DNA of 64,000 bases from Hymenobacter psychrophilus (lineage in GTDB: Bacteria > Bacteroidota > Bacteroidia > Cytophagales > Hymenobacteraceae), in NCBI RefSeq assembly GCF_900107135.1, contig NZ_FNOV01000010.1, forward strand, positions 124,001 through 188,000, written 5' to 3'. The notes beneath the pieces are model-generated. The model worked only from the letters and a program-made list of their open reading frames with translations, was not told the DNA's origin and did not search any database. Each line of letters starts with the position of its first letter. Positions within the stretch are counted from its first letter, which is position 1. This document shows, piece by piece, positions 1 to 64,000 of the stretch. The position numbers and the translations under genes are program-made.

Positions 1-605
1 ACCCCGGCCAGCAGCGCCACCAGCACCGCCGGCACCGCTTTGGTAATGCGCGGGAAAAGGTAATAGATGCCGACCGTCGTGAGGCCCAGCAGCACGGCGC
101 TCCAGTTGAGGCTGCCCAGCGGCTCGGCGATGCGGGTAAAGACCTGCAACGTCGTTTTGGGGGACGCGGACCCCAGAAACGGCCAGATTTGCAGCGCGAC
201 GATAATCAGGCCGACCCCACTCATAAAGCCCGAAACCACCGGATAAGGGAAGTACTTAACGTACTTGCCAACGCCCAGCAGCCCAAAAACAACCTGAAAA
301 ACGCCGCCCGCCAGGAAGGCCAGCAGGATGATGCCCAGGCCACCGGGCAGGCTGCCCGTGCGCTCGATGGCCAGCGCCACGATGGAGGCCGACACCACCG
401 TCATGGGGCCGGTGGGGCCGGAGGCCTGGGTGGGCGTGCCGCCCAGCGCCGCGGCCAGCACCCCCAGCACAATGGCCCCGTAGAGCCCCGCCGCCGCCCC
501 CATCCCCGACTGCACCCCGAAGGCCAGGGCCAGCGGCAGGGCAATAATGCCGGCGACCAGCCCGCCCGATAAATCGCCTTTTAGCGTAGAGGTGTCGTAC
601 TTCAT
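1..605 (-). CDS. SulP-family anion transporter (N-terminal part, cut by window edge)
   Basis: The reading frame starts at an ATG at 605 and stays open to base 1, giving about 201 residues of a protein that continues outside the window. It begins MKYDTSTLKGDLSGGLVAGI and then has ALPLALAFGVQSG and the GPTGPMTVVSASIVALA segment, which are typical of the first membrane helices of SulP (SLC26-like) sulfate/bicarbonate permeases. At least five hydrophobic segments are visible. The C-terminal membrane half and any STAS domain lie beyond the window. The substrate (sulfate, bicarbonate or another anion) cannot be decided from this part. No operon partner is visible, and the upstream 700 bases hold no convincing gene. 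Confidence 0.85.
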   Translation of the reverse strand, partial: MKYDTSTLKGDLSGGLVAGIIALPLALAFGVQSGMGAAAGLYGAIVLGVLAAALGGTPTQASGPTGPMTVVSASIVALAIERTGSLPGGLGIILLAFLAGGVFQVVFGLLGVGKYVKYFPYPVVSGFMSGVGLIIVALQIWPFLGSASPKTTLQVFTRIAEPLGSLNWSAVLLGLTTVGIYYLFPRITKAVPAVLVALLAG

Positions 606-1311
606 AGGACTTGCTTGTGGTGGATGCTGCCGGGAAATGTTGGGCGTTCAGCGGCGCGTTGCCAGGCCGGCGCCGGCCTTCTGGCCTTAAGGTAGCACTG
701 ATTTTCTGCCAAACTCAACTATAACATTCTAAAAATCTTGCAATTAGCCTCGTGTCTTGGTGCAGCGCGTCACTTTCAGTGCTACGGCCGGACTGAGAAC
801 TACGGTTGAGCTATGTCCGCCCCTGGCCCCCTCGCCCCAGCCCAAGCGGCAGTGGAAGTCCGTGCGTAGTGAGGGCCATTGGCTGCCGCAGGGGGGGGCT
901 GCCGCGAAGCCAGGCGCTGCCATATGGGGCAGAACTGCTATACTCATCGCGAAGTGGTTTGCAAAAGCCAGGCAGCTGTGCTAGTTGTAGAGACACAAAA
1001 TGTTGTGTCTCTACACTGCTGTCACTATTTATTTCGCAACGAGTATCACCTCTAGGAAGAGGCCGGGGGTGAGGCGCCACGCCGGAGGACAACCTAACCA
1101 CCCACCACCCGCTACTTCCGCAGCCGGGCGCTGTCGCGGGTCTGCCTGGCGGGCGGCTTCGCAGGCCGCCAGGCAGACCCGCTGCTACGCGATGGCACCG
1201 AGTTGTGGCGGCAGCAGGGCCTGCCCGAAAGTGCCCGCATGGCCGCCCAGTTGCTGCGCAAGCTGGCCAAAGCCGCCCCGCCCTAATCGGCTGCGAATGG
1301 CTGGCTGAAAC
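606..1311. other. Gene-poor stretch with hairpins and a possible gene remnant
   Basis: About 700 bases without a convincing complete gene. A possible promoter for the SulP gene is seen on the minus strand: TTG at 741-743 and TATAGTTG at 716-723, one mismatch from the Bacteroidetes TAnnTTTG element. A 12-bp perfect hairpin lies at 987-1014 (GTAGAGACACAA, loop AATG). Bases near 1045-1080 resemble half of the C/G-rich palindromic repeats found elsewhere in the window. The short frames here overlap each other on both strands and look like chance. Confidence 0.5.
1107..1285 (+). pseudogene. Possible C-terminal gene remnant
   Basis: One plus-strand frame without a start codon reads as protein-like sequence and ends ELWRQQGLPESARMAAQLLR... 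with a TAA at 1283-1285. It has the look of a helical C-terminus left from a lost gene. It contains a perfect 16-bp inverted repeat (1137-1152 and 1166-1181), and bases around 1112-1170 resemble the end of mlaD at 1952-2010. The function is not recognised, and the call is weak. Confidence 0.25.
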
Positions 1312-1812
1312 TCAAGCGTTGCTGCTTTTGCCGTCGGTGGGCCGGGGATAGGGACCATTGGACATCATCAGGGTGTAGCCCGTCAGGCTGCCGAGCACCA
1401 CCCCAAGCACGATAATGGAGCCGGCCAGCAGCGCCGAACCCAGCGCCTCACCAAAGTACGTCTGCTGACGCAGCTCGATGGCATAAGCCGAGCTGAACAC
1501 GTTGGCGTACAAAAAAATAGCAGCAGCATACAGTGTCGAGCCCACCAGCCCCACCAGAAAGCCCACCCCCAGCCCAGGCAGGTAGGGAGCCGTTGCGGGC
1601 ATTTGGACTTTGTATGCCCGGATGGCCAGAAAAGTCGCCAGCACCGTGAATGCGTGGCTGCCAAAGCGGGCCGCGTTGTAGCGTTGCAGCCCCAGGGCGG
1701 TGATGGCAAAAAAGTACAGCAGCATCAGGCCGAAAGCCAGCACGCCATAGCGAACCGCCAAACGACGGGCAGAAACGCGGGTGTTTTCGGTAAGCATAGT
1801 GGCATTTTTCAT
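1312..1812 (-). CDS. Four-helix membrane protein, DUF4199-like
   Basis: A 166-residue protein with four hydrophobic segments (about residues 22-42, 52-66, 75-102 and 123-150) separated by short loops and ending in a polar tail. Size and helix layout resemble the DUF4199 membrane proteins common in Bacteroidetes, whose function is unknown. The family match is tentative. A second ATG five codons in (1797-1800 region) is an equally good start. It sits alone, with a small inverted repeat 47 bases upstream of its start. Confidence 0.6.
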   Translation of the reverse strand: MKNATMLTENTRVSARRLAVRYGVLAFGLMLLYFFAITALGLQRYNAARFGSHAFTVLATFLAIRAYKVQMPATAPYLPGLGVGFLVGLVGSTLYAAAIFLYANVFSSAYAIELRQQTYFGEALGSALLAGSIIVLGVVLGSLTGYTLMMSNGPYPRPTDGKSSNA

Positions 1813-1859
1813 GACGGCGAGAATTTACGAGTGAAGAAACGGGGCCGGAAATGACCTTT

Positions 1860-1899
1860 TAGAAGGTAGCTACCGGGCAGTAGCACGCACTACCTTCTA
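1860..1899. terminator. Short inverted repeat between mlaD and DUF4199-like gene
   Basis: TAGAAGGTAG at 1860-1869 is the exact reverse complement of CTACCTTCTA at 1890-1899, with a 20-base loop. It lies 52 bases past the end of mlaD (which ends at 1952) and before the next minus-strand gene, so it may be a terminator for the mla operon. No U-run is obvious. Confidence 0.35.
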
Positions 1900-1951
1900 G
1901 CTGAAAGCGGCCCGGTCCGACATTTGGGTTTTCGTGCACTTCCTGATTGGC

Positions 1952-2965
1952 TCACTCCCGCAGCCGGGCACTGTCGCGGGCCCGGCGGGCCGCTGCGCAG
2001 GCCGCCAGGCGGGCTTCCTCGCGGGCCTGGCGGCGGAAGTAACCGCGCAGCAGGAAGTTGTGTTGCAGGGCCGTCATGCTTTCGTTGAGCTTGGCCGTGC
2101 TCTGGGCCGTGTTGCGCAGGGTCTGGCGAAGCTGGCGGGCGGCAGTGGTATCGGTGAGCAGCGTCTGGACCGGGCCGCCGCCGCGTTGCAGCTGGCGTTG
2201 CAGGCCGTTGAGGGTAACGGCCAGCGTGTCGGAAGTGCCGGCCAGCTGCCGGGCGGCATGCCCGATTTGGTTGGCGAAGGCGTCGTCGGTGAGCAGGTAG
2301 CCCAGCGGCCCCTGGCCCCGGCGCACCCCAGCCGTAAGCTGGCGCACATCAGTTGCGGCGGCGGCGAGCTGGGCCGAGGCGGCGGCGGCGTTTTGCGCGC
2401 TCCGGCGTACGTCGGCCGGCAGCTGCTCGTTGCTGAGCAGCTGCCAGAGAGCCTCGCTGTTGTTGAGCTTGTCGGTTACCTGGCGCAGGCCGCTGGTGAT
2501 GCCCACCAGGTTTTGGTTGGAGATGTTGAGCGTGGCCAGCATGGCGTCTAGGCTGGCCTGCTCGCTGGTGGGCAGCACGTCGCCCGCCTGCACGGCCGGG
2601 GCCGCACCGGGGCCGGCCGTGAGGTTGATGATGGTGTTGCCCACCAGCCCGTCGGTGCCGATGCTGGCCACCGCGTTGCGGCGCACGAAGCGCTGCACGT
2701 CCTGGTTGAGGTTCATCTGCACGCGCACCGTCGTGTCGTTGAGGATGGTGATGTCCTTCACTGTGCCCACCGTAATGCCGCCCAGCCGCACATTGTTGCC
2801 CTTCAGCAGGCCCGACACGTTGCGAAAATCGGCCTGCACCGGCACGCTGCTCTGAAACAGATTCTGCTGGCGACCCAGCAAGTAGAGGACCACCAGCAAG
2901 CAGCCCACTCCCACCACGACGAACAGGCCGAGGCGCACTTGATTGCTGGTGGAGTTATTCGGCAT
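1952..2965 (-). CDS. mlaD: MlaD family MCE-domain lipid-binding protein
   Basis: 337 residues. Residues about 12-30 form one membrane anchor, followed by an MCE domain (VQADFRNVSGLLKGNNVRLGG and GLVGNTIINL are typical MlaD segments), then a long Ala/Gln-rich helical region and an Arg-rich tail. In the Mla system the MCE protein is the periplasmic lipid-binding part that works with the MlaE permease and MlaF ATPase in phospholipid or other lipid transport across the envelope. The two partner genes lie just upstream in the same direction. The start MPNNST at 2965 is chosen. A longer frame begins at 3052, but its first residues come from a palindromic intergenic repeat. Confidence 0.85.
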   Translation of the reverse strand: MPNNSTSNQVRLGLFVVVGVGCLLVVLYLLGRQQNLFQSSVPVQADFRNVSGLLKGNNVRLGGITVGTVKDITILNDTTVRVQMNLNQDVQRFVRRNAVASIGTDGLVGNTIINLTAGPGAAPAVQAGDVLPTSEQASLDAMLATLNISNQNLVGITSGLRQVTDKLNNSEALWQLLSNEQLPADVRRSAQNAAAASAQLAAAATDVRQLTAGVRRGQGPLGYLLTDDAFANQIGHAARQLAGTSDTLAVTLNGLQRQLQRGGGPVQTLLTDTTAARQLRQTLRNTAQSTAKLNESMTALQHNFLLRGYFRRQAREEARLAACAAARRARDSARLRE

Positions 2966-3017
2966 GGCGAAGGGGGATTGAAGGGGGGGATAGTAGAGGT
3001 AGCAGGATAAAAGAACG

Positions 3018-3142
3018 GTCATGCTGAGCGAAGCTGAGCAAAGGCGAAGCATCTCTACCGCAGTAGTAATCCTGTCGGCTAATTAGCACCACAACGAAGC
3101 GGTAGAGATGCTTCGACTACGCTCCGCTTCGCTCAGCATGAC
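3018..3142. repeat. Palindromic intergenic repeat, family R (copy 1)
   Basis: Begins GTCATGCTGAGCGAAG and ends with its near reverse complement CTTCGCTCAGCATGAC. Inner arms carry GAAGCATCTCTACCGC and GCGGTAGAGATGCTTC. It lies between mlaF and mlaD, inside what should be one operon. Other copies are at 8401, 54221 and 57581. Confidence 0.85.
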
Positions 3143-3172
3143 ACCGTTCTTTATCATTTAAACCACTCATTA

Positions 3173-3952
3173 TCAAGTAAAAAAATCGTGTACTCTCGGG
3201 TCCTCGTGCCGGGCCAGCTCCTCGTAGGTGCCTTGGGCGTAACAGCCGCCTTCCGCCAGCAGGGCCACCCGGTCGGCCACGAGGCGCACGCTGTCCATGT
3301 CGTGGGAAATGATGAAGGCGGCCGTGTTATATTTCTGCTGTACCTGCCGGATGAGGGCGCTGATTTCGCGGGCCGTGATGGGGTCGAGGCCGGTGGTGGG
3401 CTCGTCGTAGAGGATGATTTCGGGTTGCAGGATGAGCGTGCGAGCCAGGGCAATGCGCTTGCGCTGCCCACCCGATAGCTCGGCCGGCAGCTTATTAGCC
3501 GTGTCGGCCAGGCCCACGTCTTCCAGGGCCTGCTGCACCAGGTCGGCTTCCTGGTCCCGGCGGTCGGCCAGCCACTGCCGGCGCAGCGGAAACACCAGGT
3601 TCTCGCGCACCGTCATCGAGTCGTAGAGGGCGTTGCTTTGGAACAGGAAGCCCAGCCGGGCCCGCAGCTGGTCCATTTCCTCGTGGTCGAGGGTGCTGAT
3701 ATCCTGCCCCAGCACCGTGATACGGCCGGCATCGGGCCGCAACAGGCCAATCATGCACTTCACCAGCACCGACTTACCCGAGCCCGACTTGCCCAGCACC
3801 ACCACGTTTTCGCCTCGGTGCAGCTCCAACGAAAAATCCCGCAGCACGTGGTTGTCGCCAAACGACTTGCTGATGTGCTCCAGCGTCAGCACTACCTCGG
3901 CATTGCGGGGGGCGGGGGCAGCGGCGGGTTGGGGAAGGGTTCCGGGTGACAT
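3173..3952 (-). CDS. mlaF: MlaF family ABC transporter ATPase
   Basis: 259 residues. Walker A GKSGSGKS is at about residues 54-61, the ABC signature LSGGQRKRIALARTL follows, and the Walker B IILYDEPTTGLD with downstream switch His (IISHDMDSV) is complete. The family drives lipid transport with MlaE and an MCE protein. The start MSPGTLPQ at 3952 lies 8 bases after the stop of the permease gene, which fits translational coupling. A longer frame would run back into that permease gene and is not used. The mlaD gene follows 200 bases later, beyond a palindromic repeat. Confidence 0.9.
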   Translation of the reverse strand: MSPGTLPQPAAAPAPRNAEVVLTLEHISKSFGDNHVLRDFSLELHRGENVVVLGKSGSGKSVLVKCMIGLLRPDAGRITVLGQDISTLDHEEMDQLRARLGFLFQSNALYDSMTVRENLVFPLRRQWLADRRDQEADLVQQALEDVGLADTANKLPAELSGGQRKRIALARTLILQPEIILYDEPTTGLDPITAREISALIRQVQQKYNTAAFIISHDMDSVRLVADRVALLAEGGCYAQGTYEELARHEDPRVHDFFT

Positions 3953-3960
3953 GGCGCATG

Positions 3961-4719
3961 TTAGTTGAAGCCCAGCAGGCCGGTAATCTGCACGGCCAGC
4001 AAGTCGAGAATGAAGATGAGCAGCGACGAGACGACCACGGCCGAGTTGGCCGCCGCCCCTACGCCAGCCGTGCCTTTGGTGGCGTGGTAGCCCTTGTAGC
4101 ACCCCACGAGGCCCACCGCGAAACCAAAGAAGAAGGTCTTGAAGAAGGCCGGCAGCACTTCGGCGAAGGTCAGCCCGCTGAGCACGTTGTTGATGAACAG
4201 CGCCAGCGTGGTGGTTCCCTGGGTGTTGATGCCCACGTAGGACGCATAGAGCCCGATGCCATCGGCCAGCACCGTGAGCAGCGGCAGCATGAGCGTAGTA
4301 GCCAGCACCCGCGTAACCACCAGGTACTTAAACGGGTTGGTACCCGACACTTCCATGGCGTCAATCTGCTCGGTTACCCGCATCGACCCCAGCTCGGCCC
4401 CGATGCTGGAGCCGATTTTACCCGCGAAAACCAGCGCCGTAATAATGGGGCCCATCTCCCGGATAATCGTGAGCCCCACCATCGTCGGCACCCAAGCTTC
4501 GGCCCCGAACTTGGCCATCGTCGGCTGGCTTTGCAGCGTGAGCACGAGGCCCATAATGAAGCCCGTAATGCCCACCATCGGCAAGGATTGGTAACCCACC
4601 ACGTAGCACTGGTGGAAAAACTCGCGCACCTCGTAGCGCGGCCGGAACCCCTCGCGGAAGAACCGCCCGGCAAACTGGGCAATGGCACCAGTTTCGGCCA
4701 GAAAAGGGCTGCTGAACAT
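3961..4719 (-). CDS. mlaE: MlaE family lipid ABC transporter permease
   Basis: 252 residues from the start MFSSPFLAETG at 4719. The sequence carries the MlaE hallmark region GFIMGLVLTLQSQPTMAKFG, then REMGPIITALVFAGKIGSSI and a glutamate-rich coupling segment GAELGSMRVTEQIDAMEV, followed by several C-terminal membrane helices. MlaE forms the inner-membrane channel of the lipid transporter. An upstream ATG at 4788 would add 23 residues (MPAQRRYFVADLYPYW...). The shorter start is preferred because it matches the usual family length. It is the first gene of the mlaE-mlaF-mlaD operon and faces away from the DUF6544 gene. Confidence 0.9.
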   Translation of the reverse strand: MFSSPFLAETGAIAQFAGRFFREGFRPRYEVREFFHQCYVVGYQSLPMVGITGFIMGLVLTLQSQPTMAKFGAEAWVPTMVGLTIIREMGPIITALVFAGKIGSSIGAELGSMRVTEQIDAMEVSGTNPFKYLVVTRVLATTLMLPLLTVLADGIGLYASYVGINTQGTTTLALFINNVLSGLTFAEVLPAFFKTFFFGFAVGLVGCYKGYHATKGTAGVGAAANSAVVVSSLLIFILDLLAVQITGLLGFN

Positions 4720-4997
4720 GGGGCGAGGGTTGAGGCGTAGCCAGTACGGATAAAGGTCCGCCACAAAGTACCGCCGTTGCGCCGGCAACGGGTATGCGGA
4801 AAGTCAGGTCCGGGCCATGATATTCGTCAAGGGCCCGCGGCCGGGGTCGGCGTACTCTTGTAGCGGGCAATTCAGGAAGCTGGCCGCGGCACCAGAAACA
4901 TAATAAAGCGCGGCCGGACTCCGGGCAGCGCAAGCCTGTCGAGGCGTTTTCGTTCCGGTTTGATTCGAATAACTTCCGCCCATTAAGCCCCCCAGCC

Positions 4998-5825
4998 ATG
5001 ACCAGAAACAGCCTTTGGTTGTTAGCGGCCACCGCATTGACGGTACCTGCGGGTGTTCTGGCCGGTCGCTACTGGGTGGCCAACCAACTGCGTCGGGATG
5101 CGCGGCACCTGCTGCTGGCTGCCAGCACCAGCCCCGCCCGCGTGTACTCCGAAGCCCAATTGGTGGGCCTGCCCGCGCCGGTGCAGCGCTACTTCCGGCA
5201 CGTACTGCCGGCCGGCCAGCCCTACCTGCGCAGCCTGCGCCTGCGCCACACAGGCCAGTTCAAAACCAATTTGGATAGGGCGTGGCTGGCTATCGAAGGC
5301 GAGCAATACATCAGCGCGGAGCCCGCTGGCTTTATCTGGCAGGGCACCACCCGCTGGTTCACGGCCCGCGACGAGTACGTGGCCGGGCGGGGCGGCCTCA
5401 CGGTGCGCCTGCTCGGGGCCGTGCCGGTGGTGCGCGGCCACGGCCCCCACTACGATCAGGGCGAGCTGCTCCGCTGGCTGGCCGAGTGCGCCTGGCTGCT
5501 CACCCGCCTGCTGCCCAGCCCGGACATGGCCTGGACCGCCATTGACGACCACACTGCCCGCCTCACCTGCACCCACGCGGGCCAGGCGGCGACGCTGCTG
5601 GTGCGCTTCAACGAGCAGAACGAACTGGCCGAGTGCGAAGCCCTACGCTACTTCGACGACACGACCCAGTTGCCCTGGGTAGGGAACTTTGCGCAGTACC
5701 AGCGGCAGCAGGGCATATTGGTGCCTTCGGTGGTGGAAGCCAGTTGGGTGCTGGCGGGGCAGCGCCGGCCCTACGCCCGCTTCACGGTGCAGACGTTGGA
5801 GTACGACTCGGCCGGACCGTTCTGA
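4998..5825 (+). CDS. DUF6544 family protein
   Basis: 275 residues with an N-terminal hydrophobic segment (about 7-24) and then a soluble region containing the DUF6544 pattern: PAPVQRYFRHVLPAG, LRHTGQF, YISAEPAGFIWQG and a C-terminal YARFTVQTLEYD. The family has no known function. It is often annotated simply as a hypothetical protein in Bacteroidetes and Actinobacteria. The gene is divergent from mlaE and convergent with the next gene, so it is probably transcribed alone. Confidence 0.7.
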   Translation: MTRNSLWLLAATALTVPAGVLAGRYWVANQLRRDARHLLLAASTSPARVYSEAQLVGLPAPVQRYFRHVLPAGQPYLRSLRLRHTGQFKTNLDRAWLAIEGEQYISAEPAGFIWQGTTRWFTARDEYVAGRGGLTVRLLGAVPVVRGHGPHYDQGELLRWLAECAWLLTRLLPSPDMAWTAIDDHTARLTCTHAGQAATLLVRFNEQNELAECEALRYFDDTTQLPWVGNFAQYQRQQGILVPSVVEASWVLAGQRRPYARFTVQTLEYDSAGPF

Positions 5826-5852
5826 CAAGTTCCTAATAACTACCTGTTTCAA

Positions 5853-6410
5853 TCATAATTTATGTGCTCTGACAACCCGCCAGCGGCGCTCCAAAATGAT
5901 GATTGTCACGAGGTACATCCCGACGATAACCAGGGGAATCACGACGAACCGTTGCGCGGGAAACAGGTACCACGCCAGCAGCACCAGCCCCGTACGCCCC
6001 ACGGCGTGAAACGCGCCAACCCAGTGCCGGATAATCCAGCCCAGCGGCAGCCACATCAGCCCCGTCAGAATCCCGACGGTAAGCGGCAGGGACGTGTAAT
6101 CGGCCAGGAAAAACGGAATGGCCACGGCGTACACCAGCAGCGACATACCCACTGAATAGAGAAACAGCGTGTCGAAGGTGTTTTTAGGCTGGCTTTTGCG
6201 GAAGAAATCCTCGCCCGTGAGCCGCGACAGCAGCATGCCCAAGTACACGATGCTGCCCGTAGCGATGAATAAAACCCAGACGACATGCGTCGGTTTCAGC
6301 ACCAGCCCGGCTACGCCGATGGTTAGCCAGGCCAGCAGGCCCGCCAATGGTACGGCCAGCATTCGCCGGCTGGCAAACTCCTGGCGCTGTTGTTCGAGAG
6401 AATAGGACAT
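5853..6410 (-). CDS. DUF7010 family membrane protein
   Basis: 185 residues with six hydrophobic stretches after a polar N-terminus (MSYSLEQQRQEFASRR). The LEQQRQEFASRR start and the spacing of membrane helices match DUF7010 proteins, a small family of unknown function. It ends 27 bases from the end of the convergent DUF6544 gene. The next 60 bases upstream lead into a palindromic repeat. Confidence 0.65.
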   Translation of the reverse strand: MSYSLEQQRQEFASRRMLAVPLAGLLAWLTIGVAGLVLKPTHVVWVLFIATGSIVYLGMLLSRLTGEDFFRKSQPKNTFDTLFLYSVGMSLLVYAVAIPFFLADYTSLPLTVGILTGLMWLPLGWIIRHWVGAFHAVGRTGLVLLAWYLFPAQRFVVIPLVIVGMYLVTIIILERRWRVVRAHKL

Positions 6411-6469
6411 GATAAGTAGGAGTAGTGTAGGTAGTTGGTATCTTAAGAAAATCCCAGTGTTTGGTAAAT

Positions 6470-6638
6470 TAGGACTTGCGCAAAAAAGGGCCGTACGCTT
6501 GTAGCGCTAAGCTTCCGCTTCGCGTATCGTAGAGCAGAATCGTTTGGAATTCAGCAACGAAACGCGAAGCGGAAGCTTAGCTGCGCTGTCCTGCGGTTCG
6601 CGCTACAAGCTCACGGGCCCTGGTTTGCGTAAGTCCTA
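6470..6638. repeat. Palindromic intergenic repeat, family G (long copy)
   Basis: A large imperfect palindrome. It starts TAGGACTTGCGCAAA and ends TTTGCGTAAGTCCTA, with inner arms GCTTGTAGCG / CGCTACAAGC and AAGCTTCCGCTTCGCG / CGCGAAGCGGAAGCTT. Related shorter copies with TGTAGCGCGAAGC arms are at 36934 and 47811. Confidence 0.8.
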
Positions 6639-6700
6639 TTAAGTTGAAACCCGAGGCCCTATTGCCCCAGGCCGGCGCGAGGGGGCCGCGAGCAGCGGGG

Positions 6701-7356
6701 CTAGGTTTGCACAAACCACTCCACGGGCCGGCGTACACTTACCGGCGCGGGGTAAGCCTGCACGTAGCCCAGCCGCAGCACGAACTGCGCGGCCCCCGGC
6801 AGGCCCAGGCGGCGGGCGGCCTCCGTGGTGCCCGGCTCCTCCTCCAGCAGCTGCGACATGGGGTGCACGGCCACGTTGCGGCTCCGCGCTTTCAGCCAGA
6901 CCCGCTCCATGCGCCGGCCCGCGTCCAGCAGAGCCTGCACCGACTCGTCAGGGCTGGTAATTACCAGCTAGCCGCCGTGGGTGGCCACCTGCTCGGCGGT
7001 CCGATCCAGGCCGCTTTGCCGGAACTCGGGCGTGAGCACGCTGGCGCTATCGTAGAAGTGGCGCACGGCCCAGCCCGCCAGCCCGTTGATGCCCATGCCG
7101 GCCGCCGTCAGGCCGTCGCGGTGGTGTTGCACATCGGCGCGGTTCCAGCGCACCCAGGGGCCAGCTCCTGCTGGGCGGCATCGTGGGCTACCTGCTGCTG
7201 GTTGGCGGCCAGGGTGGTGGCGCTCAAGTAACGGCCAGGAGCCGAGTTGGCCCGGTGGCGGGCCGTCCGCACGACCGCCTGGTCCCAGGCGTAGTACCCC
7301 AGGGCGGTGCTGGCCACGGCCGTAGCAGTCAGCGGTAAAAAATGACGACGTTTCAT
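6701..7356 (-). pseudogene. Decayed Acg-type nitroreductase family gene
   Basis: Three pieces of one reading frame history are visible. The start (MKRRHFLPLTATAVASTALGY) at 7356 runs to about 7155, where the frame shifts by one base (after QQELAP). The frame then continues WVRWNRADVQHHRDGL... to a TAG stop at 6968-6970 and goes on past it (LVITSPDESVQALLDAGRR) to the true C-terminus FVLRLGY...RRPVEWFVQT. The ending and the LAAN segment match Acg-like FMN-binding oxidoreductases, but the total coding length is near 215 residues against about 350 or more in the family, so a large internal piece is missing as well. It lies beside universal stress protein genes, a common setting for this family. 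Confidence 0.75.
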
Positions 7357-7407
7357 AGAGCGGGTTCAACAGGAAAAAGGCAGAAGGTTTACAGGCCCGC
7401 CCGGCCA

Positions 7408-8325
7408 CTAGAAGGCCGGCAGCAGGCCGGTAAGCAGCGTATCGGTATAGTTGGCGGCGGTGGTAAAGCCGGGCATTTCGGCCACGGGTACCGGCGCGGC
7501 GGTGGGCAGCACCAGCACGGGCACCGGGCAGGTTTGCAGCAGATTAGCCGTGACGCTACGGTGAAACAAGTCGCTGAGGTAGCTACGCTGGCGGGCCAGC
7601 ACAATGACCAGGTCGGCGCGGGTATCGAGCACGGCGGCCAGCACCCCTTACGCGTGGCGCTCGTGCTGATAACCCCGCAGCTCCGGCGCGGGCAGCCCCT
7701 GCACCAAGCTGCTGGCCTGAACGGCCCGTAGCGCCAGGGCGCAGCCCTCATTGTCTTCCACCCCGCTCGACACGTGGGCCACGATAAGCTCGGTGCCGGG
7801 CAGCGCCAGCAGCGGGCGCAAGGCCTCGGCCTCGGGAGCCAGCGTGAATGATTCGCGGTCGGCGGCAATGAGGATGCGGCGGGGCACGTGCCCCGCCGCA
7901 TCCGTGGGCGGCACCACCAGCAGCGGATAGCTGCCGGTCCGCAAAATCTCCATACACGCGGTGAGCAGGTTGGCGGCGGCCGGGCTGTTCTCATCCGGCT
8001 GGCTGAGCACAAACAAGGCCGGCGCATGGCGCTGGGCCAGCTCCTGGGCCACGGCGGGCAGTAGGTCGGTGGCTACTTCCACGGTGGCCGGAGTGTGTAA
8101 GTCCTCGGCCTGGCGGGCGAGAATGGCGGCCGTATCGGTCTGGCGCGCCAGCTCCCCCTGCTGGTAGCTCCGCCCCCCCAAGGCGTAGGGGTCGAATTGC
8201 GAAGCGCGGTTGACGTGCAGCAGCACCAGCCGGCCCTCCAGGGCCTGGGCCAGCTGGTCGGCATACGTAATGGCCCGGCGGGCAGGCGGGTAGAAACCGG
8301 CAAAGACGATGAGGGAAAGGACCAT
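7408..8325 (-). pseudogene. Universal stress protein gene with in-frame stop
   Basis: The frame starts at 8325 (MVLSLIVFAGFYPPARR) after a purine-rich CTCCTT-like region and encodes a tandem UspA-type protein. At 7648-7650 a TAA interrupts it, yet the same frame continues directly with GVLAAVLDTRADLVIVLARQ and SYLSDLFHRSVTANLL, the usual Usp C-terminal motif before the final beta strand. A single base change explains the break. The first 225 residues could still be made as a truncated protein. The intact paralogues at 8529 and 9409 have the same layout and lengths of 272-280 residues. A sequencing error cannot be excluded. Confidence 0.75.
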
Positions 8326-8400
8326 AAGGAGAGGGGGTTTGGGGGGAGCGAAATGGTTCGAGGGGATGAACCGGAGCATGTAGGCGGGCGAAAAAAGGCG

Positions 8401-8515
8401 GTCATGCTGAGCGAAGTCGAAGCATCTCTACCGCTTCGTTGTAGTGCTGACCAGCCGACAGGATTACCACTGCAGTAGAGATGCTTCGACTTCGCTCCGC
8501 TTCACTCAGCATGAC
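8401..8515. repeat. Palindromic intergenic repeat, family R (copy 2)
   Basis: Starts GTCATGCTGAGCGAAGTCGA and ends ...TCACTCAGCATGAC. The flanking AAAGGCG / CGCCTTT extends the inverted repeat to about 8395-8521. It separates two universal stress protein genes. Confidence 0.85.
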
Positions 8516-8528
8516 CGCCTTTCTGATT

Positions 8529-9371
8529 TCAATCCAAGCCGATGTCCTGGGTGGCCAGCAGCAGCACCGGCACCGTAGTGTGCCGTAGCACTTCATCAAT
8601 CACACTCCCACCGAATAGCTTAGTTAGCCAGCCGTGGCCAGGCTCGAGCAGCACCAGCATGTCGGCCGCCAATTCCACTACCGCCTGCCGCAGGCCCGCG
8701 GCAGGCGCTTTGGCCACCACCCGGTGCAGGCTGGTACCGGCCAGGGCCGGAATCAGGCCACTTTCGCGGGCCGCCGCGAAGCCGTGCTGACCGCCGATGG
8801 GCTCGTTGGGCTGGGCGACGGTGGTCGGCACAATGGTAACGCCCAGCGCCGTCAGCAGCGGGCGCAGGGCCAGGGCTTCGGGCGTGAAGGTGAAGGATTG
8901 GTCGCGCACGGCCAGGGCCAGGCAGCGCGGTGGGCGCAGGGCCGCCGTAGGCAAATACTGGGGTACCATCAGCAGCGGGTAGCCCGTTTCGTGGGCCAGT
9001 GGTAGGGCCCGGTTGCTGAGCCATTCGTCCAGCAGGCCGTCGGTAGTCGTGAGGCCGGCCACCACCAGCAGCGGCCGATGCTGCTCCAGGGCTTGCGCCA
9101 TAGCCTCGTCCCAGCGGCTGGCCATAACGGTCGCCGTGGCGGGCACGGGCATGGCGGCGGCCACTTCCTCCAGCGCGTGGCGCTGCTCCAGCATATTGGC
9201 GGCCTCGGTGGTGCGCAGGGCCCGGCCTACCCGTGAGTTGAGGGGCAGCGTAGGCGACACGTGCAGCAGGTGTAGCTCGGCCCCCAGCGGGGCAGCCAGC
9301 ACGGCGGCATAAGCGCAGGCCCGCTCGGCGGCGGGCGAAGAATCGGTGAGAACAAGTAGGTTGGGTTTCAT
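8529..9371 (-). CDS. Universal stress protein (two-domain UspA type)
   Basis: 280 residues with two Usp-like halves. The first begins KPNLLVLTDSSPAAERACAYAAVLAAPLGAELHLLHV, and the second ends with a FGGSVIDEVLRHTTVPVLLL motif, the family's G-S-V...P-V-L-L signature. Such proteins bind nucleotides or act as stress sensors in the cytoplasm. Their exact role varies and is not shown here. It is one of three consecutive paralogues in the same direction (7408, 8529, 9409), with a palindromic repeat after it. The start at 9371 gives a natural N-terminus. Confidence 0.85.
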   Translation of the reverse strand: MKPNLLVLTDSSPAAERACAYAAVLAAPLGAELHLLHVSPTLPLNSRVGRALRTTEAANMLEQRHALEEVAAAMPVPATATVMASRWDEAMAQALEQHRPLLVVAGLTTTDGLLDEWLSNRALPLAHETGYPLLMVPQYLPTAALRPPRCLALAVRDQSFTFTPEALALRPLLTALGVTIVPTTVAQPNEPIGGQHGFAAARESGLIPALAGTSLHRVVAKAPAAGLRQAVVELAADMLVLLEPGHGWLTKLFGGSVIDEVLRHTTVPVLLLATQDIGLD

Positions 9372-9408
9372 GGCAGGTGCTTAATTGAATGGGTAAAATA
9401 CTGGCAGG

Positions 9409-10227
9409 CTAATCCTGGGCGGGCAGCAAGAGTAGCGGTACGGAGCTCTGTTCGATGAGCTGGGCCGTGACGCTGCGGTGAAACAGGCTGCCGATAAGGC
9501 TATGGTGGCGGGCCACCACTACCAGCAGGTCGGCTTCCTGGCGGGCGGCTTCGGCCAGTACGCCGCCTACTACCGAGGGGCTCGCCACCTCAGAAAGCCG
9601 ACCGAGGGCCAGTCGGTCGGCCAAGTTGTTGGCGACCACGGTTTCCAGAATGGTTTCGGCCCCTAGGCGGGCGTGGCTGCTGTCGGCCACCCTAACCACG
9701 TTCAGCGTGCCGCCCGAAATCCCCAGCAACTGTCCAATTACGTCTTGGTACTGATGTAGTGCGAAGGGTTGCCCATCCACGGCCAGCAGCATGCGGTGGG
9801 GCGGGGCGGGCGGCCAGTCGAGCGACGGCAGCAGCAGCAGCGGGTAAGGCACGGTGCTGAGCAGGGTCCGGGCCGTGCGGGTCATCACTTCCACGGGCGT
9901 ACTGGCCCCGCCGGGCCGGCCCAGCACCAGCAGCAGCGGGTTGTGCTGGCGGATGGCGGCACCCACGGCTTCGGGCAGTTCCCGCTCCGACACGAGCACT
10001 TGCGTAGGTACGGGCTGCTCATCGGCCAGCTTTTGCAAGGCCTGATCGGTGGCCTGGGGGCCGACGGGCGTGTAGGCAACATCATTCACCGGGGCCAGCA
10101 GCGCATCGTAGCGGGCGTGCAGCAGCACGAGCCGGGCCCCCAACGGCAGGGCCAGGCCGGCCGCGTAGGATAGGGCACTGTTGGCGACGGCGTGAAAATC
10201 GGTTAGTACAACCAGGGGGGAAGCCAT
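9409..10227 (-). CDS. Universal stress protein (two-domain UspA type)
   Basis: 272 residues: MASPLVVLTDFHAVANSALSYAAGLA at the start, ARLVLLHA after the first helix, and a C-terminal half ending LIGSLFHRSVTAQLIEQSSVPLLLL, a classic Usp ending. It is the first gene of the three-gene Usp run, 37 bases before the next one, so the two are probably cotranscribed. Its position next to a decayed Acg-type nitroreductase suggests an old low-oxygen or redox stress module; that is inference from known neighbourhoods. Confidence 0.85.
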   Translation of the reverse strand: MASPLVVLTDFHAVANSALSYAAGLALPLGARLVLLHARYDALLAPVNDVAYTPVGPQATDQALQKLADEQPVPTQVLVSERELPEAVGAAIRQHNPLLLVLGRPGGASTPVEVMTRTARTLLSTVPYPLLLLPSLDWPPAPPHRMLLAVDGQPFALHQYQDVIGQLLGISGGTLNVVRVADSSHARLGAETILETVVANNLADRLALGRLSEVASPSVVGGVLAEAARQEADLLVVVARHHSLIGSLFHRSVTAQLIEQSSVPLLLLPAQD

Positions 10228-10335
10228 AAAGGAAGGAAAAAAGGTGGGCCGGCAACGAGCGGGCCTGCCGGCTGGCCGGTCGGGGTCGCCGCTGTTTTTT
10301 GGGGCGTTTCGGAGTCTCCGAGCGTGCCTGCTCGG

Positions 10336-10539
10336 CTAGTCGATGGCGGAGAAACGAGGCTGGCCGGTGTGGTAAGGCCCGCGGTCCAGCGTCATGCTCG
10401 CGTCGGCTTCTCGTTCCAACTGCTGGCTGGCCGGGTCCAGCGGGGGCAGAAACTCCGTCCGGCGCGGGGGCTGGGAACTCAGCGACTTTACCGGGTTGCG
10501 GCCCGGGGGCCGCCGGGATGCGGGAAGGGTGGTTTTCAT
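10336..10539 (-). CDS. Small hypothetical protein
   Basis: 67 residues starting MKTTLPASRRPPGRNPVKS, with a Pro/Arg-rich N-terminal half and an acidic C-terminal half (PASQQLEREADASMTLDRG...). The start at 10539 has a purine-rich stretch (rich in A/G on the coding strand) about 10 bases upstream. No family is recognised. It is predicted from length, codon pattern and orientation with the Usp genes, so it may not be real. Confidence 0.4.
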   Translation of the reverse strand: MKTTLPASRRPPGRNPVKSLSSQPPRRTEFLPPLDPASQQLEREADASMTLDRGPYHTGQPRFSAID

Positions 10540-10751
10540 AGTGCAGGGAGAAAGAGGAGGAAGGAAGCAGCAACCGGCCCGCAACAGGGTTAGCGACGGG
10601 CGCAACCGGGTGACGGCAGGTTCTGGTAAAGCTCCTCATTCATCGGCCGCATCCCCATGACAAGAATTCCCGCAACGGATGATATCTATCAACCCCTTAA
10701 ACAGTCGCTTCTCGCCCTGGCTGGGAAACCGTGCGCAGACGTTGTGGATAG

Positions 10752-10883
10752 CTGCTGCTGCTCCAGGATGCCAATCTGCTCATCCTGGCGCTCAATACGA
10801 TGATCGAGGTAGCCGAACAAGAACTCAAGATCCCGATCCGAAAAAGTCTGGCACCAAACGGTTTTCAAGCTGAGGAGCAATGA
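10752..10883 (+). pseudogene. IS3-family OrfA remnant
   Basis: The frame LLLLQDANLLILALNTMIEV, continuing AEQELKIPIRK, matches the C-terminal end of IS3-family OrfA (the usual ending is ALNTMI...IPIRKKSG). An in-frame TAG lies immediately before it, and the N-terminal helix-turn-helix half is absent. The A-run after IPIR has five A (normally six A and G at the programmed frameshift site), so the following residues are out of frame. Confidence 0.75.
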
Positions 10884-10893
10884 AATAGCACAG

Positions 10894-11796
10894 GTGAGCG
10901 TCGGGTCCCTGTGCCGACTGTTTGGTGTGAGCCGACAAGCCTTTTACTGCAAAGAGCAGTACGTGCAGCGAGTTCGTGGCCAGTCTCTCTTCGTACTGGA
11001 CTTGGTGCTGGCGTTACGGCGCGAAACCCCGGGCCTGGGCACGCGCAAGCTGCACATGTTACTGCAAATGCCTCTTGCGGAAAGCGGAACTAAAATGGGG
11101 TGGGACAGACTGCATCACCTCCTGCACGAACATGGCCTGCTGCTGCGTCGGGCGCGTCAAGTTCCTAAGACAACCAGTTCGCTGCACGGCCTGCGAAAAT
11201 AGCCTAACCTGTTGCGAGATAAGACCATCACGTGCTTGTGTGTTGGACTAGGCTTTGGCTATCTGTCCTTGATCACAGATGCCTACTCCAAGATGATCAG
11301 GGGCTATTGTCTGCATCCCCTGCTGACGGCTGAATGATCCCGCAAGGCCTTGGACATGGCATTAGGCCAGCGCGAAAATAGCCAGGAGCTTGTGCATCAC
11401 TCGGACCGGAGAAGTCAGTACGGCAGTTTCCAGTACGTGCAAAAGCTGCGACAAGCCGGCATCACCATTAGCCTGACGGAAAATGGAGATCCATACGAGA
11501 ATGCCATTGCCGAGCGAGTCAATGGCATCTTGAAAATTGACTTTCGCCTGAACCGGGTCTTCCATACAGTTGAAGAAGCGCAACGGGCAGTCGAAGCGAG
11601 TATCCGCAATTACGACCACCTGCGGCCTCACATGAGCTGCGGGTATTTGACACCGACCGCGGCCCACGCCTGCACCGAGCCATTGCAGCAGCTTTGGAAG
11701 CCGAAAGTATATTCGCCCTGTAAAGCGGCCATAGTCGAAGAAGACTATAAGGAGCCGTATTTAGCAACCGTGACAACCTTTCCTCAAGACTACTAA
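10894..11796 (+). pseudogene. IS3-family OrfB (transposase) with two in-frame stops and a deletion
   Basis: A single frame carries SLCRLFGVSRQAFY, then HLLHEHGLLLRRARQVPKTT, a TAG at 11200-11202, GYLSLITDAYSKMIRGY, a TGA at 11335-11337, and then LVHHSDRRSQYGS and ENGDPYENAIAERVNGILK. The last two blocks hold the second Asp and the Glu of the DDE catalytic triad. The block with the first Asp (WVxDITY) is missing between the two stops. The protein cannot be functional as it stands. Confidence 0.85.
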
Positions 11797-11985
11797 CGCA
11801 CCATCATCTCTCACCGAAAAATTGACAACTTTTTTCCAGGATCGGACAAACGGTCAACGCTTTTCAGGACGGGTCACATCAATTCACTTCAGAAAGCACA
11901 AGCCTATCGAACGGACATAGGGTGGCCGGCGGCAGCAGGGTACATACGGTTCCGCCGCGCAAATTTACCCCGGAACTAGGCTCTT

Positions 11986-12015
11986 TGTAAGGTTTATGGC
12001 CTACCGGGCGACTAC
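11986..12015 (+). promoter_or_regulatory. ECF sigma promoter site A (before DUF2652 gene)
   Basis: TGTAAGG at 11986-11992, a 17-base spacer, then GACTAC at 12010-12015. The start codon of the DUF2652 gene is 54 bases further on. It matches six other sites in the window. Confidence 0.7.
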
Positions 12016-12069
12016 TGTGGCGGCCGGCCCCGGTTGGGGCGGCGGCGTTTTCTGCCAGCACCCTTTGCC

Positions 12070-12696
12070 ATGACTTATCCTACTTCCCTGCTGCTGCTTC
12101 CCGATATCAGCGGCTTTACCGCCTTCGTGCATGAAACGGCGCTGGAGCACAGTCAGTACATCATTTCGGGCCTGCTCGACACGCTTATCGAGGCCGATGC
12201 GCTGGACCTCACGGTGGCCGAAATTGAGGGCGATGCCGTGCTGTTTTACCAGGAGGGCCGCGTACCGTCGGCCGGGCAGGTGCTGGCGCAGGCCCACGCC
12301 TTCGGGGCTGCCTTCTACGCCTGGATTGACGCCTATATGCGCACCTGTGACTGCGGGTGCGCCGCCTGCCGCTCCGTGGCGCGGCTCTCGCTGAAAGTAG
12401 TGGCCCACGCCGGCCCGCTGGGCTTCACCACGGTGCGCCGGCAGCGCAAGCCGTTTGGCGAAACGGTGGTTGTGGCGCACCGCCTGCTTAAAAACAACAT
12501 TCCCGGCCACGAATACCTGCTGCTGACCGAGGCCGTGCTGGGCCGCCCGGCCCCCACGCTGGTCGCGCCGGGCCATGAGGCGCAGCGCGGCCAGGCCACC
12601 TACCCGGAGCTGGGCGAAATCCGGTTCGGGTACCTGCCGCTGCCCCGCCCGTTTCCTCCAACGAGCCCGGAGAAGGCAACCGGCGTTTACGTGTAG
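12070..12696 (+). CDS. DUF2652 domain protein (cyclase-like fold)
   Basis: 208 residues. The start LLLLPDISGFTAFVHETALEHSQYIISGLL is the typical DUF2652 opening, which resembles the metal-binding strand of class III nucleotide cyclases, followed by EIEGDAVLFYQ. A cysteine-rich segment CDCGCAAC sits near residue 97-104, and LSLKVVAHAGPLG follows. The family is usually thought not to be an active cyclase, and its function is unknown. The start at 12070 is 54 bases after promoter site A, while a longer frame from 12034 would begin close to the predicted transcript start. Confidence 0.8.
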   Translation: MTYPTSLLLLPDISGFTAFVHETALEHSQYIISGLLDTLIEADALDLTVAEIEGDAVLFYQEGRVPSAGQVLAQAHAFGAAFYAWIDAYMRTCDCGCAACRSVARLSLKVVAHAGPLGFTTVRRQRKPFGETVVVAHRLLKNNIPGHEYLLLTEAVLGRPAPTLVAPGHEAQRGQATYPELGEIRFGYLPLPRPFPPTSPEKATGVYV

Positions 12697-12798
12697 TAGC
12701 TGCCCTGGGCAAAGGCTGGCCGAAAGGAAACTCCGAATGGCAAATAGGGGTGAAAACCCAGTTAAGCAGCCGGGGGCCAGAGAAAAAATGCGCCCGGC

Positions 12799-12828
12799 TG
12801 TAAGGTTAGGGCCGAAGCCCCAGACTAC
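12799..12828 (+). promoter_or_regulatory. ECF sigma promoter site B (before DUF6789 gene)
   Basis: TGTAAGG at 12799-12805, a 17-base spacer, GACTAC at 12823-12828. The DUF6789 start codon follows at 12890. Confidence 0.7.
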
Positions 12829-12889
12829 CTCCCCGTCGCCGGAACAACCGGAGTCCGACACCCTACTTCCCCCTTCAACCCCAATTGCC

Positions 12890-13333
12890 ATGACGACTCC
12901 CGTAAAAATTCTCGTAGCCGGCCTGCTGGCCACTGGTGCCATGACCCTGCTAATGCTCATGGCCCCGATGATGGGCATGCCCCCCATGAACATCGGAGCC
13001 ATGCTCGGCGGCATGCTGGGCGCTTCGGCCACGGTGGGCTGGGTGATGCACTTTATGATTGGGGTTGTCTTCACGGCCGCTTACGCTTTCATTTTCAACC
13101 AGCGCCTGCCCATCAGCAGCCCCGTGGCGCGCGGCATGGCCTACGGCGTGCTGGTATTCGTGCTGGCCCAGGTGATGTTTGCCCTCATGCGGGCCATGGG
13201 CCTGATGCCCGCCGCCGGCGAGGGGATGCTGCTGGGGATGATGGGCAGCTTACTGGGCCACTTGTTGTTTGGCGCCGTGTTGGGCGGCTTTTTCAGCACC
13301 CAGCGCACGACCGTTGCGCACCCGCTGGCGTAG
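12890..13333 (+). CDS. DUF6789 family small membrane protein
   Basis: 147 residues, very rich in Met and Gly, with four membrane helices (about 6-24, 44-66, 84-106 and 113-133). The GWVMHFMIGVVFTAAYAFIF and LLGHLLFGAVLGGFF segments are typical of DUF6789. Function is unknown. The chosen start MTTPVKILVAG is the one placed just after promoter site B; longer in-frame extensions upstream would cross the promoter. It has its own site of the sigma-type promoter, so it is likely a member of the same regulon as the DUF2652 gene upstream. Confidence 0.75.
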   Translation: MTTPVKILVAGLLATGAMTLLMLMAPMMGMPPMNIGAMLGGMLGASATVGWVMHFMIGVVFTAAYAFIFNQRLPISSPVARGMAYGVLVFVLAQVMFALMRAMGLMPAAGEGMLLGMMGSLLGHLLFGAVLGGFFSTQRTTVAHPLA

Positions 13334-13550
13334 CCGCTTGGGCCAGGCCAACCGGGCCGGCAGCCACCCTACCCGGCTCCGAGGCGCGGCAGGGATGCCT
13401 GATTCATAATGCATTACCTTTTCATCGAGTGCCGGCCCATGCTTCACGGCCCCGCCCGGGCTGCTTTACTTGGCTGATAATCACCCTCAGCCGGTGAGAT
13501 GCTATATCCCAGGGCTGAGGCATTATCCATCCACTATTCCCCCTGAATCT

Positions 13551-14888
13551 ATGGCTCATTCCTTTCTGACCAACATCAAGCAGCACTTCGGCAGCGGTGG
13601 GTACGCCGGCGACGAATTCGGCGGGGCCGGCGGCACCGCCGGCCGGGGCCTGCCGAGCGGCAATGCCGGCAATTTTATGTTCGCCACGGGCATCGAGTGC
13701 TCGTATCCGACTATTGAACACGGCAAGGTGCGCCGCGACCTGCTCGAAGAGTGCGGGCACTACGAGCACTGGCAGAAGGACCTGCAGCTGGTGCAGGACC
13801 TGGGCCTGAAAGTGCTACGCTACGGGCTACCTTACCATAAAACGCACCTCGGGCCGGGGAAATACGACTGGGAGTTTGCCGACCTGGTGATGAACGAAAT
13901 GCTGCGCCTGGGCATCACACCCATCCTGGACTTGCTGCACTTTGGCGTGCCCGACTGGCTGGGCAATTTTCAGAATCCCGAGTTGCCCATCCACTTCGCC
14001 GACTACTGCGGGGCCGTGGCCGAGCGCTACCCCTGGGTGCGCTACTACACGCCGGTTAATGAAATCTACGTCACGGCCAAGTTCAGCGCCAAGGATGGCG
14101 TCTGGAACGAGCAGCTGAAGTCGGACGAGGCCTTCGTGACGGCCATTAAGCACCTAGTGGCGGCCTCCATTATGGGCAACCAACAGATTGCCCGGCGCCG
14201 CCCCGACTGCGTGATTGTGCAGAGCGAATCGGCCGAGTTTACCCACGAGATGCGGGCCGAGCGCACGCCCGAGGTGCAGCTCAACAATAAGCTGCGCTTC
14301 CTGGCCCTCGACTTGCTTTACGCCCATCATCCCGACGGCGAAGTGTGCACCTACCTGCGCAAAAACGGGATGAGCCAGAAGGAGTACGACTGGTTTATGG
14401 CCGGTGAGCCGCCGGGCTACCAGATTATGGGCAACGACTACTACGGCCGCAACGAGCAGATGATTCTGCCTAACGGCGAGGTCGTGACGGCCACCGATGT
14501 GCTGGGCTGGTTCAACATCACCTACGCGTACTACCTGCGCTACCGCAAGCCGGTGATGCACACCGAAACCAACGTCTTCGACGCCGAGCAGGCCCCCGCC
14601 TGGCTTTGGAAGCAGTGGGTGAATATTCTGCAGATGCGCAAGGCCGGCGTGCCGGTTCTAGGCTTTACGTGGTACTCGCTCATCGACCAGGTCGACTGGA
14701 ACATTGGCCTGGCCCGCAAGGAAGGTACCGTAAATGCCTGCGGCCTCTTCGACCTGAAGCGCAAGCCCCGGCCCGTGGCCGAGGCCTACCGCCAGCTGCT
14801 GCAGGAGTACGGCAATATCACCATTATTCCCCACGGCGAGCTGTTCGAGCAAACCGACCGCCCGGCCACGCTCAAAGTAGAAATCTAG
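13551..14888 (+). CDS. Family 1 glycoside hydrolase-like protein
   Basis: 445 residues with a GH1-type TIM barrel. FATGIECSYPTIEHG opens the barrel. A likely acid/base Glu is E171 in YYTPVNEIY (equivalent to the NEP motif), and a likely nucleophile is E339 in HTETN (equivalent to TENG). GLFDLKRKPRPVAEAYRQLL is the usual ending. Such enzymes hydrolyse beta-glycosides. The motifs are divergent, so the substrate is not predictable. The start MAHSFLTNIKQHFG at 13551 is preferred over a frame from 13470. Two flavodoxin-fold genes follow in the same direction with gaps of 45 and 103 bases, so the three may form an operon. Confidence 0.8.
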   Translation: MAHSFLTNIKQHFGSGGYAGDEFGGAGGTAGRGLPSGNAGNFMFATGIECSYPTIEHGKVRRDLLEECGHYEHWQKDLQLVQDLGLKVLRYGLPYHKTHLGPGKYDWEFADLVMNEMLRLGITPILDLLHFGVPDWLGNFQNPELPIHFADYCGAVAERYPWVRYYTPVNEIYVTAKFSAKDGVWNEQLKSDEAFVTAIKHLVAASIMGNQQIARRRPDCVIVQSESAEFTHEMRAERTPEVQLNNKLRFLALDLLYAHHPDGEVCTYLRKNGMSQKEYDWFMAGEPPGYQIMGNDYYGRNEQMILPNGEVVTATDVLGWFNITYAYYLRYRKPVMHTETNVFDAEQAPAWLWKQWVNILQMRKAGVPVLGFTWYSLIDQVDWNIGLARKEGTVNACGLFDLKRKPRPVAEAYRQLLQEYGNITIIPHGELFEQTDRPATLKVEI

Positions 14889-14933
14889 CGCTACGTACCC
14901 GCCTCTTTTCCTTCAACTTATCCCCGCGCTCCT

Positions 14934-15986
14934 ATGCCCACCCCCGCCGACCAGCCCACTGACCCTGCCGCGCCGCGCCGCCTGCGCGTGCTGCTTATTG
15001 CCGGCTCCAACCGCCGCGAGTACAACTGTCCCGGCGTGGACAGCAAGGCCCGCACCTTGCTCAACCGCCTGGCCGACCGCCTGCCCGCCACCTGGGACAT
15101 CGACACCGAAGACCTGGGCAACGTGTACGGCCGGCACAAAATCCAGAGCTGCAACGCCTGCGTGAGCACCAGCATGGCCCTGTGCGTGTGGCCCTGCAAC
15201 TGCTACGAGAAAGACAGCTCGCGCGAGCCCGACCTGATGTGGAACCTCGACCTCTACAGCCGCCTCGACCAGGCCGACGCCTGGTGCATCATCGGGCCGG
15301 TGAACTGGTACGGGCCCACGTCCACGCTCAAGCTCATGTTTGATAGGATGGTGTGCATGAACGGCGGCAACCCCGACGAAAGCCTTATCAACCACAAAAA
15401 CCCCGAAATGGCCATGGCCCTGGAGCATACCCCCGAATGGGAGCAGCTTAGCCTCAACCACCTGGAGGGCCGAACGGCCGCCTTTTTCTGCTACGGCGAC
15501 GGCGGTGGCGACGAGCTTGACGAGGCGGGCCGGCCCAAAATCCTGCGCCATAAAAGCTACTTCGACCCCGCGCAGGAGCCCTTCAAAAACATGCGCGACG
15601 CCTACGCGCCGCTGGTGTGGCAGTGCCGCTACGGCGGCGTGGAAGTGCCCGACCAGCTCTGGCAGTACGCCGAAACCGGTTACGGCAAAAAGTACTCCGA
15701 CGACCAGGCCGAGGATATGGTGCAGGACGACCCGTTTATGGCCCAATTCGACCAGTGGGCCGTGCATATCCGCGAGGCCGTGGAGGCCAAGGGGCCGGTG
15801 CAGCCCGGCCGCTACCGCGCCTACGGCCACGAGGCGCCCGGCCATCTCTGGGCCGACGTGAAGCTGGGCTGGCGCACGGCCCAAATGGCCCTGGGCGTGC
15901 CGCCCGCCGGCTCTTCGCCCGCCGCCCAGCAGGCGCTGGGCCTGAATCAGGACACACCCCTGCGGCCCGATTTGCCCAAAACCTGA
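14934..15986 (+). CDS. Flavodoxin-fold NAD(P)H-dependent FMN reductase
   Basis: 350 residues. After a Pro-rich start, RRLRVLLIAGSNRREYNCPG begins a flavodoxin-like fold with the phosphate-binding loop, and IIGPVNWYGPTSTLKLMFDR is the second flavin-binding motif of NADPH-dependent FMN reductases. C-terminal residues beyond about 220 are longer than in the typical 200-residue family members. Three cysteines lie close together (CNACVSTSMALCVWPCNCY). It is probably cotranscribed with the GH1-like gene and with the next flavodoxin gene. The substrate is unknown. Confidence 0.75.
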   Translation: MPTPADQPTDPAAPRRLRVLLIAGSNRREYNCPGVDSKARTLLNRLADRLPATWDIDTEDLGNVYGRHKIQSCNACVSTSMALCVWPCNCYEKDSSREPDLMWNLDLYSRLDQADAWCIIGPVNWYGPTSTLKLMFDRMVCMNGGNPDESLINHKNPEMAMALEHTPEWEQLSLNHLEGRTAAFFCYGDGGGDELDEAGRPKILRHKSYFDPAQEPFKNMRDAYAPLVWQCRYGGVEVPDQLWQYAETGYGKKYSDDQAEDMVQDDPFMAQFDQWAVHIREAVEAKGPVQPGRYRAYGHEAPGHLWADVKLGWRTAQMALGVPPAGSSPAAQQALGLNQDTPLRPDLPKT

Positions 15987-16089
15987 TTCCGGCAGCACCG
16001 CACCTGCCGCCTTGCTGACGCTCACTGCTGCAGTATATCAATCATTTACCCTGAATTCAATTTTTCAACAGCCACTTAATCCTTACCCG

Positions 16090-16800
16090 ATGAGTAAGCC
16101 CGATTTCGCTAACCTGACCGCCACGTTCGTCAACTGCACGCTCAAACCCTCGCCCCAAACCAGCAACACGCAGGGGCTGATGGACGTGGCCATTGGGATT
16201 ATGGAGCAGGAAAAGGTGCAAGTGAACCGGGTGCGGTTTGTCGACCACGACGTGCCCCCCGGCGTGCAGCCCGACATGAGCGAGCACGGCTGGCCCAAAG
16301 ACGAGTGGCCGGCTTTGTTTGACACCATCATCAAGTCCGATATCCTGGTGATTGGCTCGCCCATCTGGCTGGGCGAGAAGTCGTCGGTGGCCCAGCGGCT
16401 TATTGAGCGGCTCTACGGCATGAGCGGGCAGCTTAACGAGCGGGGGCAGTACCTGTATTACGGCAAGGTGGGCGGCTGTATCATCACGGGCAACGAGGAC
16501 GGCATCAAGCACTGCGCCATGGGCATGCTGTATTCCTTGCAGCACCTGGGCTACTCCATCCCACCGCAGGCCGACTGCGGCTGGATTGGCGAAGTGGGCC
16601 CCGGCCCCAGCTACCTCGACGAGGAAGCCCACGCCGCCGCCAACGACTTCACCAACCGCAACACCACCTTCATGACCTACAACCTGCTGCACCTGGCCAG
16701 TATGCTGAAGCAGCAAGGCGGCTACCCGGCCTACGGCAACTCCAAAAAAGACTGGACGACCGGCGAGCGGTGGGGCTTCCAAAACCCAGAATACCGGTAG
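16090..16800 (+). CDS. Flavodoxin family NAD(P)H-dependent oxidoreductase
   Basis: 236 residues. FVNCTLKPSPQTSNTQGLMD opens the flavodoxin fold with the phosphate loop, ILVIGSPIWLGEKSSVAQRLIERL is the second flavin contact region, and GCIITGNEDGIKHCAMGMLYSLQHLGY is the third. The enzyme would use FMN and NAD(P)H. It is the last gene of the GH1-like operon, and its end is marked by a 30-bp perfect hairpin shared with the convergent anti-sigma gene. The start MSKPDFANL at 16090 is preferred over a frame from 16012. Confidence 0.8.
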   Translation: MSKPDFANLTATFVNCTLKPSPQTSNTQGLMDVAIGIMEQEKVQVNRVRFVDHDVPPGVQPDMSEHGWPKDEWPALFDTIIKSDILVIGSPIWLGEKSSVAQRLIERLYGMSGQLNERGQYLYYGKVGGCIITGNEDGIKHCAMGMLYSLQHLGYSIPPQADCGWIGEVGPGPSYLDEEAHAAANDFTNRNTTFMTYNLLHLASMLKQQGGYPAYGNSKKDWTTGERWGFQNPEYR

Positions 16801-16805
16801 TATAG

Positions 16806-16883
16806 CTGGCCCTCGCTTAGCACAGAAAAGCGCTTCCAGCCCCATCAGGCCGAAAGCGCTTTTCTGTGCTAAGCGAGGGCCAG
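16806..16883. terminator. Bidirectional terminator, 30-bp perfect stem
   Basis: CTGGCCCTCGCTTAGCACAG continuing to AAGCGCTT (16806-16835) is exactly complementary to 16854-16883, with an 18-base loop. It sits between the ends of the plus-strand flavodoxin gene and the minus-strand anti-sigma gene. Confidence 0.8.
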
Positions 16884-16948
16884 TTGCCTATAGTTTAAGC
16901 AGTAATAGTCGCCCGAAAAGCGGCCTCGCCGCGGCCGCAACGCTGGTG

Positions 16949-17218
16949 TTATGGCGCTTCAGGGCCGCCGCTGTAGCCGCGCACCAGCTGCTCCAACCGG
17001 GCGCGGGTTTTGGCCGGCAGCTCTTCGGTAGAGGCCTCGGGCTGACCCAGGTGCTGGGCCAACTGCGCCACCAGCACAGTCTGGCGGGCATAGCGGCGGC
17101 ACAGCACGCACATGCTCAGGTGGGCCCACACGCTGGCGCGCTCGGTGGGCGAGAGGGGCAACTCGGCCCGCTTCTCGATGAGCAGGGTGGCTTCGTTGCA
17201 GTTGAATAAGGCTGACAT
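16949..17218 (-). CDS. Putative zinc-binding anti-sigma factor (HxxxCxxC)
   Basis: 89 residues. H33, C37 and C40 form an H-x3-C-x2-C motif (AHLSMCVLCRRY) like that of zinc-binding anti-sigma factors that sequester ECF sigma factors and release them on redox or metal stress. There is no membrane segment, so it would act in the cytoplasm. The gene follows the sigma gene by 26 bases in the same direction, as expected for a sigma/anti-sigma pair. The assignment rests on motif plus position; activity is inferred. Confidence 0.7.
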   Translation of the reverse strand: MSALFNCNEATLLIEKRAELPLSPTERASVWAHLSMCVLCRRYARQTVLVAQLAQHLGQPEASTEELPAKTRARLEQLVRGYSGGPEAP

Positions 17219-17244
17219 GATAATAGGCAAAGGATAAGAGGAGA

Positions 17245-17838
17245 CTACGAGACCGAAAACCAATGCTTTTCCAGGCACTTGCGCAGTTGCAGCTTGGCCC
17301 GGTGAATGATGACCCAGTAGTTGGCCGGCGTAATGCCCAGCTGCTGGCAGATTTGCTCGCCCGAAACCTCTTCCACAAAGCGCAGGCTGAATACGGCCTG
17401 GTGCTGGGCGGGCAGCTGGTCCTGGCAGCGCAGCAACTGCTCGGCCAACTCGCGCTGCTCGAGCTGGGTATCGGCGGCGGCCCACTCCCGCGGTTCCTCG
17501 CCTTTGCGCCAGTGCGTACGGGCATCGGTTTCGAAGTAGGTGCCGTTGCCGGCCTCATCAGCGGCGCCGGGCAGCGGCACCAGCGGTGAGCGAGCCTGCT
17601 GGCGGTAGTAGTCGATGAGCTTGCGGCGCAGAATCACGAACAGCCACGTGCGCTCCGACGACTCTTGCCGGAACGAGGCCAGCGTACCCAGCGCACTCAC
17701 GATGGTTTCCTGCACCAATTCCTCGGCGGCGGCCACCGTGGCCACCCGGTGGCGGGCAAAGCGGAACAGTTCGTTGCCGTAGCGGCTCAGCCACAGGTGC
17801 GGCTCGGGCTGGGTTGCGGAAGTGGTGGCAGAAAGCAT
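17245..17838 (-). CDS. ECF RNA polymerase sigma factor
   Basis: 197 residues from the start MLSATTSAT at 17838. Region 2 is seen in WLSRYGNELFRFARHRV and AEELVQETIVSALGTL. Region 4 is LPAQHQAVFSLRFVEEVSGE with QICQQLGITPANYWVIIHRAK and the ending QLRKCLEKHWF. The insertion between regions 2 and 4 and the WVIIHRAK...LRKCLEK ending look like the TIGR02943 group of sigma factors, from memory and unverified. A promoter of the type it probably reads (site C) lies upstream, suggesting autoregulation. A longer frame starts at 17970, close to the predicted transcript start, so it is less likely. Confidence 0.85.
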   Translation of the reverse strand: MLSATTSATQPEPHLWLSRYGNELFRFARHRVATVAAAEELVQETIVSALGTLASFRQESSERTWLFVILRRKLIDYYRQQARSPLVPLPGAADEAGNGTYFETDARTHWRKGEEPREWAAADTQLEQRELAEQLLRCQDQLPAQHQAVFSLRFVEEVSGEQICQQLGITPANYWVIIHRAKLQLRKCLEKHWFSVS

Positions 17839-17979
17839 AAGGTGGACAGTCGCAGAGCCAAGGCAGTGTCGCCCCAGCAGCCTGTGGACCGAAGGTAGCG
17901 AAAGCTGAACGGTGACTTCCGGCCAGGTGGATGTGTCTGGGTAAAGTTGCCGGACTTTTTTGGCCGGCATTTCGCCGCA

Positions 17980-18008
17980 ATAGTCGGCGGTCTGCGCGCG
18001 GCCTTACA
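17980..18008 (-). promoter_or_regulatory. ECF sigma promoter site C (sigma operon, autoregulatory)
   Basis: On the minus strand: TGTAAGG (18002-18008), a 16-base spacer, GACTAT (17980-17985). It points at the sigma/anti-sigma operon, whose start codon is about 140 bases further on. Confidence 0.7.
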
Positions 18009-18065
18009 GGGCCGGGCACCTTTTATGCAGCACGAAAAAATCGGCCATTTTTTTCGCCATCAACC

Positions 18066-18095
18066 TGTAAGGATTACTGCTGAAAGCGCGACTGC
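18066..18095 (+). promoter_or_regulatory. ECF sigma promoter site D (FAD disulfide reductase)
   Basis: TGTAAGG at 18066-18072, a 17-base spacer, GACTGC at 18090-18095. The gene starts at 18239, leaving a leader of about 140 bases. It is divergent to site C. Confidence 0.7.
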
Positions 18096-18238
18096 CGGTG
18101 ATGTCGGGCCGGTAGCAGCCCGGCGCTACGGCGGCGGCTGGCTGGTCATCCGGGCGGGGTCTTTTGGTATGTTGCCTCCTGCTATACCGCTTAAAAGACT
18201 TATTTCTCTCATTTCCTCATTTCTTATTCCCCCGAATA

Positions 18239-19591
18239 ATGACGCGACACTCCTTTGATGTTTTGGTAATTGGTACCGGTGGCGGCGGCAGCGTGGCCGC
18301 CCGCAAGTGCGCGGCGGCCGGCAAGCGCATGGCCATTGTGGATGCGCTGCCCTTCGGCGGCACCTGCGCCCTGCGCGGCTGCGACCCCAAAAAGGTGCTG
18401 CTTGGCGCGGCCGAAGCCGTGGCCCGCTCGCGGCAGCTGCTGGGCCACGGCCTGAAGCAGGAAGCCGTCATCAGCTGGCCCGAGCTGGTGGCGTTTAAGC
18501 GCACGTTCACCGAGCCAGTGCCGGCAAAAAAGGAAGCCAGCTTCGAGCAGGCCGGCATCCGCACGTTTCACGGCGTGGCCCGCTTCACGGGGTCGCATAC
18601 CGTGCAGGTGGGCGATGATGTACTGGAAGCGAAGCAGTTCGTGATTGCCACCGGGGCGCGGCCCCGGCCGCTGGGCATTCCGGGCGAGGAGCTGCTGCTC
18701 GACAGCAGCGACTTCATGGAGCTGCCCGAGCTGCCCGCTGACATGACGTTTGTGGGGGGCGGCTACATCGCCTTCGAATTTGCCCACCTCGTGGCCCGCT
18801 GCGGGGTGCAGGCGCGCATCATTCACCGGGGCCCGCAGCCGCTCGAAAACTTCGATGCCGACCTGGTCGGCCACCTGCTTACGGCCACCCGCGAGGCGGG
18901 CATCGAGGTGGTGCTCAACACCGAAGTAGCGGGCATAGAGCACCTGCCCGACGGCCGCCTGCGGCTGCGCACCACTGCTCAGGGCCAGGCCGGAGAGCTG
19001 ACGGCCAGCCTGGCCATCCACGCGGCCGGCCGCGAGCCGGCCCTGGCCGAGCTGAATCTGGAGGCCGCCGGCGTAGCCTGCACCCGCCACGGCGTGACGG
19101 TGAACGAGTACCTGCAGAGCACCACCCACCCCGACGTGTACGCCGCCGGCGACGCGGCCGCCTCGGGCCTGCCCCTGACGCCGGTAGCGGGAAAAGCCTC
19201 GCACGTAGTGGCCGCCAACCTGCTCGAAGGCAACCACCAAACCGTCGAGTACGGCATCGTGCCCTCGGCCGTGTTCACCCACCCGGTACTGGCCAGCGTG
19301 GGCCTCACCGAGGCGGAGGCCACGGAGCAGGGCCTCAACTTCCGGGTGAAGACCGACGTGACCACCGGCTGGTTTACCTCCAAGCGCCTGAGCACGCCCA
19401 TTTCAGCCTTCAAGGTGCTGGTGGACGAGGATACGGACCAGATTCTGGGCGCCCACCTGCTGAGCCCCAACGCCGAGGAAGTCATCAACTTGTTCATGCT
19501 GGCCATGCACGCTAAACTGCTGGCCAGCGAGGTGAAGCAGCTGATTTTCGCCTACCCCACGGCCTCTTCCGACGTGATTTACATGCTGTAA
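18239..19591 (+). CDS. FAD-dependent pyridine nucleotide-disulfide oxidoreductase
   Basis: 450 residues. FDVLVIGTGGGGSVAARKCA is the FAD-binding GxGxxG. GGTCALRGCDPKK holds the redox-active pair C43 and C48 (C-x4-C). TFVGGGYIAFEFAHLVARCG is the NAD(P)-binding motif, DVYAAGDAAASG is the second FAD site, and a dimerisation domain follows. It is related to glutathione reductase, dihydrolipoamide dehydrogenase and mercuric reductase. The usual catalytic His before Pro-Thr near the C-terminus is Tyr here (FAYPTASSD), and the typical Val/Asn around the first Cys is Ala-Leu-Arg, so the substrate is uncertain. The start at 18239 is chosen; site D is upstream. Confidence 0.85.
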   Translation: MTRHSFDVLVIGTGGGGSVAARKCAAAGKRMAIVDALPFGGTCALRGCDPKKVLLGAAEAVARSRQLLGHGLKQEAVISWPELVAFKRTFTEPVPAKKEASFEQAGIRTFHGVARFTGSHTVQVGDDVLEAKQFVIATGARPRPLGIPGEELLLDSSDFMELPELPADMTFVGGGYIAFEFAHLVARCGVQARIIHRGPQPLENFDADLVGHLLTATREAGIEVVLNTEVAGIEHLPDGRLRLRTTAQGQAGELTASLAIHAAGREPALAELNLEAAGVACTRHGVTVNEYLQSTTHPDVYAAGDAAASGLPLTPVAGKASHVVAANLLEGNHQTVEYGIVPSAVFTHPVLASVGLTEAEATEQGLNFRVKTDVTTGWFTSKRLSTPISAFKVLVDEDTDQILGAHLLSPNAEEVINLFMLAMHAKLLASEVKQLIFAYPTASSDVIYML

Positions 19592-19640
19592 TAGTCGTTG
19601 CGGAGGAAACACCGATGGCTTATTTTCTAACGGCTTCCAT

Positions 19641-19698
19641 CCTGAAACTGCCCGGCAATATATCCTCATTGGAGGATATATTGCCGGGCAGTTTCAGG
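19641..19698. terminator. Bidirectional terminator, 27-bp perfect stem
   Basis: CCTGAAACTGCCCGGCAATA and on to TATCCTC (19641-19667) is perfectly complementary to 19672-19698, with the loop ATTG. It lies 50 bases after the reductase gene and before the convergent isochorismatase-like gene. Confidence 0.8.
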
Positions 19699-19772
19699 GC
19701 CATCGCGGAGGAAAGCCGCAACCCATTCCGGCCTCTTAACCAAGGCCAAAACCTCACTTAAACAGTCAGCCC

Positions 19773-20318
19773 CTAGGCAGCCAGATACTCCTGCGTGTTT
19801 TGAACCTTGGCGTAGAAAGAGGACAGCGCGGCTAAAAAGGCAGTCTGCACGTCAGCGGCTTTCACGTGCGCACCATTTACTTCCAGGTCTCTGGTGGCAC
19901 AGGCATCCCCGATGACGGTGCATTCAAAGCCCAGGTCGCGGGCGGCGCGGGTAGTGGCATCGATGCACATATGCGTCATCATGCCCGTAATCACCAAGTC
20001 CTTGACCCCAAGCCCTTGCAGGTGTTCCAGCAAGTCCGTCTCGCGGAAGCTGTTCGGGTAGTATTTCTGCACCGTTTTTTCGCCGGCTTCCGGTTTCACG
20101 TTCGCGTGAATTTCGGCTCCTTCAGTTCCGGGCAGGAAGAACGTCGCGTTGGGCGATACGCCCAGGTGGTGCACATGGACGATGGGCAGGTTTTGTTCGC
20201 GGAATTTTGCCAACACCCGTTTTACGTTTTCGCTGGCTGGCAAGGGGCCCACGAGCTCCATAGCACCATTTTCAAAATAGTCGTTTTGCACGTCGACGAT
20301 AATCAGGGCTTTGCTCAT
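19773..20318 (-). CDS. Isochorismatase-like cysteine hydrolase
   Basis: 181 residues. ALIIVDVQNDYF carries the catalytic Asp (D9), a KYYPNSF segment holds the conserved Lys, and GMMTHMCIDATTRAARDLGF carries the nucleophilic Cys (C118). This D-K-C triad marks the cysteine hydrolase family (nicotinamidase, isochorismatase-like amidases). The substrate is not predictable. The gene is convergent with the disulfide reductase and followed by a terminator hairpin. No sigma-type promoter site is seen in front of it. Confidence 0.85.
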   Translation of the reverse strand: MSKALIIVDVQNDYFENGAMELVGPLPASENVKRVLAKFREQNLPIVHVHHLGVSPNATFFLPGTEGAEIHANVKPEAGEKTVQKYYPNSFRETDLLEHLQGLGVKDLVITGMMTHMCIDATTRAARDLGFECTVIGDACATRDLEVNGAHVKAADVQTAFLAALSSFYAKVQNTQEYLAA

Positions 20319-20469
20319 TTTAAGCGGTTTTGCTACGGTGAAAGGATGGGGTAAAATTGCCAGGAGGCGAAAGCCGGACGGTGATTAAATGATGACTCAA
20401 TCTGATAGCCAAATCCGGCCATTTTGCTGACGATTCAGAACCGGTCGGTCCAAAACAAAGTTTTGACCT

Positions 20470-20928
20470 TCAACTACCGCTCAGCCAGGCCAAGTTGCGC
20501 CGTCCATCATCCACGAAGCCCACAGACTCATACAGGCGCTGGGCGCTGGCGTTGTAGGACTCGGTTTGCAGGTACAAAGCCACCAGGCCCGCGGCCCGGG
20601 CCAGCTGCTGCAACAGGAGCAGCGCGGCATGGCCCACACCCTGGCTCCGGGCCGCGCCGGTCACGTACAGCTCATCGACCAGGGCGTAGCGCCCGCCCCG
20701 CTCAAAGGTGAAGCCGTAGGTGAGGGCCACGTAGCCCATGGCTCGGCCGTCATCATCCAGCAGGTAAAGCGTCCCCCACTCCGGGTGGGCCACGAACTTG
20801 GCCACCAGCGCCTGCTGCGCGGCGGGGTTGTGGGCGTAGCCGAAGTGCTGGTAGAAATCGGCCATCAGCGGCAGCAGCGTGGGCAGGTCGGCGGGGGCAA
20901 CGGGGCGCAGCGTGAGGGGCATGGGCAA
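20470..20928 (-). CDS. GNAT family acetyltransferase
   Basis: 152 residues: LRPVAPADLPTLLPLMADFY at the start, ALVDELYVTGAARSQGVGHAALLLL as the acetyl-CoA binding motif A (with R/Q-x-x-G-x-G/A), and NASAQRLYESVGFVDDG as motif B. The acceptor is unknown. It begins 37 bases after the stop of the glycosyltransferase gene in the same direction, so it is probably the last gene of the four-gene operon that starts at 25284. Confidence 0.8.
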   Translation of the reverse strand: MPMPLTLRPVAPADLPTLLPLMADFYQHFGYAHNPAAQQALVAKFVAHPEWGTLYLLDDDGRAMGYVALTYGFTFERGGRYALVDELYVTGAARSQGVGHAALLLLQQLARAAGLVALYLQTESYNASAQRLYESVGFVDDGRRNLAWLSGS

Positions 20929-20965
20929 CGGAGTAGGAGTCGAAACGGAGCGGCCCGGGCGGGCC

Positions 20966-22483
20966 TCAGCTTGCTACTACGGCCTCGCCGCCCATCAGGA
21001 CCGGCGCGGCGGTGGCGGCTGCCCCCGTGCGCCAGGCGTACCAGATCAGCGTGGCGTGGCCCACCACCAGCAGCAGGTGAAACGGCAGCAGGCCGTAGTC
21101 GCGGTAGTACAGCCCCGCGCCCATGCCGGCCAGGAAGTACAGCAGCAGCAGGCTCTCGGCCCACGGCCACGCGCCCCGGCTGCGGGCAGCCCGCGCGGCG
21201 AGCGGCCCGGCGGCGGCGCTGCCCTGCTTGGGCGTGCGCACAAACGGCGTGGCCCGGCCCCAGAAGCCCTCCGCTACGGCGCGGGCGTTGTGCAGGGCCA
21301 GGCCCATCGACACGGCCAGAAACAGCAGAAACTGCGGCCCGAACCAGCGCCCCGTGGCCCGTCGGCCGCCCGCCAGCCGCCAGGTGGTATAGTAGTAGTA
21401 GGTGAGGGGCACGAAGGTGAGCACAAAGCCCGCCGCCAGGTGAAAAACCGGCCGAAACTCGGGCCGGTGCGCCCGCACCCACACCAGCGGCACGCTCAGC
21501 AAAGCCATCAGCAGAATCACGGCAAACACGGTGCTATTGAGCAGGTGAAAGGTGGCGTGCACGCGGGTGGAAAGGGGCAGACCGGCCGAGCGCCACACCT
21601 GGCCCAGGTGCTTGCGGGCGGTTTCGGCGGCGCCCTTGTTCCAGCGGTACTGCTGCGACTTGAGGGCCGCCAGGTGGGCGGGCAGCTCGGCCGGGGCCAC
21701 GATGTCGGGGCGGTACACGAAGCGCCAGCCGCGCAGCTGGGCCCGGTAGCTCAGGTCCAGGTCTTCGGTGAGGGTATCGGCCTGCCAGTTGCCGGCATCC
21801 TCGATGCAGGTGCGCCGCCACACGCCGCCCGTGCCGTTGAAGTTAAGGAAGTGGCCCCCGGCCGCGCGCCCTACCTGCTCCACCAGAAAGTGGGCGTTCA
21901 GCCCGAAGGCCTGCAGGCGGGTGAGCAGCGACTCGCTTTCGTTGAGGTGGCCCCAGCAGGTTTGCACCACGCCCACTTCGGGCGCATCAAAGTAGGGCAG
22001 GGTGCGGCGCAGAAAGTCGGGCGTGGGCACAAAGTCGGCGTCGAAGATGGCCACGAACTCGCCGTCGGTTTCGGTGAGGCCGTGGGCCAGGGCCCCGGCC
22101 TTGTAGCCCTGGCGGGTGGCCCGGCGCACGTGGTCGATGCGCAGGCCCCGGTCCTGGTGGTAGGCCACGCGGTGGGCGGCCAGCGCCACGCTCTCGTCGG
22201 TGGAGTCGTCGAGCACCTGAATGTGCAGGCGGTCGGCGGGGTAGTCGAGGGCGGCGGCTGCGTCGATAATGCGCGCTACCACGGCCAGCTCGTTGTAGAC
22301 GGGCAGCTGCACCGTTACGCGGGGCCACTGCGCGGGCGGCGCGGGCGCGGGCTCCGGCGGGGCCTGGGCCGCCCGGCGGGCCAGCCGGGTGAGCCGCCAC
22401 TGCGCCAGGCTGAAGCCCAACATAAACACCAGACACAGCCCGTACAGGGCCACGGCCCCCATTTCCAGAATCAGCATAAGCAA
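20966..22483 (-). CDS. Membrane GT2 glycosyltransferase, cellulose synthase-like
   Basis: 505 residues. One N-terminal membrane helix, then a cytoplasmic GT2 domain: VTVQLPVYNELAVV, VLDDSTDES, the DxD motif FDADF, TEDLDLSYRAQ and QQYRWNKGA (the QxxRW of processive synthases), followed by about six further membrane helices. Such enzymes transfer sugars to a lipid or extend a polysaccharide across the membrane (CSLA/CESA-like). The product is unknown. It is third in an operon behind an oxidoreductase and a 4Fe-4S protein, which is an unusual pairing. Confidence 0.8.
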   Translation of the reverse strand: MLMLILEMGAVALYGLCLVFMLGFSLAQWRLTRLARRAAQAPPEPAPAPPAQWPRVTVQLPVYNELAVVARIIDAAAALDYPADRLHIQVLDDSTDESVALAAHRVAYHQDRGLRIDHVRRATRQGYKAGALAHGLTETDGEFVAIFDADFVPTPDFLRRTLPYFDAPEVGVVQTCWGHLNESESLLTRLQAFGLNAHFLVEQVGRAAGGHFLNFNGTGGVWRRTCIEDAGNWQADTLTEDLDLSYRAQLRGWRFVYRPDIVAPAELPAHLAALKSQQYRWNKGAAETARKHLGQVWRSAGLPLSTRVHATFHLLNSTVFAVILLMALLSVPLVWVRAHRPEFRPVFHLAAGFVLTFVPLTYYYYTTWRLAGGRRATGRWFGPQFLLFLAVSMGLALHNARAVAEGFWGRATPFVRTPKQGSAAAGPLAARAARSRGAWPWAESLLLLYFLAGMGAGLYYRDYGLLPFHLLLVVGHATLIWYAWRTGAAATAAPVLMGGEAVVAS

Positions 22484-22519
22484 ACAGGAATAAGCGCCAC
22501 TACTTCGCCGGCCGCTGGC

Positions 22520-23875
22520 CTAGCTCAATATCCGCAGCGAATCGGCATGAATGAGTTGGGAGCCCTGGTAGCGGCCTTCGCGGGGGCCGTTTTCGAGGTT
22601 GAGCACGCCGCGGGGGCAGGCCGTGGAGCACATGCCGCAACCCACGCAGGAGGCCCGGATGATGGGCTCGCCGCGCTGGGCGTACTGCTTCACGTCGATG
22701 CCCATCTCACACACGTTCGAGCAGTTGCCGCACGAAATGCACTGGGCCCCGTTGGTGGTGATGCGGAAGCGCGAGAAGTGCTTTTGCAGCAGCCCCAGGT
22801 AGGCCGCCATGGGGCAGCCGAAGCGGCACCACACCCGCGAGCCCATCAGGGGGTAAAAGCCCACCCCAATCACGCCCGAAAACACGGCCCCGATGGCAAA
22901 GCCATACGCTTTGCTCAGGGGCTGGGTAGTGGCCTCCAGGGCCGGTACCGCGCCCGAAGCGCCCACCCACAGCAGCACCGTGAGCAGCACAATCACTACC
23001 AGCACGGTGTAGATAATGCGCACTTCCCACTTCCAGGCCAGGCGGCTTTTGTCGGAAAGGTGGCGGTAGGGGTCGCCGGCGGTTTCGGCCAGGCCGCCGC
23101 AGCCGCATACCCACGAGCAGTACCAGCGCTTGCCAAAAAAGTAGGTGAGCACCGGCGTGGCTACCAGCGACATCAGCCCGCCCCAGAACACCATGAACAC
23201 GCCCAGCCCGCCGTTTTGTACCAGCGAGCTGACGGTGCCCGGAAACAGGTAGTCGTACTTGAGGGGCCAGAAGTAGCTGAAGTAGTACTCGGGCTGCTGA
23301 AAGGCCAGCAGCAGCCCCGGCAGCAGAAAGGCAAAGCCCAGCTGAAAGAACATGACCGAGGCCGTGCGGATGCGCTGGTAGGGCGAATGGCGGTACTTCC
23401 ACAGCGCCCGCCCGCCCATCAGCAGCACGGCCAGCGTGTAGAACGTGCCGTAGAGAAACCATTGGTCGGCGGCCTTGTGGCGCAGCGCTTGGCTGAACGG
23501 GTCAAGGGTACGAATCAGGTTTTCGAGCAGCCCGGGAAACCAGTACAGCACCACGTAAAAGCCCGTGAGCACCAGCCCCGTGACCCAGGCAATGGCGCCG
23601 CGCGCGGTGCTGGCCCGCTGCCACAGGCCGTGCTGCCGCACCCCGGCCGGCCCCCGCCCAAACACCTGCCACGACCAGGCCAGCGTGCCGCCGCTCACCA
23701 GGGCCAGGGCCGCGTACATGCTCAGGCGGGCGCGGGCGGGGTCGGCATCGAAGGCGGCGGCCAGCAGCGCCAGCAGGCCCAGGGCTACCGCCGTGAGGGC
23801 CGCTTTTTCGAGCGGAACCGGGGCGGGGCCGGCCGGTTGGGCCAGGGCCAGGGAGGGGGAAGCGGTAACGGACAT
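22520..23875 (-). CDS. Membrane 4Fe-4S protein, NapH/CcoG-like
   Basis: 451 residues. Several membrane helices are followed by CSWVCGCGGLAETAG and WCRFGCPMAAYLG (paired-cysteine motifs of NapH/CcoG type) and two classical 4Fe-4S motifs at the end, CISCGNCSNVCEMG and CVGCGMCSTACPRG. It would carry electrons at the inner membrane. The start MSVTASPSLAL at 23875 is used; an ATG at 23920 is possible. It sits between a FAD/NAD(P)H oxidoreductase (75 bases upstream) and a glycosyltransferase (37 bases downstream), suggesting that NAD(P)H feeds electrons through it to an unknown acceptor. This electron path is inferred. Confidence 0.8.
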   Translation of the reverse strand: MSVTASPSLALAQPAGPAPVPLEKAALTAVALGLLALLAAAFDADPARARLSMYAALALVSGGTLAWSWQVFGRGPAGVRQHGLWQRASTARGAIAWVTGLVLTGFYVVLYWFPGLLENLIRTLDPFSQALRHKAADQWFLYGTFYTLAVLLMGGRALWKYRHSPYQRIRTASVMFFQLGFAFLLPGLLLAFQQPEYYFSYFWPLKYDYLFPGTVSSLVQNGGLGVFMVFWGGLMSLVATPVLTYFFGKRWYCSWVCGCGGLAETAGDPYRHLSDKSRLAWKWEVRIIYTVLVVIVLLTVLLWVGASGAVPALEATTQPLSKAYGFAIGAVFSGVIGVGFYPLMGSRVWCRFGCPMAAYLGLLQKHFSRFRITTNGAQCISCGNCSNVCEMGIDVKQYAQRGEPIIRASCVGCGMCSTACPRGVLNLENGPREGRYQGSQLIHADSLRILS

Positions 23876-23949
23876 CAGAACAGGCGACAAAAGGGAAGAA
23901 GAAAGAAACGGCGTTGCCAAAGCGGCATCAGGCTAACAGCAGCCCGGCA

Positions 23950-25284
23950 TCAGACTGACCAAACGGCCCGGCGGCCAGCGCTGGTTGTGGCCAGCGGCAG
24001 GTCGGGAAACTGCCGGGCGAAGGCCGCCCGCATGGCCGGCTCGTGCCGCCGGAAAAACTCGGGGTCGAAGTTGGCCTCCCCCAGGCGGGCCAGTACCTCG
24101 GTTACGGGCGTGGCCGCGCGCAGCCACTGCTCCCACACGGCGTGGCGCTGGCGCAAACCCAGCGCGTTCATGCCCGTCACGGCGTGGCCCTCATCGGCCT
24201 CGAAGTTGATGCGCAGCAGCTGGCCGCCGCCGGGGTGCTGCCAGCAAAAGGTGCGGGTGCCCGCTTCCGGCGCCGCCGGCACGCGGCCGTAGGTATGGTA
24301 TTCGAGATTAAAGAACTTGGCCGAATTGAACCACTGGCCCCGCCGGTAGGGGGTGGGCTGCCCGCAGATGGTGTGGGCCACGGTTTCGCCCTGCAGGCGG
24401 CCGGTGTACCAGAGCTGCTCCAGGGGCACCTGCCCGGCGGCGGGCGCGCGGTGCTGGGCGCAATCACCGGCGGCGTACACGTCGGGCACACTGGTTTGCA
24501 GGTGCTCATCGACCAGGATGCCGCGGTCGGTTTCGATGCCGCCCGACGTGGCCAGGGCCAGGTTGGGGGCCACGCCCGTGGCGATGCCCACCCACTGGCA
24601 GGGCAGCTCCTCGCCGGCGGTGGTCACCACGGCCCGCACCCGGCCGTCGGCGTCGCCGAGTACCGCGCGCATTTCCGTTTCCAAACGCAGGTCGAGGTGG
24701 TGAAGGGCAATCTGGCGCTCGACCAGGGCGGCTTCTTCCGGGGGCAGCACCAGCTCCCAGTAGCGGCTCTCGCGCACGAGCAGCGTAACGTGGATGCCGC
24801 GGGCGTGCAGCATCTCGGCCAGCTCGATGCCAATCAGGCCGCCGCCCACCACCACGGCCCGCGCAATGCCCTGGGTGTCGCGGGTCATCTTCTCTAAATC
24901 GGGCAGGCCGTAGAGGCCCTGCACCCCGCGCAGCTCCTGGCCGGGCCAGCCGAAGAAACGCGTCACCGAGCCCGTGGCCAGCAGCAGCCTCTCGTAAGGC
25001 AGACGCGAACCGGTGCTCAACTGCACCTGCCGGGCGGCGGGGTCGAGGCCGGTGGCTTCGGCGTGTACCAGCTCCAGGCGGTTTTCGGCCCAGAACCAGT
25101 CGCCGTAGGGCTTGGTGTCCTGGTAGCGCATATGGCCCATGTAAATGTACATGAGGGCCGTGCGCGAGTAATGGTGGGCGCTTTCGGCCGACACCAGCGT
25201 GATGCGGGCGGCCGGGTCGAGGCGGCGCGCCGTGAGGGCGGCGCTGACGCCCGTGATGCCGTTGCCAATGATTACCAGGTGCAT
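23950..25284 (-). CDS. FAD-dependent NAD(P)H oxidoreductase
   Basis: 444 residues. MHLVIIGNGITGVSAALTAR is the FAD dinucleotide-binding start, RLLLATGSVTRFFGWPG and ARAVVVGGGLIGIELAEML are the middle motifs of the nitrite-reductase/rubredoxin-reductase-type NAD(P)/FAD oxidoreductases, and VPDVYAAGDCAQH is the second FAD motif. A C-terminal domain of about 120 residues is longer than in minimal members. It is the first gene of the operon to the membrane 4Fe-4S protein and is preceded by promoter site E. A role as the NAD(P)H donor to that protein is inferred from the operon. Confidence 0.85.
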   Translation of the reverse strand: MHLVIIGNGITGVSAALTARRLDPAARITLVSAESAHHYSRTALMYIYMGHMRYQDTKPYGDWFWAENRLELVHAEATGLDPAARQVQLSTGSRLPYERLLLATGSVTRFFGWPGQELRGVQGLYGLPDLEKMTRDTQGIARAVVVGGGLIGIELAEMLHARGIHVTLLVRESRYWELVLPPEEAALVERQIALHHLDLRLETEMRAVLGDADGRVRAVVTTAGEELPCQWVGIATGVAPNLALATSGGIETDRGILVDEHLQTSVPDVYAAGDCAQHRAPAAGQVPLEQLWYTGRLQGETVAHTICGQPTPYRRGQWFNSAKFFNLEYHTYGRVPAAPEAGTRTFCWQHPGGGQLLRINFEADEGHAVTGMNALGLRQRHAVWEQWLRAATPVTEVLARLGEANFDPEFFRRHEPAMRAAFARQFPDLPLATTSAGRRAVWSV

Positions 25285-25335
25285 AAGGGGCAGCTTGAAG
25301 GTGAAGCCGGACCGGACGGCGGGCCAACCGGGGCG

Positions 25336-25364
25336 GCAGTCGCAGCGGCGGCAGCACCCTTACA
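25336..25364 (-). promoter_or_regulatory. ECF sigma promoter site E (oxidoreductase operon)
   Basis: Minus strand: TGTAAGG (25358-25364), a 16-base spacer, GACTGC (25336-25341). The operon starts at 25284. Confidence 0.7.
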
Positions 25365-25432
25365 GCATCTCCCCGGTTTTTTTTGGCCGCTGCGCGACCA
25401 ATACCCCCGCCCAACCTTTTTTTCGGGCCGGC

Positions 25433-25462
25433 TGTAAGGCCGGGGCCCAATGCCGCGACTGC
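25433..25462 (+). promoter_or_regulatory. ECF sigma promoter site F (GT2 gene)
   Basis: Plus strand: TGTAAGG at 25433-25439, a 17-base spacer, GACTGC at 25457-25462. The GT2 start codon is at 25530. Divergent to site E. Confidence 0.7.
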
Positions 25463-25529
25463 CGCCACGCCCGCCACCGGTTGGCCGGGCGCGGCGCATT
25501 CGCCAATTCTTCTCGTTGTTTTTCTCTTG

Positions 25530-26231
25530 ATGTTCCCCACTCCCCGCATCGCCGTACTCATTCCGGCCCATAATGAAGCCCAGTCGATTGCCCTGGTACT
25601 GGCCGAGCTGCCGGCCGGGGTGGCCCAGGAAGTAGTGGTGGTGGACAACGCCTCGACCGATGACACGGCCCGGGTCGCGCGCGCCGCCGGGGCCACCGTG
25701 GTGCCCGAGCCCCGCCCCGGCTATGGCTCGGCCTGCCTGGCGGGCCTGGCCTACTACGCGGCCCAGCCCGCCGGCCAGCGCCCCGAAATCCTGGTGTTTC
25801 TCGACGGCGACCATTCCGACTACCCCGAGCAGCTGCCCGAGCTGCTGGCGCCCCTGCTGGCCGGCACCGCCGATATGGTTATCGGCTCGCGGGCCCTGGG
25901 CGAGCGGGAACGGGGTGCGCTGCTACCCCAGCAGCGTTTCGGCAACTGGCTGGCCACGCGCCTGCTGCGCCTGCGCTACGGCGGCACCCACACCGACCTG
26001 GGCCCGTTCCGCGCCATCCGCACCGCCGCCCTCAACCGCCTGCACATGGCCGACACCACCTACGGCTGGACCGTGGAAATGCAGGTGAAGGCCGCCCGCC
26101 TGGGCCTGCGCGTGGTGGAAGTGCCCGTGCGCTACCGCCGCCGCATCGGCACCAGCAAGGTGTCGGGCATGGTGCGCGGCACTATCGGGGCGGGCTACAA
26201 GATTCTGTGGACCATTTTCAAGTACTGGTAA
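25530..26231 (+). CDS. GT2 glycosyltransferase (dolichyl-phosphate mannose synthase-like)
   Basis: 233 residues. IAVLIPAHNEAQSIALVLAE, VVVDNASTDDT and VFLDGDHSDYPEQLPELL (DxD) identify a GT2 enzyme of the DPM1/undecaprenyl-phosphate type. KVSGMVRGTIGAGYKILW at the end is typical, and a C-terminal membrane domain is absent. Such enzymes charge a polyprenyl phosphate with a sugar. The sugar is unknown. It is a single gene with its own sigma-type promoter, ending before a palindromic repeat, and convergent with the DUF547 operon. Confidence 0.8.
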   Translation: MFPTPRIAVLIPAHNEAQSIALVLAELPAGVAQEVVVVDNASTDDTARVARAAGATVVPEPRPGYGSACLAGLAYYAAQPAGQRPEILVFLDGDHSDYPEQLPELLAPLLAGTADMVIGSRALGERERGALLPQQRFGNWLATRLLRLRYGGTHTDLGPFRAIRTAALNRLHMADTTYGWTVEMQVKAARLGLRVVEVPVRYRRRIGTSKVSGMVRGTIGAGYKILWTIFKYW

Positions 26232-26263
26232 CTGATGTTACGCAGCCAGACCGTTCTAACGTA

Positions 26264-26409
26264 CGCCTCACCCCCTAGCCCCCTCTCCGAAAAGGAGAGG
26301 GGGAACTAGCCTAGTGCTAGCTTTCAATTCAAAGCATTGATTTTTAGGATATTAAATTATAGGCTAGTCTCCCCTCTCCTTTTCGGAGAGGGGGCTAGGG
26401 GGTGAGGCG
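26264..26409. repeat. C/G-rich palindromic repeat, family P (copy 1)
   Basis: Arms CGCCTCACCCCCTAGCCCCC and its reverse complement (ending GGTGAGGCG) enclose a GAAAAGGAGAGGGGG / CCCCCTCTCCTTTTC pair and an AT-rich centre. A GTTACGCAG / CTGCGTAAC flank (26237, 26431) extends the inverted repeat. It occupies nearly all of the 295-base gap between two convergent genes and may serve as a terminator. Confidence 0.8.
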
Positions 26410-26526
26410 CACGCGGAGGGCGACGTGTACTGCGTAACCTCAATTGGTAAGGCCGCTGCTGGTCGCCGCCGCTTCGCTTGGCGCACTGGCCAGAGCAGGC
26501 CAGGCACCACACGGCCGCTGGTGCAG

Positions 26527-27303
26527 CTACAGCTTGTCCTGCCGAATCAGTTGCCGGTAAAGCCGCACCAGCCGAGGCTGCGACACACCTAGCCAGTAGA
26601 GTCCGGCAATCAGGGTAAAGGCCGCCTGCAGGCGGAACACGCCGTTGTCCAGGTATTTGCGGGCCGAAGTCGTGACGGCGCGCGGCAGCACCCGGAAGGG
26701 GCCGTGCGCCTGCAGCCGCCGCACAATTTCCTGGTCTTCCATCACCAGCAGGTCTTCGCGGAAGCCGCCGATGCCCGCAAACACGTCGCGCTGCACAAAC
26801 AGGCTCTGGTCGCCGAAGCGCACCAACAGCAGCGGCAGGCGCGTACACCAGGCGCTGAAGCGCAGAAACCAGTGCCCATGGTCGAAGGCCAGGCGGTAGC
26901 AGCCGCTGCCGCAGCCCTGGCGCCGGGCGTGCCGCAAATCGGCCACAAAGCCCGGCGGCGGGTAGGAGTCGGCGTGCAGGAAGTACAGAATGTCGCCGCC
27001 GGCCTGCCGGGCTCCGTAGTTGAGCTGGGCGGCGCGGCCCTTGCGCGGGCTGCGCACCACCGTTGCGCCCGCCCGCCGGGCCCGCGCCCGGGTGCCGTCG
27101 GTGCTGCCCCCATCCACCACGATGATTTCCAGGTCCGGCTCGTCGGCCGTGGCCTGCCGCAGGTAAGCCAGCAGCGCCCCGATGCCGGCCGCTTCGTTGT
27201 AGGCCGGAATGATGATGCTCACCGTGCCCAGGCCGATTTCCGCCGCGCCGAGGCACGGCGGACTACCAGGTAAAAGCATCGTCTGGGGAACGGCAGGCAA
27301 CAT
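26527..27303 (-). CDS. TIGR04283-type arsenosugar biosynthesis glycosyltransferase
   Basis: 258 residues. SIIIPAYNEAAGIGALLAYL, IIVVDGGSTDGTRARARRAG, KGRAAQLNYGA, FLHADSYPPPGF (DxD region) and FGDQSLFVQRDVFAGIGGF, with LLVMEDQEIVRRLQ, match the TIGR04283 group, named for a proposed role in arsenosugar synthesis. That role comes from gene neighbourhoods and is not shown here; no radical SAM arsenosugar enzyme is in the window. It is 33 bases behind the DUF547 gene in one operon driven by site G. The exact start is uncertain (several Met in the first 40 residues). Confidence 0.8.
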   Translation of the reverse strand: MLPAVPQTMLLPGSPPCLGAAEIGLGTVSIIIPAYNEAAGIGALLAYLRQATADEPDLEIIVVDGGSTDGTRARARRAGATVVRSPRKGRAAQLNYGARQAGGDILYFLHADSYPPPGFVADLRHARRQGCGSGCYRLAFDHGHWFLRFSAWCTRLPLLLVRFGDQSLFVQRDVFAGIGGFREDLLVMEDQEIVRRLQAHGPFRVLPRAVTTSARKYLDNGVFRLQAAFTLIAGLYWLGVSQPRLVRLYRQLIRQDKL

Positions 27304-27336
27304 AAATCAGCTAGTGCGGTGGTGGGGGGGGCGGGT

Positions 27337-28134
27337 TTATTGCTCGTTGAGCTGCCAGTTGTAATCGAGGAAGGAAACGGGGGTTTGCTCGGTGATGGTG
27401 GTTTTCGAGTACCGGTTCACCCACTTGGCTACCGACTGGCCGTTGCTGGTCCAGTCGCCCTTGTACCAGTCGAAGTATTTGGAGAGTTGCGCCTTGCCGG
27501 AGCTGATGTTGTTTTTAGCCGGGTTGTTGAGAAAGGCGCGGCCCTGGTCGTCGAGCTGGGCATCGAGGCGGGCGGCGGTGTAGGCCTCGATGCGCAGGGG
27601 CGGGCAGCTCAGGGCCGCGCACACCAGGGCGAAGTGAATGCGCGGCTCGTTGTACTTCTTGCGCAGCGTGCCGTGCTCAATATTGTCGAGGCTCATTTTC
27701 TGGCCCCCGATGCTGAAAAACTTATCCGCCCAGGGCGTATTGACGAACGGAATCTGGATGGAGGAGCCTATTTCCTTGATGCTCTTGAGCGGGTAATGAT
27801 TGAGGACGGTTTTGATGGTGTAGGCGTTGTAGGCGTTTATCCAGTACACCATCTGCTCGTTTTTGCTCCAATTGGCGGCCGGCGGGTTTTTGCTCAGCAG
27901 GGCCAGGTACTGGTTGAATTCCTGCTCATCGGCCTTGAAGCCCTTGTAATTGACCAGGCCCTTATCGGTGACGTGCTTTTTCAGTAGCCGGTCGTAGCGG
28001 CTGTGGTCCACTGCGGGGGCGGCGGCTACCACCGCCGTAGCCGCCGGCAACCGGGCCGGGTTGAGCGTGGTGAAGGCCGTCAGGGCAACGGCGGCGGTCA
28101 GGGTAGTCAGGGCAAAAAAGGCTGGAATCTTCAT
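27337..28134 (-). CDS. DUF547 domain secreted protein
   Basis: 265 residues. A hydrophobic signal region (MKIPAFFALTTLTAAVALTAF) is followed by the DUF547 domain: LVNYKGFKADEQEFNQYLALL, QMVYWINAYNAYTIKTVLNHYP, KMSLDNIEHGTLRKKY, and a PRIHFALVCAALSCPPLR segment with a conserved Cys. The family is of unknown function but often neighbours TIGR04283-type glycosyltransferases, as here. It is first in its operon, behind promoter site G. A role in processing a periplasmic intermediate is only a guess. Confidence 0.85.
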   Translation of the reverse strand: MKIPAFFALTTLTAAVALTAFTTLNPARLPAATAVVAAAPAVDHSRYDRLLKKHVTDKGLVNYKGFKADEQEFNQYLALLSKNPPAANWSKNEQMVYWINAYNAYTIKTVLNHYPLKSIKEIGSSIQIPFVNTPWADKFFSIGGQKMSLDNIEHGTLRKKYNEPRIHFALVCAALSCPPLRIEAYTAARLDAQLDDQGRAFLNNPAKNNISSGKAQLSKYFDWYKGDWTSNGQSVAKWVNRYSKTTITEQTPVSFLDYNWQLNEQ

Positions 28135-28173
28135 GCGTTCGGCTTTGGCAGCAGATTAGGTGAATCTGGGGCT

Positions 28174-28202
28174 ATAGTCGGCCCGGCAGCCCCGGCCTTA
28201 CA
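28174..28202 (-). promoter_or_regulatory. ECF sigma promoter site G (DUF547 operon)
   Basis: Minus strand: TGTAAGG (28196-28202), a 16-base spacer, GACTAT (28174-28179). The DUF547 start codon is at 28134. Confidence 0.7.
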
Positions 28203-28321
28203 AAGCCGCCCATAATTTTTCGTCTGGGTAAGTGCTGCTTCTGAGCTAAACGAAGTGCAGCCCGACGGGCCGCGCAGGCGCGAGGCACGACGGGCTCTGG
28301 CATGCCGTTCACCGAGTTATC

Positions 28322-28978
28322 GTCCAACAAGGCCCTGACCCCGAAACCCTGCGCCACACCACCGGCCTCCTCGAAACGTTGCTGCGCCTGCTGCACCCGT
28401 TCATGCCCTTCATCACGGAGGAAATCTGGCACGAGCTCAAGGAGCGCGGACCCAAGGAGTATGCCTGCGTGGCCGCCTGGCCCAAGCCCCAGCCCGTGGC
28501 CGACGCGCCCGCGCTGCTCGCCCGCATGGCTCAGGCCCTGGAAGTGGTGGGCGGCGTGCGCACCATCCGCAACCAGAAGGGCCTGGGCCCCAACAAGCCC
28601 CTGACCCTGGCCGCCAAAACCACCGATGCCACGCTGCAAACCCTGCTGGCCGACTACGGCGGCATCATCCGCAAGCTGGCCGCCCTCACCGACATTTCGG
28701 TGGTAGAAGCCGCCCCGGCCGCCGCCGTGGGTTTCGTGGCCGGCGGGGCCGAGTTCTTTGTGCCCCTCGAAGGCCAGATTGACCTCGGGGCCGAGAAGGA
28801 GCGCCTGACCAAGGAGCTGGAATACGCCCAGGGCTTCCGCGACTCGGTGAGCAAGAAGCTGAGCAACGAGAAGTTCGTGGCCAACGCCAAGCCCGAGCTG
28901 GTGGAGCGCGAGCGGCAGAAGCTGGCCGACGCAGAGGCCCAGATTGCCGCCCTGGATCAGCAGCTGGCCGGGCTCTAA
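28322..28978 (+). pseudogene. valS: Truncated valyl-tRNA synthetase C-terminus
   Basis: A stop-free frame of about 218 residues reads GPDPETLRHTTGLLETLLRL and continues LHPFMPFITEEIWHELKERGPKEYAC. It ends in the ValRS C-terminal coiled coil (LGAEKERLTKELEYAQGFRD ... EREQK-like ending ALDQQLAGL). The catalytic domain (HIGH and KMSKS) and most of the anticodon domain are absent, and no start codon in frame precedes the homology. valS is essential, so a complete copy must lie elsewhere. The fragment has no stop codons, which suggests recent duplication or rearrangement. Its terminator hairpin is kept. Confidence 0.8.
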
Positions 28979-28984
28979 GCCAAC

Positions 28985-29078
28985 GCCCCGCATACAAGTC
29001 CGGCCCCCGGCGGCCCCGCTCTGCTCCGCTTCGGGTGCCGGGCGGTGGCTGCCGGGGGCCGGCCTTTTTATGCGGGGC
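28985..29078. terminator. Nested hairpin terminator after valS fragment
   Basis: Outer arms GCCCCGCAT (28985-28993) and ATGCGGGGC (29070-29078), and inner arms CCGGCCCCCGG (29000-29010) and CCGGGGGCCGG (29052-29062), followed by a CTTTTTA run. Confidence 0.65.
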
Positions 29079-29205
29079 TGGTGGCCGCCACGGGTGGCGG
29101 TGGGGTAGGGGTGAGTGAGTCCTGACTCCGGCACCCGATGCGGAGAGCGAAAAAATCGCAAAAAAGGAGAAAATCAGGGTTGATTTCCTCCTGAAAAATG
29201 CCCGA

Positions 29206-29237
29206 TTGATGCAATATCTACCTAGGCCATAATTTTG
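29206..29237 (+). promoter_or_regulatory. Bacteroidetes-type promoter for the alginate locus
   Basis: TAATTTTG at 29230-29237 fits TAnnTTTG. TTG at 29206-29208 lies 21 bases upstream, a plausible spacing. The predicted transcript start falls at the edge of the LacI-type operator that follows, so bound regulator would block it. Confidence 0.5.
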
Positions 29238-29243
29238 CACACA

Positions 29244-29273
29244 AGCGTTACCGGTAACGTTGCCGGTAACGCT
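29244..29273. promoter_or_regulatory. LacI-family tandem operator 1 (before PL6 gene)
   Basis: Thirty bases holding two overlapping palindromes, TTACCGGTAA and TTGCCGGTAA; the whole reads as a near palindrome. The same layout occurs at 40508-40537 and 60237-60266. Confidence 0.8.
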
Positions 29274-29420
29274 TTTTGCTTGCTTCGGGAATATCGTTCG
29301 CCCGCGGGGAAGGGCCAAAGTGCTTGATTATTGGTCTTTTAAAGGTCTACATTTGAAAAAGAGCCGCGCTGCCGATTATCCGCCAGAGCCCTTGTTTATC
29401 AACTGTCTACAGCCTTCAAC

Positions 29421-30818
29421 ATGCGGCCCTTTACGCGCTCATTCCTGACTGCCCTGCTGAGCTCAACCGGTCTGGCCGGCGCGCAGGCCGCCACCATCAA
29501 AGTTGCCGACCCAACCGCCTTTCAGGCGGCCGTGCCCAAGCTGCAGCCGGGCGACACGCTGGTGCTGGCCGCCGGTACCTGGCGCGATGCGCCGCTCGTG
29601 CTGCAGGGTCGCGGCACGGCCCAGCGGCCCATTGTGCTGCGGGCCGAACGGCCGGGCGCCGTGCAGCTGACCGGCCAGTCGAGCCTGCGGCTGAGCGGGG
29701 AGTACTTGGTGGTGTCGGGGTTGGATTTCCGGGAGGGCTACTCACCCAAAGGAGGCGTTATTGAGTTTCGCGACGGTGCCAAGGGCCTGGCCAACCATTG
29801 CCGGGTAACCGAGTGCGTAATTGCCGACTATAACCGCCCCGCCAGCGACAAGGACGACAAGTGGATCCACTTTTACGGCCAGCAAAACCGCTTCGACCAC
29901 AACTACGTGGCCGGCAAAACGACCGGGGGCGTAACCATGGTGATTGAGCTGCCCACGGCCGAAAGCCGCGACAACCAGCACCGCATCGACCACAACTACT
30001 TCGGGCCCCGGCCGCCGCTGGGGGCCAATGGGGGCGAAACCATCCGCATCGGCCTGGCCGAAACCTCGCTCACGAACTCGGGCACGGTGGTGGAGGAAAA
30101 CTACTTCTACCACTGCGACGGCGAGGCCGAAATTGTGTCCATCAAGTCGGGCCAGAATGTGGTGCGCCGCAACGTGTTCGAGGAATGCGCGGGCGCGGTG
30201 GTGCTGCGCCACGGCAACAACAACCTCATCGAGGGCAACTACTTCCTGGGCAACGGCCAGGAGCAGACCGGGGGCGTGCATGTGATTAACGCCGGGCACC
30301 AGGTGCGCGGCAACTACTTCGCCGACTTGCGGGGCAGTGGCTTCAAAGGGGCTCTGGTTATTATGTACGGGGTGCCCAACTCGCCCCTCAACCGCTACGC
30401 CGCCGTGCGCGACGTGCTCATCGAGAACAACACGTTCGTCAATTGCCGCCTCGTAGATCTGGCGGCCGGCAAGGACAAGGAGCGCACCCTGGCCCCGGCC
30501 GGCGTGCAGTTGCAAAACAACGTTTTCTACGGTCCCAAGCTGCCCGCGCCCTTTGCGGTTACGGCCGATATCAGCGGGCTGACGCTGGTCGGCAATCGGT
30601 ACCAGGCGGCCGGGGCCGGCCCCACCATTGCTGGTTTACAGGCGGCCAATATGATCAGCCAGAAATCAGCCGACGGGCTGCTGGTGCCCGCCGCCAAGGG
30701 CGCGCCGGTGCCGGCCCTGGTCCGGCCCGTAACGGCCGCCCAGGCCGGGCCGCGTTGGTTCCGGCCGGGCCCCGATGGTCTGGCGGCCCCGGCGGCCGGG
30801 GCTACGGGGGCGCGCTAA
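29421..30818 (+). CDS. PL6 family alginate lyase (single-domain)
   Basis: 465 residues. A signal peptide (MRPFTRSFLTALLSSTGLAGAQA) is followed by a right-handed beta-helix: DPTAFQAAVPKLQPGDTLVL, RFDHNYVAGKTTGGVT, NGGETIRIGL (calcium-binding region) and the catalytic pair K242 (IVSIKSGQNVVRRN) and R263 (VLRHGNNN), spaced 21 residues apart as in PL6 enzymes. PL6 enzymes cleave alginate (or chondroitin B) by beta-elimination. The alginate context makes alginate the likely substrate. It is first behind the promoter and operator, and the SusC gene follows after 187 bases. It would act in the periplasm or at the outer surface. Confidence 0.85.
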   Translation: MRPFTRSFLTALLSSTGLAGAQAATIKVADPTAFQAAVPKLQPGDTLVLAAGTWRDAPLVLQGRGTAQRPIVLRAERPGAVQLTGQSSLRLSGEYLVVSGLDFREGYSPKGGVIEFRDGAKGLANHCRVTECVIADYNRPASDKDDKWIHFYGQQNRFDHNYVAGKTTGGVTMVIELPTAESRDNQHRIDHNYFGPRPPLGANGGETIRIGLAETSLTNSGTVVEENYFYHCDGEAEIVSIKSGQNVVRRNVFEECAGAVVLRHGNNNLIEGNYFLGNGQEQTGGVHVINAGHQVRGNYFADLRGSGFKGALVIMYGVPNSPLNRYAAVRDVLIENNTFVNCRLVDLAAGKDKERTLAPAGVQLQNNVFYGPKLPAPFAVTADISGLTLVGNRYQAAGAGPTIAGLQAANMISQKSADGLLVPAAKGAPVPALVRPVTAAQAGPRWFRPGPDGLAAPAAGATGAR

Positions 30819-31005
30819 TTCCCCCGGTAAAGTCCGGCTGTTGGTGCTTGCTTCCATCCGCATAAACCCTGGCTTCCGCATCACCCACGAATACAACCGG
30901 CTTGCTGCCGCCGTAGCGCCCCCGCGCTGCCGGGGCACTGGCGGCTACTTGCGCCGCCTACCATCCTCGCTCTTTTCTTCCCACTTTTCAAAAATTCCCT
31001 CTTTG

Positions 31006-34000
31006 ATGATACGCTTACTTTCTTCGCCGCCCCGGCGCTGGCCCGTGGCCACCTCTGCGGTGCGGGCGCTCGTGCTGCTGCTGCTACTGGTATGCGGCCC
31101 GCTGGTAGTTCAGGCCCAGCAAGGCCTCACCGTATCGGGCACCGTGGTGGATGCGGCCGGCGAAACGCTGGTGGGCGCCACCGTGGTGGTGCAGGGCACG
31201 ACTATCGGCACCTCGACCAACAACGAAGGCTTTTACAGCCTGCAGGTGCCCGACGGGCAGGGTACGCTGGTGTTCTCCTTTATTGGCTACATGCCGCTGG
31301 AGCGCGCCATCAAGAACACGGCTTTGCTCAACGCCACGCTCAAGGCCAACCCCCAGAGCCTCGAAGAGGTGGTGGTAGTGGGCTACGGCGAGGTGAAGCG
31401 GGCCGATTTGACCGGCTCGGTGGGCTCGGTGAACATGGACGATCTGAACAAGGCTCCCGTCAAATCCTTCGACGATGCGCTGGCCGGGCGCGTGGCCGGC
31501 GTGCAGGTGACCTCGCCCGACGGGCAGCCGGGCGCCGCGCCCAACATCGTTATCCGGGGCGGCAACTCCATCACCCAGGACAACTCGCCGCTGTACGTGG
31601 TGGATGGCTTCCCGATTGAGAACTACAACAACAACGCCATCAACCCCTCGGATATCGAGTCGATTCAGATTCTGAAGGACGCCTCGTCGACGGCCATTTA
31701 CGGCTCGCGCGGGGCCAACGGCGTGGTGCTCATCACCACCAAGCGGGGTTCCGACGGCACGCCTACCATCACTTACGACACCTACTTCGGTTTGCAGGAA
31801 AGCCTGTCGCGGGCCAAGCTCATGAAGCCCTACGACTTCGTGAAGCTGCAGTTCGACTTCGACTCGGTGGCCGCCCGCCGCCTGTACCTGACCAACGGCC
31901 GCACCCTGGAAAGCTACCGCGACGAGGAGGGCATCGACTGGCAGAAGGAAATTCTGCGCCTGGCGCCCATGTGGAGCCACAACCTGGCCGTGCGCGGCGG
32001 CAGCAAGGGCACGCGCTACTCGCTTTCGGGCTCGGTGCTCAACCAGGACGGTACCATCATCAACTCGGGTTTCCGGCGCTACCAGGCCCGCGTGACGCTC
32101 GACCAGGACGTGCAGCAGAACCTGCGGGTGGGCCTGAACGCCAACTACAGCAACATTGCCACCACCGGCACGCCGGTTTCGGGCTCCTCCAACTCCGATT
32201 TCTCGCTGCTTACCAGCCTGTATGGCTACCGGCCCATCGTGGGCAACGGCAACCTGCGCCAGCTGCTCGATAACGCCGAGGACGAGGATGTAGTAGGGGC
32301 CAACAACTACCAGTGGAACCCGCTGTTCACGGTCAACAACGAGGTGCGCGACCGGACCACCAACCAGCTTACGGCCAACGGCTACGCCGAGTACAAGTTC
32401 ACCAAGTCGCTGAAGCTGCGCGTAACCGGGGGCGTCGACCGCCGGGTGCTGCGCTACGACGTGTTCAACAACTCCCAAACCCGCACCGGCAACCTCAACA
32501 ACCCCAACGGCCAGAACGGCGTGAACGGCTCGGTGACGTACACCGAGCAGAATAACCTAGTGAATGAAAACACGCTCACCTACACCAAGCAGATCCGGCG
32601 CGACCATCGCCTGAACGTGCTGGGTGGCTTCACGGTGCAGCGCAGCCGCTACTCGCAGTACGGCAACGGCGCCATTCTCATTCCCAACGAGCAGCTGGGC
32701 ATCAGTGGCCTCGACGAGGGCATTCCGTTTACGATTACGGCCGTGCGCTCGTCCAACACGCTGGCTTCGGCTTTGAGCCGCGTCAACTACACCTTCAAGG
32801 ACCGCTACCTGGCCACGGTGTCGTTCCGGGCCGATGGCTCGTCGAAGTTTGCGGACGGTAACAAGTGGAGCTACTTCCCGTCGGCCGCGCTGGCCTGGCA
32901 GCTCAACAAAGAGGCGTTTCTGAGCAACATCAAGGCTATTTCCGACGCCAAGCTGCGGGTGAGCTACGGCTTCATCGGCAATAACCGGGTCGATGACTTC
33001 GCCTACTTGCCCTCGCTGGGCCTGCCCGTGGGCGAGTCGTACTCGCCGGGCGGGGTGTTCATCCGGGCGGTGGTGCCGCTCACGCTCGGTAACCGCGACC
33101 TGCGCTGGGAAACCACCCAGGAGGCTGATCTGGGCTTCGACCTGGGCCTGTTCGAGCAGCGCGTGACGCTGACCGTGGATGCCTACCGCAAGAAAACCAC
33201 CGACCTGCTGCTCAACTCGCTGCTGCCGCCTACCAGCGGCTACACCTCGGCCTTCCAGAACATTGGGGCGGTGCAGAACCAGGGCCTGGAGCTGACGCTG
33301 GGCACGGTGAACGTGCAGAGCACGCGGTTCAACTGGTCGAGCAACTTCAACCTGGCCTTCAACCGCAACGAGGTGCTGGAGTTGACCCGCAACCAGGAGT
33401 TTATCCAGTCGTCGGTGCGCTGGCAGTCCTCTTCGGGCTACGGCAACGTGCCCGCCTACCTGGCCGAAATCGGCGCGCCGGTGGCCCGCTTCTACGGCTT
33501 CCAGTGGGCCGGCAACTACCAGATTGCTGATTTCGACGTGGTGAACGGCAACTACGTGCTCAAGGCCGATGTGCCCAACAACGGCAACGCCCGCACCAGC
33601 ATCCGCCCCGGCGACATCCGCTACGTGGATCTGAACGGCGACGGCCAGGTCGACAACAGTGACCGCACCATCATCGGCAACCCCAACCCCAAGTTCATCG
33701 GCGGCTTCAGCAACAACTTCGGCTTCAAGGGCTTCGATCTGAACGTGTTCCTGCAGTTCTCCTACGGCGGCGACCTGCTCAATGCCAACCGCATCCTGTT
33801 CGAGGGTGGGGCGCTGAAAAACGGCCTCAACCAGTTCGAGAGCTACGTGGACCGCTGGAGCCCCGAGAATCCGGACAGCAAGAACTTCCGCGTCGGCGGC
33901 CAGGGCCCGCGGGTGTACTCGACGCGCACCATCGAAGACGGCTCGTACCTGCGCCTGAAAACGGTGAACCTGGGCTACACCGTACCGGCCACCCTGACGA

Positions 34001-34182
34001 GCAAGGCCCACCTGAAAACGCTGCGCTTCTACGCCTCGGCCCAGAACCTGCTGACCTGGACCAAGTACTCGGGCAACGACCCGGAGGTGTCCATCTACAG
34101 CTCGCCGCTCACGCCGGGCTTCGATTTCTCGGCCTACCCCCGCGCCCGCACCTACACGCTGGGCCTGAACGTGTCGCTGTAG
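31006..34182 (+). CDS. susC: SusC/RagA TonB-dependent outer-membrane transporter
   Basis: 1058 residues. A signal segment ending LVVQAQQ, a carboxypeptidase-like domain (GLTVSGTVVDAAGETLVGATV), the SusC-specific TonB-box region (EVVVVGYGEVKRADLTGSVG), the plug (DDALAGRVAGVQVTSPDGQP, IYGSRGANGVVLITTKRG) and a large beta-barrel ending TYTLGLNVSL. It imports oligosaccharides across the outer membrane with its SusD partner downstream. The start MIRLLSSP at 31006 is chosen because the long frame upstream crosses the PL6 gene. Codon usage is the same as in neighbours. Confidence 0.9.
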   Translation: MIRLLSSPPRRWPVATSAVRALVLLLLLVCGPLVVQAQQGLTVSGTVVDAAGETLVGATVVVQGTTIGTSTNNEGFYSLQVPDGQGTLVFSFIGYMPLERAIKNTALLNATLKANPQSLEEVVVVGYGEVKRADLTGSVGSVNMDDLNKAPVKSFDDALAGRVAGVQVTSPDGQPGAAPNIVIRGGNSITQDNSPLYVVDGFPIENYNNNAINPSDIESIQILKDASSTAIYGSRGANGVVLITTKRGSDGTPTITYDTYFGLQESLSRAKLMKPYDFVKLQFDFDSVAARRLYLTNGRTLESYRDEEGIDWQKEILRLAPMWSHNLAVRGGSKGTRYSLSGSVLNQDGTIINSGFRRYQARVTLDQDVQQNLRVGLNANYSNIATTGTPVSGSSNSDFSLLTSLYGYRPIVGNGNLRQLLDNAEDEDVVGANNYQWNPLFTVNNEVRDRTTNQLTANGYAEYKFTKSLKLRVTGGVDRRVLRYDVFNNSQTRTGNLNNPNGQNGVNGSVTYTEQNNLVNENTLTYTKQIRRDHRLNVLGGFTVQRSRYSQYGNGAILIPNEQLGISGLDEGIPFTITAVRSSNTLASALSRVNYTFKDRYLATVSFRADGSSKFADGNKWSYFPSAALAWQLNKEAFLSNIKAISDAKLRVSYGFIGNNRVDDFAYLPSLGLPVGESYSPGGVFIRAVVPLTLGNRDLRWETTQEADLGFDLGLFEQRVTLTVDAYRKKTTDLLLNSLLPPTSGYTSAFQNIGAVQNQGLELTLGTVNVQSTRFNWSSNFNLAFNRNEVLELTRNQEFIQSSVRWQSSSGYGNVPAYLAEIGAPVARFYGFQWAGNYQIADFDVVNGNYVLKADVPNNGNARTSIRPGDIRYVDLNGDGQVDNSDRTIIGNPNPKFIGGFSNNFGFKGFDLNVFLQFSYGGDLLNANRILFEGGALKNGLNQFESYVDRWSPENPDSKNFRVGGQGPRVYSTRTIEDGSYLRLKTVNLGYTVPATLTSKAHLKTLRFYASAQNLLTWTKYSGNDPEVSIYSSPLTPGFDFSAYPRARTYTLGLNVSL

Positions 34183-34185
34183 TTT

Positions 34186-34316
34186 TAGCTGTTAGCTATT
34201 AGCTGGTGGCTGTTAGCTTTTTGACGCCCCATATCTTAAGTGGCCGTGCGTCTGGCAACGGTTACCGCATGTAAACCACCCGAGAGCTAACAGCTAGCAG
34301 CTACTAGCTAACAGCT
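34186..34316. repeat. Inverted repeat between susC and susD, pair 1
   Basis: Left arm TTAGCTGTTAGCTATTAGCT (34185-34218) pairs with the right arm ending AGCTAACAGCTGA (34285-34316). The units TAGCTGT recur in both arms. It occupies most of the 165-base gap between susC and susD, longer than the usual 10-30 bases. Confidence 0.75.
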
Positions 34317-34347
34317 GATTAAAAACCCTCTTCCCACCCGCCTTCTC

Positions 34348-35982
34348 ATGAGAAAGTCATTTATTACTTCTGCCCTCGGCCTCTCGCTGGCGCTGGCCGG
34401 CCTGAGCTCCTGCCAGGATTTTCTGGCCACCACGCCCGACGACTTTGTGGCCCCGCAGGGCTTCTACAACAACGAAAGCCAGCTGACGGCGGCCCTGATG
34501 GGCGTGTACGGCAAGCTGGGCCAGGAAATTACCTACACCGGCAGCACCGAGGAATCGACGTACTCGCGCTTTTTGTCGCTGGAAGCCCCGGCGGCCACCG
34601 ACGAGATGCTGGCCCGCAGCAACACGGCGCCCGCCGTGAGCCAGTACGGCTACGACGCGGCCCACGCCAATCTGGTCAACTGCTGGAGCAACCTGTACGA
34701 GGCCATCAACCGGGCCAACGTGCTGCTCGAAAACCTGGATAAGGCCAACACCTCCGACGTGGTAAAGGCCCAGATTCGGGCCGAGGCGCTGTTTTTGCGC
34801 GGCTACTACCACTTCGTGCTGGTGGGCTACTGGGGCGATGTGCCGCTGAAGCTGCAATCGACCACCGCCGCCAACAACGTGGACATTGCCCGCACGCCCG
34901 CCGCCGAGGTGTACGCCCAGGTTATCCGCGACATGACCGAGGCCGAGGGCGTGCTCAAGAACGGCACCGAGTGGGGCCACAGCGGGCGCATCTCGAAAAC
35001 GGCCGCCGCCGGCGTGCTGGCCCGCGTGAACCTGTACGCCGCCGGCCGCCTCAACGACCCCAGCAAGTACGCCGCCGCCCGCACCTGGGCCCTGAAAGTC
35101 ATCAATTCGGGCCAGCACGGCCTCAACCCCAACTACTCGCAGATCTTTAAAAACCACTCGGCCGATATCTACGAGTTGCGCGAGAGCATGTGGGAAGTGG
35201 AGTTCAACGGCAACGGCGTGGGCAGCATCTACAACGAGGGCGGGCGCTTCGCCTCCACGCTGGGCGTGCGCAACGACATCACCGAGCTGGGCTTCATGCA
35301 GGGCACCTACGTGGCCACCGGCGTGCAGTACGCCCTCTACGGCACCGGCGACTTGCGCCGCGACTGGAACATTGCCACCTACTACTACCCCAACTACGAC
35401 GCTACGCGCGGCGCCACGCCCTACGCCAGCACCTACACCTGGGGCCGCTACATCAATAAGTGGCGGCGCGAAGGCGAGGCCTTCAAGCCCTACGCCAAAA
35501 ACCTGAGCCCCACTAACTGGCCGCTGCTGCGCTACGCCGATGTGCTGCTCATGTTTGCCGAGGCCGACAGCCAGGTAAACGGCGGCCCCACCGCCGCCGG
35601 CCTCGACGCCCTCAACCAGGTGCGCCGCCGCGGCTACGGCCTGCCCGTCGGCACCGCCGCCCCCACCGTGGATGTGCCCACCGGCCAGAGCCAGAGCGCG
35701 TTCTTCACCCGCATCAAGGACGAGCGGGGCCGGGAGCTGGCCTTCGAGGGCTGGCGCAAGCTGGACTTGCTTCGCTGGAACATCTTTTTGCCCACGCTCA
35801 AGGGCATGATTCCGATTATCAGCACCCAGGCCCCGTCGAGCAGCAATAACGCCTTGGGCTACAACGGCCGCAACTCGTCGCTGGTGCCCTACCAGAACGC
35901 CTCGGAGCGCGACCTGCTCTGGCCCATCCCGGCCAACGAGCTGGCCCTCAACAAGCTCATGACCCAGAACCCCGGCTGGTAG
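34348..35982 (+). CDS. susD: SusD/RagB outer-membrane lipoprotein
   Basis: 544 residues. The lipobox ends at C22 (LAGLSSCQDFL), followed by a SusD-like N-terminal domain (FYNNESQLTAALMGVYGKLG), tetratricopeptide-like helices (FLRGYYHFVLVGYWGDVPL) and a C-terminal RagB/SusD segment (IKDERGRELAFEGWRKLDLLRW) ending in ALNKLMTQNPGW. It binds the glycan at the cell surface and passes it to SusC. It follows susC in the same direction, but with a larger gap and an inverted repeat. Confidence 0.9.
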   Translation: MRKSFITSALGLSLALAGLSSCQDFLATTPDDFVAPQGFYNNESQLTAALMGVYGKLGQEITYTGSTEESTYSRFLSLEAPAATDEMLARSNTAPAVSQYGYDAAHANLVNCWSNLYEAINRANVLLENLDKANTSDVVKAQIRAEALFLRGYYHFVLVGYWGDVPLKLQSTTAANNVDIARTPAAEVYAQVIRDMTEAEGVLKNGTEWGHSGRISKTAAAGVLARVNLYAAGRLNDPSKYAAARTWALKVINSGQHGLNPNYSQIFKNHSADIYELRESMWEVEFNGNGVGSIYNEGGRFASTLGVRNDITELGFMQGTYVATGVQYALYGTGDLRRDWNIATYYYPNYDATRGATPYASTYTWGRYINKWRREGEAFKPYAKNLSPTNWPLLRYADVLLMFAEADSQVNGGPTAAGLDALNQVRRRGYGLPVGTAAPTVDVPTGQSQSAFFTRIKDERGRELAFEGWRKLDLLRWNIFLPTLKGMIPIISTQAPSSSNNALGYNGRNSSLVPYQNASERDLLWPIPANELALNKLMTQNPGW

Positions 35983-36013
35983 CCGGCAGACGGCAACTCT
36001 TTTCGCTTTCCAG

Positions 36014-36910
36014 ATGAAATCATTCTTCTTCCTGACCGGCACCCTGCTGGGGCTGGCTACCGCGGTGTGTGCCCAGCAGACCCCGCCGCCCCCGCCGCCC
36101 ATCCCCACCGACTCGACGGTGAAGGTGGTGACCACGCCCCCCGGCTTTACTACCGAGCTGAACGCGGTGTACACCAAAGTTGGCCCCTGGGACGGGCGCA
36201 TGGATCTGTATTTGAACAAGGCCAGCCGCAAGCCCGTGCCGGTGATTGTGAACCTGCACGGCGGGGGCTGGAACAAGGGCACCAAGGAGTCGCAGTCGGG
36301 TTTCAGCAGCTTTTTCAAGCAGGGCTGGAGCGTGGCCAACGTGGAGTACCGCCTCTCGCCCTACGCCCCGGCCCCGGCCGCCATCGAGGACGTGCGCTGC
36401 GCCCTGATTTACCTGGTCAACAACGCCAAGCAGCTCAACATCGACCCCAAAAAGATTGTGGTGCTGGGCACGTCCTCGGGCGGCCACCTGGCCCTGATGG
36501 CGGGGCTGCTCGAAAACGACCCCAAGTTTGACGCCCAGTGCAAGGCCCCCGAGCCGCTGAAAATCCGGGCCATTATTGACAAGTACGGCATTGCCGACGT
36601 GGCCCAGTGGAAAACCAAAACGGCCACCCAGTGGCTGGGCCCCAAGGCCCGCGACGCGGAGTTCGTGCAGTCGGTTTCGCCGATGAGCTACGTGAAGAAA
36701 ACCAGCCCGCCCACCTTCATCATCCACGGCGACGCCGACTCGACGGTGCCCTACGCCCAGTCGGTGGCCCTGTTCAAAAGCCTGAAAGCGGCCAAAGTGA
36801 ACACCGAGATGCTGACCATTGAAGGCGGCGAGCACGGCAAGTTTTCCAAGGAAGACAACAAGCGCGTGAGCGAGGCCATCATCGGCTTTCTGCAGGCCCA
36901 GGGCCTGTAA
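36014..36910 (+). CDS. Alpha/beta hydrolase (esterase), secreted
   Basis: 298 residues. A signal peptide (MKSFFFLTGTLLGLATAVCA) and a proline-rich spacer are followed by an esterase fold: the oxyanion-hole motif VNLHGGGW, nucleophile Ser in GTSSGGHLALM, an acidic residue in FIIHGDADSTVP and a His in EGGEHGKF. It may remove acetyl or other esters from the polysaccharide; the substrate is not shown. Its place 31 bases after susD in the alginate locus makes alginate O-acetyl esters a reasonable guess. Confidence 0.75.
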   Translation: MKSFFFLTGTLLGLATAVCAQQTPPPPPPIPTDSTVKVVTTPPGFTTELNAVYTKVGPWDGRMDLYLNKASRKPVPVIVNLHGGGWNKGTKESQSGFSSFFKQGWSVANVEYRLSPYAPAPAAIEDVRCALIYLVNNAKQLNIDPKKIVVLGTSSGGHLALMAGLLENDPKFDAQCKAPEPLKIRAIIDKYGIADVAQWKTKTATQWLGPKARDAEFVQSVSPMSYVKKTSPPTFIIHGDADSTVPYAQSVALFKSLKAAKVNTEMLTIEGGEHGKFSKEDNKRVSEAIIGFLQAQGL

Positions 36911-36933
36911 ACGGCGGGCTTACGCAGAATGGC

Positions 36934-37021
36934 TGTAGCGCGAAGCGCCAGCTTCGCGGGTCGTTGCTGACGGCCAAACGACGTCGTTCGACAATGCGCG
37001 AAGCTGGCGCTTCGCGCTACA
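36934..37021. repeat. Palindromic intergenic repeat, family G (short copy)
   Basis: TGTAGCGCGAAGCGCCAGCT at 36934-36953 is complementary to the right arm ending CGCGCTACA at 37021. It lies between the esterase and T9SS genes. Related to copies at 6470 and 47811. Confidence 0.75.
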
Positions 37022-37106
37022 GGCTCCCGGTTTCCTCCTGGGAAGTTCTGTACCCCACCAACAAGTACCAAACGCCATTTTTCACCCAACCCTTTACCCA
37101 ACAACT

Positions 37107-38207
37107 ATGCGAAACCTATTACTCGATGCTTCCGCTGCCGGCCCGCGCCGCCTGACTTCCCTGGGCAAACTGACGCTGGCCGCCGCCGTAGCCGGTTTGC
37201 TGCCGCTGGCGCCCGCCGTGGCCCAAACCGCCGGCTACGCCCAATGGTCGCTTAAAACCAACAACCAGGACAGCGTGGCGCTGCGCTCGGCGGGCCTCAC
37301 GGCGGCCCCGGCCACGTTCAGCCGCTACGTGGTGTCCAACGGCACGGTGCCGGCCAGCGGCACCACGGCCCCGGCCTACTCGGCTTCGCGCGGGCAGGCG
37401 TTTGCACCTACGGCCGAAGGCGGCGGCTGGGTTGGCTCGGCCGGCGGCCCCGGCACCAACCCCCAGCGCGGCTTCTACGAGGAGTTCACCGTCACGGCTT
37501 CGGCCCCCACCCGCCTCGATTCGCTGCTGTTTACGGCGGCGGGCGCCAGCTCGCCCAGCGGGCGGGTGGCACTGCAGTATTCGCGCAGCGGCTTCGTCAG
37601 CGACTCGGCCAACTTCAGCGCCGGCATCGGGCCGGCCTACGCGGGCTACACCTCGGGCACCGTGACGCTGCCCACCTCTGCCGGCGGCCCGCTGCCGGCC
37701 ACCGCCGACGGCTCGTTTCCGGCCACCGGGGCCACGACCACCACGCCCGCCGTGCTGCCCCAGTTCGTGAGCGCCAACGGCAACAGCGGCGTGTTCCGCT
37801 ACGCATTCAACGGCACTACGGGCCTGGTGCTGGCGGCCGGCCAGAAGCTGACCGTGCGCCTGTATTTCGCCATCAACAACTCCAACAACGGCCGCTACGC
37901 GCTGCTGAAAGACGTTACCTTCAAGGGCCGCGGCGCCGTGCTGTCGGCCGGCAAGGCCCGCCTGGCTACGGCCCTCACGGCCTACCCCAACCCGGTGGCC
38001 GGCACGCTGGAAGTGCTGCACTCGGCCGCCGCCGCGGGCGCCCACGTGGCCGTGTATTCGGTTACCGGCCAGCTCGTGGCCACGGCGGCCGCCCAGCCCG
38101 GCGCGGCCCGCACGCCCCTGGCCGTGCAGCAGCTGCCCGCCGGCATCTACCAGGTAGAATACACCGACGCCACCCAGCGCAGCACGACCCGCATCGTGAA
38201 GCAGTGA
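37107..38207 (+). CDS. T9SS-sorted secreted protein of unknown function
   Basis: 366 residues. A signal peptide (about residues 17-40, ending APAVAQT) is followed by a Ser/Thr/Gly-rich region of about 230 residues and a C-terminal type IX secretion sorting domain (YPNPVAGTLEVLH ... LPAGIYQVEYTDATQRSTTRI). The middle region may be a carbohydrate-binding beta-sandwich, but no family is recognised. It would be secreted through the type IX system and attached to the cell surface. It lies between the esterase and a beta-helix protein in the alginate locus. Confidence 0.7.
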   Translation: MRNLLLDASAAGPRRLTSLGKLTLAAAVAGLLPLAPAVAQTAGYAQWSLKTNNQDSVALRSAGLTAAPATFSRYVVSNGTVPASGTTAPAYSASRGQAFAPTAEGGGWVGSAGGPGTNPQRGFYEEFTVTASAPTRLDSLLFTAAGASSPSGRVALQYSRSGFVSDSANFSAGIGPAYAGYTSGTVTLPTSAGGPLPATADGSFPATGATTTTPAVLPQFVSANGNSGVFRYAFNGTTGLVLAAGQKLTVRLYFAINNSNNGRYALLKDVTFKGRGAVLSAGKARLATALTAYPNPVAGTLEVLHSAAAAGAHVAVYSVTGQLVATAAAQPGAARTPLAVQQLPAGIYQVEYTDATQRSTTRIVKQ

Positions 38208-38352
38208 GCGGGAAGTCGTGTGCCTGCAACATCCTGCCGCGGCAGTTGAAACGGTAGCCCGGCTCGACTGCTTCGGCAGGATGTTCGGCTTTCAAGGCGG
38301 CCCCGCGGCTTCGCGCGGCTTTCGCCGCCCATTGTTCTTTTACCCGCTGATT

Positions 38353-39402
38353 ATGGCTATGCGTACTTCCTTGTTGCTTGGCTCGGCTACCGCGGCGCTG
38401 CTTACCTTCCCGCTGGCCTGCGCCAAAACCAGCCCCTCGCCCGGCCCGGCGGTGGGGGCCGGGGGGGCGGTGGTGCCGCCCGCGGGGCGCCAGGTGGCCG
38501 TGGCCACGGCCGCCCAGTTGCAGGCCGCCCTGGGCGCGGCCCGGCCCGGCGACGTGATTACGCTGGCCGACGGCACCTACACCGGCCAGTTTAGCATTGC
38601 CCGCGGCCTGAGCGGCACGGCCGGCAACTCCATTGTGCTGCAGGGCAGCCGCCAGGCGTTGCTGCAAACCGGCAACCGCAAAAGCGGCAACGCGGCCCTG
38701 TTTCTGCTGGGCAACGAGCACTGGGAGTTCCGCGGCTTTACGGTGGCCAACTCCAAAAAAGGGGTGATGGTGGACTTCAGCAGCCACAACGTGTTTGCTG
38801 AGCTGAGCATTCTCGACATCGGGGAGGAGGGCATTCACTTTCGCCGCTTCAGCTCCTATAACGTGCTGCGCAACTCCACCATTCAGGGCACCGGCCTGGA
38901 GCAGCCCGGCTACGGCGAAGGCTGCTACATCGGGTCGGCCAAAAGCAACTGGGCCACCTACACCGAAGGCGAGCCCGACAAGTGCGACTTCAACCAGGTG
39001 CTCGACAACGTTTTCGGCAACAACGTGAAGGCCGAAAACATCGACATCAAGGAGGGCACCACCGGCGGCATCATCCGCGGCAACGCCTTCAACGGCCAAG
39101 GGCTCGACGGCGCCAACTACGCCGACAGCTGGCTCGACGTCAAGGGCAACAACAACCTCATCAGCGCCAACACCGGCACCAACGGCGGCCCCGTGCTGCT
39201 CGACGGCTACCAGACCCACGTAGCGGTGGCGGGCTGGGGCGAGGGCAACGTGTTCCGCGACAACCAGTGCGCGGTGCAGGCGGCCGGCTACGGCTTCAAC
39301 ATCCAAACCAAAAACGGCTCGGCGCTGGGCAACCAGGTGCACGCCAGCAACCGCGTAACCGGGGCCGCGGCCGGGGTGGCCAACGTGCCGGTTACGCCCT
39401 AG
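38353..39402 (+). CDS. Right-handed beta-helix lipoprotein, putative polysaccharide lyase
   Basis: 349 residues. A lipobox ends at C23 (LTFPLACAKTS). VATAAQLQAALGAARPGDVI opens a beta-helix, and then come SSYNVLRNSTIQGTGLEQPG, DNVFGNNVKAENIDIKEGT and SWLDVKGNNNLISANTGT. The helix repeats resemble pectate-lyase-like parallel beta-helix proteins, but none of the PL6 catalytic motifs is present and I cannot place it in a PL family. It could be a new lyase or a binding protein. The start MAMRTSLLL is preferred; MRTSLLL two codons later is possible. Confidence 0.65.
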   Translation: MAMRTSLLLGSATAALLTFPLACAKTSPSPGPAVGAGGAVVPPAGRQVAVATAAQLQAALGAARPGDVITLADGTYTGQFSIARGLSGTAGNSIVLQGSRQALLQTGNRKSGNAALFLLGNEHWEFRGFTVANSKKGVMVDFSSHNVFAELSILDIGEEGIHFRRFSSYNVLRNSTIQGTGLEQPGYGEGCYIGSAKSNWATYTEGEPDKCDFNQVLDNVFGNNVKAENIDIKEGTTGGIIRGNAFNGQGLDGANYADSWLDVKGNNNLISANTGTNGGPVLLDGYQTHVAVAGWGEGNVFRDNQCAVQAAGYGFNIQTKNGSALGNQVHASNRVTGAAAGVANVPVTP

Positions 39403-39492
39403 CCCCGCAGCTGCCCGCTTTCTGGCCGGCTGGTTTTGGCCAGCTGTTTCCTGATGCTATTTCCATCTTCTTCGTTAAAAACACAGTAAATC

Positions 39493-40317
39493 ATGAAACA
39501 TTCCGTTGCTTTCTTCGCGGCCCGGGCTGTTGGGGCATTCCTGCTGCTTTCGTCGTGTGCTACCCCGGCCGCCATGCCCGATCCGGGTCCCGTAACTGTA
39601 CCCGCTACCCCGCCTGTTACCCCGCCCGCTACCGACATCAGCTATCCGGGCCAGGTACTCGACCTGAGCAAGTGGAAGCTGACGCTGCCCATTGGTGCGC
39701 CCGAAAAGCCGGACGAGGTTTTTCAGCCCCAGCTGAACACGTTCGCCAACTCCAGCTTTTTCCGCCTCAACGCCACCAACGACGCCGTGCTGTTCCGGGC
39801 TAATGCCGACGGCGTGACAACCAACGGCTCGGGCTATCCGCGCTCGGAGCTGCGCGAAATGACCGTCCCCGCCACCAGCAACTCCTATAAGGCCAGCTGG
39901 TCGTCGGGCAGCGGTACGCATACGCTGCTTATCGACCAGGCCGTAACGCATTTGCCCGACGTGAAAAAGCATATCGTGGTGGGCCAGATCCATGATGCCG
40001 ACGACGACATTATCGTGTTCCGGCTTGAAGACAAAAAGCTTTTCATCAACCTCAACGGCAAAAACGGCCCTACGCTCACCAGCAACTACGCCCTCGGCAC
40101 CCGCTTCACCGTGCAGTTCGTGGTAGCCAACGACAAAACCGACTGCTACTACAACGGCACCAAGGTGTACACCTATGCCAAGAGCTTTTCGGGGGCTTAT
40201 TTCAAGGCTGGTGCCTATGTGCAGTCGAGTTGCGTGGATGATAAGAAAGTTGCCGGCGAGTTGTGCTCGGCTTATGGCGAGGTAGCCATTTATAATGTGC
40301 AGGTAACGCACCAATAG
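39493..40317 (+). CDS. PL7 family alginate lyase, lipoprotein
   Basis: 274 residues. The lipobox ends at C22 (FLLLSSCATP) and is followed by a proline-rich linker and a PL7 jelly-roll with all three signature blocks: SGYPRSELREM (RSELR), VVGQIHDADDD (QIH) and GAYFKAGAYVQSS (YFKAG). QIH-type PL7 enzymes tend to prefer guluronate-containing blocks; the preference here is not shown. It would be anchored in the outer membrane or periplasm and release oligo-alginates. A terminator hairpin follows the gene. Confidence 0.9.
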   Translation: MKHSVAFFAARAVGAFLLLSSCATPAAMPDPGPVTVPATPPVTPPATDISYPGQVLDLSKWKLTLPIGAPEKPDEVFQPQLNTFANSSFFRLNATNDAVLFRANADGVTTNGSGYPRSELREMTVPATSNSYKASWSSGSGTHTLLIDQAVTHLPDVKKHIVVGQIHDADDDIIVFRLEDKKLFINLNGKNGPTLTSNYALGTRFTVQFVVANDKTDCYYNGTKVYTYAKSFSGAYFKAGAYVQSSCVDDKKVAGELCSAYGEVAIYNVQVTHQ

Positions 40318-40333
40318 CCCGAAAGCATCTGAC

Positions 40334-40389
40334 GCACGGCGCCAAAAGCCCGGAACCACCTTGGTTTCGGGCTTTTTGGCGTCGTGTGC
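40334..40389. terminator. Terminator hairpin after PL7 gene
   Basis: GCACGGCGCCAAAAGCCCGG (40334-) pairs imperfectly with the arm CGGGCTTTTTGGCGTCGTGTGC ending at 40389; the loop is about 10 bases. Confidence 0.7.
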
Positions 40390-40471
40390 CGGGGCACCTG
40401 ATATTTGGCGGATAAATAGGTCCAGACTAGTTGCCATCGGATGCCGGACGCAGATGTAGATGCAGAGGGGT

Positions 40472-40479
40472 TAATTTTG
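40472..40479 (+). promoter_or_regulatory. TAnnTTTG-like promoter element
   Basis: TAATTTTG, 29 bases before the operator. A partner box near -33 was not found, so the transcript start is uncertain. Confidence 0.35.
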
Positions 40480-40507
40480 TTTTTTCAATAAAGCAGTGTT
40501 TTCTGAA

Positions 40508-40537
40508 AACGTTACCGGTATCGTTACCGGTAACGTT
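40508..40537. promoter_or_regulatory. LacI-family tandem operator 2 (before second susC)
   Basis: Thirty bases with two overlapping TTACCGGTAnCG-type palindromes, same layout as operators 1 and 3. Confidence 0.8.
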
Positions 40538-40824
40538 ATTTTATAAAAATAAGCATAATGCATACCATTAATAGTCTATTTTATAGGTTTTTGTCATCAA
40601 TGCTTTTACCTTGCATTGTATAAAGTGAGTAATTAATCACTCTGTATATATAGGATAATAACAAGGTGAGTTCGTGCCTTGCTGGTGCCGGAATATTATG
40701 CCGGCTCAATCCCGCTCCCAGCCACGGAGCAGGTGCTGGCCTTTCTCCTCGCCTTTGCCCGCCGACTGCTTACTCCTATCAACAGCCCGCTTTCTCCTCT
40801 GCTTCCCACCAAATCCTGTTTCCT

Positions 40825-43800
40825 ATGAAGTACGCCTCCAAACTATTGGGCCCGCTGGGACTGGCGCTGACCACGCTGGCCATCAGCCCGGCCCTTGCCC
40901 AGACGACGAGCAGCATCGCGGGCAAAGTAACCGGCCCCGACGGCGCGGGTATGCCCGGCGTAACGGTGGTGGTAAAGGGCACGAACCAGGGCACCAGCAC
41001 CGATGGCGACGGCGCTTTCCGGCTCGAAAACGTGAGCCCGACGGCCGTGCTCGTGTTCAGTTCCATCGGCTCGAAGCCCCAGGAGATGCCGGTAAACGGC
41101 CGCACCCAGCTCAGCGTGGCCCTGCAGGACGACAGCCAGGCCCTCGATGAGGTGGTGGTGGTGGGCTACGGCACCCAGCGTAAATCGCACCTGACGGGGG
41201 CGGTGGCGAAGGTGACCAATGAGAACCTGCAACAGATTCCGGTGGCCCGCCCCGACCAGGCCCTGATTGGCAAGCTGGCCGGCGTGCAGATTTCGACCTC
41301 CAACGCCCAGGCCGGCTCCGCGCCTACTATTCAGGTGCGGGGGGCGGCCTCCGTCACGGCTGGCACCTCGCCGCTGATTGTGGTGGACGGCTACCCCGTG
41401 CCCACCGATTTGTCGGCCATCGACATGAACGACGTGGAAAGCATCGAGGTGCTGAAAGACGCCGCCTCGGCCGCTATTTATGGTTCGCGCGGGGCCAACG
41501 GCGTGATTCTGGTGACCACCAAGAGCGGCAAGTCGGGCAAAACCAAGGTGACGTTCAACACCTACTTCGGGGGCAAGGAGACCGTTAAGCGCCTGCCGCT
41601 CTACAACCTCGACGACTGGGCCAGCTACGTGCGCGGCCAGAACAACGACGTGCTGTCGCCCGAAATCCAGCAGGCCCAGCGCATCAATGCCGGCACCGAC
41701 GCCCAGGACGCGGTGTTCCGGCGCGGCTACATGCAGAGCTACCAGGCCAACGTGCAGGGTGGGGGTGAGGCGGCCCGCTTCTTCATCTCAGGCAGCTACC
41801 TCAAAGATCAGGGCGTGGTCATCAACAACGACTACACCAAGTACAATGTGCGGGCCAACGTGGATTTCAAGCTGAGCGAGCGGTTTGAAGCCGGCGTGAG
41901 CCTGAACCCTTCGTACACCAAGCAAAACGAGCTGGCTGTGTCGCTGCACGATGCCATCCGCTCGATTCCGGCCTGGATGCCCATTTACACCACTGAAGCC
42001 ACGGCCGCCCTCACCGGCAAGCCCGTCGGCTCTTACCAGCACCAGCGCGACTTCGACCCGGCCCGCAACCCGTTCTATAAAGCCACCGGCCTGACCGGCA
42101 TCTCGACCAGCGGCGACAACAACGGCATTGCCCAGATTGAGGGCCAGCCCCAGAGCAACACCGAGTTGCGCACCATCACGAATGCTTACGTGAAGGTGAA
42201 GATTCTGCCGGGCCTGACGCTGCGCTCCTCGCTGGGCTTTTTCACCCGCAGCTACGAGCGCGACTACTTCCAGGCTTCCTTCGCCAAAACCGACGCCTTT
42301 ACCCAGGGCGATGCCATGGCCCGCGCCGCCACCCGCGCCATCGTGAACACCCGGCAGGTGCTCGACGTGCTCAACGAAAACATCTTCAACTACCAGCGCG
42401 AAATCGGCCAGCACACCTTCGATGCCGTGGCCGGCTACACGGTGCAGGGCACCGAGTATAGCAACACCGACGGTACGGCCGTGAATTTCGCCACCGACAA
42501 CATCCGCACGCTCAACGCGGGCACGGTGTCGGCCGTGTCGTCGAGCAAGGAGCAGAACCGGCTGCAATCGGCCCTGTTCCGGGTGAATTATGCCTTCCGC
42601 GACACCTATTTGCTGTCGTTGGGCTCGCGCTGGGATGGCTCGTCGCGCTTCGGGGCCGATAACCGCTGGGGCTTCTTCCCCTCGGCCTCGCTGGGCGTGC
42701 GCATCAGCGAAATGCCGTTTCTGAAGGGCAACGAAACGCTGAGCGAGCTCAAGCTACGGGCCTCGTTCGGGGCCACCGGCAACAACAACATCGGCAACTA
42801 CAGCAGCCGGGCGCTGGTGTCGCCGGCGGGTGCCATTCTGGGCTCCTCCGAGGGCGTGGTGCCGGGCTTCAACGTGAGCAGCTACGGCAACCGCGACCTG
42901 GGCTGGGAGCGCACCTTCTCGCTGAACACGGGTATTGATATTGGCGTGTTCCAGAACCGCGTGCGCCTGGCCGTGGATGCCTACCAGTCGACCACCGACC
43001 GGCTGCTGCTCAACGTGCCGCTCTCCAGCGTCACGGGCTTCGACAGCTACCTGGCCAACCAGGGCAAAATTCAAAACCGGGGCATCGAGTTCGAGCTGAC
43101 CACCCGCATCATGGAAGCCGGCAAGCTGAAGTGGGATTTGTCGGCCGTGGGCACCCGGGTGCGCAACGAGCTGGTAAACCTGGGCGGCACCGAGCGGCTC
43201 GTCAGCACCGGCGACCCCAAGCGCAACAACTTCTTTTTGGCCCAGGTGGGCCAGCCGCTGGTGCAGTACTACGGCTACAAGTTCGACCGCGAGGTGCCGA
43301 TTACGGGCAGCAACTACTGGCCCATCGGGGTGGCTTCGGAGCGCGTGTTCGTGAAGGATTTGAACGGCGACGGCAAGATTGACAGCAACGACCGCACGGT
43401 GCTCGGCAGCCCCTACCCCAAGTTCACCTGGGGCCTGACCAACACCCTGCGCTACGGGCCCGTGGACCTGAGTTTCGTGCTCCAGGGCTCGCACGGCGCT
43501 AAAATCTTCAACATCGACCCCCACTACTACGAGGGGCAGTTCACGGCCACCGGTTCCTCGGCCTACCTGGCCCTGCCGGCCGCCGAGCAGGCTTTCACCC
43601 GCATCAAAAGCGAAACTGATTACGAAGTGCAGGACGCCTCCTACGTGGCCCTGCGCAACCTGAACATCGGTTACGCCGTGCCGGTCAGCTTCAGTAAGAA
43701 GGCGGGCATGAGCAGCCTGCGGGTGTACATGACGGCGGCCAACCTGTTTTACAGCATGGCCAAGGACTACACCAGCCTCAACCCGGAAGGCGTTTCGGCC

Positions 43801-43893
43801 GATTTCAGCGCTGACCCGCTGCGCCAGGGCTGGCAGAAAGGGGCCTACCCCATCGCCCGCACCGTGGCCTTCGGCATCAACGCCGAGTTTTAA
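40825..43893 (+). CDS. susC: SusC/RagA TonB-dependent outer-membrane transporter (second pair)
   Basis: 1022 residues. MKYASKLLGPLGLALTTLAI with cleavage near ALAQ, a carboxypeptidase-like domain (SIAGKVTGPDGAGMPGVTVV), the TonB-box segment DEVVVVGYGTQRKSHLTGAV, the plug (VARPDQALIGKLAGVQISTS, IYGSRGANGVILVTTKSG) and a beta-barrel ending RTVAFGINAEF. It imports oligosaccharides together with the SusD protein that follows. It is distinct in sequence from the first SusC, so it may handle a different oligomer size or block type. Confidence 0.9.
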   Translation: MKYASKLLGPLGLALTTLAISPALAQTTSSIAGKVTGPDGAGMPGVTVVVKGTNQGTSTDGDGAFRLENVSPTAVLVFSSIGSKPQEMPVNGRTQLSVALQDDSQALDEVVVVGYGTQRKSHLTGAVAKVTNENLQQIPVARPDQALIGKLAGVQISTSNAQAGSAPTIQVRGAASVTAGTSPLIVVDGYPVPTDLSAIDMNDVESIEVLKDAASAAIYGSRGANGVILVTTKSGKSGKTKVTFNTYFGGKETVKRLPLYNLDDWASYVRGQNNDVLSPEIQQAQRINAGTDAQDAVFRRGYMQSYQANVQGGGEAARFFISGSYLKDQGVVINNDYTKYNVRANVDFKLSERFEAGVSLNPSYTKQNELAVSLHDAIRSIPAWMPIYTTEATAALTGKPVGSYQHQRDFDPARNPFYKATGLTGISTSGDNNGIAQIEGQPQSNTELRTITNAYVKVKILPGLTLRSSLGFFTRSYERDYFQASFAKTDAFTQGDAMARAATRAIVNTRQVLDVLNENIFNYQREIGQHTFDAVAGYTVQGTEYSNTDGTAVNFATDNIRTLNAGTVSAVSSSKEQNRLQSALFRVNYAFRDTYLLSLGSRWDGSSRFGADNRWGFFPSASLGVRISEMPFLKGNETLSELKLRASFGATGNNNIGNYSSRALVSPAGAILGSSEGVVPGFNVSSYGNRDLGWERTFSLNTGIDIGVFQNRVRLAVDAYQSTTDRLLLNVPLSSVTGFDSYLANQGKIQNRGIEFELTTRIMEAGKLKWDLSAVGTRVRNELVNLGGTERLVSTGDPKRNNFFLAQVGQPLVQYYGYKFDREVPITGSNYWPIGVASERVFVKDLNGDGKIDSNDRTVLGSPYPKFTWGLTNTLRYGPVDLSFVLQGSHGAKIFNIDPHYYEGQFTATGSSAYLALPAAEQAFTRIKSETDYEVQDASYVALRNLNIGYAVPVSFSKKAGMSSLRVYMTAANLFYSMAKDYTSLNPEGVSADFSADPLRQGWQKGAYPIARTVAFGINAEF

Positions 43894-44010
43894 GTCAGTT
43901 GTCAGCGTCCAGTCAGCCCAAAGCCCTGGGTTACGGAGCGGGGCAGCCGGAGCGCTGAATAGCCCGGGGCGTTAGCCCTGGGTGCCCTGAGCCACCTGAC
44001 AACTGACAAC
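43894..44010. repeat. Inverted repeat between susC and susD, pair 2
   Basis: GTCAGTTGTCAG (43894-43905) pairs with CTGACAACTGAC (43996-44007). An inner pair around CCCTGGG/CCCAGGG extends the fold. The gap of 147 bases between susC and susD is again unusually long. Confidence 0.75.
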
Positions 44011-44040
44011 CGAATCCCACCTTCTCCAGCCTCAATTCCC

Positions 44041-45432
44041 ATGAAAAAGATATTCTACACTGCTGCTTTTGCCGGGCTGCTGCTCACGGCGGGCTGCCAG
44101 AACTACCTCGACGTAACGCCGCCCTCGAACTTGGTGGAGGACAGCTACTTCGCCACCACGGGCGAGGTGGAAACCGGGGTCATCAACATCTACAGTACCC
44201 TGCAGGACATTCCGGCTGCCGAAATCCAGCTCTCGGAGCTGCGCTCCGATAACATGGCGCCCAACAACTTCGAGGGCGACTGGGCCAACATTGAAAACTT
44301 CACCGAAACGCCTTCCAGCGAGTTCGTAACCACCTTCTGGCGCAACTCCTACTACGCCATCGGGCGGGCCAACCTGGTGCTCAAGTACCTCAATAACGTT
44401 ACGGACGCCGACAAGAAGGCCCGTTTCGAGGGTGAGGCGCGCTTTGCCCGGGCCCTGATGCTGTTCAACCTCGTGCGCCTCTACGGCGACGTGCCGCTGC
44501 CGCTGAGCACCGTATTGAACTCCGATACCGACGTGTTGCGCCGCCGGCCCGTAGCCGACGTGTACGCCCAGATTCTGCTCGATTTGCAGGCCGCCGAAGG
44601 GTTGCTGCCGGTAACCTGGGAAGCCACCGGCACCGGCCGGGCCACCAAGGGCGCGGCCCGGGCCCTGCTGGCCAAAGTGCAAGTAACGCGCGGCGACTAC
44701 GCGGCTGCCAAAACCACCCTCGAAACCCTGCTGGCCGCCGGCACCTACCAGCTGCTGCCCAGCTACGCCACCGTGTTCGCGCCGGGCAACGAGCTGAACC
44801 GGGAAATCATCTTCGCCATCCGTTACAAAACGGCTTCCAACGGCGAGGGGCAGGGTTTTTCCTATGACTTCTCGAAGGACGGCGCCACACGCGGCCTCAA
44901 GGGCCTGACCGATTTGCAGGCCCTGTTCGTAACCGCCGACGCGGAGCGGCGCAATACCTCCCTGACCGGCACCGGGGCTACGGCCTACGTCAACAAGTTC
45001 CCCGATGCGGCCAACACCGGCGCCCGCCGCGACGCCGGCACCGACTGGATTGTGCTGCGCTACGGCGAGGTGCAGCTGCTCTACGCCGAGGTGCTCAACC
45101 AACTCAACGGCCCCACGGCCGCCGCGCTGGTGTCGCTCAACGCCATCCGCAAGCGCGCCGGCGTGCCCGAGTACACCCTCGCCACGCTGGGCACCAAAGC
45201 GAGTTTTCAGGCGGCTTTGGAAACCGAGCGCCGCCTGGAGCTGGCCTTCGAGAACTACCGCTGGTACGATTTGCTGCGCTGGAATAAGGCCATTGAAGCC
45301 ATGACGGCCCACTTCAAGGCCGTGGGCCGCCCTAACGTTACGGTGCCTGCTTTCCGCTTGCTCTACCCCGTGCCCCAGCGCGAAATCGATGTGAGCAAGG
45401 GCGTTATCACCCAGAACCCGGGCTACAACTAG
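44041..45432 (+). CDS. susD: SusD/RagB outer-membrane lipoprotein (second pair)
   Basis: 463 residues. The lipobox ends at C19 (LLTAGCQNYL), followed by the SusD opening DVTPPSNLVEDSYFATTGEV, a tetratricopeptide-like region (FARALMLFNLVRLYGDVPL) and the C-terminal ETERRLELAFENYRWYDLLR segment ending VITQNPGYN. It is the glycan-binding partner of the second SusC. It is followed by the KdgF-type cupin gene at 45505 after 72 bases, so the metabolic genes may be cotranscribed. Confidence 0.9.
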   Translation: MKKIFYTAAFAGLLLTAGCQNYLDVTPPSNLVEDSYFATTGEVETGVINIYSTLQDIPAAEIQLSELRSDNMAPNNFEGDWANIENFTETPSSEFVTTFWRNSYYAIGRANLVLKYLNNVTDADKKARFEGEARFARALMLFNLVRLYGDVPLPLSTVLNSDTDVLRRRPVADVYAQILLDLQAAEGLLPVTWEATGTGRATKGAARALLAKVQVTRGDYAAAKTTLETLLAAGTYQLLPSYATVFAPGNELNREIIFAIRYKTASNGEGQGFSYDFSKDGATRGLKGLTDLQALFVTADAERRNTSLTGTGATAYVNKFPDAANTGARRDAGTDWIVLRYGEVQLLYAEVLNQLNGPTAAALVSLNAIRKRAGVPEYTLATLGTKASFQAALETERRLELAFENYRWYDLLRWNKAIEAMTAHFKAVGRPNVTVPAFRLLYPVPQREIDVSKGVITQNPGYN

Positions 45433-45504
45433 GGCCCCCGCCATTGGTGCGCCCTGCCCCCCAGAACCCCTTTTTTCATCACCCCATTCAGAACTACCCC
45501 GGCT

Positions 45505-45849
45505 ATGCGTTTCAGTAGCGAAGTATTTATCAAGGACGCCGATGTGCGTTGGGAGGCCGTTGGGCCGGGCGTACGCCGCAAAATTCTGGCCTACGACGAC
45601 CACCTGATGCTGGTGAAAGCCGAGTTTGCCCAGGGCGGCGTCGGCCCCATTCACCACCATGTGCATAGCCAGACCACCTACGTGGAGAGTGGGGCCTTTG
45701 CCGTCACTATCGGCGACGATACGCGGGTGCTGCGCGCTGGCGACTCGTTCTACATTCCGCCCAGCGTGCCCCACGGCGCCACGGCCCTGGAGGCCGGCGT
45801 GCTGCTGGACATGTTCAGCCCCATCCGCGAGGATTTTATGGACATCTAG
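45505..45849 (+). CDS. kdgF: KdgF-type cupin (unsaturated uronate opening)
   Basis: 114 residues in one cupin domain: GPIHHHVHSQTTYVESGAFAV carries the three-His and Glu metal-binding cupin motif 1, and SFYIPPSVPHGATALE carries motif 2. KdgF helps convert the 4,5-unsaturated monouronate from alginate or pectin lyases into the linear keto form (DEH). Its position directly before KDG kinase and after SusD in an alginate locus supports this role. The family call rests on motif and context. Confidence 0.8.
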   Translation: MRFSSEVFIKDADVRWEAVGPGVRRKILAYDDHLMLVKAEFAQGGVGPIHHHVHSQTTYVESGAFAVTIGDDTRVLRAGDSFYIPPSVPHGATALEAGVLLDMFSPIREDFMDI

Positions 45850-45930
45850 AGGGCCTTTCGCACCTCTTTTGGCTGTGGGCACTACTGCTCGCAGCCGGCC
45901 CTTACCCTTCACCTGTCGCACGCCATTCTG

Positions 45931-46938
45931 ATGCAGCAAGTTGTCACCTTCGGGGAAATTATGATGCGGCTCTCGCCGCCCGGGCACCAGCGCCTCACCC
46001 AGGCCACCAGCCTGGAAGTGGCCTACGGTGGGGGCGAGGCCAACGTGGCGGCCACCCTGGCCGGCCTCGGCCAGCCCGCCGCCCACGTCACCTGCTTCCC
46101 CGACAACGAGCTGGGCCAAGCCGCCACCCAGAGCTTCCGCCGCCTGGGCGTCGATATGGGCCACACCGTATTCCGGGGCCCGCGCCTGGGTCTGTACTAC
46201 CTCGAAGTGGGCGCCTCGCTGCGGGCCAGCCAGGTGCGCTACGACCGCACCGGTTCGGCCTTCGCCGAGCTGGATCCGGCCGATTTCAACTGGGACGACA
46301 TCCTGCAAAATGCCCAATGGCTGCACTGGACGGGCATCACGCCCGCCATTTCGGCCGGGGCGGCCCAGGCCACCCGCGAGGCCATTGCCGCCGCCCGCGA
46401 GCGGGGCCTCACCATATCGGCCGACGTGAACTACCGCCGCAACCTGTGGCAGTATGGCCAGACGGCCCAACAGGTAATGCCCGAGCTGGTGGCCGGCTGC
46501 GACGTGGTGGTGTGCGGCGTGGGCGACGCCGAGGATTTGTTCGGCATCCGGCCCGAGCCGGGCGCCGAGTCGTCGTTTGCCTCGATGGCCCGCCAGCTGA
46601 TGGACCGCTTCCCCAACATCCGGCAGGTGATTGCCACCCGCCGCGACACCCAGAGCGCCTCCCACGAACGGATTCAGGGCCGCCTGTTCAACGGTGCCTA
46701 CCACGAAACGCCCTACCTCGATATTGCGCCCGTCGTGGACCGCATCGGGGGCGGCGACGCCTTTCTGGGCGGCTTCATTTACGGCTCGCTGCACTACGCC
46801 ACGCCCGCCGAGGCCCTGCGCTTCGCCGTGGCCGCCTCCGCCCTCAAGCACACCATCCCCGGCGACGTGAACCTGGTAACCGTAGCCGAAGTCGAGCACG
46901 TAATGCAGGGCCACACCACCGGCCGGCTGGTGCGGTAG
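45931..46938 (+). CDS. kdgK: 2-keto-3-deoxygluconate kinase (PfkB family)
   Basis: 335 residues. VVTFGEIMMRLSPPGHQRL opens a PfkB-type kinase, AYGGGEANVAATLAGLG is the first signature, and DRIGGGDAFLGGFIYG carries the second (catalytic Asp at residue 276). Substrate is inferred from family and neighbours: KdgK phosphorylates 2-keto-3-deoxygluconate (KDG), formed from DEH by a reductase, to KDPG. It follows the cupin gene by 81 bases. Confidence 0.85.
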   Translation: MQQVVTFGEIMMRLSPPGHQRLTQATSLEVAYGGGEANVAATLAGLGQPAAHVTCFPDNELGQAATQSFRRLGVDMGHTVFRGPRLGLYYLEVGASLRASQVRYDRTGSAFAELDPADFNWDDILQNAQWLHWTGITPAISAGAAQATREAIAAARERGLTISADVNYRRNLWQYGQTAQQVMPELVAGCDVVVCGVGDAEDLFGIRPEPGAESSFASMARQLMDRFPNIRQVIATRRDTQSASHERIQGRLFNGAYHETPYLDIAPVVDRIGGGDAFLGGFIYGSLHYATPAEALRFAVAASALKHTIPGDVNLVTVAEVEHVMQGHTTGRLVR

Positions 46939-46956
46939 GGGCAGAACGGGGCTAGT

Positions 46957-47091
46957 AACTAGCTCCCCTCCTTGGAAAGGAGGGGCTGGGGGTGATTGAT
47001 TCGTTGAACGGCCACTAAAAACTAGCTCTAGCCGTCGTTCCAATATCATCAACCACCCCCAGCCCCTCCTTTCCAAGGAGGGGAGCTAGTT
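46957..47091. repeat. C/G-rich palindromic repeat, family P (copy 2)
   Basis: AACTAGCTCCCCTCCTTGGA (46957-) pairs with the arm ending AGCTAGTT at 47091. It sits between kdgK and the aldolase gene. Confidence 0.8.
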
Positions 47092-47119
47092 TTCTAGCTT
47101 ATATTCCTTCCTTCCCCCT

Positions 47120-47794
47120 ATGTCTGACCTTATCACCCGCACCAAACCAACCCCCGCCGACGTGGTGAGTACGCTGCTGGCGGTGCCGCTGGTGCCGGTG
47201 TACTACCACCCCGAGGCGGAGTTGGTGCAGCGCCTGTTGCAGGCCTGCTACGCGGGCGGCCTGCGGGCGTTCGAGTACACCAACCGCGGGGCGGGCGCGC
47301 TGGCCGTGTTCCGGGAGCTACGGGCCTATACCCGCCAGCACCTGCCCGATATGCTGCTGGGCATCGGCACGGTGTTCACGGCCGAGGAGGCCGAGCAGTT
47401 CATCGAAGCCGGGGCCGACTTCGTGGTGCAGCCCTGCGCCACGGCTGAGGTGGCCGAGGTCTGCCGCCAGCACCGGGTAGCCTGGCTGCCGGGAGCCATG
47501 ACGGTGCGCGAGGTGTACGAGGCCACCCAGCTCGGGGCAGCGCTGGTGAAGGTGTTTCCGGGCAACGTGGTGGGGCCGGGCTTCGTGCGGGCTCTGCGCG
47601 GGCCGCTGCCCCAGGTGCGCGTGATGGTAACGGGTGGCGTGGAGCCGACCGAAGCCAGCCTGCGCGAGTGGTTCGCAGCCGGAGCGGCGGCGGTAGGCCT
47701 GGGCTCCCAGCTCTTCACCACCCCCAACGACCCGGCCGCTTTAAGTCAGCAACTAACTGATTTGCTGGCCTTCGTGAAGACACTGCGAACGTAG
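47120..47794 (+). CDS. eda: KDPG/KHG aldolase
   Basis: 224 residues: LLAVPLVPVYYHPEAELVQR, FEYTNRGAGALAVFRELR with the conserved Glu, ADFVVQPCATAEVAEVCRQH and the Schiff-base Lys K144 in ALVKVFPGNVVGPGF. The enzyme splits 2-keto-3-deoxy-6-phosphogluconate into pyruvate and glyceraldehyde-3-phosphate, the last step of the alginate pathway in this locus. It follows kdgK after a palindromic repeat. Confidence 0.9.
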   Translation: MSDLITRTKPTPADVVSTLLAVPLVPVYYHPEAELVQRLLQACYAGGLRAFEYTNRGAGALAVFRELRAYTRQHLPDMLLGIGTVFTAEEAEQFIEAGADFVVQPCATAEVAEVCRQHRVAWLPGAMTVREVYEATQLGAALVKVFPGNVVGPGFVRALRGPLPQVRVMVTGGVEPTEASLREWFAAGAAAVGLGSQLFTTPNDPAALSQQLTDLLAFVKTLRT

Positions 47795-47810
47795 CACGAA
47801 CGGCAGAACA

Positions 47811-47859
47811 GCAGTAGCGCGAAGCTGGAGCTTCGTTGTTCTTTGGTTCGCGCTACTGC
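47811..47859. repeat. Palindromic intergenic repeat, family G (short copy)
   Basis: GCAGTAGCGC at 47811-47820 is complementary to GCGCTACTGC at 47850-47859, with a second small stem (GAAGCT / AGCTTC) inside. It follows the aldolase gene. Confidence 0.65.
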
Positions 47860-48019
47860 CCTCGCAACCCTTTTCCAAACAGGCCCAAATCAAACAAGCA
47901 TCAAACGCTTTGCGGCGGCACCAGCAACAACCAACGAGCTTCCGGGGACGGGTGGGAATACGTCTGGGGGAAGCTTGGGGAGTTGCGGGGCCGCCGCGTT
48001 ATTTTCAACCAACCCCTCC

Positions 48020-49018
48020 ATGAGTTTATTGCAGGAAAATGCGCTGGCCCAACCCGTGGGCACCACCCTCGACCGCTACATTATGCGGGCCCAGGCCGAT
48101 TTTCCGTACGCTACCGGTGAACTCAGCCAGCTGCTACGCGACCTGGCCTTGGCCGGCAAAATCGTGCACCGCGACGTGAACCGGGCGGGCCTGTCGGGCA
48201 TCATCGGCAGCATGGGCCAGCACAACGTGCAGGGCGAGCAGCAGCAGCGCCTCGACGTGGAGGCTAATATCCGCTTTATCCGGGCCCTGCGCAATGGGGG
48301 CGAGGCCTGTGCCATTCTCAGCGAGGAGGAGGACGACATCATCCAGACCGGCAATTACCAGGGCCAGTACGTGGTGGCCATGGACCCGCTCGACGGCTCC
48401 AGCAACATCGACGTGAACGTGAGCATCGGTACCATCTTCAGCATCTACCGGCGCGTGTCGGCGGTAGGGCAGAAGGCCACCCCCGCCGACTTCCTGCAGG
48501 GCGGGCGGGCGCAGGTGGCGGCGGGCTACATTCTGTACGGCACCAGCACGATGCTCGTCTATACCACCGGCCACGGGGTGGTGGGCTTTACTTACGAGAA
48601 TTCGCTGGGTGAATTCTTCCTTTCTCACCCCCGCATCATGATTCCGGCCACCGGCCCGGTGTTCAGCTGCAACGAGGGCCACTGGTTCGACTACCCCGAC
48701 TACGTACGCCAGTTCCTGACCGCGTGTAAGGAGCGGCGCATGAGTGGGCGCTATGTGGGCTCGCTGGTAGCCGACTACCACCGTAACCTGTTCACGGGCG
48801 GCATCTACCTGTATCCGCCCACGGCCAGCAACCCGCTGGGCAAGCTGCGGGTGCTCTACGAGAACTTCCCGCTGGCCCTGCTCATCGAGCAGGCCGGCGG
48901 CCGGGCCGCGTCGGATAACGGCCCGATGCTCGACCTGCAACCCACCGATTTCCACCAGCGCAGCCCGCTATTCATCGGCTCGGCGGGCTTGGTAGCCGAA
49001 CTGGTAGAACTGCTGTAA
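48020..49018 (+). CDS. fbp: Class I fructose-1,6-bisphosphatase
   Basis: 332 residues: DLALAGKIVHRDVNRAGLSG, ILSEEEDDII (metal-binding Glu and Asp), VAMDPLDGSSNIDVNVSIGT (metal site and signature), KLRVLYENFPLALLIEQAGG and ASDNGPMLDLQP at the end. It makes fructose-6-phosphate in gluconeogenesis. In an alginate locus this would return the triose phosphates made by the aldolase toward hexose synthesis. The start MSLLQENALAQ at 48020 is chosen; a longer frame begins in non-conserved sequence. Confidence 0.9.
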   Translation: MSLLQENALAQPVGTTLDRYIMRAQADFPYATGELSQLLRDLALAGKIVHRDVNRAGLSGIIGSMGQHNVQGEQQQRLDVEANIRFIRALRNGGEACAILSEEEDDIIQTGNYQGQYVVAMDPLDGSSNIDVNVSIGTIFSIYRRVSAVGQKATPADFLQGGRAQVAAGYILYGTSTMLVYTTGHGVVGFTYENSLGEFFLSHPRIMIPATGPVFSCNEGHWFDYPDYVRQFLTACKERRMSGRYVGSLVADYHRNLFTGGIYLYPPTASNPLGKLRVLYENFPLALLIEQAGGRAASDNGPMLDLQPTDFHQRSPLFIGSAGLVAELVELL

Positions 49019-49087
49019 ACCGGTTTGCCTGATTGCGCACGGCCCCGCAGGTCCGCGGGGCCGTGCGCAATCAGGCAAACCGGTTTA
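49016..49087. terminator. Bidirectional terminator, 33-bp perfect stem
   Basis: Arms 49016-49048 and 49055-49087 are fully complementary with a 6-base loop (AGGTCC). The left arm begins with the TAA stop codon of fbp. It ends 26 bases from the end of the convergent metallo-hydrolase gene. Confidence 0.85.
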
Positions 49088-49113
49088 ATGGTCGTAACAA
49101 AACCTCAGCAAGC

Positions 49114-49941
49114 CTATTCGGCCGCCGGGTACCAGTTGCGTAGCCGGACGTCAATCTTCTTGTTGGCCGCGTTTACGGTTTGCTTGAAGCCGGCTACGTC
49201 GCTCAGGCCATCCTGGCCGCGGTAGTGGTAGGGGTACACGATGCCGGGCTGGAAGGCCAGCACGCCCTGGGCGGCCTGCGGCACATCCATGGTGTAGGGC
49301 AGGTTCATGCAGACGAAGGCCACATCGATGTTCTGGAGGGCGCGCATTTCGGCAATGTCCTCGGTGTCGCCGGAGAGGTAGACGTGCTTGCCGCCCAGCT
49401 CCAGCACGTAGCCGTTGCCGCGGCCTTTGGGGTGGCGCGAGTCGGCCGTTTCGGGTAAGTTGTACATCGGGATGGCCGCCACTTTCAGGCCCAGCAGGTC
49501 GAGCTGCTGGCCGTTGGCCAGTACCCGAACCTGCGCCTTGTACTGCGCCGGCAGCTTATCGGCCACCGCCTGGGGGACTACAAACAGGGCCTTGTCCAGG
49601 GGCAGGCCGGCCAGCGTTTTCTCGTCGAGGTGGTCGCCGTGGATGTCGGTAATCAGCACTATATCGGGCGCAGCCAGACCAGCGTAGGCCGGGGCGCCGC
49701 CGTAGGGGTCGACGTAAAGGGTTTTACCGTTCCAGCTGAATACCACGCTGCCGTGGGTGATGGGCTGCACCGTGAGCGGCCCTTGCTTGGTCGGAATCTG
49801 GTCGGGGGCCGCGCGCAGGACCGGCCCCGGGCTGGGCTGGGTGGTTGTGGGAGTTGTGGTGGCAGTTTGGGCCGGGGGCTGCGTGGAGCAGGCCGCCAGG
49901 GCGGCCACGAACAGCGGGCTGAGCAGAAGGGAGGGTTTCAT
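49114..49941 (-). CDS. MBL-fold metal-dependent hydrolase, lipoprotein
   Basis: 275 residues. The lipobox ends at C18 (LFVAALAACSTQ), followed by a Thr/Pro-rich linker and a UlaG-like metallo-beta-lactamase fold: ITHGSVVFSWNGKTLYVDPYGG, VLITDIHGDHLDEKTL (HxxDH-type metal site) and VYLSGDTEDIAEMRAL, and a PYHYRGQ end. The substrate is unknown. The start at 49941 gives a clean signal; a longer frame runs from 50076. It is convergent with fbp. Not clearly part of the alginate pathway. Confidence 0.8.
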   Translation of the reverse strand: MKPSLLLSPLFVAALAACSTQPPAQTATTTPTTTQPSPGPVLRAAPDQIPTKQGPLTVQPITHGSVVFSWNGKTLYVDPYGGAPAYAGLAAPDIVLITDIHGDHLDEKTLAGLPLDKALFVVPQAVADKLPAQYKAQVRVLANGQQLDLLGLKVAAIPMYNLPETADSRHPKGRGNGYVLELGGKHVYLSGDTEDIAEMRALQNIDVAFVCMNLPYTMDVPQAAQGVLAFQPGIVYPYHYRGQDGLSDVAGFKQTVNAANKKIDVRLRNWYPAAE

Positions 49942-50076
49942 TAGGGTAAGGTCGGTGGGTTCGGTAGCGGCAGTTGGCTGCCGCGGTGCAGGCAGTATGC
50001 CCGGCCGGAAAGTAAACGCCGGGCGGCGGTGTTTCGTTGGCCAAAGCCCAATTAAGCAGGTTTTGTAAACGGCCAC

Positions 50077-50120
50077 GGCGCGAACGACGAGGTGCGTGGT
50101 TGCATCTCGTCGTTCGCGCC
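50077..50120. terminator. 15-bp hairpin between hydrolase and YHYH genes
   Basis: GGCGCGAACGACGAG at 50077-50091 pairs with CTCGTCGTTCGCGCC at 50106-50120, loop 14 bases. It lies between two minus-strand genes. Confidence 0.65.
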
Positions 50121-50176
50121 ACGGTTAATTCATCGTTCAACCACGCCCCGCCAGGATGCGCCCCAACCGCCGACTA

Positions 50177-50815
50177 CTAGGCTGTTGGTTTGACGCCGGC
50201 GGTACGGGCTTTCCGTTGATCGGCCCGGTACACCAGGTAGGCCACCGGGATAATCAGCAGCAGCCAGAGCGAGTTGTTGGGGTTGGCCAGAAACCCGGCT
50301 TGCTGCTGCACGCTGACCCATTGGCCGTTGCTCAGCTGCAGGTGGAGCTGCTGCTGGTTGTCGTTGCTGAGCACGTACTGCTGGGTGGGCAGGTTATCGG
50401 CCAGCATCACCAGCATGGCCTGGTTGTTGGCCACTTCCCGGAACAGGCCGTTGCGCAGGCGCAGCGACGTTACCCGGGCGGGCATGCCCGTGATTTCGGC
50501 CAGCAGCTTGGTTTCGTGGCCCAGCAGCACGGCCGGGTCGAGGAAACGTAGCGTGTCACTTTCATTCACAATGAGCGAAAAATTCCGGCGGAAGTGCCGC
50601 ACGACCAGCGCGTTGAACTCGGCGGGCGTTTGGTAAGCGTTCTGGCCGTAAAGGTAGTCCACCTCGCCCTCGAAGGCCGTGAGCGCGCTGGTGATTTGCA
50701 GCACGTATTTGCCCTCGGGGATTTTGGAAATCACCACCGTCGATAAATCAGACTGGTGGGCGGAGCTGCCAAAGCTCAGCAGCAACAGCAGGAAAACGAG
50801 CGGGAAATATTTCAT
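50177..50815 (-). CDS. Secreted hypothetical protein with C-terminal membrane anchor
   Basis: 212 residues: a signal peptide (MKYFPLVFLLLLLSFGSSAHQ), a soluble region (ALTAFEGEVDYLYGQNAYQT, NFSLIVNESDTLRFLDPAVL) and a C-terminal membrane segment (LWLLLIIPVAYLVY) with a basic tail. No family is recognised. The gene overlaps the stop of the YHYH gene upstream (an ATG at 50827 shares the TAATG overlap, with the next at 50815), so the three genes from 52597 are likely one operon. The function is probably tied to the YHYH proteins. Confidence 0.7.
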   Translation of the reverse strand: MKYFPLVFLLLLLSFGSSAHQSDLSTVVISKIPEGKYVLQITSALTAFEGEVDYLYGQNAYQTPAEFNALVVRHFRRNFSLIVNESDTLRFLDPAVLLGHETKLLAEITGMPARVTSLRLRNGLFREVANNQAMLVMLADNLPTQQYVLSNDNQQQLHLQLSNGQWVSVQQQAGFLANPNNSLWLLLIIPVAYLVYRADQRKARTAGVKPTA

Positions 50816-50826
50816 GGGGAGCCGCA

Positions 50827-51819
50827 TTAGTTGGCATAGACCCCGCGCAGGCCGTTGATGAAGTTGTTGTTGCCGGCCTTATCGACGTGGTAGTGGTAGC
50901 CGCGGGTGGCGTCGGAGTGGCCGCGCGAGGCGTCGAGGTCGGGGTACTCGGTGCCGGCCACGCTCAGGCGCTCGTACATGCCGTAGCCGTCGAAGGCGTA
51001 GCCAATCATGGCCGCGTGCCCGTCAGTTTGCGCGATTTTGGTCGACAGGCCGGTGGCGGCGTGGTAGTGGTAGCCGGCCGCCAGGTTGATGTGGCCGCCC
51101 GCGTCATCAAATGGGGCCAGCGTGTAGGCTGCCAATATGTTGCTAACCGGGGCCGGAGCATCGAACACCACGCCGTTGAAGGCAATGCCGCGCGAGCTTG
51201 GGCCGGCCGTGGAGCCGGGAGGGCCCATGCCCGGGCCGGTGGCGAATACCAAGGGCGTAGCGGCCTTTTTGGGCGTTATAGGCAGGTAGTAGGTGTGGGT
51301 CAGGTTGGCCACGTAGGAGGGCAGGCATTCCACGCAGAAGTTTTTGTACTCGGCGCCCACGTTGGGGTTGGCGGCGGCGGCGCAATCGGCCTGGGTCTGG
51401 GTTTTGGTAACGGCTCCGGTGCTGGCGTTGTAGAGCATCCAGGTGTTGTCCTTGTAGAAAGTCGCCATGTTTTTGATGAACGCGCCGTCCACATCGTACA
51501 CGTTGCCGTTTTCAAGCCAGATACCGCCTTTCGAGGCGTCGTCGGCAATATTGGTGGGGCACCAGGGGCCCATGGCGTGGTCGGTGGGGATGCTCTTGAC
51601 CACGATTTTGTAGCAGTCGGCCGTGGTGCCGTCGGAGAGCGTGCGCGACACCACCGAAACGGCTTCCGACAGGCCCCCGGCCAAAAAGTTGGCCTTGCTG
51701 ACGGCCACCACGACTTCGTCGCTGGTGGTGGCGGGAGAGGTGCTGTCGTCTTTCTTGCAGGAGGCTGCGGAAAGCAGCAAGAGGCCGGTTGCCAGGGCCA
51801 GCGGGGTTACGTGGTTCAT
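50827..51819 (-). CDS. YHYH domain lipoprotein
   Basis: 330 residues. The lipobox ends at C21 (LLSAASCKKDD). Two copies of the YHYH tetrapeptide occur (GYHYHAATG near residue 247 and RGYHYHVDKAG near residue 308), within a beta-rich domain with PSSRGIAFNGVVFDAPAPVS and IGYAFDGYGMYERL. YHYH proteins are extracellular or periplasmic and their function is unknown. It is the middle gene of an operon with a second YHYH lipoprotein (13 bases upstream) and a small anchored protein. Confidence 0.8.
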   Translation of the reverse strand: MNHVTPLALATGLLLLSAASCKKDDSTSPATTSDEVVVAVSKANFLAGGLSEAVSVVSRTLSDGTTADCYKIVVKSIPTDHAMGPWCPTNIADDASKGGIWLENGNVYDVDGAFIKNMATFYKDNTWMLYNASTGAVTKTQTQADCAAAANPNVGAEYKNFCVECLPSYVANLTHTYYLPITPKKAATPLVFATGPGMGPPGSTAGPSSRGIAFNGVVFDAPAPVSNILAAYTLAPFDDAGGHINLAAGYHYHAATGLSTKIAQTDGHAAMIGYAFDGYGMYERLSVAGTEYPDLDASRGHSDATRGYHYHVDKAGNNNFINGLRGVYAN

Positions 51820-51832
51820 CGGGATGGTTGGG

Positions 51833-52597
51833 TTAGAAAGTGAACGTGCCTTTGGTGCCGTAGTAGCTGCCCGATTTGAGCACGTAGTAGCCCGAATTCA
51901 GGTAGTTGGTGTTGGCGGCGTGGTAGTGGTAAATGCCGGCCGGAAAGTCCTGGGTGGCGCCGGTGTGGCCGCCGTAGGTATCGAGCGTGGGGTAGACGCC
52001 GGTCGTGTCCTTGCGGCCGTAGATGGGGAATCCGTCGCGCAGAAAGCCAATGAGCTTGGCGTCGTTCTGGCTGGTGTAGCGGCCCGTGGTGTGGTAGTGG
52101 TAGTCCTGGCCGGGGCCGGGGTGGGCGCCCGAGTAGTCGAACGTGGTAATGGTCTGGGCGTCGAGGGCCCGGTTGCCGCCCTCCTGGTCGTTGTAGATGG
52201 GCACGCCGTTAAGCGCCATGCCAATCGGGCCCAGGGAAGTAGCCTCCGGCGAGGAAGCCGCGCCCGGGGTGGCGGCAATGGTCATGGCGTAGTTGCGCGC
52301 CGACATGCTCGTGTTCACGTTGGCGTGGTAGCCGCTGGGGAAGTCCTCGTAGAGGACATGGCCCGCGCCCCAGTAGGGCGTTTTGTGGTTGTGGGGCAGC
52401 CCGTCGCTTTTAAGCGTGATGCTGCTGCCGCTGGTTGAAACCGTGACGCCCTGGGTCGTCAGGTATTTGGCTTTCACCACCGCCATAATATCGGCGGAGC
52501 CAGTGGGCGTAACGGTAGTGGCGGCGTCGTCCTTCTTACAGGAATAAATGACGGTGCCCACAGCCAGCAGGCTGAAACCGAGCAAGGGGATTTTCAC
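51833..52597 (-). CDS. YHYH domain lipoprotein
   Basis: 254 residues from a GTG start at 52597. The lipobox ends at C20 (GTVIYSCKKDD). One strict YHYH motif (IYHYHAANTNY) lies near the C-terminus, with a YHYHTTGRY segment in the middle, and LGPIGMALNGVPIYND with GFLRDGFPIYGRKD between them are typical of the family. An ATG at 52633 would put twelve extra residues before the signal peptide, so the GTG is preferred. It is the first gene of the three-gene operon. Confidence 0.75.
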   Translation of the reverse strand: MKIPLLGFSLLAVGTVIYSCKKDDAATTVTPTGSADIMAVVKAKYLTTQGVTVSTSGSSITLKSDGLPHNHKTPYWGAGHVLYEDFPSGYHANVNTSMSARNYAMTIAATPGAASSPEATSLGPIGMALNGVPIYNDQEGGNRALDAQTITTFDYSGAHPGPGQDYHYHTTGRYTSQNDAKLIGFLRDGFPIYGRKDTTGVYPTLDTYGGHTGATQDFPAGIYHYHAANTNYLNSGYYVLKSGSYYGTKGTFTF

Positions 52598-52743
52598 GGG
52601 AAACGGGTAACGGAGATGTGCCGCACGCTCCATTAGCAGAGGGTGTCACTTGCTCAGATGCCACCGGTGGCCAAACCCTGCGGGCGGGAGTAAAGAATTT
52701 TTCGGGCGGCCGCAAAAACTACCCCGGTCGGGAAAGCATAAAA

Positions 52744-52799
52744 CCCATTGCGGGCCACCGGAGGACGGGCAACGTGGCCCTCCGGTGGCCCCTAATGGG
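52744..52799. terminator. Hairpin before MFS gene end
   Basis: GGGCCACCGGAGG (52752-52764) pairs with CCTCCGGTGGCCC (52779-52791), with outer arms CCCATT and AATGGG. It lies between the MFS gene end and the YHYH operon start. Confidence 0.7.
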
Positions 52800-52828
52800 C
52801 CTGAATGATGCTTATACCTGGTGGGGGC

Positions 52829-54160
52829 TTATGAGGGCTGCTGCCGCAGCGGTAGCCGCCGGATGGTGCCGCTGAGCAGCAGCACGGCGGCGGCGCCCAG
52901 GGGCACGAGCAGAGCCGCCATAATGAAGAATGGCGTGTAGCTCTCCCGGGTGAGCACCGGCACCAGCCAGGTGGTGATTAGGGTGCCGAACACGGCGCTA
53001 GTGCCGCTCAGGCCGGCCAGCGCGCCCACCGATTTGCCGGAGAAGAAGTCGCTGGGCAGGGTCTGGATGTTGCCAATAGCAATCTGGAAGCCCAGAAGCG
53101 CCACGAAAATAGTGCCCATGGCCATGGTGGCCGTGGTGGCCCAGGCGCTCAGCAGCAGTGCCGGCAGCATAATCACGCAGCCCAGCACGATGCAGATTTT
53201 GCGGGCCCGGTTCACGGTGGCGCCACCGGTTATCAGGCGGCCCGAGAGCAGGCCGCCGCCCAAGCTGCCGATGGCCGCGCCCACGTAGGGCACCCAGGCA
53301 AACGCGCCAATCTGCTTGATGTCGAACTGAAACCGCTCGTGCAAGTAAATGGGCAGCCAGCTCACGAACAGCCACCAGATGGGGTCGAGCATAAACCGCG
53401 ACAGCAGCACGGCCCACGACTGCCGGTAGCGCAGCAGTTCCCGGATGGATAGGGCCACGTCGGGGGCAGCATCGGTTTCGGGTGTGGCCTGGCCCTCCAG
53501 GATGTATTTCCGCTCGTGCTCACTCAGCCAGGGGTGGTACTTGGGCACGGCCTTATTGATAATCAACCACGGAATGACCCACAGCAAACCCAGCCCGCCA
53601 ATGAGCACGAACGTAGTGCGCCAGCCCACCGCTCCGTAGAGGTAGGCAATCAGCGGGGCCGAAATAACGGCGCCCAGTGAAGCCCCGGCATTGAACAAGC
53701 CCTGGGCAAAAGCGCGCTCCTTAATTGGAAACCACTCGGCGTTCGATTTGGCGGCCCCCGGCCAGTTGCCGGCCTCGCCCAGCCCGAGCAGCGCCCGGAA
53801 CAGGGCAAACGAGAGCAGCCCCCGCGACAGCGCGTGCAACCCCGCCGCCACCGACCACACCACGATGGAAATCGTGAAGCCGATGCGTGTGCCCACCTTA
53901 TCGAACATCCGTCCCGACAGGCTCTGGCTCAGTCCGTAGGCCACCATGAAGAACGTGACGACCAGCGCGTACTGCTCCTTGCCCATGTTCAGGTCTTCGG
54001 CCACGCCGGGCCACATCACGGCCAGCGCGTTGCGGTCGATGTAGTTGATAACCGTGGCCAAGCCAATAAGACCGATAATCCACCAGCGCAGCCCGCTAAC
54101 GGGGCGCGTGGCCGGCGGCGGGCTGGCAGGCGGCGGCGGAATTTGCGTAGAAGGCTGCAT
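52829..54160 (-). CDS. MFS transporter, hexuronate (ExuT) type
   Basis: 443 residues with twelve predicted membrane helices. GLATVINYIDRNALAVMWP, MVAYGLSQSLSGRMFDKVGT and LFRALLGLGEAGNWPGAAKS are typical of the anion/cation symporter group (ExuT, GudP), whose members import hexuronates and related sugar acids. In an alginate locus it is the likely inner-membrane importer of monomeric uronate. The C-terminal half is complete. It lies downstream of the PL17 gene in the same direction, separated by a palindromic repeat. Confidence 0.85.
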   Translation of the reverse strand: MQPSTQIPPPPASPPPATRPVSGLRWWIIGLIGLATVINYIDRNALAVMWPGVAEDLNMGKEQYALVVTFFMVAYGLSQSLSGRMFDKVGTRIGFTISIVVWSVAAGLHALSRGLLSFALFRALLGLGEAGNWPGAAKSNAEWFPIKERAFAQGLFNAGASLGAVISAPLIAYLYGAVGWRTTFVLIGGLGLLWVIPWLIINKAVPKYHPWLSEHERKYILEGQATPETDAAPDVALSIRELLRYRQSWAVLLSRFMLDPIWWLFVSWLPIYLHERFQFDIKQIGAFAWVPYVGAAIGSLGGGLLSGRLITGGATVNRARKICIVLGCVIMLPALLLSAWATTATMAMGTIFVALLGFQIAIGNIQTLPSDFFSGKSVGALAGLSGTSAVFGTLITTWLVPVLTRESYTPFFIMAALLVPLGAAAVLLLSGTIRRLPLRQQPS

Positions 54161-54220
54161 GAGCGGGGGGATTAAACGGGCGGGAAGAACGGGAGAAAGA
54201 GCGGTTTTGAAACGCAGAAC

Positions 54221-54367
54221 GTCATGCTGAGCGTAGCCGGAGGCGGAGTCGAAGCATCTCTACCGCAGTAGTAATTCTGTCGGCTGAATTAGCGTGACAA
54301 CGAAAGATTAGCGTGGCGACGAAGCAGTAGAGATGCTTCGACTACGCTCCGCTTCGCTCAGCATGAC
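54221..54367. repeat. Palindromic intergenic repeat, family R (copy 3)
   Basis: Starts GTCATGCTGAGCGTAGCCGG and ends TTCGCTCAGCATGAC. It sits between the PL17 and MFS genes. Confidence 0.85.
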
Positions 54368-54372
54368 GATTA

Positions 54373-56592
54373 CTACTCCGGCAAATGCCGGAGCTGGTAG
54401 GGGCCCTGCCAGCGTAGGGTCTGGCCGGCGTAGGCGGCCTCGTGGGCGGTGGTGGCGGCGGCGTCCTGGTTGGCAATGGCCAGCTGGTAGCGCCCGCCCC
54501 GCACCAGGCGCACCTCCACCACAGTGGCGTCGGGGCTGTTGAAGAGGACCGTGACGGCGGCCACGTTGGAGCGCGAACCCACCGACGTTTCGGCAATGGG
54601 GTTGAACTCGCCGTGTGCTTCGATAACGGAGGCGAATACGCCCGTCTGCAACTGGCGGCGCACCAGCAGGGCCGGTTCGGGCCGCAGGTTGAAGTTGGGG
54701 TCGTTGGCCCCGATGCGGGCCAGCACGAGGCGGGTGGCCGAATCGGTGGCGGTGGTCAGGGAGTAGAACTGGGGGCCATCGAGCCAGGTGAGCGTGGCGC
54801 TGCCGGCCCCGGGCTGGCTGGTGGCTTCCTGCCAGAGGTGCTGGTAACCGTTGCGCTTGCCCACAGGCCGCTGCTCGGCGGCGGCGCGCTGGTAGCGGAA
54901 GCTAGTTGAAATCAGCTGCCCTTGGTAGTAAAACGGCAGATCGAACTGGTGGCTGGCCGGGGCGGCTACCCGCATGACATCGAACACCAGCGGCTTGCCC
55001 GAGGTGCTGTCCTGCACCAGCACCACCGTGCGCTGGAGCTGCACACCGGGGTAGGCGTCGTTGGCTTTGGCACTTACTACCTGGGCATTGGGCTTGCTCA
55101 AATCAGAAAACCACGCTTGGCCAGCGTGCTTTTCGGCCTCGCTTTCCTTGCCGCCAAAGTGCGATGTTTCGTCCATCACGATGGTGTTGTGGGCCACGGT
55201 CTGGGAGGCGAAGGACTTGGTTTCGGGCAGGTAGCGGCCGCCTTCCTTGGCTTCCACGTTCAGGAACCGGGCTGCGCCGTAATCGGGCAGCACCTCGCGG
55301 CCCTGGTCGTAAAGCACGAGGCCGAGCTTGTCGTAATGGCCGTGGGAGAGGCCGTGGGCGGTGTATTTGAACAGCAGGCTGGTTTGGGCAGCCAGCGGGC
55401 CGGTGCGCAACACGGCCAGCCCGCCCTCGGTGCCCTCGGCCCCGTCGCGGTAGAGCAGGCTGCGGCGGGCGTAGGGGGGCAGGGTGGGGCCGGCCTGCTG
55501 CATAGCTTTGGCCAGCAGCAGGCCGCCGGGGCTTACCAATACCTGTCGCTGCTGGCGCACCAAAGCCAGCAGAGTATTGTCGGGGCCGTAGCGCTGGGCG
55601 GCAATGCTGAGGGCGGCCACCAGCTCGCGGGTGGTCCAGTCCTTTTCCTTGAGCGCATCATTGAGCGGGTAAAAGCGGCCGTCAGTGTTGGTGAGCTGCA
55701 GCGTCGCGTCGAGGGCCTTGCGCAGGATTTGGTCGCGGTACTCGAAGATGCGCAGCTCGGGCTGGTTGTTCTCAATGGCCTGGGCAAACAGGTAAAACGG
55801 CGACAACGCGTAGCGGGCGTAATAGGGGCCTTCGGTGTAGTAGCCATCGGGCGAAAAAAGCTGGCTTAGCTGCGCGAGGAAGCCACTTTTTCCGTCGTTT
55901 TGGGTTCCCCGCAGGGCCATGTTCACCAGCTTCTGGTCGTGCAAGGCGTAGCCGGTGAGGCCGACGGCCGTGGCGGCCCACACGCCGTGGTTGTGAATCA
56001 GGTTGAACCAGCTTTTCAGGTCCTGGGTGAAGAAGCGAGTCATGGGCCGGAAGGCGCCGTCCTCAATCTGGCGCCGCTCCCTGGGGCTCAGGAAGTCGTG
56101 CACCGCGTCGTAGCCCTGAATGCTGTACACCACCCAGTTGCAGTCGTTGAGGGCCTGGTGAAACAGGCGGCCCGGCGAGGAGCTTTTGGCTTCGGGGTGG
56201 TTTTTGAGGGTCGGAATCAGCTTGCTGTAGGCCAGCAGCATGTCGCGCACGAAGCGGGCATACTTGGGGTCCTGGGAAATGGTGTAGGCCACGCCGGCCG
56301 CCTGCAGGGCGTAGTAGTTGCGGGTGTGGATTTCGTGGGTGTAGCCCCCGGCCGGGTCCTTGGGTACGGGCACCGTAATGGGCTGGGCCAGGACCGCATC
56401 TGCGCGGGCGCGCAGGGCGGCGTAGCTTTCCGTCAGCAGCGGATACTGGCCGGGGTCGGCCAGCGCCTGGCGCAGCGGCGGGGCCTCGGCGGCCGTCAGG
56501 AGCAGCACGGGGTGCTGCGGGCCAGCCGCCCAGACCTGGCCGGTAGCCAGCACGCTCAAAATCAGTATCCACAGAAAACGCAGCACGGGCAT
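54373..56592 (-). CDS. PL17 oligo-alginate lyase
   Basis: 739 residues with a signal peptide (MPVLRFLWILILSVLATGQV with cleavage after WA), an alpha/alpha toroid and a C-terminal beta-sandwich. N201 and H202 in NLIHNHGVWA, Y258 in EGPYYARYAL and H413 in TAHGLSHGHYDK fall at the same numbers as the catalytic residues of the well studied PL17 enzyme Alg17c, as I recall them. PL17 enzymes release the unsaturated monouronate from oligo-alginates, completing depolymerisation. It likely acts in the periplasm. It is in a run with the SDR and the long PL6 gene. Confidence 0.9.
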   Translation of the reverse strand: MPVLRFLWILILSVLATGQVWAAGPQHPVLLLTAAEAPPLRQALADPGQYPLLTESYAALRARADAVLAQPITVPVPKDPAGGYTHEIHTRNYYALQAAGVAYTISQDPKYARFVRDMLLAYSKLIPTLKNHPEAKSSSPGRLFHQALNDCNWVVYSIQGYDAVHDFLSPRERRQIEDGAFRPMTRFFTQDLKSWFNLIHNHGVWAATAVGLTGYALHDQKLVNMALRGTQNDGKSGFLAQLSQLFSPDGYYTEGPYYARYALSPFYLFAQAIENNQPELRIFEYRDQILRKALDATLQLTNTDGRFYPLNDALKEKDWTTRELVAALSIAAQRYGPDNTLLALVRQQRQVLVSPGGLLLAKAMQQAGPTLPPYARRSLLYRDGAEGTEGGLAVLRTGPLAAQTSLLFKYTAHGLSHGHYDKLGLVLYDQGREVLPDYGAARFLNVEAKEGGRYLPETKSFASQTVAHNTIVMDETSHFGGKESEAEKHAGQAWFSDLSKPNAQVVSAKANDAYPGVQLQRTVVLVQDSTSGKPLVFDVMRVAAPASHQFDLPFYYQGQLISTSFRYQRAAAEQRPVGKRNGYQHLWQEATSQPGAGSATLTWLDGPQFYSLTTATDSATRLVLARIGANDPNFNLRPEPALLVRRQLQTGVFASVIEAHGEFNPIAETSVGSRSNVAAVTVLFNSPDATVVEVRLVRGGRYQLAIANQDAAATTAHEAAYAGQTLRWQGPYQLRHLPE

Positions 56593-56630
56593 GGGGATTT
56601 GGGTGGGGTGGGGGATTGTTCTGGCGTGTT

Positions 56631-56737
56631 ACCCCACCCCCCCGGCCCCCTCCCCTCCGGGAGAGGGGGTGCCAGACGCAAGTTCTGTTAGAACGCACCC
56701 CCTCTCCCGGAGGGGAGGGGGCCGGGGGGGTGGGGTG
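56631..56737. repeat. C/G-rich palindromic repeat, family P (copy 3)
   Basis: ACCCCACCCCCCCGGCCCCC (56631-) pairs with the arm ending GGGGGTGGGGT at 56736, around a GGGAGAGGGGG / CCCCCTCTCCC pair. It lies between the SDR and PL17 genes and overlaps neither. Confidence 0.8.
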
Positions 56738-56741
56738 ACGC

Positions 56742-57500
56742 TTACACGAAGTAAGTGCCGCCGTTGATTTCCATCGAAGTGCCCGTGATGAACGAGGAGG
56801 CATCGGACGCCAGGTAGAGCACCAGATCGGCAATTTCGTGGGCCTGGCCTTCGCGGCGCAACGGGGTGCCGCCGGCTACTTTCTCGCGTACTTCGGGCTT
56901 GGTGAAGGTGTCGTGGAAGGCCGTGGCAATCATGCCCGGCGATACGGCGTTTACGCGGATGCCTTTGGGGCCGAGCTCTTTGGCCAAGCCGCGGGTCATG
57001 GTGAGCACGCCGCCCTTGCCGGTGGCGTAGGCCAGGGCGCCGGGTCCGCCACCGTCGCGGGCCGCCTGGGATGCGAAGTTGACGATAGACGCGCCCGATT
57101 CCATGTGGGGCAAAGCGGCCTGCGTGACCAGGAACGTGGTTTTCAGGTTGACCCCAATCACGAAATCCCAGAAATTCTCGTCCATTTCCTCCATCGTTTT
57201 GCGGCCTACCAGGCCACCCACCACATTCACCAGAATGTCGATGCGCGGGCCGAACGCTTCGGTGCAGGTGCCAATTACCTGCTTCACGTCGGCGGCCTTG
57301 GTCATGTCGCCCTGGGCCTGCACGGCTTTGGGGCTGCCCTGCTCGCGGAGCAGGCGCATGGTTTCGTCGGCGTCGGCATCAGAGTCAAAATAGTTGAAGC
57401 ATACGCTGGCGCCAGCTTTGGCGAGCAGCAGCGTTACCTGGCGGCCGATGTCGCGGGCTCCGCCCGTTACGAGGGCAACTTTTCCGGTGAGGTCGTACAT
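56742..57500 (-). CDS. SDR family oxidoreductase, likely DEH reductase
   Basis: 252 residues: KVALVTGGARDIGRQVTLLL (TGxxxGxG nucleotide-binding motif), ILVNVVGGLVGRK, the active-site Ser in SIVNFASQAARDGGGPG and YATGK (Y-x-x-x-K), and GIRVNAVSPGMIATAF. The start MYDLTGKVALVTG at 57500 is chosen. In alginate catabolism an SDR reduces DEH to 2-keto-3-deoxygluconate (KDG). That substrate is inferred from its position between the PL17 and PL6 genes, with the kinase and aldolase elsewhere in the locus. No other candidate reductase is present. Confidence 0.85.
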   Translation of the reverse strand: MYDLTGKVALVTGGARDIGRQVTLLLAKAGASVCFNYFDSDADADETMRLLREQGSPKAVQAQGDMTKAADVKQVIGTCTEAFGPRIDILVNVVGGLVGRKTMEEMDENFWDFVIGVNLKTTFLVTQAALPHMESGASIVNFASQAARDGGGPGALAYATGKGGVLTMTRGLAKELGPKGIRVNAVSPGMIATAFHDTFTKPEVREKVAGGTPLRREGQAHEIADLVLYLASDASSFITGTSMEINGGTYFV

Positions 57501-57580
57501 AAGGGTGTAAAAAAAGAAAAAAGGGAAAGATTGGTGTGTTGAAAGGGGAGAGGTTGGGGTAGCAGGGAAGCTGAAAAGGA

Positions 57581-57740
57581 GCATCGTGCTGAGCGCAGGC
57601 GTAGCCGCAGTCGAAGAGCATCTCTACCGCCGCAGTAATCCGGTCGGCTGGCTCCCCCTCTCCCTGAGGAGAGGGGGCCGGGGGGTGAGGTTACCGTTGC
57701 AACGTCAGCACGCGAGATGCTTCGCTGCGCTCTGCATGAC
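57581..57740. repeat. Degenerate family R repeat with nested family P repeat
   Basis: Starts GCATCGTGCTGAGCG and ends TCTGCATGAC, a degenerate R element. The centre (57651-57692) holds a CCCCCTCTCCCTGAGGAGAG family P segment, replacing the usual R loop. Confidence 0.65.
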
Positions 57741-57754
57741 GTGCTGTTAGCAAC

Positions 57755-60112
57755 CTACTGCGCCGGTTCCGAGCCGTAGTAGCCTAACGGCTTACCATCA
57801 GTAGCAGCAGGCAAAGCGGGGGCGGGGTTGCGGAGGCGGTAGTCGAGCTGGGCGGGGGCCACGAACTCCACGGGCACCTGCGTGACCTGCTGCTGCTGAA
57901 TCGGATAGAACGAATCGAGGCGGCCGGCCTGGGAGAAGTTGGTGTTGCGCACCCAGTTGATGGTCCAGCCGTAGTCTTCGTACTGAATGGCCCGGCCGGC
58001 CCGGCCGCTGTTGTGGAACAGGCTGTTGCGCACATCCGACCACTGCACGCCATCGACCTTGAGCACGTGGCCCAGCTCCATGTTGGCCACATTATCGAAG
58101 GTGCAATGATCCACCCACAGGAAGGGGCCGGTGGTGCTTTCGTCGTTGCCGCCGCGGTACAGGTCGAGGGCGCCGGCCAGCACGTTGCGGAACAGGCAGT
58201 TGCGCAGCTCCACGAACTCAGCGTTGTAGATGCCCTTGTCGTCCTTTTCGGCGGCCAGGCTCAGCACGTCGCCGGTAATGTCGGTGAAAATGGTGTTGCT
58301 GAAGCGCACCGTGTCGGCGTAGGAGCCGGGCGTGGCCTTGAAGGCGCTCTTGCGGCCCTCAGTCAGGTTCTGAAACTGGCAGTTATCCACCCACAGGTTA
58401 TAATGCTGGAGCATGGGCTTAGCGCTGGTGCGGATAAAGCAGTCGGCCATTTCGGTGGGTGAGGTGCCGTCGAAGGTCAGGCCGCCCAGGCGCAGCGAGC
58501 CCCCGTTTTCAATCGTGAAGAAGGCAAACCCGTTGCGGCTGCCGGCAAAGGCTACCAGCGGGCGGGCCGCCAGGCCCGGCTTGGCGCGCACCGTCAGGGG
58601 CACACTTACGGCAATCGGGTTCTGCACCGGGTAGGTCCCAGGGCCTAGTTCGATTACGTCGTAGGCCTGGGCCTGCCGGCAGATGCGTTGCAGCGCATCG
58701 GGCTCATTTGCCGGCACGGCCCAGACTTTCCCCACGCGGATGGATTCGGTAGCGGGCCGGAACCAGGCCGGGCCGGCCTGGGCCGCCGTAACGGGGCGCG
58801 TCAGGCGGGCCTTTTCGCGGCCCATCACGGGCACGGCCAGCCCGTCGGGCGAGGTGGCCAGGCTCAGGCCGGCAGTCAGGGGCAAGCCGGCAATGCCGGA
58901 GTTGGTGCCCACCTGCACCCGGTTGTTTTTGAAGCTCAGGCCGCTGATATCGTCGTGCACCCGGAATAGGGTATCGACCTGCGGGCTATAGAAGGTGTTG
59001 TTGACGAAGCGCACGTTTTCGGGGCGGGCGGTGCGCTCCAGGTCGCGGCCGGCGGCCAGCTCCACGTCGGCGCAGTTCACGAACGTGTTGTTCTCAATCA
59101 GTACGTCGCGCACCGGGTGGTAGCGGTTGATGGACGAGTTGGGCACGCCGTTCATCACCGTCAGGGCCGCCCGGAACCGGTCGCCGCGCAAATCGGCGAA
59201 GTAGTTGCCGCTCACCCGGTGGCCGGCGTTAATCACGCGCACGCCACCGGTCTGGGGCTTGTTGTTGCCCAGGAAGAAGTTGCCCTCTACCACGTTGCGG
59301 TTGCCGTGGCGCAGCACCACCGAGCCCTCGCTTTCCTCGAACACGTTGCGCCGAACTACATTATCGCCCGACTTAATGGACACGATTTCCACCTCCCCGC
59401 TACAGCGGTAAAAGTAGTTTTCCTCAATAGTGGTGTGCGAAGACGTGAGCGAGTAAGTCGAAACGCCAACGCGCATGGTTTCGCCCCCGTTGGAGCCCAG
59501 GCGCGGGCGCGGCCCGAAGTAGTTGTGGTCGATGCGGTGGTAGTTGTTCTGGTGCTCGGGCCCGCTCAAATCCACGACCAGCGTCACGCCGGCGTTCATC
59601 TTGCCGCCCAAATAGTTGTGGTCGAAGCGGTTGCGCTGGCCGAAGAGCTGCACCCACATATCTTCCTTGAAGCGTTCGGCCTGGTTGTAGCCGTCGATGG
59701 CGCAGTTGGTGACGCGCGAATCGGTGGCCGGGGCGCCGCCGGTTTCGCGGAACTCAATCACGGCCCGGCCAGGCGTGGAACCCTGCTCAAACAAGAGCCC
59801 CGATACCAGCAGAAACTTGCCCGACAGTTGCAGCATGGAGCGGCCTCGCAAATGCACCGTGCCCGGGCGCTCGGCCCGCAGCACAATGTTCTGGCGGGCC
59901 GTGCCGGTGCCCTTAAACACGAGCTGGGCATCGGTCCAGATGCCGGCGGCCAGCACCAGCGTGTCGCCGGGGCGCAGGCCGGGCACGGCGGCCTTGAACG
60001 CGGCCGGGTCGGCCACTTTAGTGGTCGTGGCCCGAGCGGCGGGAACTAAAGCCCCGGTTAGCAGCAAGGTGCTGGCTGCAATTAGCCAGGTATGTATCTT
60101 ATTTTTATTCAA
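57755..60112 (-). CDS. PL6 family alginate lyase (two-domain)
   Basis: 785 residues. A signal peptide (LIAASTLLLTGALVPAARA) and two beta-helix domains. The first holds RFDHNYLGGKMNAG, NGGETMRVGV and the catalytic pair K247 (IVSIKSGDNVVRRN) and R268 (VLRHGNRN), 21 residues apart. The second (about residues 480-785) also looks like a parallel beta-helix (FAFFTIENGGSLRLGGLTFD, DVRNSLFHNSG). Length fits two-domain PL6 alginate lyases. It is divergent from the LacI-type regulator gene, with the third operator between them. Confidence 0.9.
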   Translation of the reverse strand: MNKNKIHTWLIAASTLLLTGALVPAARATTTKVADPAAFKAAVPGLRPGDTLVLAAGIWTDAQLVFKGTGTARQNIVLRAERPGTVHLRGRSMLQLSGKFLLVSGLLFEQGSTPGRAVIEFRETGGAPATDSRVTNCAIDGYNQAERFKEDMWVQLFGQRNRFDHNYLGGKMNAGVTLVVDLSGPEHQNNYHRIDHNYFGPRPRLGSNGGETMRVGVSTYSLTSSHTTIEENYFYRCSGEVEIVSIKSGDNVVRRNVFEESEGSVVLRHGNRNVVEGNFFLGNNKPQTGGVRVINAGHRVSGNYFADLRGDRFRAALTVMNGVPNSSINRYHPVRDVLIENNTFVNCADVELAAGRDLERTARPENVRFVNNTFYSPQVDTLFRVHDDISGLSFKNNRVQVGTNSGIAGLPLTAGLSLATSPDGLAVPVMGREKARLTRPVTAAQAGPAWFRPATESIRVGKVWAVPANEPDALQRICRQAQAYDVIELGPGTYPVQNPIAVSVPLTVRAKPGLAARPLVAFAGSRNGFAFFTIENGGSLRLGGLTFDGTSPTEMADCFIRTSAKPMLQHYNLWVDNCQFQNLTEGRKSAFKATPGSYADTVRFSNTIFTDITGDVLSLAAEKDDKGIYNAEFVELRNCLFRNVLAGALDLYRGGNDESTTGPFLWVDHCTFDNVANMELGHVLKVDGVQWSDVRNSLFHNSGRAGRAIQYEDYGWTINWVRNTNFSQAGRLDSFYPIQQQQVTQVPVEFVAPAQLDYRLRNPAPALPAATDGKPLGYYGSEPAQ

Positions 60113-60420
60113 TTTTTATAGCTTGCCAGAAGGTGAATGAGTGCTCACTTTCTATTCGACAAGGTATAGGGAAGAGGGCAGAAAATCAACTTATTTCAGC
60201 TCGTAAGATGGTTTAACCGGACTGAAATTGTCCGAAAACGCTACCGTTAACGTTACCGGTAACGTTTTCATAACGCTTGCATATTTCTGAAAAAAATGAA
60301 ATATTGCCATTGGGTTCCGGTTATTTTTTTGCCGCCGGCCCGACCAATACCCGCCATCGGCGCCGCGGCCCCCAACCGTTCGGCCGACCTCGTTCTTTCT
60401 GTTCCCCAATTCCCACCCGC
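60113..60420. other. Divergent regulatory region
   Basis: About 310 bases between the long PL6 gene and the LacI gene, holding operator 3 (60237-60266). No clear pair of promoter boxes was found on either strand; a TATTTCTG at 60282-60289 is one mismatch from TAnnTTTG. Confidence 0.5.
60237..60266. promoter_or_regulatory. LacI-family tandem operator 3 (PL6 / lacI divergent region)
   Basis: Thirty bases with a degenerate TACCGTTAACG half and a TTACCGGTAACG palindrome. Same layout as operators 1 and 2. Both flanking genes could be controlled, including the regulator itself. Confidence 0.75.
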
Positions 60421-61470
60421 ATGAAAGCCCCCCATTCCCGCCATGGCCACCAGGCCAAACCGGCCACCATCAAGGATATCGCCCGCGAGTTGGGCGTATC
60501 CATCACCACCGTTTCGAGGGCCATGCGCGACTTCCCCGACGTGAATCCGCAGACCCGGCAGGCAGTGCTTGATATGGCCCGCCAGCTCGACTACCAGCCC
60601 AACCAGGTGGCCCTGAGTCTGGTCACGAGCCACACCAACAGCATCGGCGTGATTGTGCCCAACCTCGACTACTTCTTCGCCACGGCCGTGCGCGGCATTG
60701 ATGAACTGGCCATCGAGGCGGGCTACACGGTACTCACCTGCCAGTCGAACGAGTCGTACGGCCGCGAAATCACGAATACCCAGCGCCTGATGAATGGGCG
60801 GGTCGACGGCCTCATCGTGTCCTTATCAAGCGAAACCAGCAACGTAGACCACTTTCGCCGCCTGCTGCAACGCTCGGTGCCCATGGTGTTCTTCGACCGC
60901 GTAGGCACCGATCTGGAGGCCACCAAAGTAATGCTCGACAACTACGACGGGGCAGTGCAGGCCGTGAGCCACCTCTACGAGCAGGGCTGCCGCCGCATTG
61001 CCTACCTGGCCGGGCCGGCCAGTCTCTCCATCAGCAACCAGCGCAAGAAAGGCTACCTCGGCACGCTGGAAAAATACGGCCTGTCGGTGCGCGAGGAGCT
61101 CATCGTGCACTGCCCCTTCGACCAGGCCCACGCCTACCGCGCCACCCTGGCCCTGCTCGACGGCCCCGAGCGACCCGATGCCATCTTCGCCATCAGCGAC
61201 CGGATTGCCGTGGGGGCCCTGCTGGCCCTGCGCGAGCGGGGCGTGGCCGTGCCGGAGGAGGTGGCCCTGGTGGGCTTCAACGACGAGCCCGTTGCCGCCC
61301 TGCTCACGCCGGCCCTGTCCAGCGTGGGCCAGCCGGCTTTCGAGATGGGCCGCCTGGCCGCCCAGCTCTTCATTGAGCAAATGAATAGCGATGAGCTCAT
61401 GCCGCCCAAAACGGAGCTGCTCAAGCCCCGGCTGGTCGTGCGCGAATCGTCGCTGAAAAGGGGGCGCTAG
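60421..61470 (+). CDS. LacI-family transcriptional regulator of the alginate locus
   Basis: 349 residues. [20 protein letters not shown] with [19 protein letters not shown] is the N-terminal helix-turn-helix and hinge, and the rest is a periplasmic-binding-like sensor domain ([59 protein letters not shown]). The operator sequence TTACCGGTAACG, which occurs in three places in the locus, is of LacI/CytR type, so this protein is the natural reader. The inducer is unknown, possibly an alginate breakdown product. The ATG at 60421 is chosen over longer frames that begin in the intergenic region. Confidence 0.85.
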
Positions 61471-61540
61471 CACCCGGCAGTGGGTACGAGGCGGGCCGCC
61501 TGTACCTGGCGGGATGCTCCCGGGCGACGGAAAATGAGTG

Positions 61541-63193
61541 TCAGGGCTTATCCACGCTGAACTTGCGGCGCAGCACGGTGCCATCGGGGGCCTGCACGCT
61601 TAGTACGTAAATGCCCGCCGGCCAGCCCGCCACCAGCAGCTGGCGCAGGTTCGGACCCTGTTGGAGCAGCTGGCCGGTTAGGTTGCGCACTTGCACCTCG
61701 TAGGCGGGCCAGGGGGCCTCAATGGTCAGGCGCGAGGCGGCCGGGTTGGGGTAGAGCGTCAGGCCCGCAGCCTCGGCGGCCGTGGCAGTGCCCAGCACCA
61801 GGCTGCACGACGAAGCCGTAAGATTCAGCTCCAGGGGCGCGCCCGGCGGGAGCGTGCGCCCGCTGAAGGCCGCGTAGCTGGCGGGGTAGAATGGCGCCCG
61901 GAACAGAACGTTCTGCCGGGCCGTGGTGCCCTGGGCTACCGGCCCCGTCGCACTTACCGGGTTAATATAGTCCCACACCTTCGCGCCGGTGCTGGTTACC
62001 TCGAATACGCGGCCGGCCGGGCCATTGCACACCAGCAGGTTGCCGTTGGGCAGGCGCTGGGCCCCGGAAATATTCTGGGCGTAGAAGCTGGTGGGCGTGG
62101 GGTCGGCGTAGGTAGTGGTGAGCACGTTGGGGCCGTAGGGCAGCCCGGCGGCGTACACGCCCGGGGCCGTCTGGGGCGGGGTCAGCACATCAACCGACGA
62201 GTATTTGCCGGCCGGCCGGCCCTGGCCGTTGTTGAACACCTGAATGCTACCCGCGTAGGGTACGCCGGCCGGCAGCCAGTAGGCGTTGTGCTGGCCAAAC
62301 AGCTGCTGGGTGGCCGCGCTGCCCTGGCCGTAGGCGGCGGGGTTGCCCCAGCGGTAGAGCAGGTCGCCGCCGTGGCCGCGGGTGCCGCCCGCGTGGCCGG
62401 CCGCCTGGGCCGTGGTGGTGCCGTGGTCCAGCACCCAGACCTCATCGAGGCCGTGGGAGCTGAGCAGAATCTGGTCGAGGTCGGGGTTGTAGTCGAGCGC
62501 GTTGAGGTGGAGCCAGTCGGGGTTGTTGGCCGTGGCACCGTAGTTCACGTTGAGCAGCTCAGGGTGCTGGGCCACGGGGGCGTAGTTGGCCTTGGCGGGG
62601 TCCTGGTCCTGCACCAGGTGGTCCCAGGCGTGCCACTCCCACACCACGGTGGCCTGGTTGGTGCCCACCGGCTGGAGTTCCACCACTTTTTCGCTCCAGT
62701 TGCTGGCCCCGATCTGGCTGGCATTGCGGCCGGCGGCGGTTACCTGGGCGGCCGTTTTGGTTTCCCAGACCAAGGCCAGAATGTTGCCGTTGGGCAAGAT
62801 GCGGATGTCGTGGTGCTGGCATTCGGCCGTATTCGAAATCTGGTAGCTCCAGGTCACGGTGCCGTTCCAGTCAATCTTCTCAATGATGCCCCCCAACCCG
62901 CCGGCCGTGAAGGTGGCGTTGGCCGGGGCGCCGGCCCGCAGCAGGGTGCCATCGGGGAGCAGGTAAGCGGCCTGGCCCGCTTTGTAGGCGCTGTTCCAGC
63001 CGTGCACCTCCCGTCCGCACTTGTCCATCAGGTAGGTGCGGGTGTACTGAATGGGGGCCAGCAGCACGTAGCCATCATCCGTTGAGCCGGCCGCGTGCAG
63101 CTGCACGCCCACGGTCTGCTGAGCTTGGGCCTGGGGGGGCAGCCCGCCGCTCAGGGCGGCCAGCAGGAGGAGGAGGTAGCGTGTTTTTTTCAT
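61541..63193 (-). CDS. Arylsulfotransferase (ASST)-like secreted protein with T9SS domain
   Basis: 550 residues. A signal peptide (MKKTRYLLLLLAALSGGLPP), then a beta-propeller like arylsulfotransferases: DGYVLLAPIQYTRTYLMDKC, GREVHGWNSAYKAGQAAYLL, CQHHDIRILPNGNILALVWE, VVWEWHAWDHLVQD and NPDWLHLNALDYNPDLDQI. A type IX sorting domain (LYPNPAASRLTIEAPWP ... LPAGIYVLSVQ-like end) closes it. In the ASST family the His motif region binds the sulfate acceptor; whether this protein has sulfotransferase activity is unclear, and it may be a surface or adhesive protein. It stands apart from the alginate genes. Confidence 0.8.
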   Translation of the reverse strand: MKKTRYLLLLLAALSGGLPPQAQAQQTVGVQLHAAGSTDDGYVLLAPIQYTRTYLMDKCGREVHGWNSAYKAGQAAYLLPDGTLLRAGAPANATFTAGGLGGIIEKIDWNGTVTWSYQISNTAECQHHDIRILPNGNILALVWETKTAAQVTAAGRNASQIGASNWSEKVVELQPVGTNQATVVWEWHAWDHLVQDQDPAKANYAPVAQHPELLNVNYGATANNPDWLHLNALDYNPDLDQILLSSHGLDEVWVLDHGTTTAQAAGHAGGTRGHGGDLLYRWGNPAAYGQGSAATQQLFGQHNAYWLPAGVPYAGSIQVFNNGQGRPAGKYSSVDVLTPPQTAPGVYAAGLPYGPNVLTTTYADPTPTSFYAQNISGAQRLPNGNLLVCNGPAGRVFEVTSTGAKVWDYINPVSATGPVAQGTTARQNVLFRAPFYPASYAAFSGRTLPPGAPLELNLTASSCSLVLGTATAAEAAGLTLYPNPAASRLTIEAPWPAYEVQVRNLTGQLLQQGPNLRQLLVAGWPAGIYVLSVQAPDGTVLRRKFSVDKP

Positions 63194-63250
63194 CGGAAGC
63201 AGGGAATTGACTGGTTGAGGCCGCCGGCCGTCGGGCAAAGCGAAAACGAA

Positions 63251-64000
63251 TTACTCTTCCTTCAGCAGCAGCGCCACGTCCTCGCTCATGCGGTCCACGT
63301 CGAGGGCCAGGGTGCCGTTGTAGAGGCCGCGCAGGTGGCCGGTGCGGTCCACGAGCAGGATGTGCTCGGTGTGCAGGAAGCGGCTGGTATCTGCGGCGGC
63401 GTTGAGGCTCTGGTCGGCGAAATACTGGGTGCGGGCCAGCTGGTAGATGGCCGCCTTCGGGCCCGTCAGCAGGTGCCAGCGGCGGCCGTCGATGCCGCGG
63501 CTCTCGGCGTAGGCGCGCAGCACGGGTACCTGGTCGCGCTCAGGCATCACGGAGTACGACACGGCCCGCAGGTCGGGCTCGTTGGCAAACCGGCGCAGCA
63601 CCTGAGCCAGGTTGTCATTCATGCGCGGGCAGATGCCGGGGCATTCGGTGAAGAAGAAATTGGCTAGGTACACGTGCCCGGCCAGCGTGGTGTTGGTCAC
63701 GGCCTGCCCGCTCTGGTCGGTGAAGCGGAAGGGGCCGACCACGTGCAGGCTATCGGGTGGGGCCTGCCCGGTCGGGTACCAATGGGGCGTGAAGGTGGCC
63801 TCGTGGTAGAAGGGCAGCCGCGTTACGGCCGCCGCCGGGGCTGCCGCCGCCAGCGCTATGGGCGTCTGGACAGTTGGCGGCGCATCGGGGCGGCAGGCGG
63901 CTAGCAGCAGCGCAGCGGCCAGGGGCAGCAGCCGGCGGCAGGTTCGGGCTGACGGCGCACCCCACCCCCGGCCCCTCCCCTCCGGGAGAGGGGTGCCAGA
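63251..64000 (-). CDS. SCO family protein (start not resolved, reaches window end)
   Basis: The sequence encodes a lipoprotein-like start (RRLLPLAAALLLAAC) followed by HVVGPFRFTDQSGQAVTN, the CxxxC copper site in FFTECPGICPRMNDNL, and a His in FLHTEHILLVDR. SCO proteins are thioredoxin-like copper chaperones or thiol reductases for cytochrome oxidase. In this frame no ATG occurs up to the window end, and the first 40 bases overlap a family P repeat, so the start may lie outside or the 5' end may be disrupted. Confidence 0.75.
   Translation of the reverse strand, partial: SGTPLPEGRGRGWGAPSARTCRRLLPLAAALLLAACRPDAPPTVQTPIALAAAAPAAAVTRLPFYHEATFTPHWYPTGQAPPDSLHVVGPFRFTDQSGQAVTNTTLAGHVYLANFFFTECPGICPRMNDNLAQVLRRFANEPDLRAVSYSVMPERDQVPVLRAYAESRGIDGRRWHLLTGPKAAIYQLARTQYFADQSLNAAADTSRFLHTEHILLVDRTGHLRGLYNGTLALDVDRMSEDVALLLKEE
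63958..64000. repeat. C/G-rich palindromic repeat, family P (cut by window end)
   Basis: CACCCCACCCCCGGCCCCTC with GGGAGAGGGGTGCC, the left arm of a P-type repeat similar to the one at 56631. The right arm would lie beyond the window. Confidence 0.7.

Follow-up and report, generated by a model that had tools for sequence, protein, structure and literature searches.

Three 30-bp elements in the alginate utilisation locus of Hymenobacter psychrophilus are predicted to be the operators of P0001, the LacI-family regulator whose gene lies beside one of them. We propose, with a probability of roughly 0.84, that P0001 represses three alginate operons and its own gene, and that this repression is released by an inducer. 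Binding of P0001 to the elements, repression rather than activation, an inducer and the co-transcription of the operon genes are what we infer from the sequence.

The alginate locus and its three elements

The window (the whole 64-kb stretch of DNA that was analysed) holds PL6, PL7 and PL17 lyases, SusC/SusD pairs and the genes leading from DEH to KDPG, and thus has the content of an alginate utilisation locus. Operon 1, on the forward strand, is headed by the PL6-family lyase PL6a (29421-30818; Pfam Chondroitinas_B, 1e-111) and continues over 30775-40317 with SusC1, SusD1, a BD-FAE esterase, a secretion-tail protein, a beta-helix protein and, as its last gene, PL7 (39493-40317); strand and gene order suggest that these genes are co-transcribed. 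Operon 2 (40666-49018, forward strand, start codons assigned mechanically) encodes SusC2, SusD2, a PfkB-family sugar kinase that is a KdgK candidate, the KDPG aldolase Eda and an FBPase. Operon 3 (52829-60112) is read from the reverse strand in the order PL6b (57755-60112), SDR (56742-57584), PL17 (54373-56592) and MFS (52829-54160). The best NCBIfam model for the PL17 protein is oligoalginate lyase, at 744.7 bits and below the cut-off of 1400; the roles of the reductase and the kinase would follow from gene context. The gene of P0001 (349 residues, 60421-61470, forward strand) diverges from PL6b.

The earlier note had described three 30-bp elements with a common double motif, ahead of the first PL6 gene, the second susC and the divergent PL6/regulator region. 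The elements can be read directly in the sequence, and the gene calls agree with this placement. Element 1 (29244-29273, AGCGTTACCGGTAACGTTGCCGGTAACGCT) consists of two overlapping 18-bp units 12 bp apart, and has the ANCGNT-type boxes AGCGTT, AACGTT and AACGCT and the hexamers ACCGGT and GCCGGT. Element 2 (40508-40537, AACGTTACCGGTATCGTTACCGGTAACGTT) has the boxes AACGTT, ATCGTT and AACGTT and twice the hexamer ACCGGT. Element 3 (60237-60266, AACGCTACCGTTAACGTTACCGGTAACGTT), located between PL6b and lacI, has the boxes AACGCT, AACGTT and AACGTT with the hexamers ACCGTT and ACCGGT, and includes a perfect 18-mer at 60249-60266.

A search of the whole genome (4,758,215 bp, 45 contigs), which the earlier note had suggested, shows that the double motif is not spread over unrelated genes. 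With up to 3 mismatches, the 26-bp motif occurs in 3 places, which are elements 1-3 (reversed-pattern control, 0), and the elements are thus confined to the locus. The 18-bp unit, again with up to 3 mismatches, is found in 7 places (control, 3). Six of these are the units of the elements, and the seventh, with 3 mismatches, lies on another contig, C36. Shorter or looser patterns discriminate less. Within the window, the 10-bp core TTACCGGTAA with up to 2 mismatches has 20 matches where 13.2 are expected, a modest excess that was equalled or beaten in 4 of 100 shuffles, and the looser 18-bp pattern ANCGNTRCCGGYANCGNT with 1 mismatch gave 25 forward matches in the genome against 26 for the control and was useless for a regulon search.

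No copy of the element precedes SDR, PL17 or MFS in either the own-genome unit search or the scan of the locus, as had been noted before. Since these genes lie on the same strand downstream of PL6b, they could be read from element 3 and would then require no further copy. The intergenic gaps of operon 3 are 170, 149 and 212 bp. A scan of 52600-60450 found 1 sigma-70 site (1.3 in shuffles) and 7 terminator-like sites (7.5 in shuffles); being at shuffle level, these counts are uninformative on the operon ends. In four relatives, the operon 3 genes run in one direction after the element, together with SusC1, SusD1 and the esterase.

Two candidate -7 boxes lie on the forward strand close to elements 1 and 2. 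Both read TAATTTTG, which we take to be the Bacteroidota -7 box from the consensus TAnnTTTG, and one (29230-29237) precedes element 1 by 6 bp and the other (40472-40479) precedes element 2 by 28 bp, so that a repressor bound to either element would cover the start or the early transcribed region. TANNTTTG occurs 6 times on the two strands of the window, and no TAnnTTTG was seen near element 3 within the stretch searched. The suggestion that the first operator begins just after a promoter element and could block initiation thus suits elements 1 and 2, but it does not extend to a general rule: TAnnTTTG lies within 60 bp of the array in 8 of 46 elements, against a null mean of 7.8, which is no enrichment. 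A fixed place for TAnnTTTG near the arrays, as elements 1 and 2 had led us to expect, was accordingly dropped.

Distribution of the regulator, the array and the lyase genes

LacI-family proteins are common in the genus, with a match to P0001 at E <= 1e-60 in 115 of 120 genomes, including 2 in its own genome. Orthologs of P0001 are far rarer and are present in just 4 of the 119 other genomes (G006, G009, G045 and G099), at 76-81% identity where the next best match has 52%. A search at the level of the family added no genome at E <= 1e-115 (5 of 204). PL17 at E <= 1e-100 is found in 5 of the 120 genomes, exactly those that have the LacI ortholog. The double motif was detected in 10 of the 120, namely all five with the ortholog and five without it. 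Each of the latter has one 2-mismatch match, and the control has a single match, in G068. Four of these five matches are outside ORFs of at least 100 aa and resemble operators, apparently those of related LacI proteins; the other lies inside ORFs. Similar sites with ATCGAT boxes also occur elsewhere in G006 and G045, for example between the Mqo and asparaginase genes.

Absence of the element from orthologous loci would have spoken against a regulon, and it is present there. The five Hymenobacter genomes have 10 tandem elements (3+2+1+2+2) and 5 single-unit ones, described below. Compared across these genomes, the 26 bp are 0.91 identical, and the flanks 0.35 and 0.38.

The association holds beyond the genus. 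A scan of named genomes gave 281 relatives, of which the best 80 were analysed; 39 of their loci were taken as clade A, which forms one side of a tree branch with support of 100/97. All 39 clade-A loci have the core CCGGYAACGYTRCCGG upstream of lacI, matched at 14 or more of its 16 positions, and PL6 and/or PL17 homologs accompany it in 34 of them, against 0 of the 41 more distant LacI loci; L100, L103, L108, L115 and L134 are the five without either in the DNA examined. The 41 control loci (826 kb) contain 19 scattered core matches of 14-15. Among five order-level loci outside the family (56-73% identity), L062-L064 have the array and a PL6 gene, and L065 and L066 have neither. Of the representatives compared, L065 (59%) and L066 (56%) are the order-level LacI proteins closest to clade A, and the tree does not include them. 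Their loci lack the array (best core, 12/16) and, in the 1.5 kb examined, have SusC rather than PL genes. L063 and L064 are apparently the same strains as L088 and L089, or close ones, and the clade-A set includes other near-duplicates, with 38 distinct arrays in 40 rows including the window. The pairing of this LacI clade with the array and with alginate genes supports the earlier claim that the elements mark an alginate regulon.

In the relatives, the regulon would extend to lyase genes on other contigs. The perfect 18-mer occurs in 6 places in the 120 genomes (control, 0), four at lacI/PL6b, one before susC2 of G009 and one on another contig of G006, upstream of a Pfam Alginate_lyase2 gene, the genome's sole PL7. 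The PL7 and PL6-family genes that exceed the Pfam cut-offs on other contigs of the five genomes all have an operator upstream (4 of 4), with 0-1 mismatches; a fifth candidate gene, below the Pfam cut-off (G000:C18), has none. These off-locus sites consist of one unit with arms, CAAGAN-AACGTTNCCGGNAACGTT-NTCTTG. The armed 30-bp form is found in 5 places in the 120 genomes, all of them with 0 mismatches in a search that tolerated 3 and gave 0 in the control. It precedes PL7 (2), PL6-family (2) and susC2 (1) genes, at a distance of 110-415 bp from the first ATG. One of these sites, in G009, sits in a 58-bp perfect palindrome. That this palindrome is a mere terminator was considered and dropped, because the same 30-bp form is found before lyase genes.

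Array anatomy and dyad register

The aligned arrays of clade A read CCGRNAACGTTRCCGGYAACGYTRCCGG, with a CpG every 6 bp and a unit every 12 bp. The 12-bp spacing is kept in other LacI clades as well. The loci had been assigned to groups A-D from their identity rank and genus, ahead of tree building; in the tree, which took in 11 of the 25 group-D proteins, A and B each form one side of a branch, and C and D do not. Within 450 bp on the upstream side of lacI, ANCGNT pairs with a spacing of 12 bp occur in 32 of 39 loci of A, 5 of 16 of B, 17 of 24 of C and 23 of 25 of D, against a null of 0.1-0.3. In group B, TACGTT variants break the ANCGNT pattern, and spacings of 18, 6 and 24 occur more often. 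For CCGG pairs at 12 bp, the tally is 38 of 39 loci in clade A and 0 of 65 in groups B-D taken together. An alignment seeded with CpG spacing only agrees with these tallies: the box is constant, and the hexamer is RCCGGY, TGCGGA, TCCGCA or TTCGAA according to clade. L160 belonged to no group in the tallies, this alignment or the half-site test below, and the latter two used group D without L036 and L048.

In either of the two possible registers, the units are even 18-bp palindromes with a central CG, as expected of operators, and the arrays present pairs of dyads whose contact zones overlap and which are conserved between orthologs. The dyads may be centred on AACGTT or, as the earlier note had it, on ACCGGT. 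In the second case each 18-bp AACGTTACCGGTAACGTT would be one canonical operator, and the Hymenobacter elements would be two such operators that overlap by 6 bp and are bound one at a time. LacI-family half-sites follow the rule GNTNNC. In four LacI clades, the half-sites of box-centred dyads fit this rule at 0.71-0.98 and those of hexamer-centred dyads at 0-0.50, and in the armed form both boxes fit it in 5 of 5 sites and the hexamer in 2 of 5, although the test is mainly one of T at position 3, as C6 is given by the CpG ladder itself. Moreover, the ANCGNT boxes recur unchanged in paralogous LacI clades, whereas the hexamer is clade-specific and often asymmetric, which favours dyads centred on AACGTT. 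The ACCGGT register draws its strength from the five single-unit sites, which are symmetric about CCGG over 30 bp and one of which lies inside the 58-bp palindrome, and from the E. coli GntR sites before gntK, where dyads with a GTTACC half-site centre on CC|GA and have no CpG box between them. It also agrees with the usual LacI-family form, given in the available text of Ravcheev et al. 2014 (PMC4052901) as an 18-bp even palindrome with a central CG. The residues of the recognition helix, which we tried as a further test of register, are not decisive, since ISIS-TVSR-like helices are found in many members of both clade A and group C, whose hexamers differ. On this evidence we lean towards dyads centred on AACGTT and regard the ACCGGT register as a serious but less probable arrangement.

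The closest parallel to the arrays is found in the operators of E. coli gntKU, recognised by GntR, also of the LacI family, which have the same GTTACC half-site. At gntK of E. coli MG1655, two dyads have their centres 13 bp apart (TGTTACCGATAACAGTTACCCGTAACAT). The arrays described here differ in their 12-bp spacing and 6-bp CpG steps, in having an ANCGNT box where GntR sites have AACAGTT, and in belonging to an alginate pathway and to the phylum Bacteroidota. The available text of Ravcheev et al. counts 110 operons preceded by LacI-family sites that overlap at a distance of about 13 bp (PMC4052901). There, overlapping sites at 12-13 bp are a recorded puzzle, as the known structures leave no room for two dimers, and tetramer binding is likewise hard to square with them.

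The regulator and how it may read the elements

P0001 has the two domains of the LacI family, PF00356 LacI (7.8e-14, residues 16-61) and PF13377 Peripla_BP_3 (1.3e-40, residues 182-344), but with none of the NCBIfam equivalog models listed for named LacI regulators does it reach the cut-off. The best model is CytR (217.9 bits, cut-off 436), and P0001 is no equivalog of GntR (89.9 bits, cut-off 433), CcpA (200 vs 442), PurR (199 vs 501), CytR or RbsR. The solved structures nearest to it by sequence are CcpA (2.5e-51) and PurR (1.4e-46). Operator cores of the CcpA/PurR type are of the AANCGNTT / AAACGTTT kind and resemble the ANCGNT box; the regulon described here differs in being local and in its tandem overlapping dyads. 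The C-terminal end of the Lac repressor is a tetramerisation helix. In the alignment with the Lac repressor chain (360 residues), P0001 covers residues 2-329 and stops after 5 more, leaving no counterpart of that helix. A tetramer of the Lac repressor type, one of the two modes of binding that the tandem arrangement had earlier suggested, is therefore unlikely. AusR of Zobellia galactanivorans is also a regulator in a Bacteroidota alginate locus and is cited as binding single, double or triple operator copies (PMC7874173, in the text available), but it belongs to the GntR superfamily, whereas Pfam finds LacI and no GntR domain in P0001 at E <= 0.001.

We propose the following scheme. When no inducer is present, P0001 would be bound at each element near the promoter, keeping low the expression of lacI and of the operons PL6a-susCD-...-PL7, susCD-kinase-aldolase-FBPase and PL6b-SDR-PL17-MFS. 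It would be released by a compound formed as alginate is degraded, probably an unsaturated uronate or a ketodeoxy-sugar. Each operator would be a CpG ladder with 6-bp steps and ANCGNT-core dyads every 12 bp, so close that each dyad overlaps the next, with the intervening hexamer (RCCGGY in clade A) common to both. Two dimers on one element are possible, with the overlapping dyads sharing recognition bases, but dimers 12 bp apart would, in known structures, compete for the common hexamer. As a working model, it is simplest to assume that a single dimer is bound at any one time, in alternative registers, which would raise local occupancy. The bolder model of an assembly with a shared half-site is somewhat favoured by the upkeep of both units and of their spacing across clades, although a fixed spacing alone proves little where the units overlap.

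Several other readings have to be weighed against repression by P0001. The second copy in each element might be a functionless remnant of a 12-bp slippage; single-unit operators at five places in relatives and the wear of the second unit in G006 and in element 3 would suit such an origin. This is nonetheless unlikely, as the diverged copies retain the CpG spacing and key bases in the 38 distinct arrays from several families, both units fall within the conserved stretch, and the pair of boxes is kept in the paralog clades. Some LacI-family proteins activate, and P0001 might be an activator, or both activator and repressor. The 28 bp between the -7 box and element 2, and the lack of such a box at element 3, could be read in this way, but at elements 1 and 2 a protein bound downstream of the candidate -7 boxes would hinder transcription, and local LacI-family regulators are mostly described as repressors, so that activation seems improbable. 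Finally, the elements might be bound by another protein, such as a LacI paralog, the neighbouring lacI merely travelling with the locus. Paralogous LacI proteins of the genus do have similar ladders upstream, and the genome encodes the second LacI match mentioned above; given that operator, PL17 and P0001 ortholog follow one presence pattern in the 120 genomes and that the hexamer RCCGGY tracks clade A, we consider this the least probable of the readings.

More tentatively, and on balance doubtfully, the Bacteroidota may have a LacI subfamily of polysaccharide loci whose operators overlap obligately. Two or three canonical ANCGNT dyads exactly 12 bp apart, with one recognition hexamer in common, would then be recognised by an assembly of a non-canonical kind, such as two dimers that share or split the middle half-site.

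Overlapping LacI operators and local LacI regulons are already known. In the available texts, LacI proteins account for 8 of 29 regulators of alginate loci in 32 polar genomes (PMC7874173), and Bacteroides has LacI regulators of uronate use, including UxmR for mannuronate (PMC3878776). In the open-licence PMC texts available on LacI and alginate, overlapping LacI operators, LacI and SusC, LacI regulons and AusR, we found no description of this motif. For alginate use in Hymenobacter, Dyadobacter and Chitinophagaceae, the present analysis provides a named regulator, a motif and a list of genes, and the motif picked out lyase genes elsewhere in the genomes of relatives. Since the 12-bp spacing is kept over several LacI clades, the puzzle of overlapping sites can be addressed with natural one-, two- and three-unit operators of a single regulator clade. 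If the subfamily with obligate overlap is real, it would be a large, naturally replicated test set for the GntR puzzle, and the alginate clade would be its clearest regulon, with two operator forms, the tandem and the CAAGA-armed single unit.

The alginate locus: gene content and distribution

The susC2-kinase-aldolase operon ends with a fructose-1,6-bisphosphatase gene (47843-49018; Pfam FBPase, 1e-68), and a homolog (76%) occupies the same position in H. artigasi (L083). This placement is as expected if gluconeogenesis is needed during growth on alginate.

The lacI ortholog together with PL17 occurs in just 5 of 120 same-genus genomes, and the nearest kin of the locus outside the genus are in Spirosomataceae. 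Because of this patchiness and this outside kinship, transfer or repeated loss is suggested as the history of the locus.

Palindromes at LacI-type sites

In the relative G009, the armed operator (the single-unit 30-bp form with CAAGA/TCTTG arms; L054:14259) is enclosed in a perfect palindrome of 58 bp, which has A/T runs on either side and is hairpin-like. Many Hymenobacter genomes carry a 34-bp palindrome, CTATCGGNAACGTTTNCGNAAACGTTNCCGATAG (L024-L047), upstream of a LacI paralog that has about 50% identity. It marks another regulon, having the 12-bp box pair in common with the alginate arrays.

Ladder-like sites elsewhere, some probably of other LacI proteins

A tandem ladder with ATCGAT boxes, in the order ATCGAT GCCGGT AACGAT GCCGGC ATCGAT, precedes a beta-helix protein gene in G045 (L177:5227-5256; G045:C33:95227); a different LacI paralog probably uses it as its operator. 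In G006, ATCGTTACCGGTAACGAT (L178:5107-5124; G006:C4:71107) is flanked by a malate:quinone oxidoreductase gene and an asparaginase gene that point away from each other. Three more ATCG-box sites of G006 (L175:4258, L175:7448 and L176:9614; C24, 109-135 kb) have secreted-protein genes nearby, with the alginate locus <90 kb away.

Genomes lacking the LacI ortholog also carry ladder-like sites (L012:1480-1545 in G100, a site with three CCGG units; L007 in G037; L010 in G070; L004 in G005), all outside ORFs of at least 100 aa. These are likely operators of related LacI proteins, and cross-talk is therefore possible.
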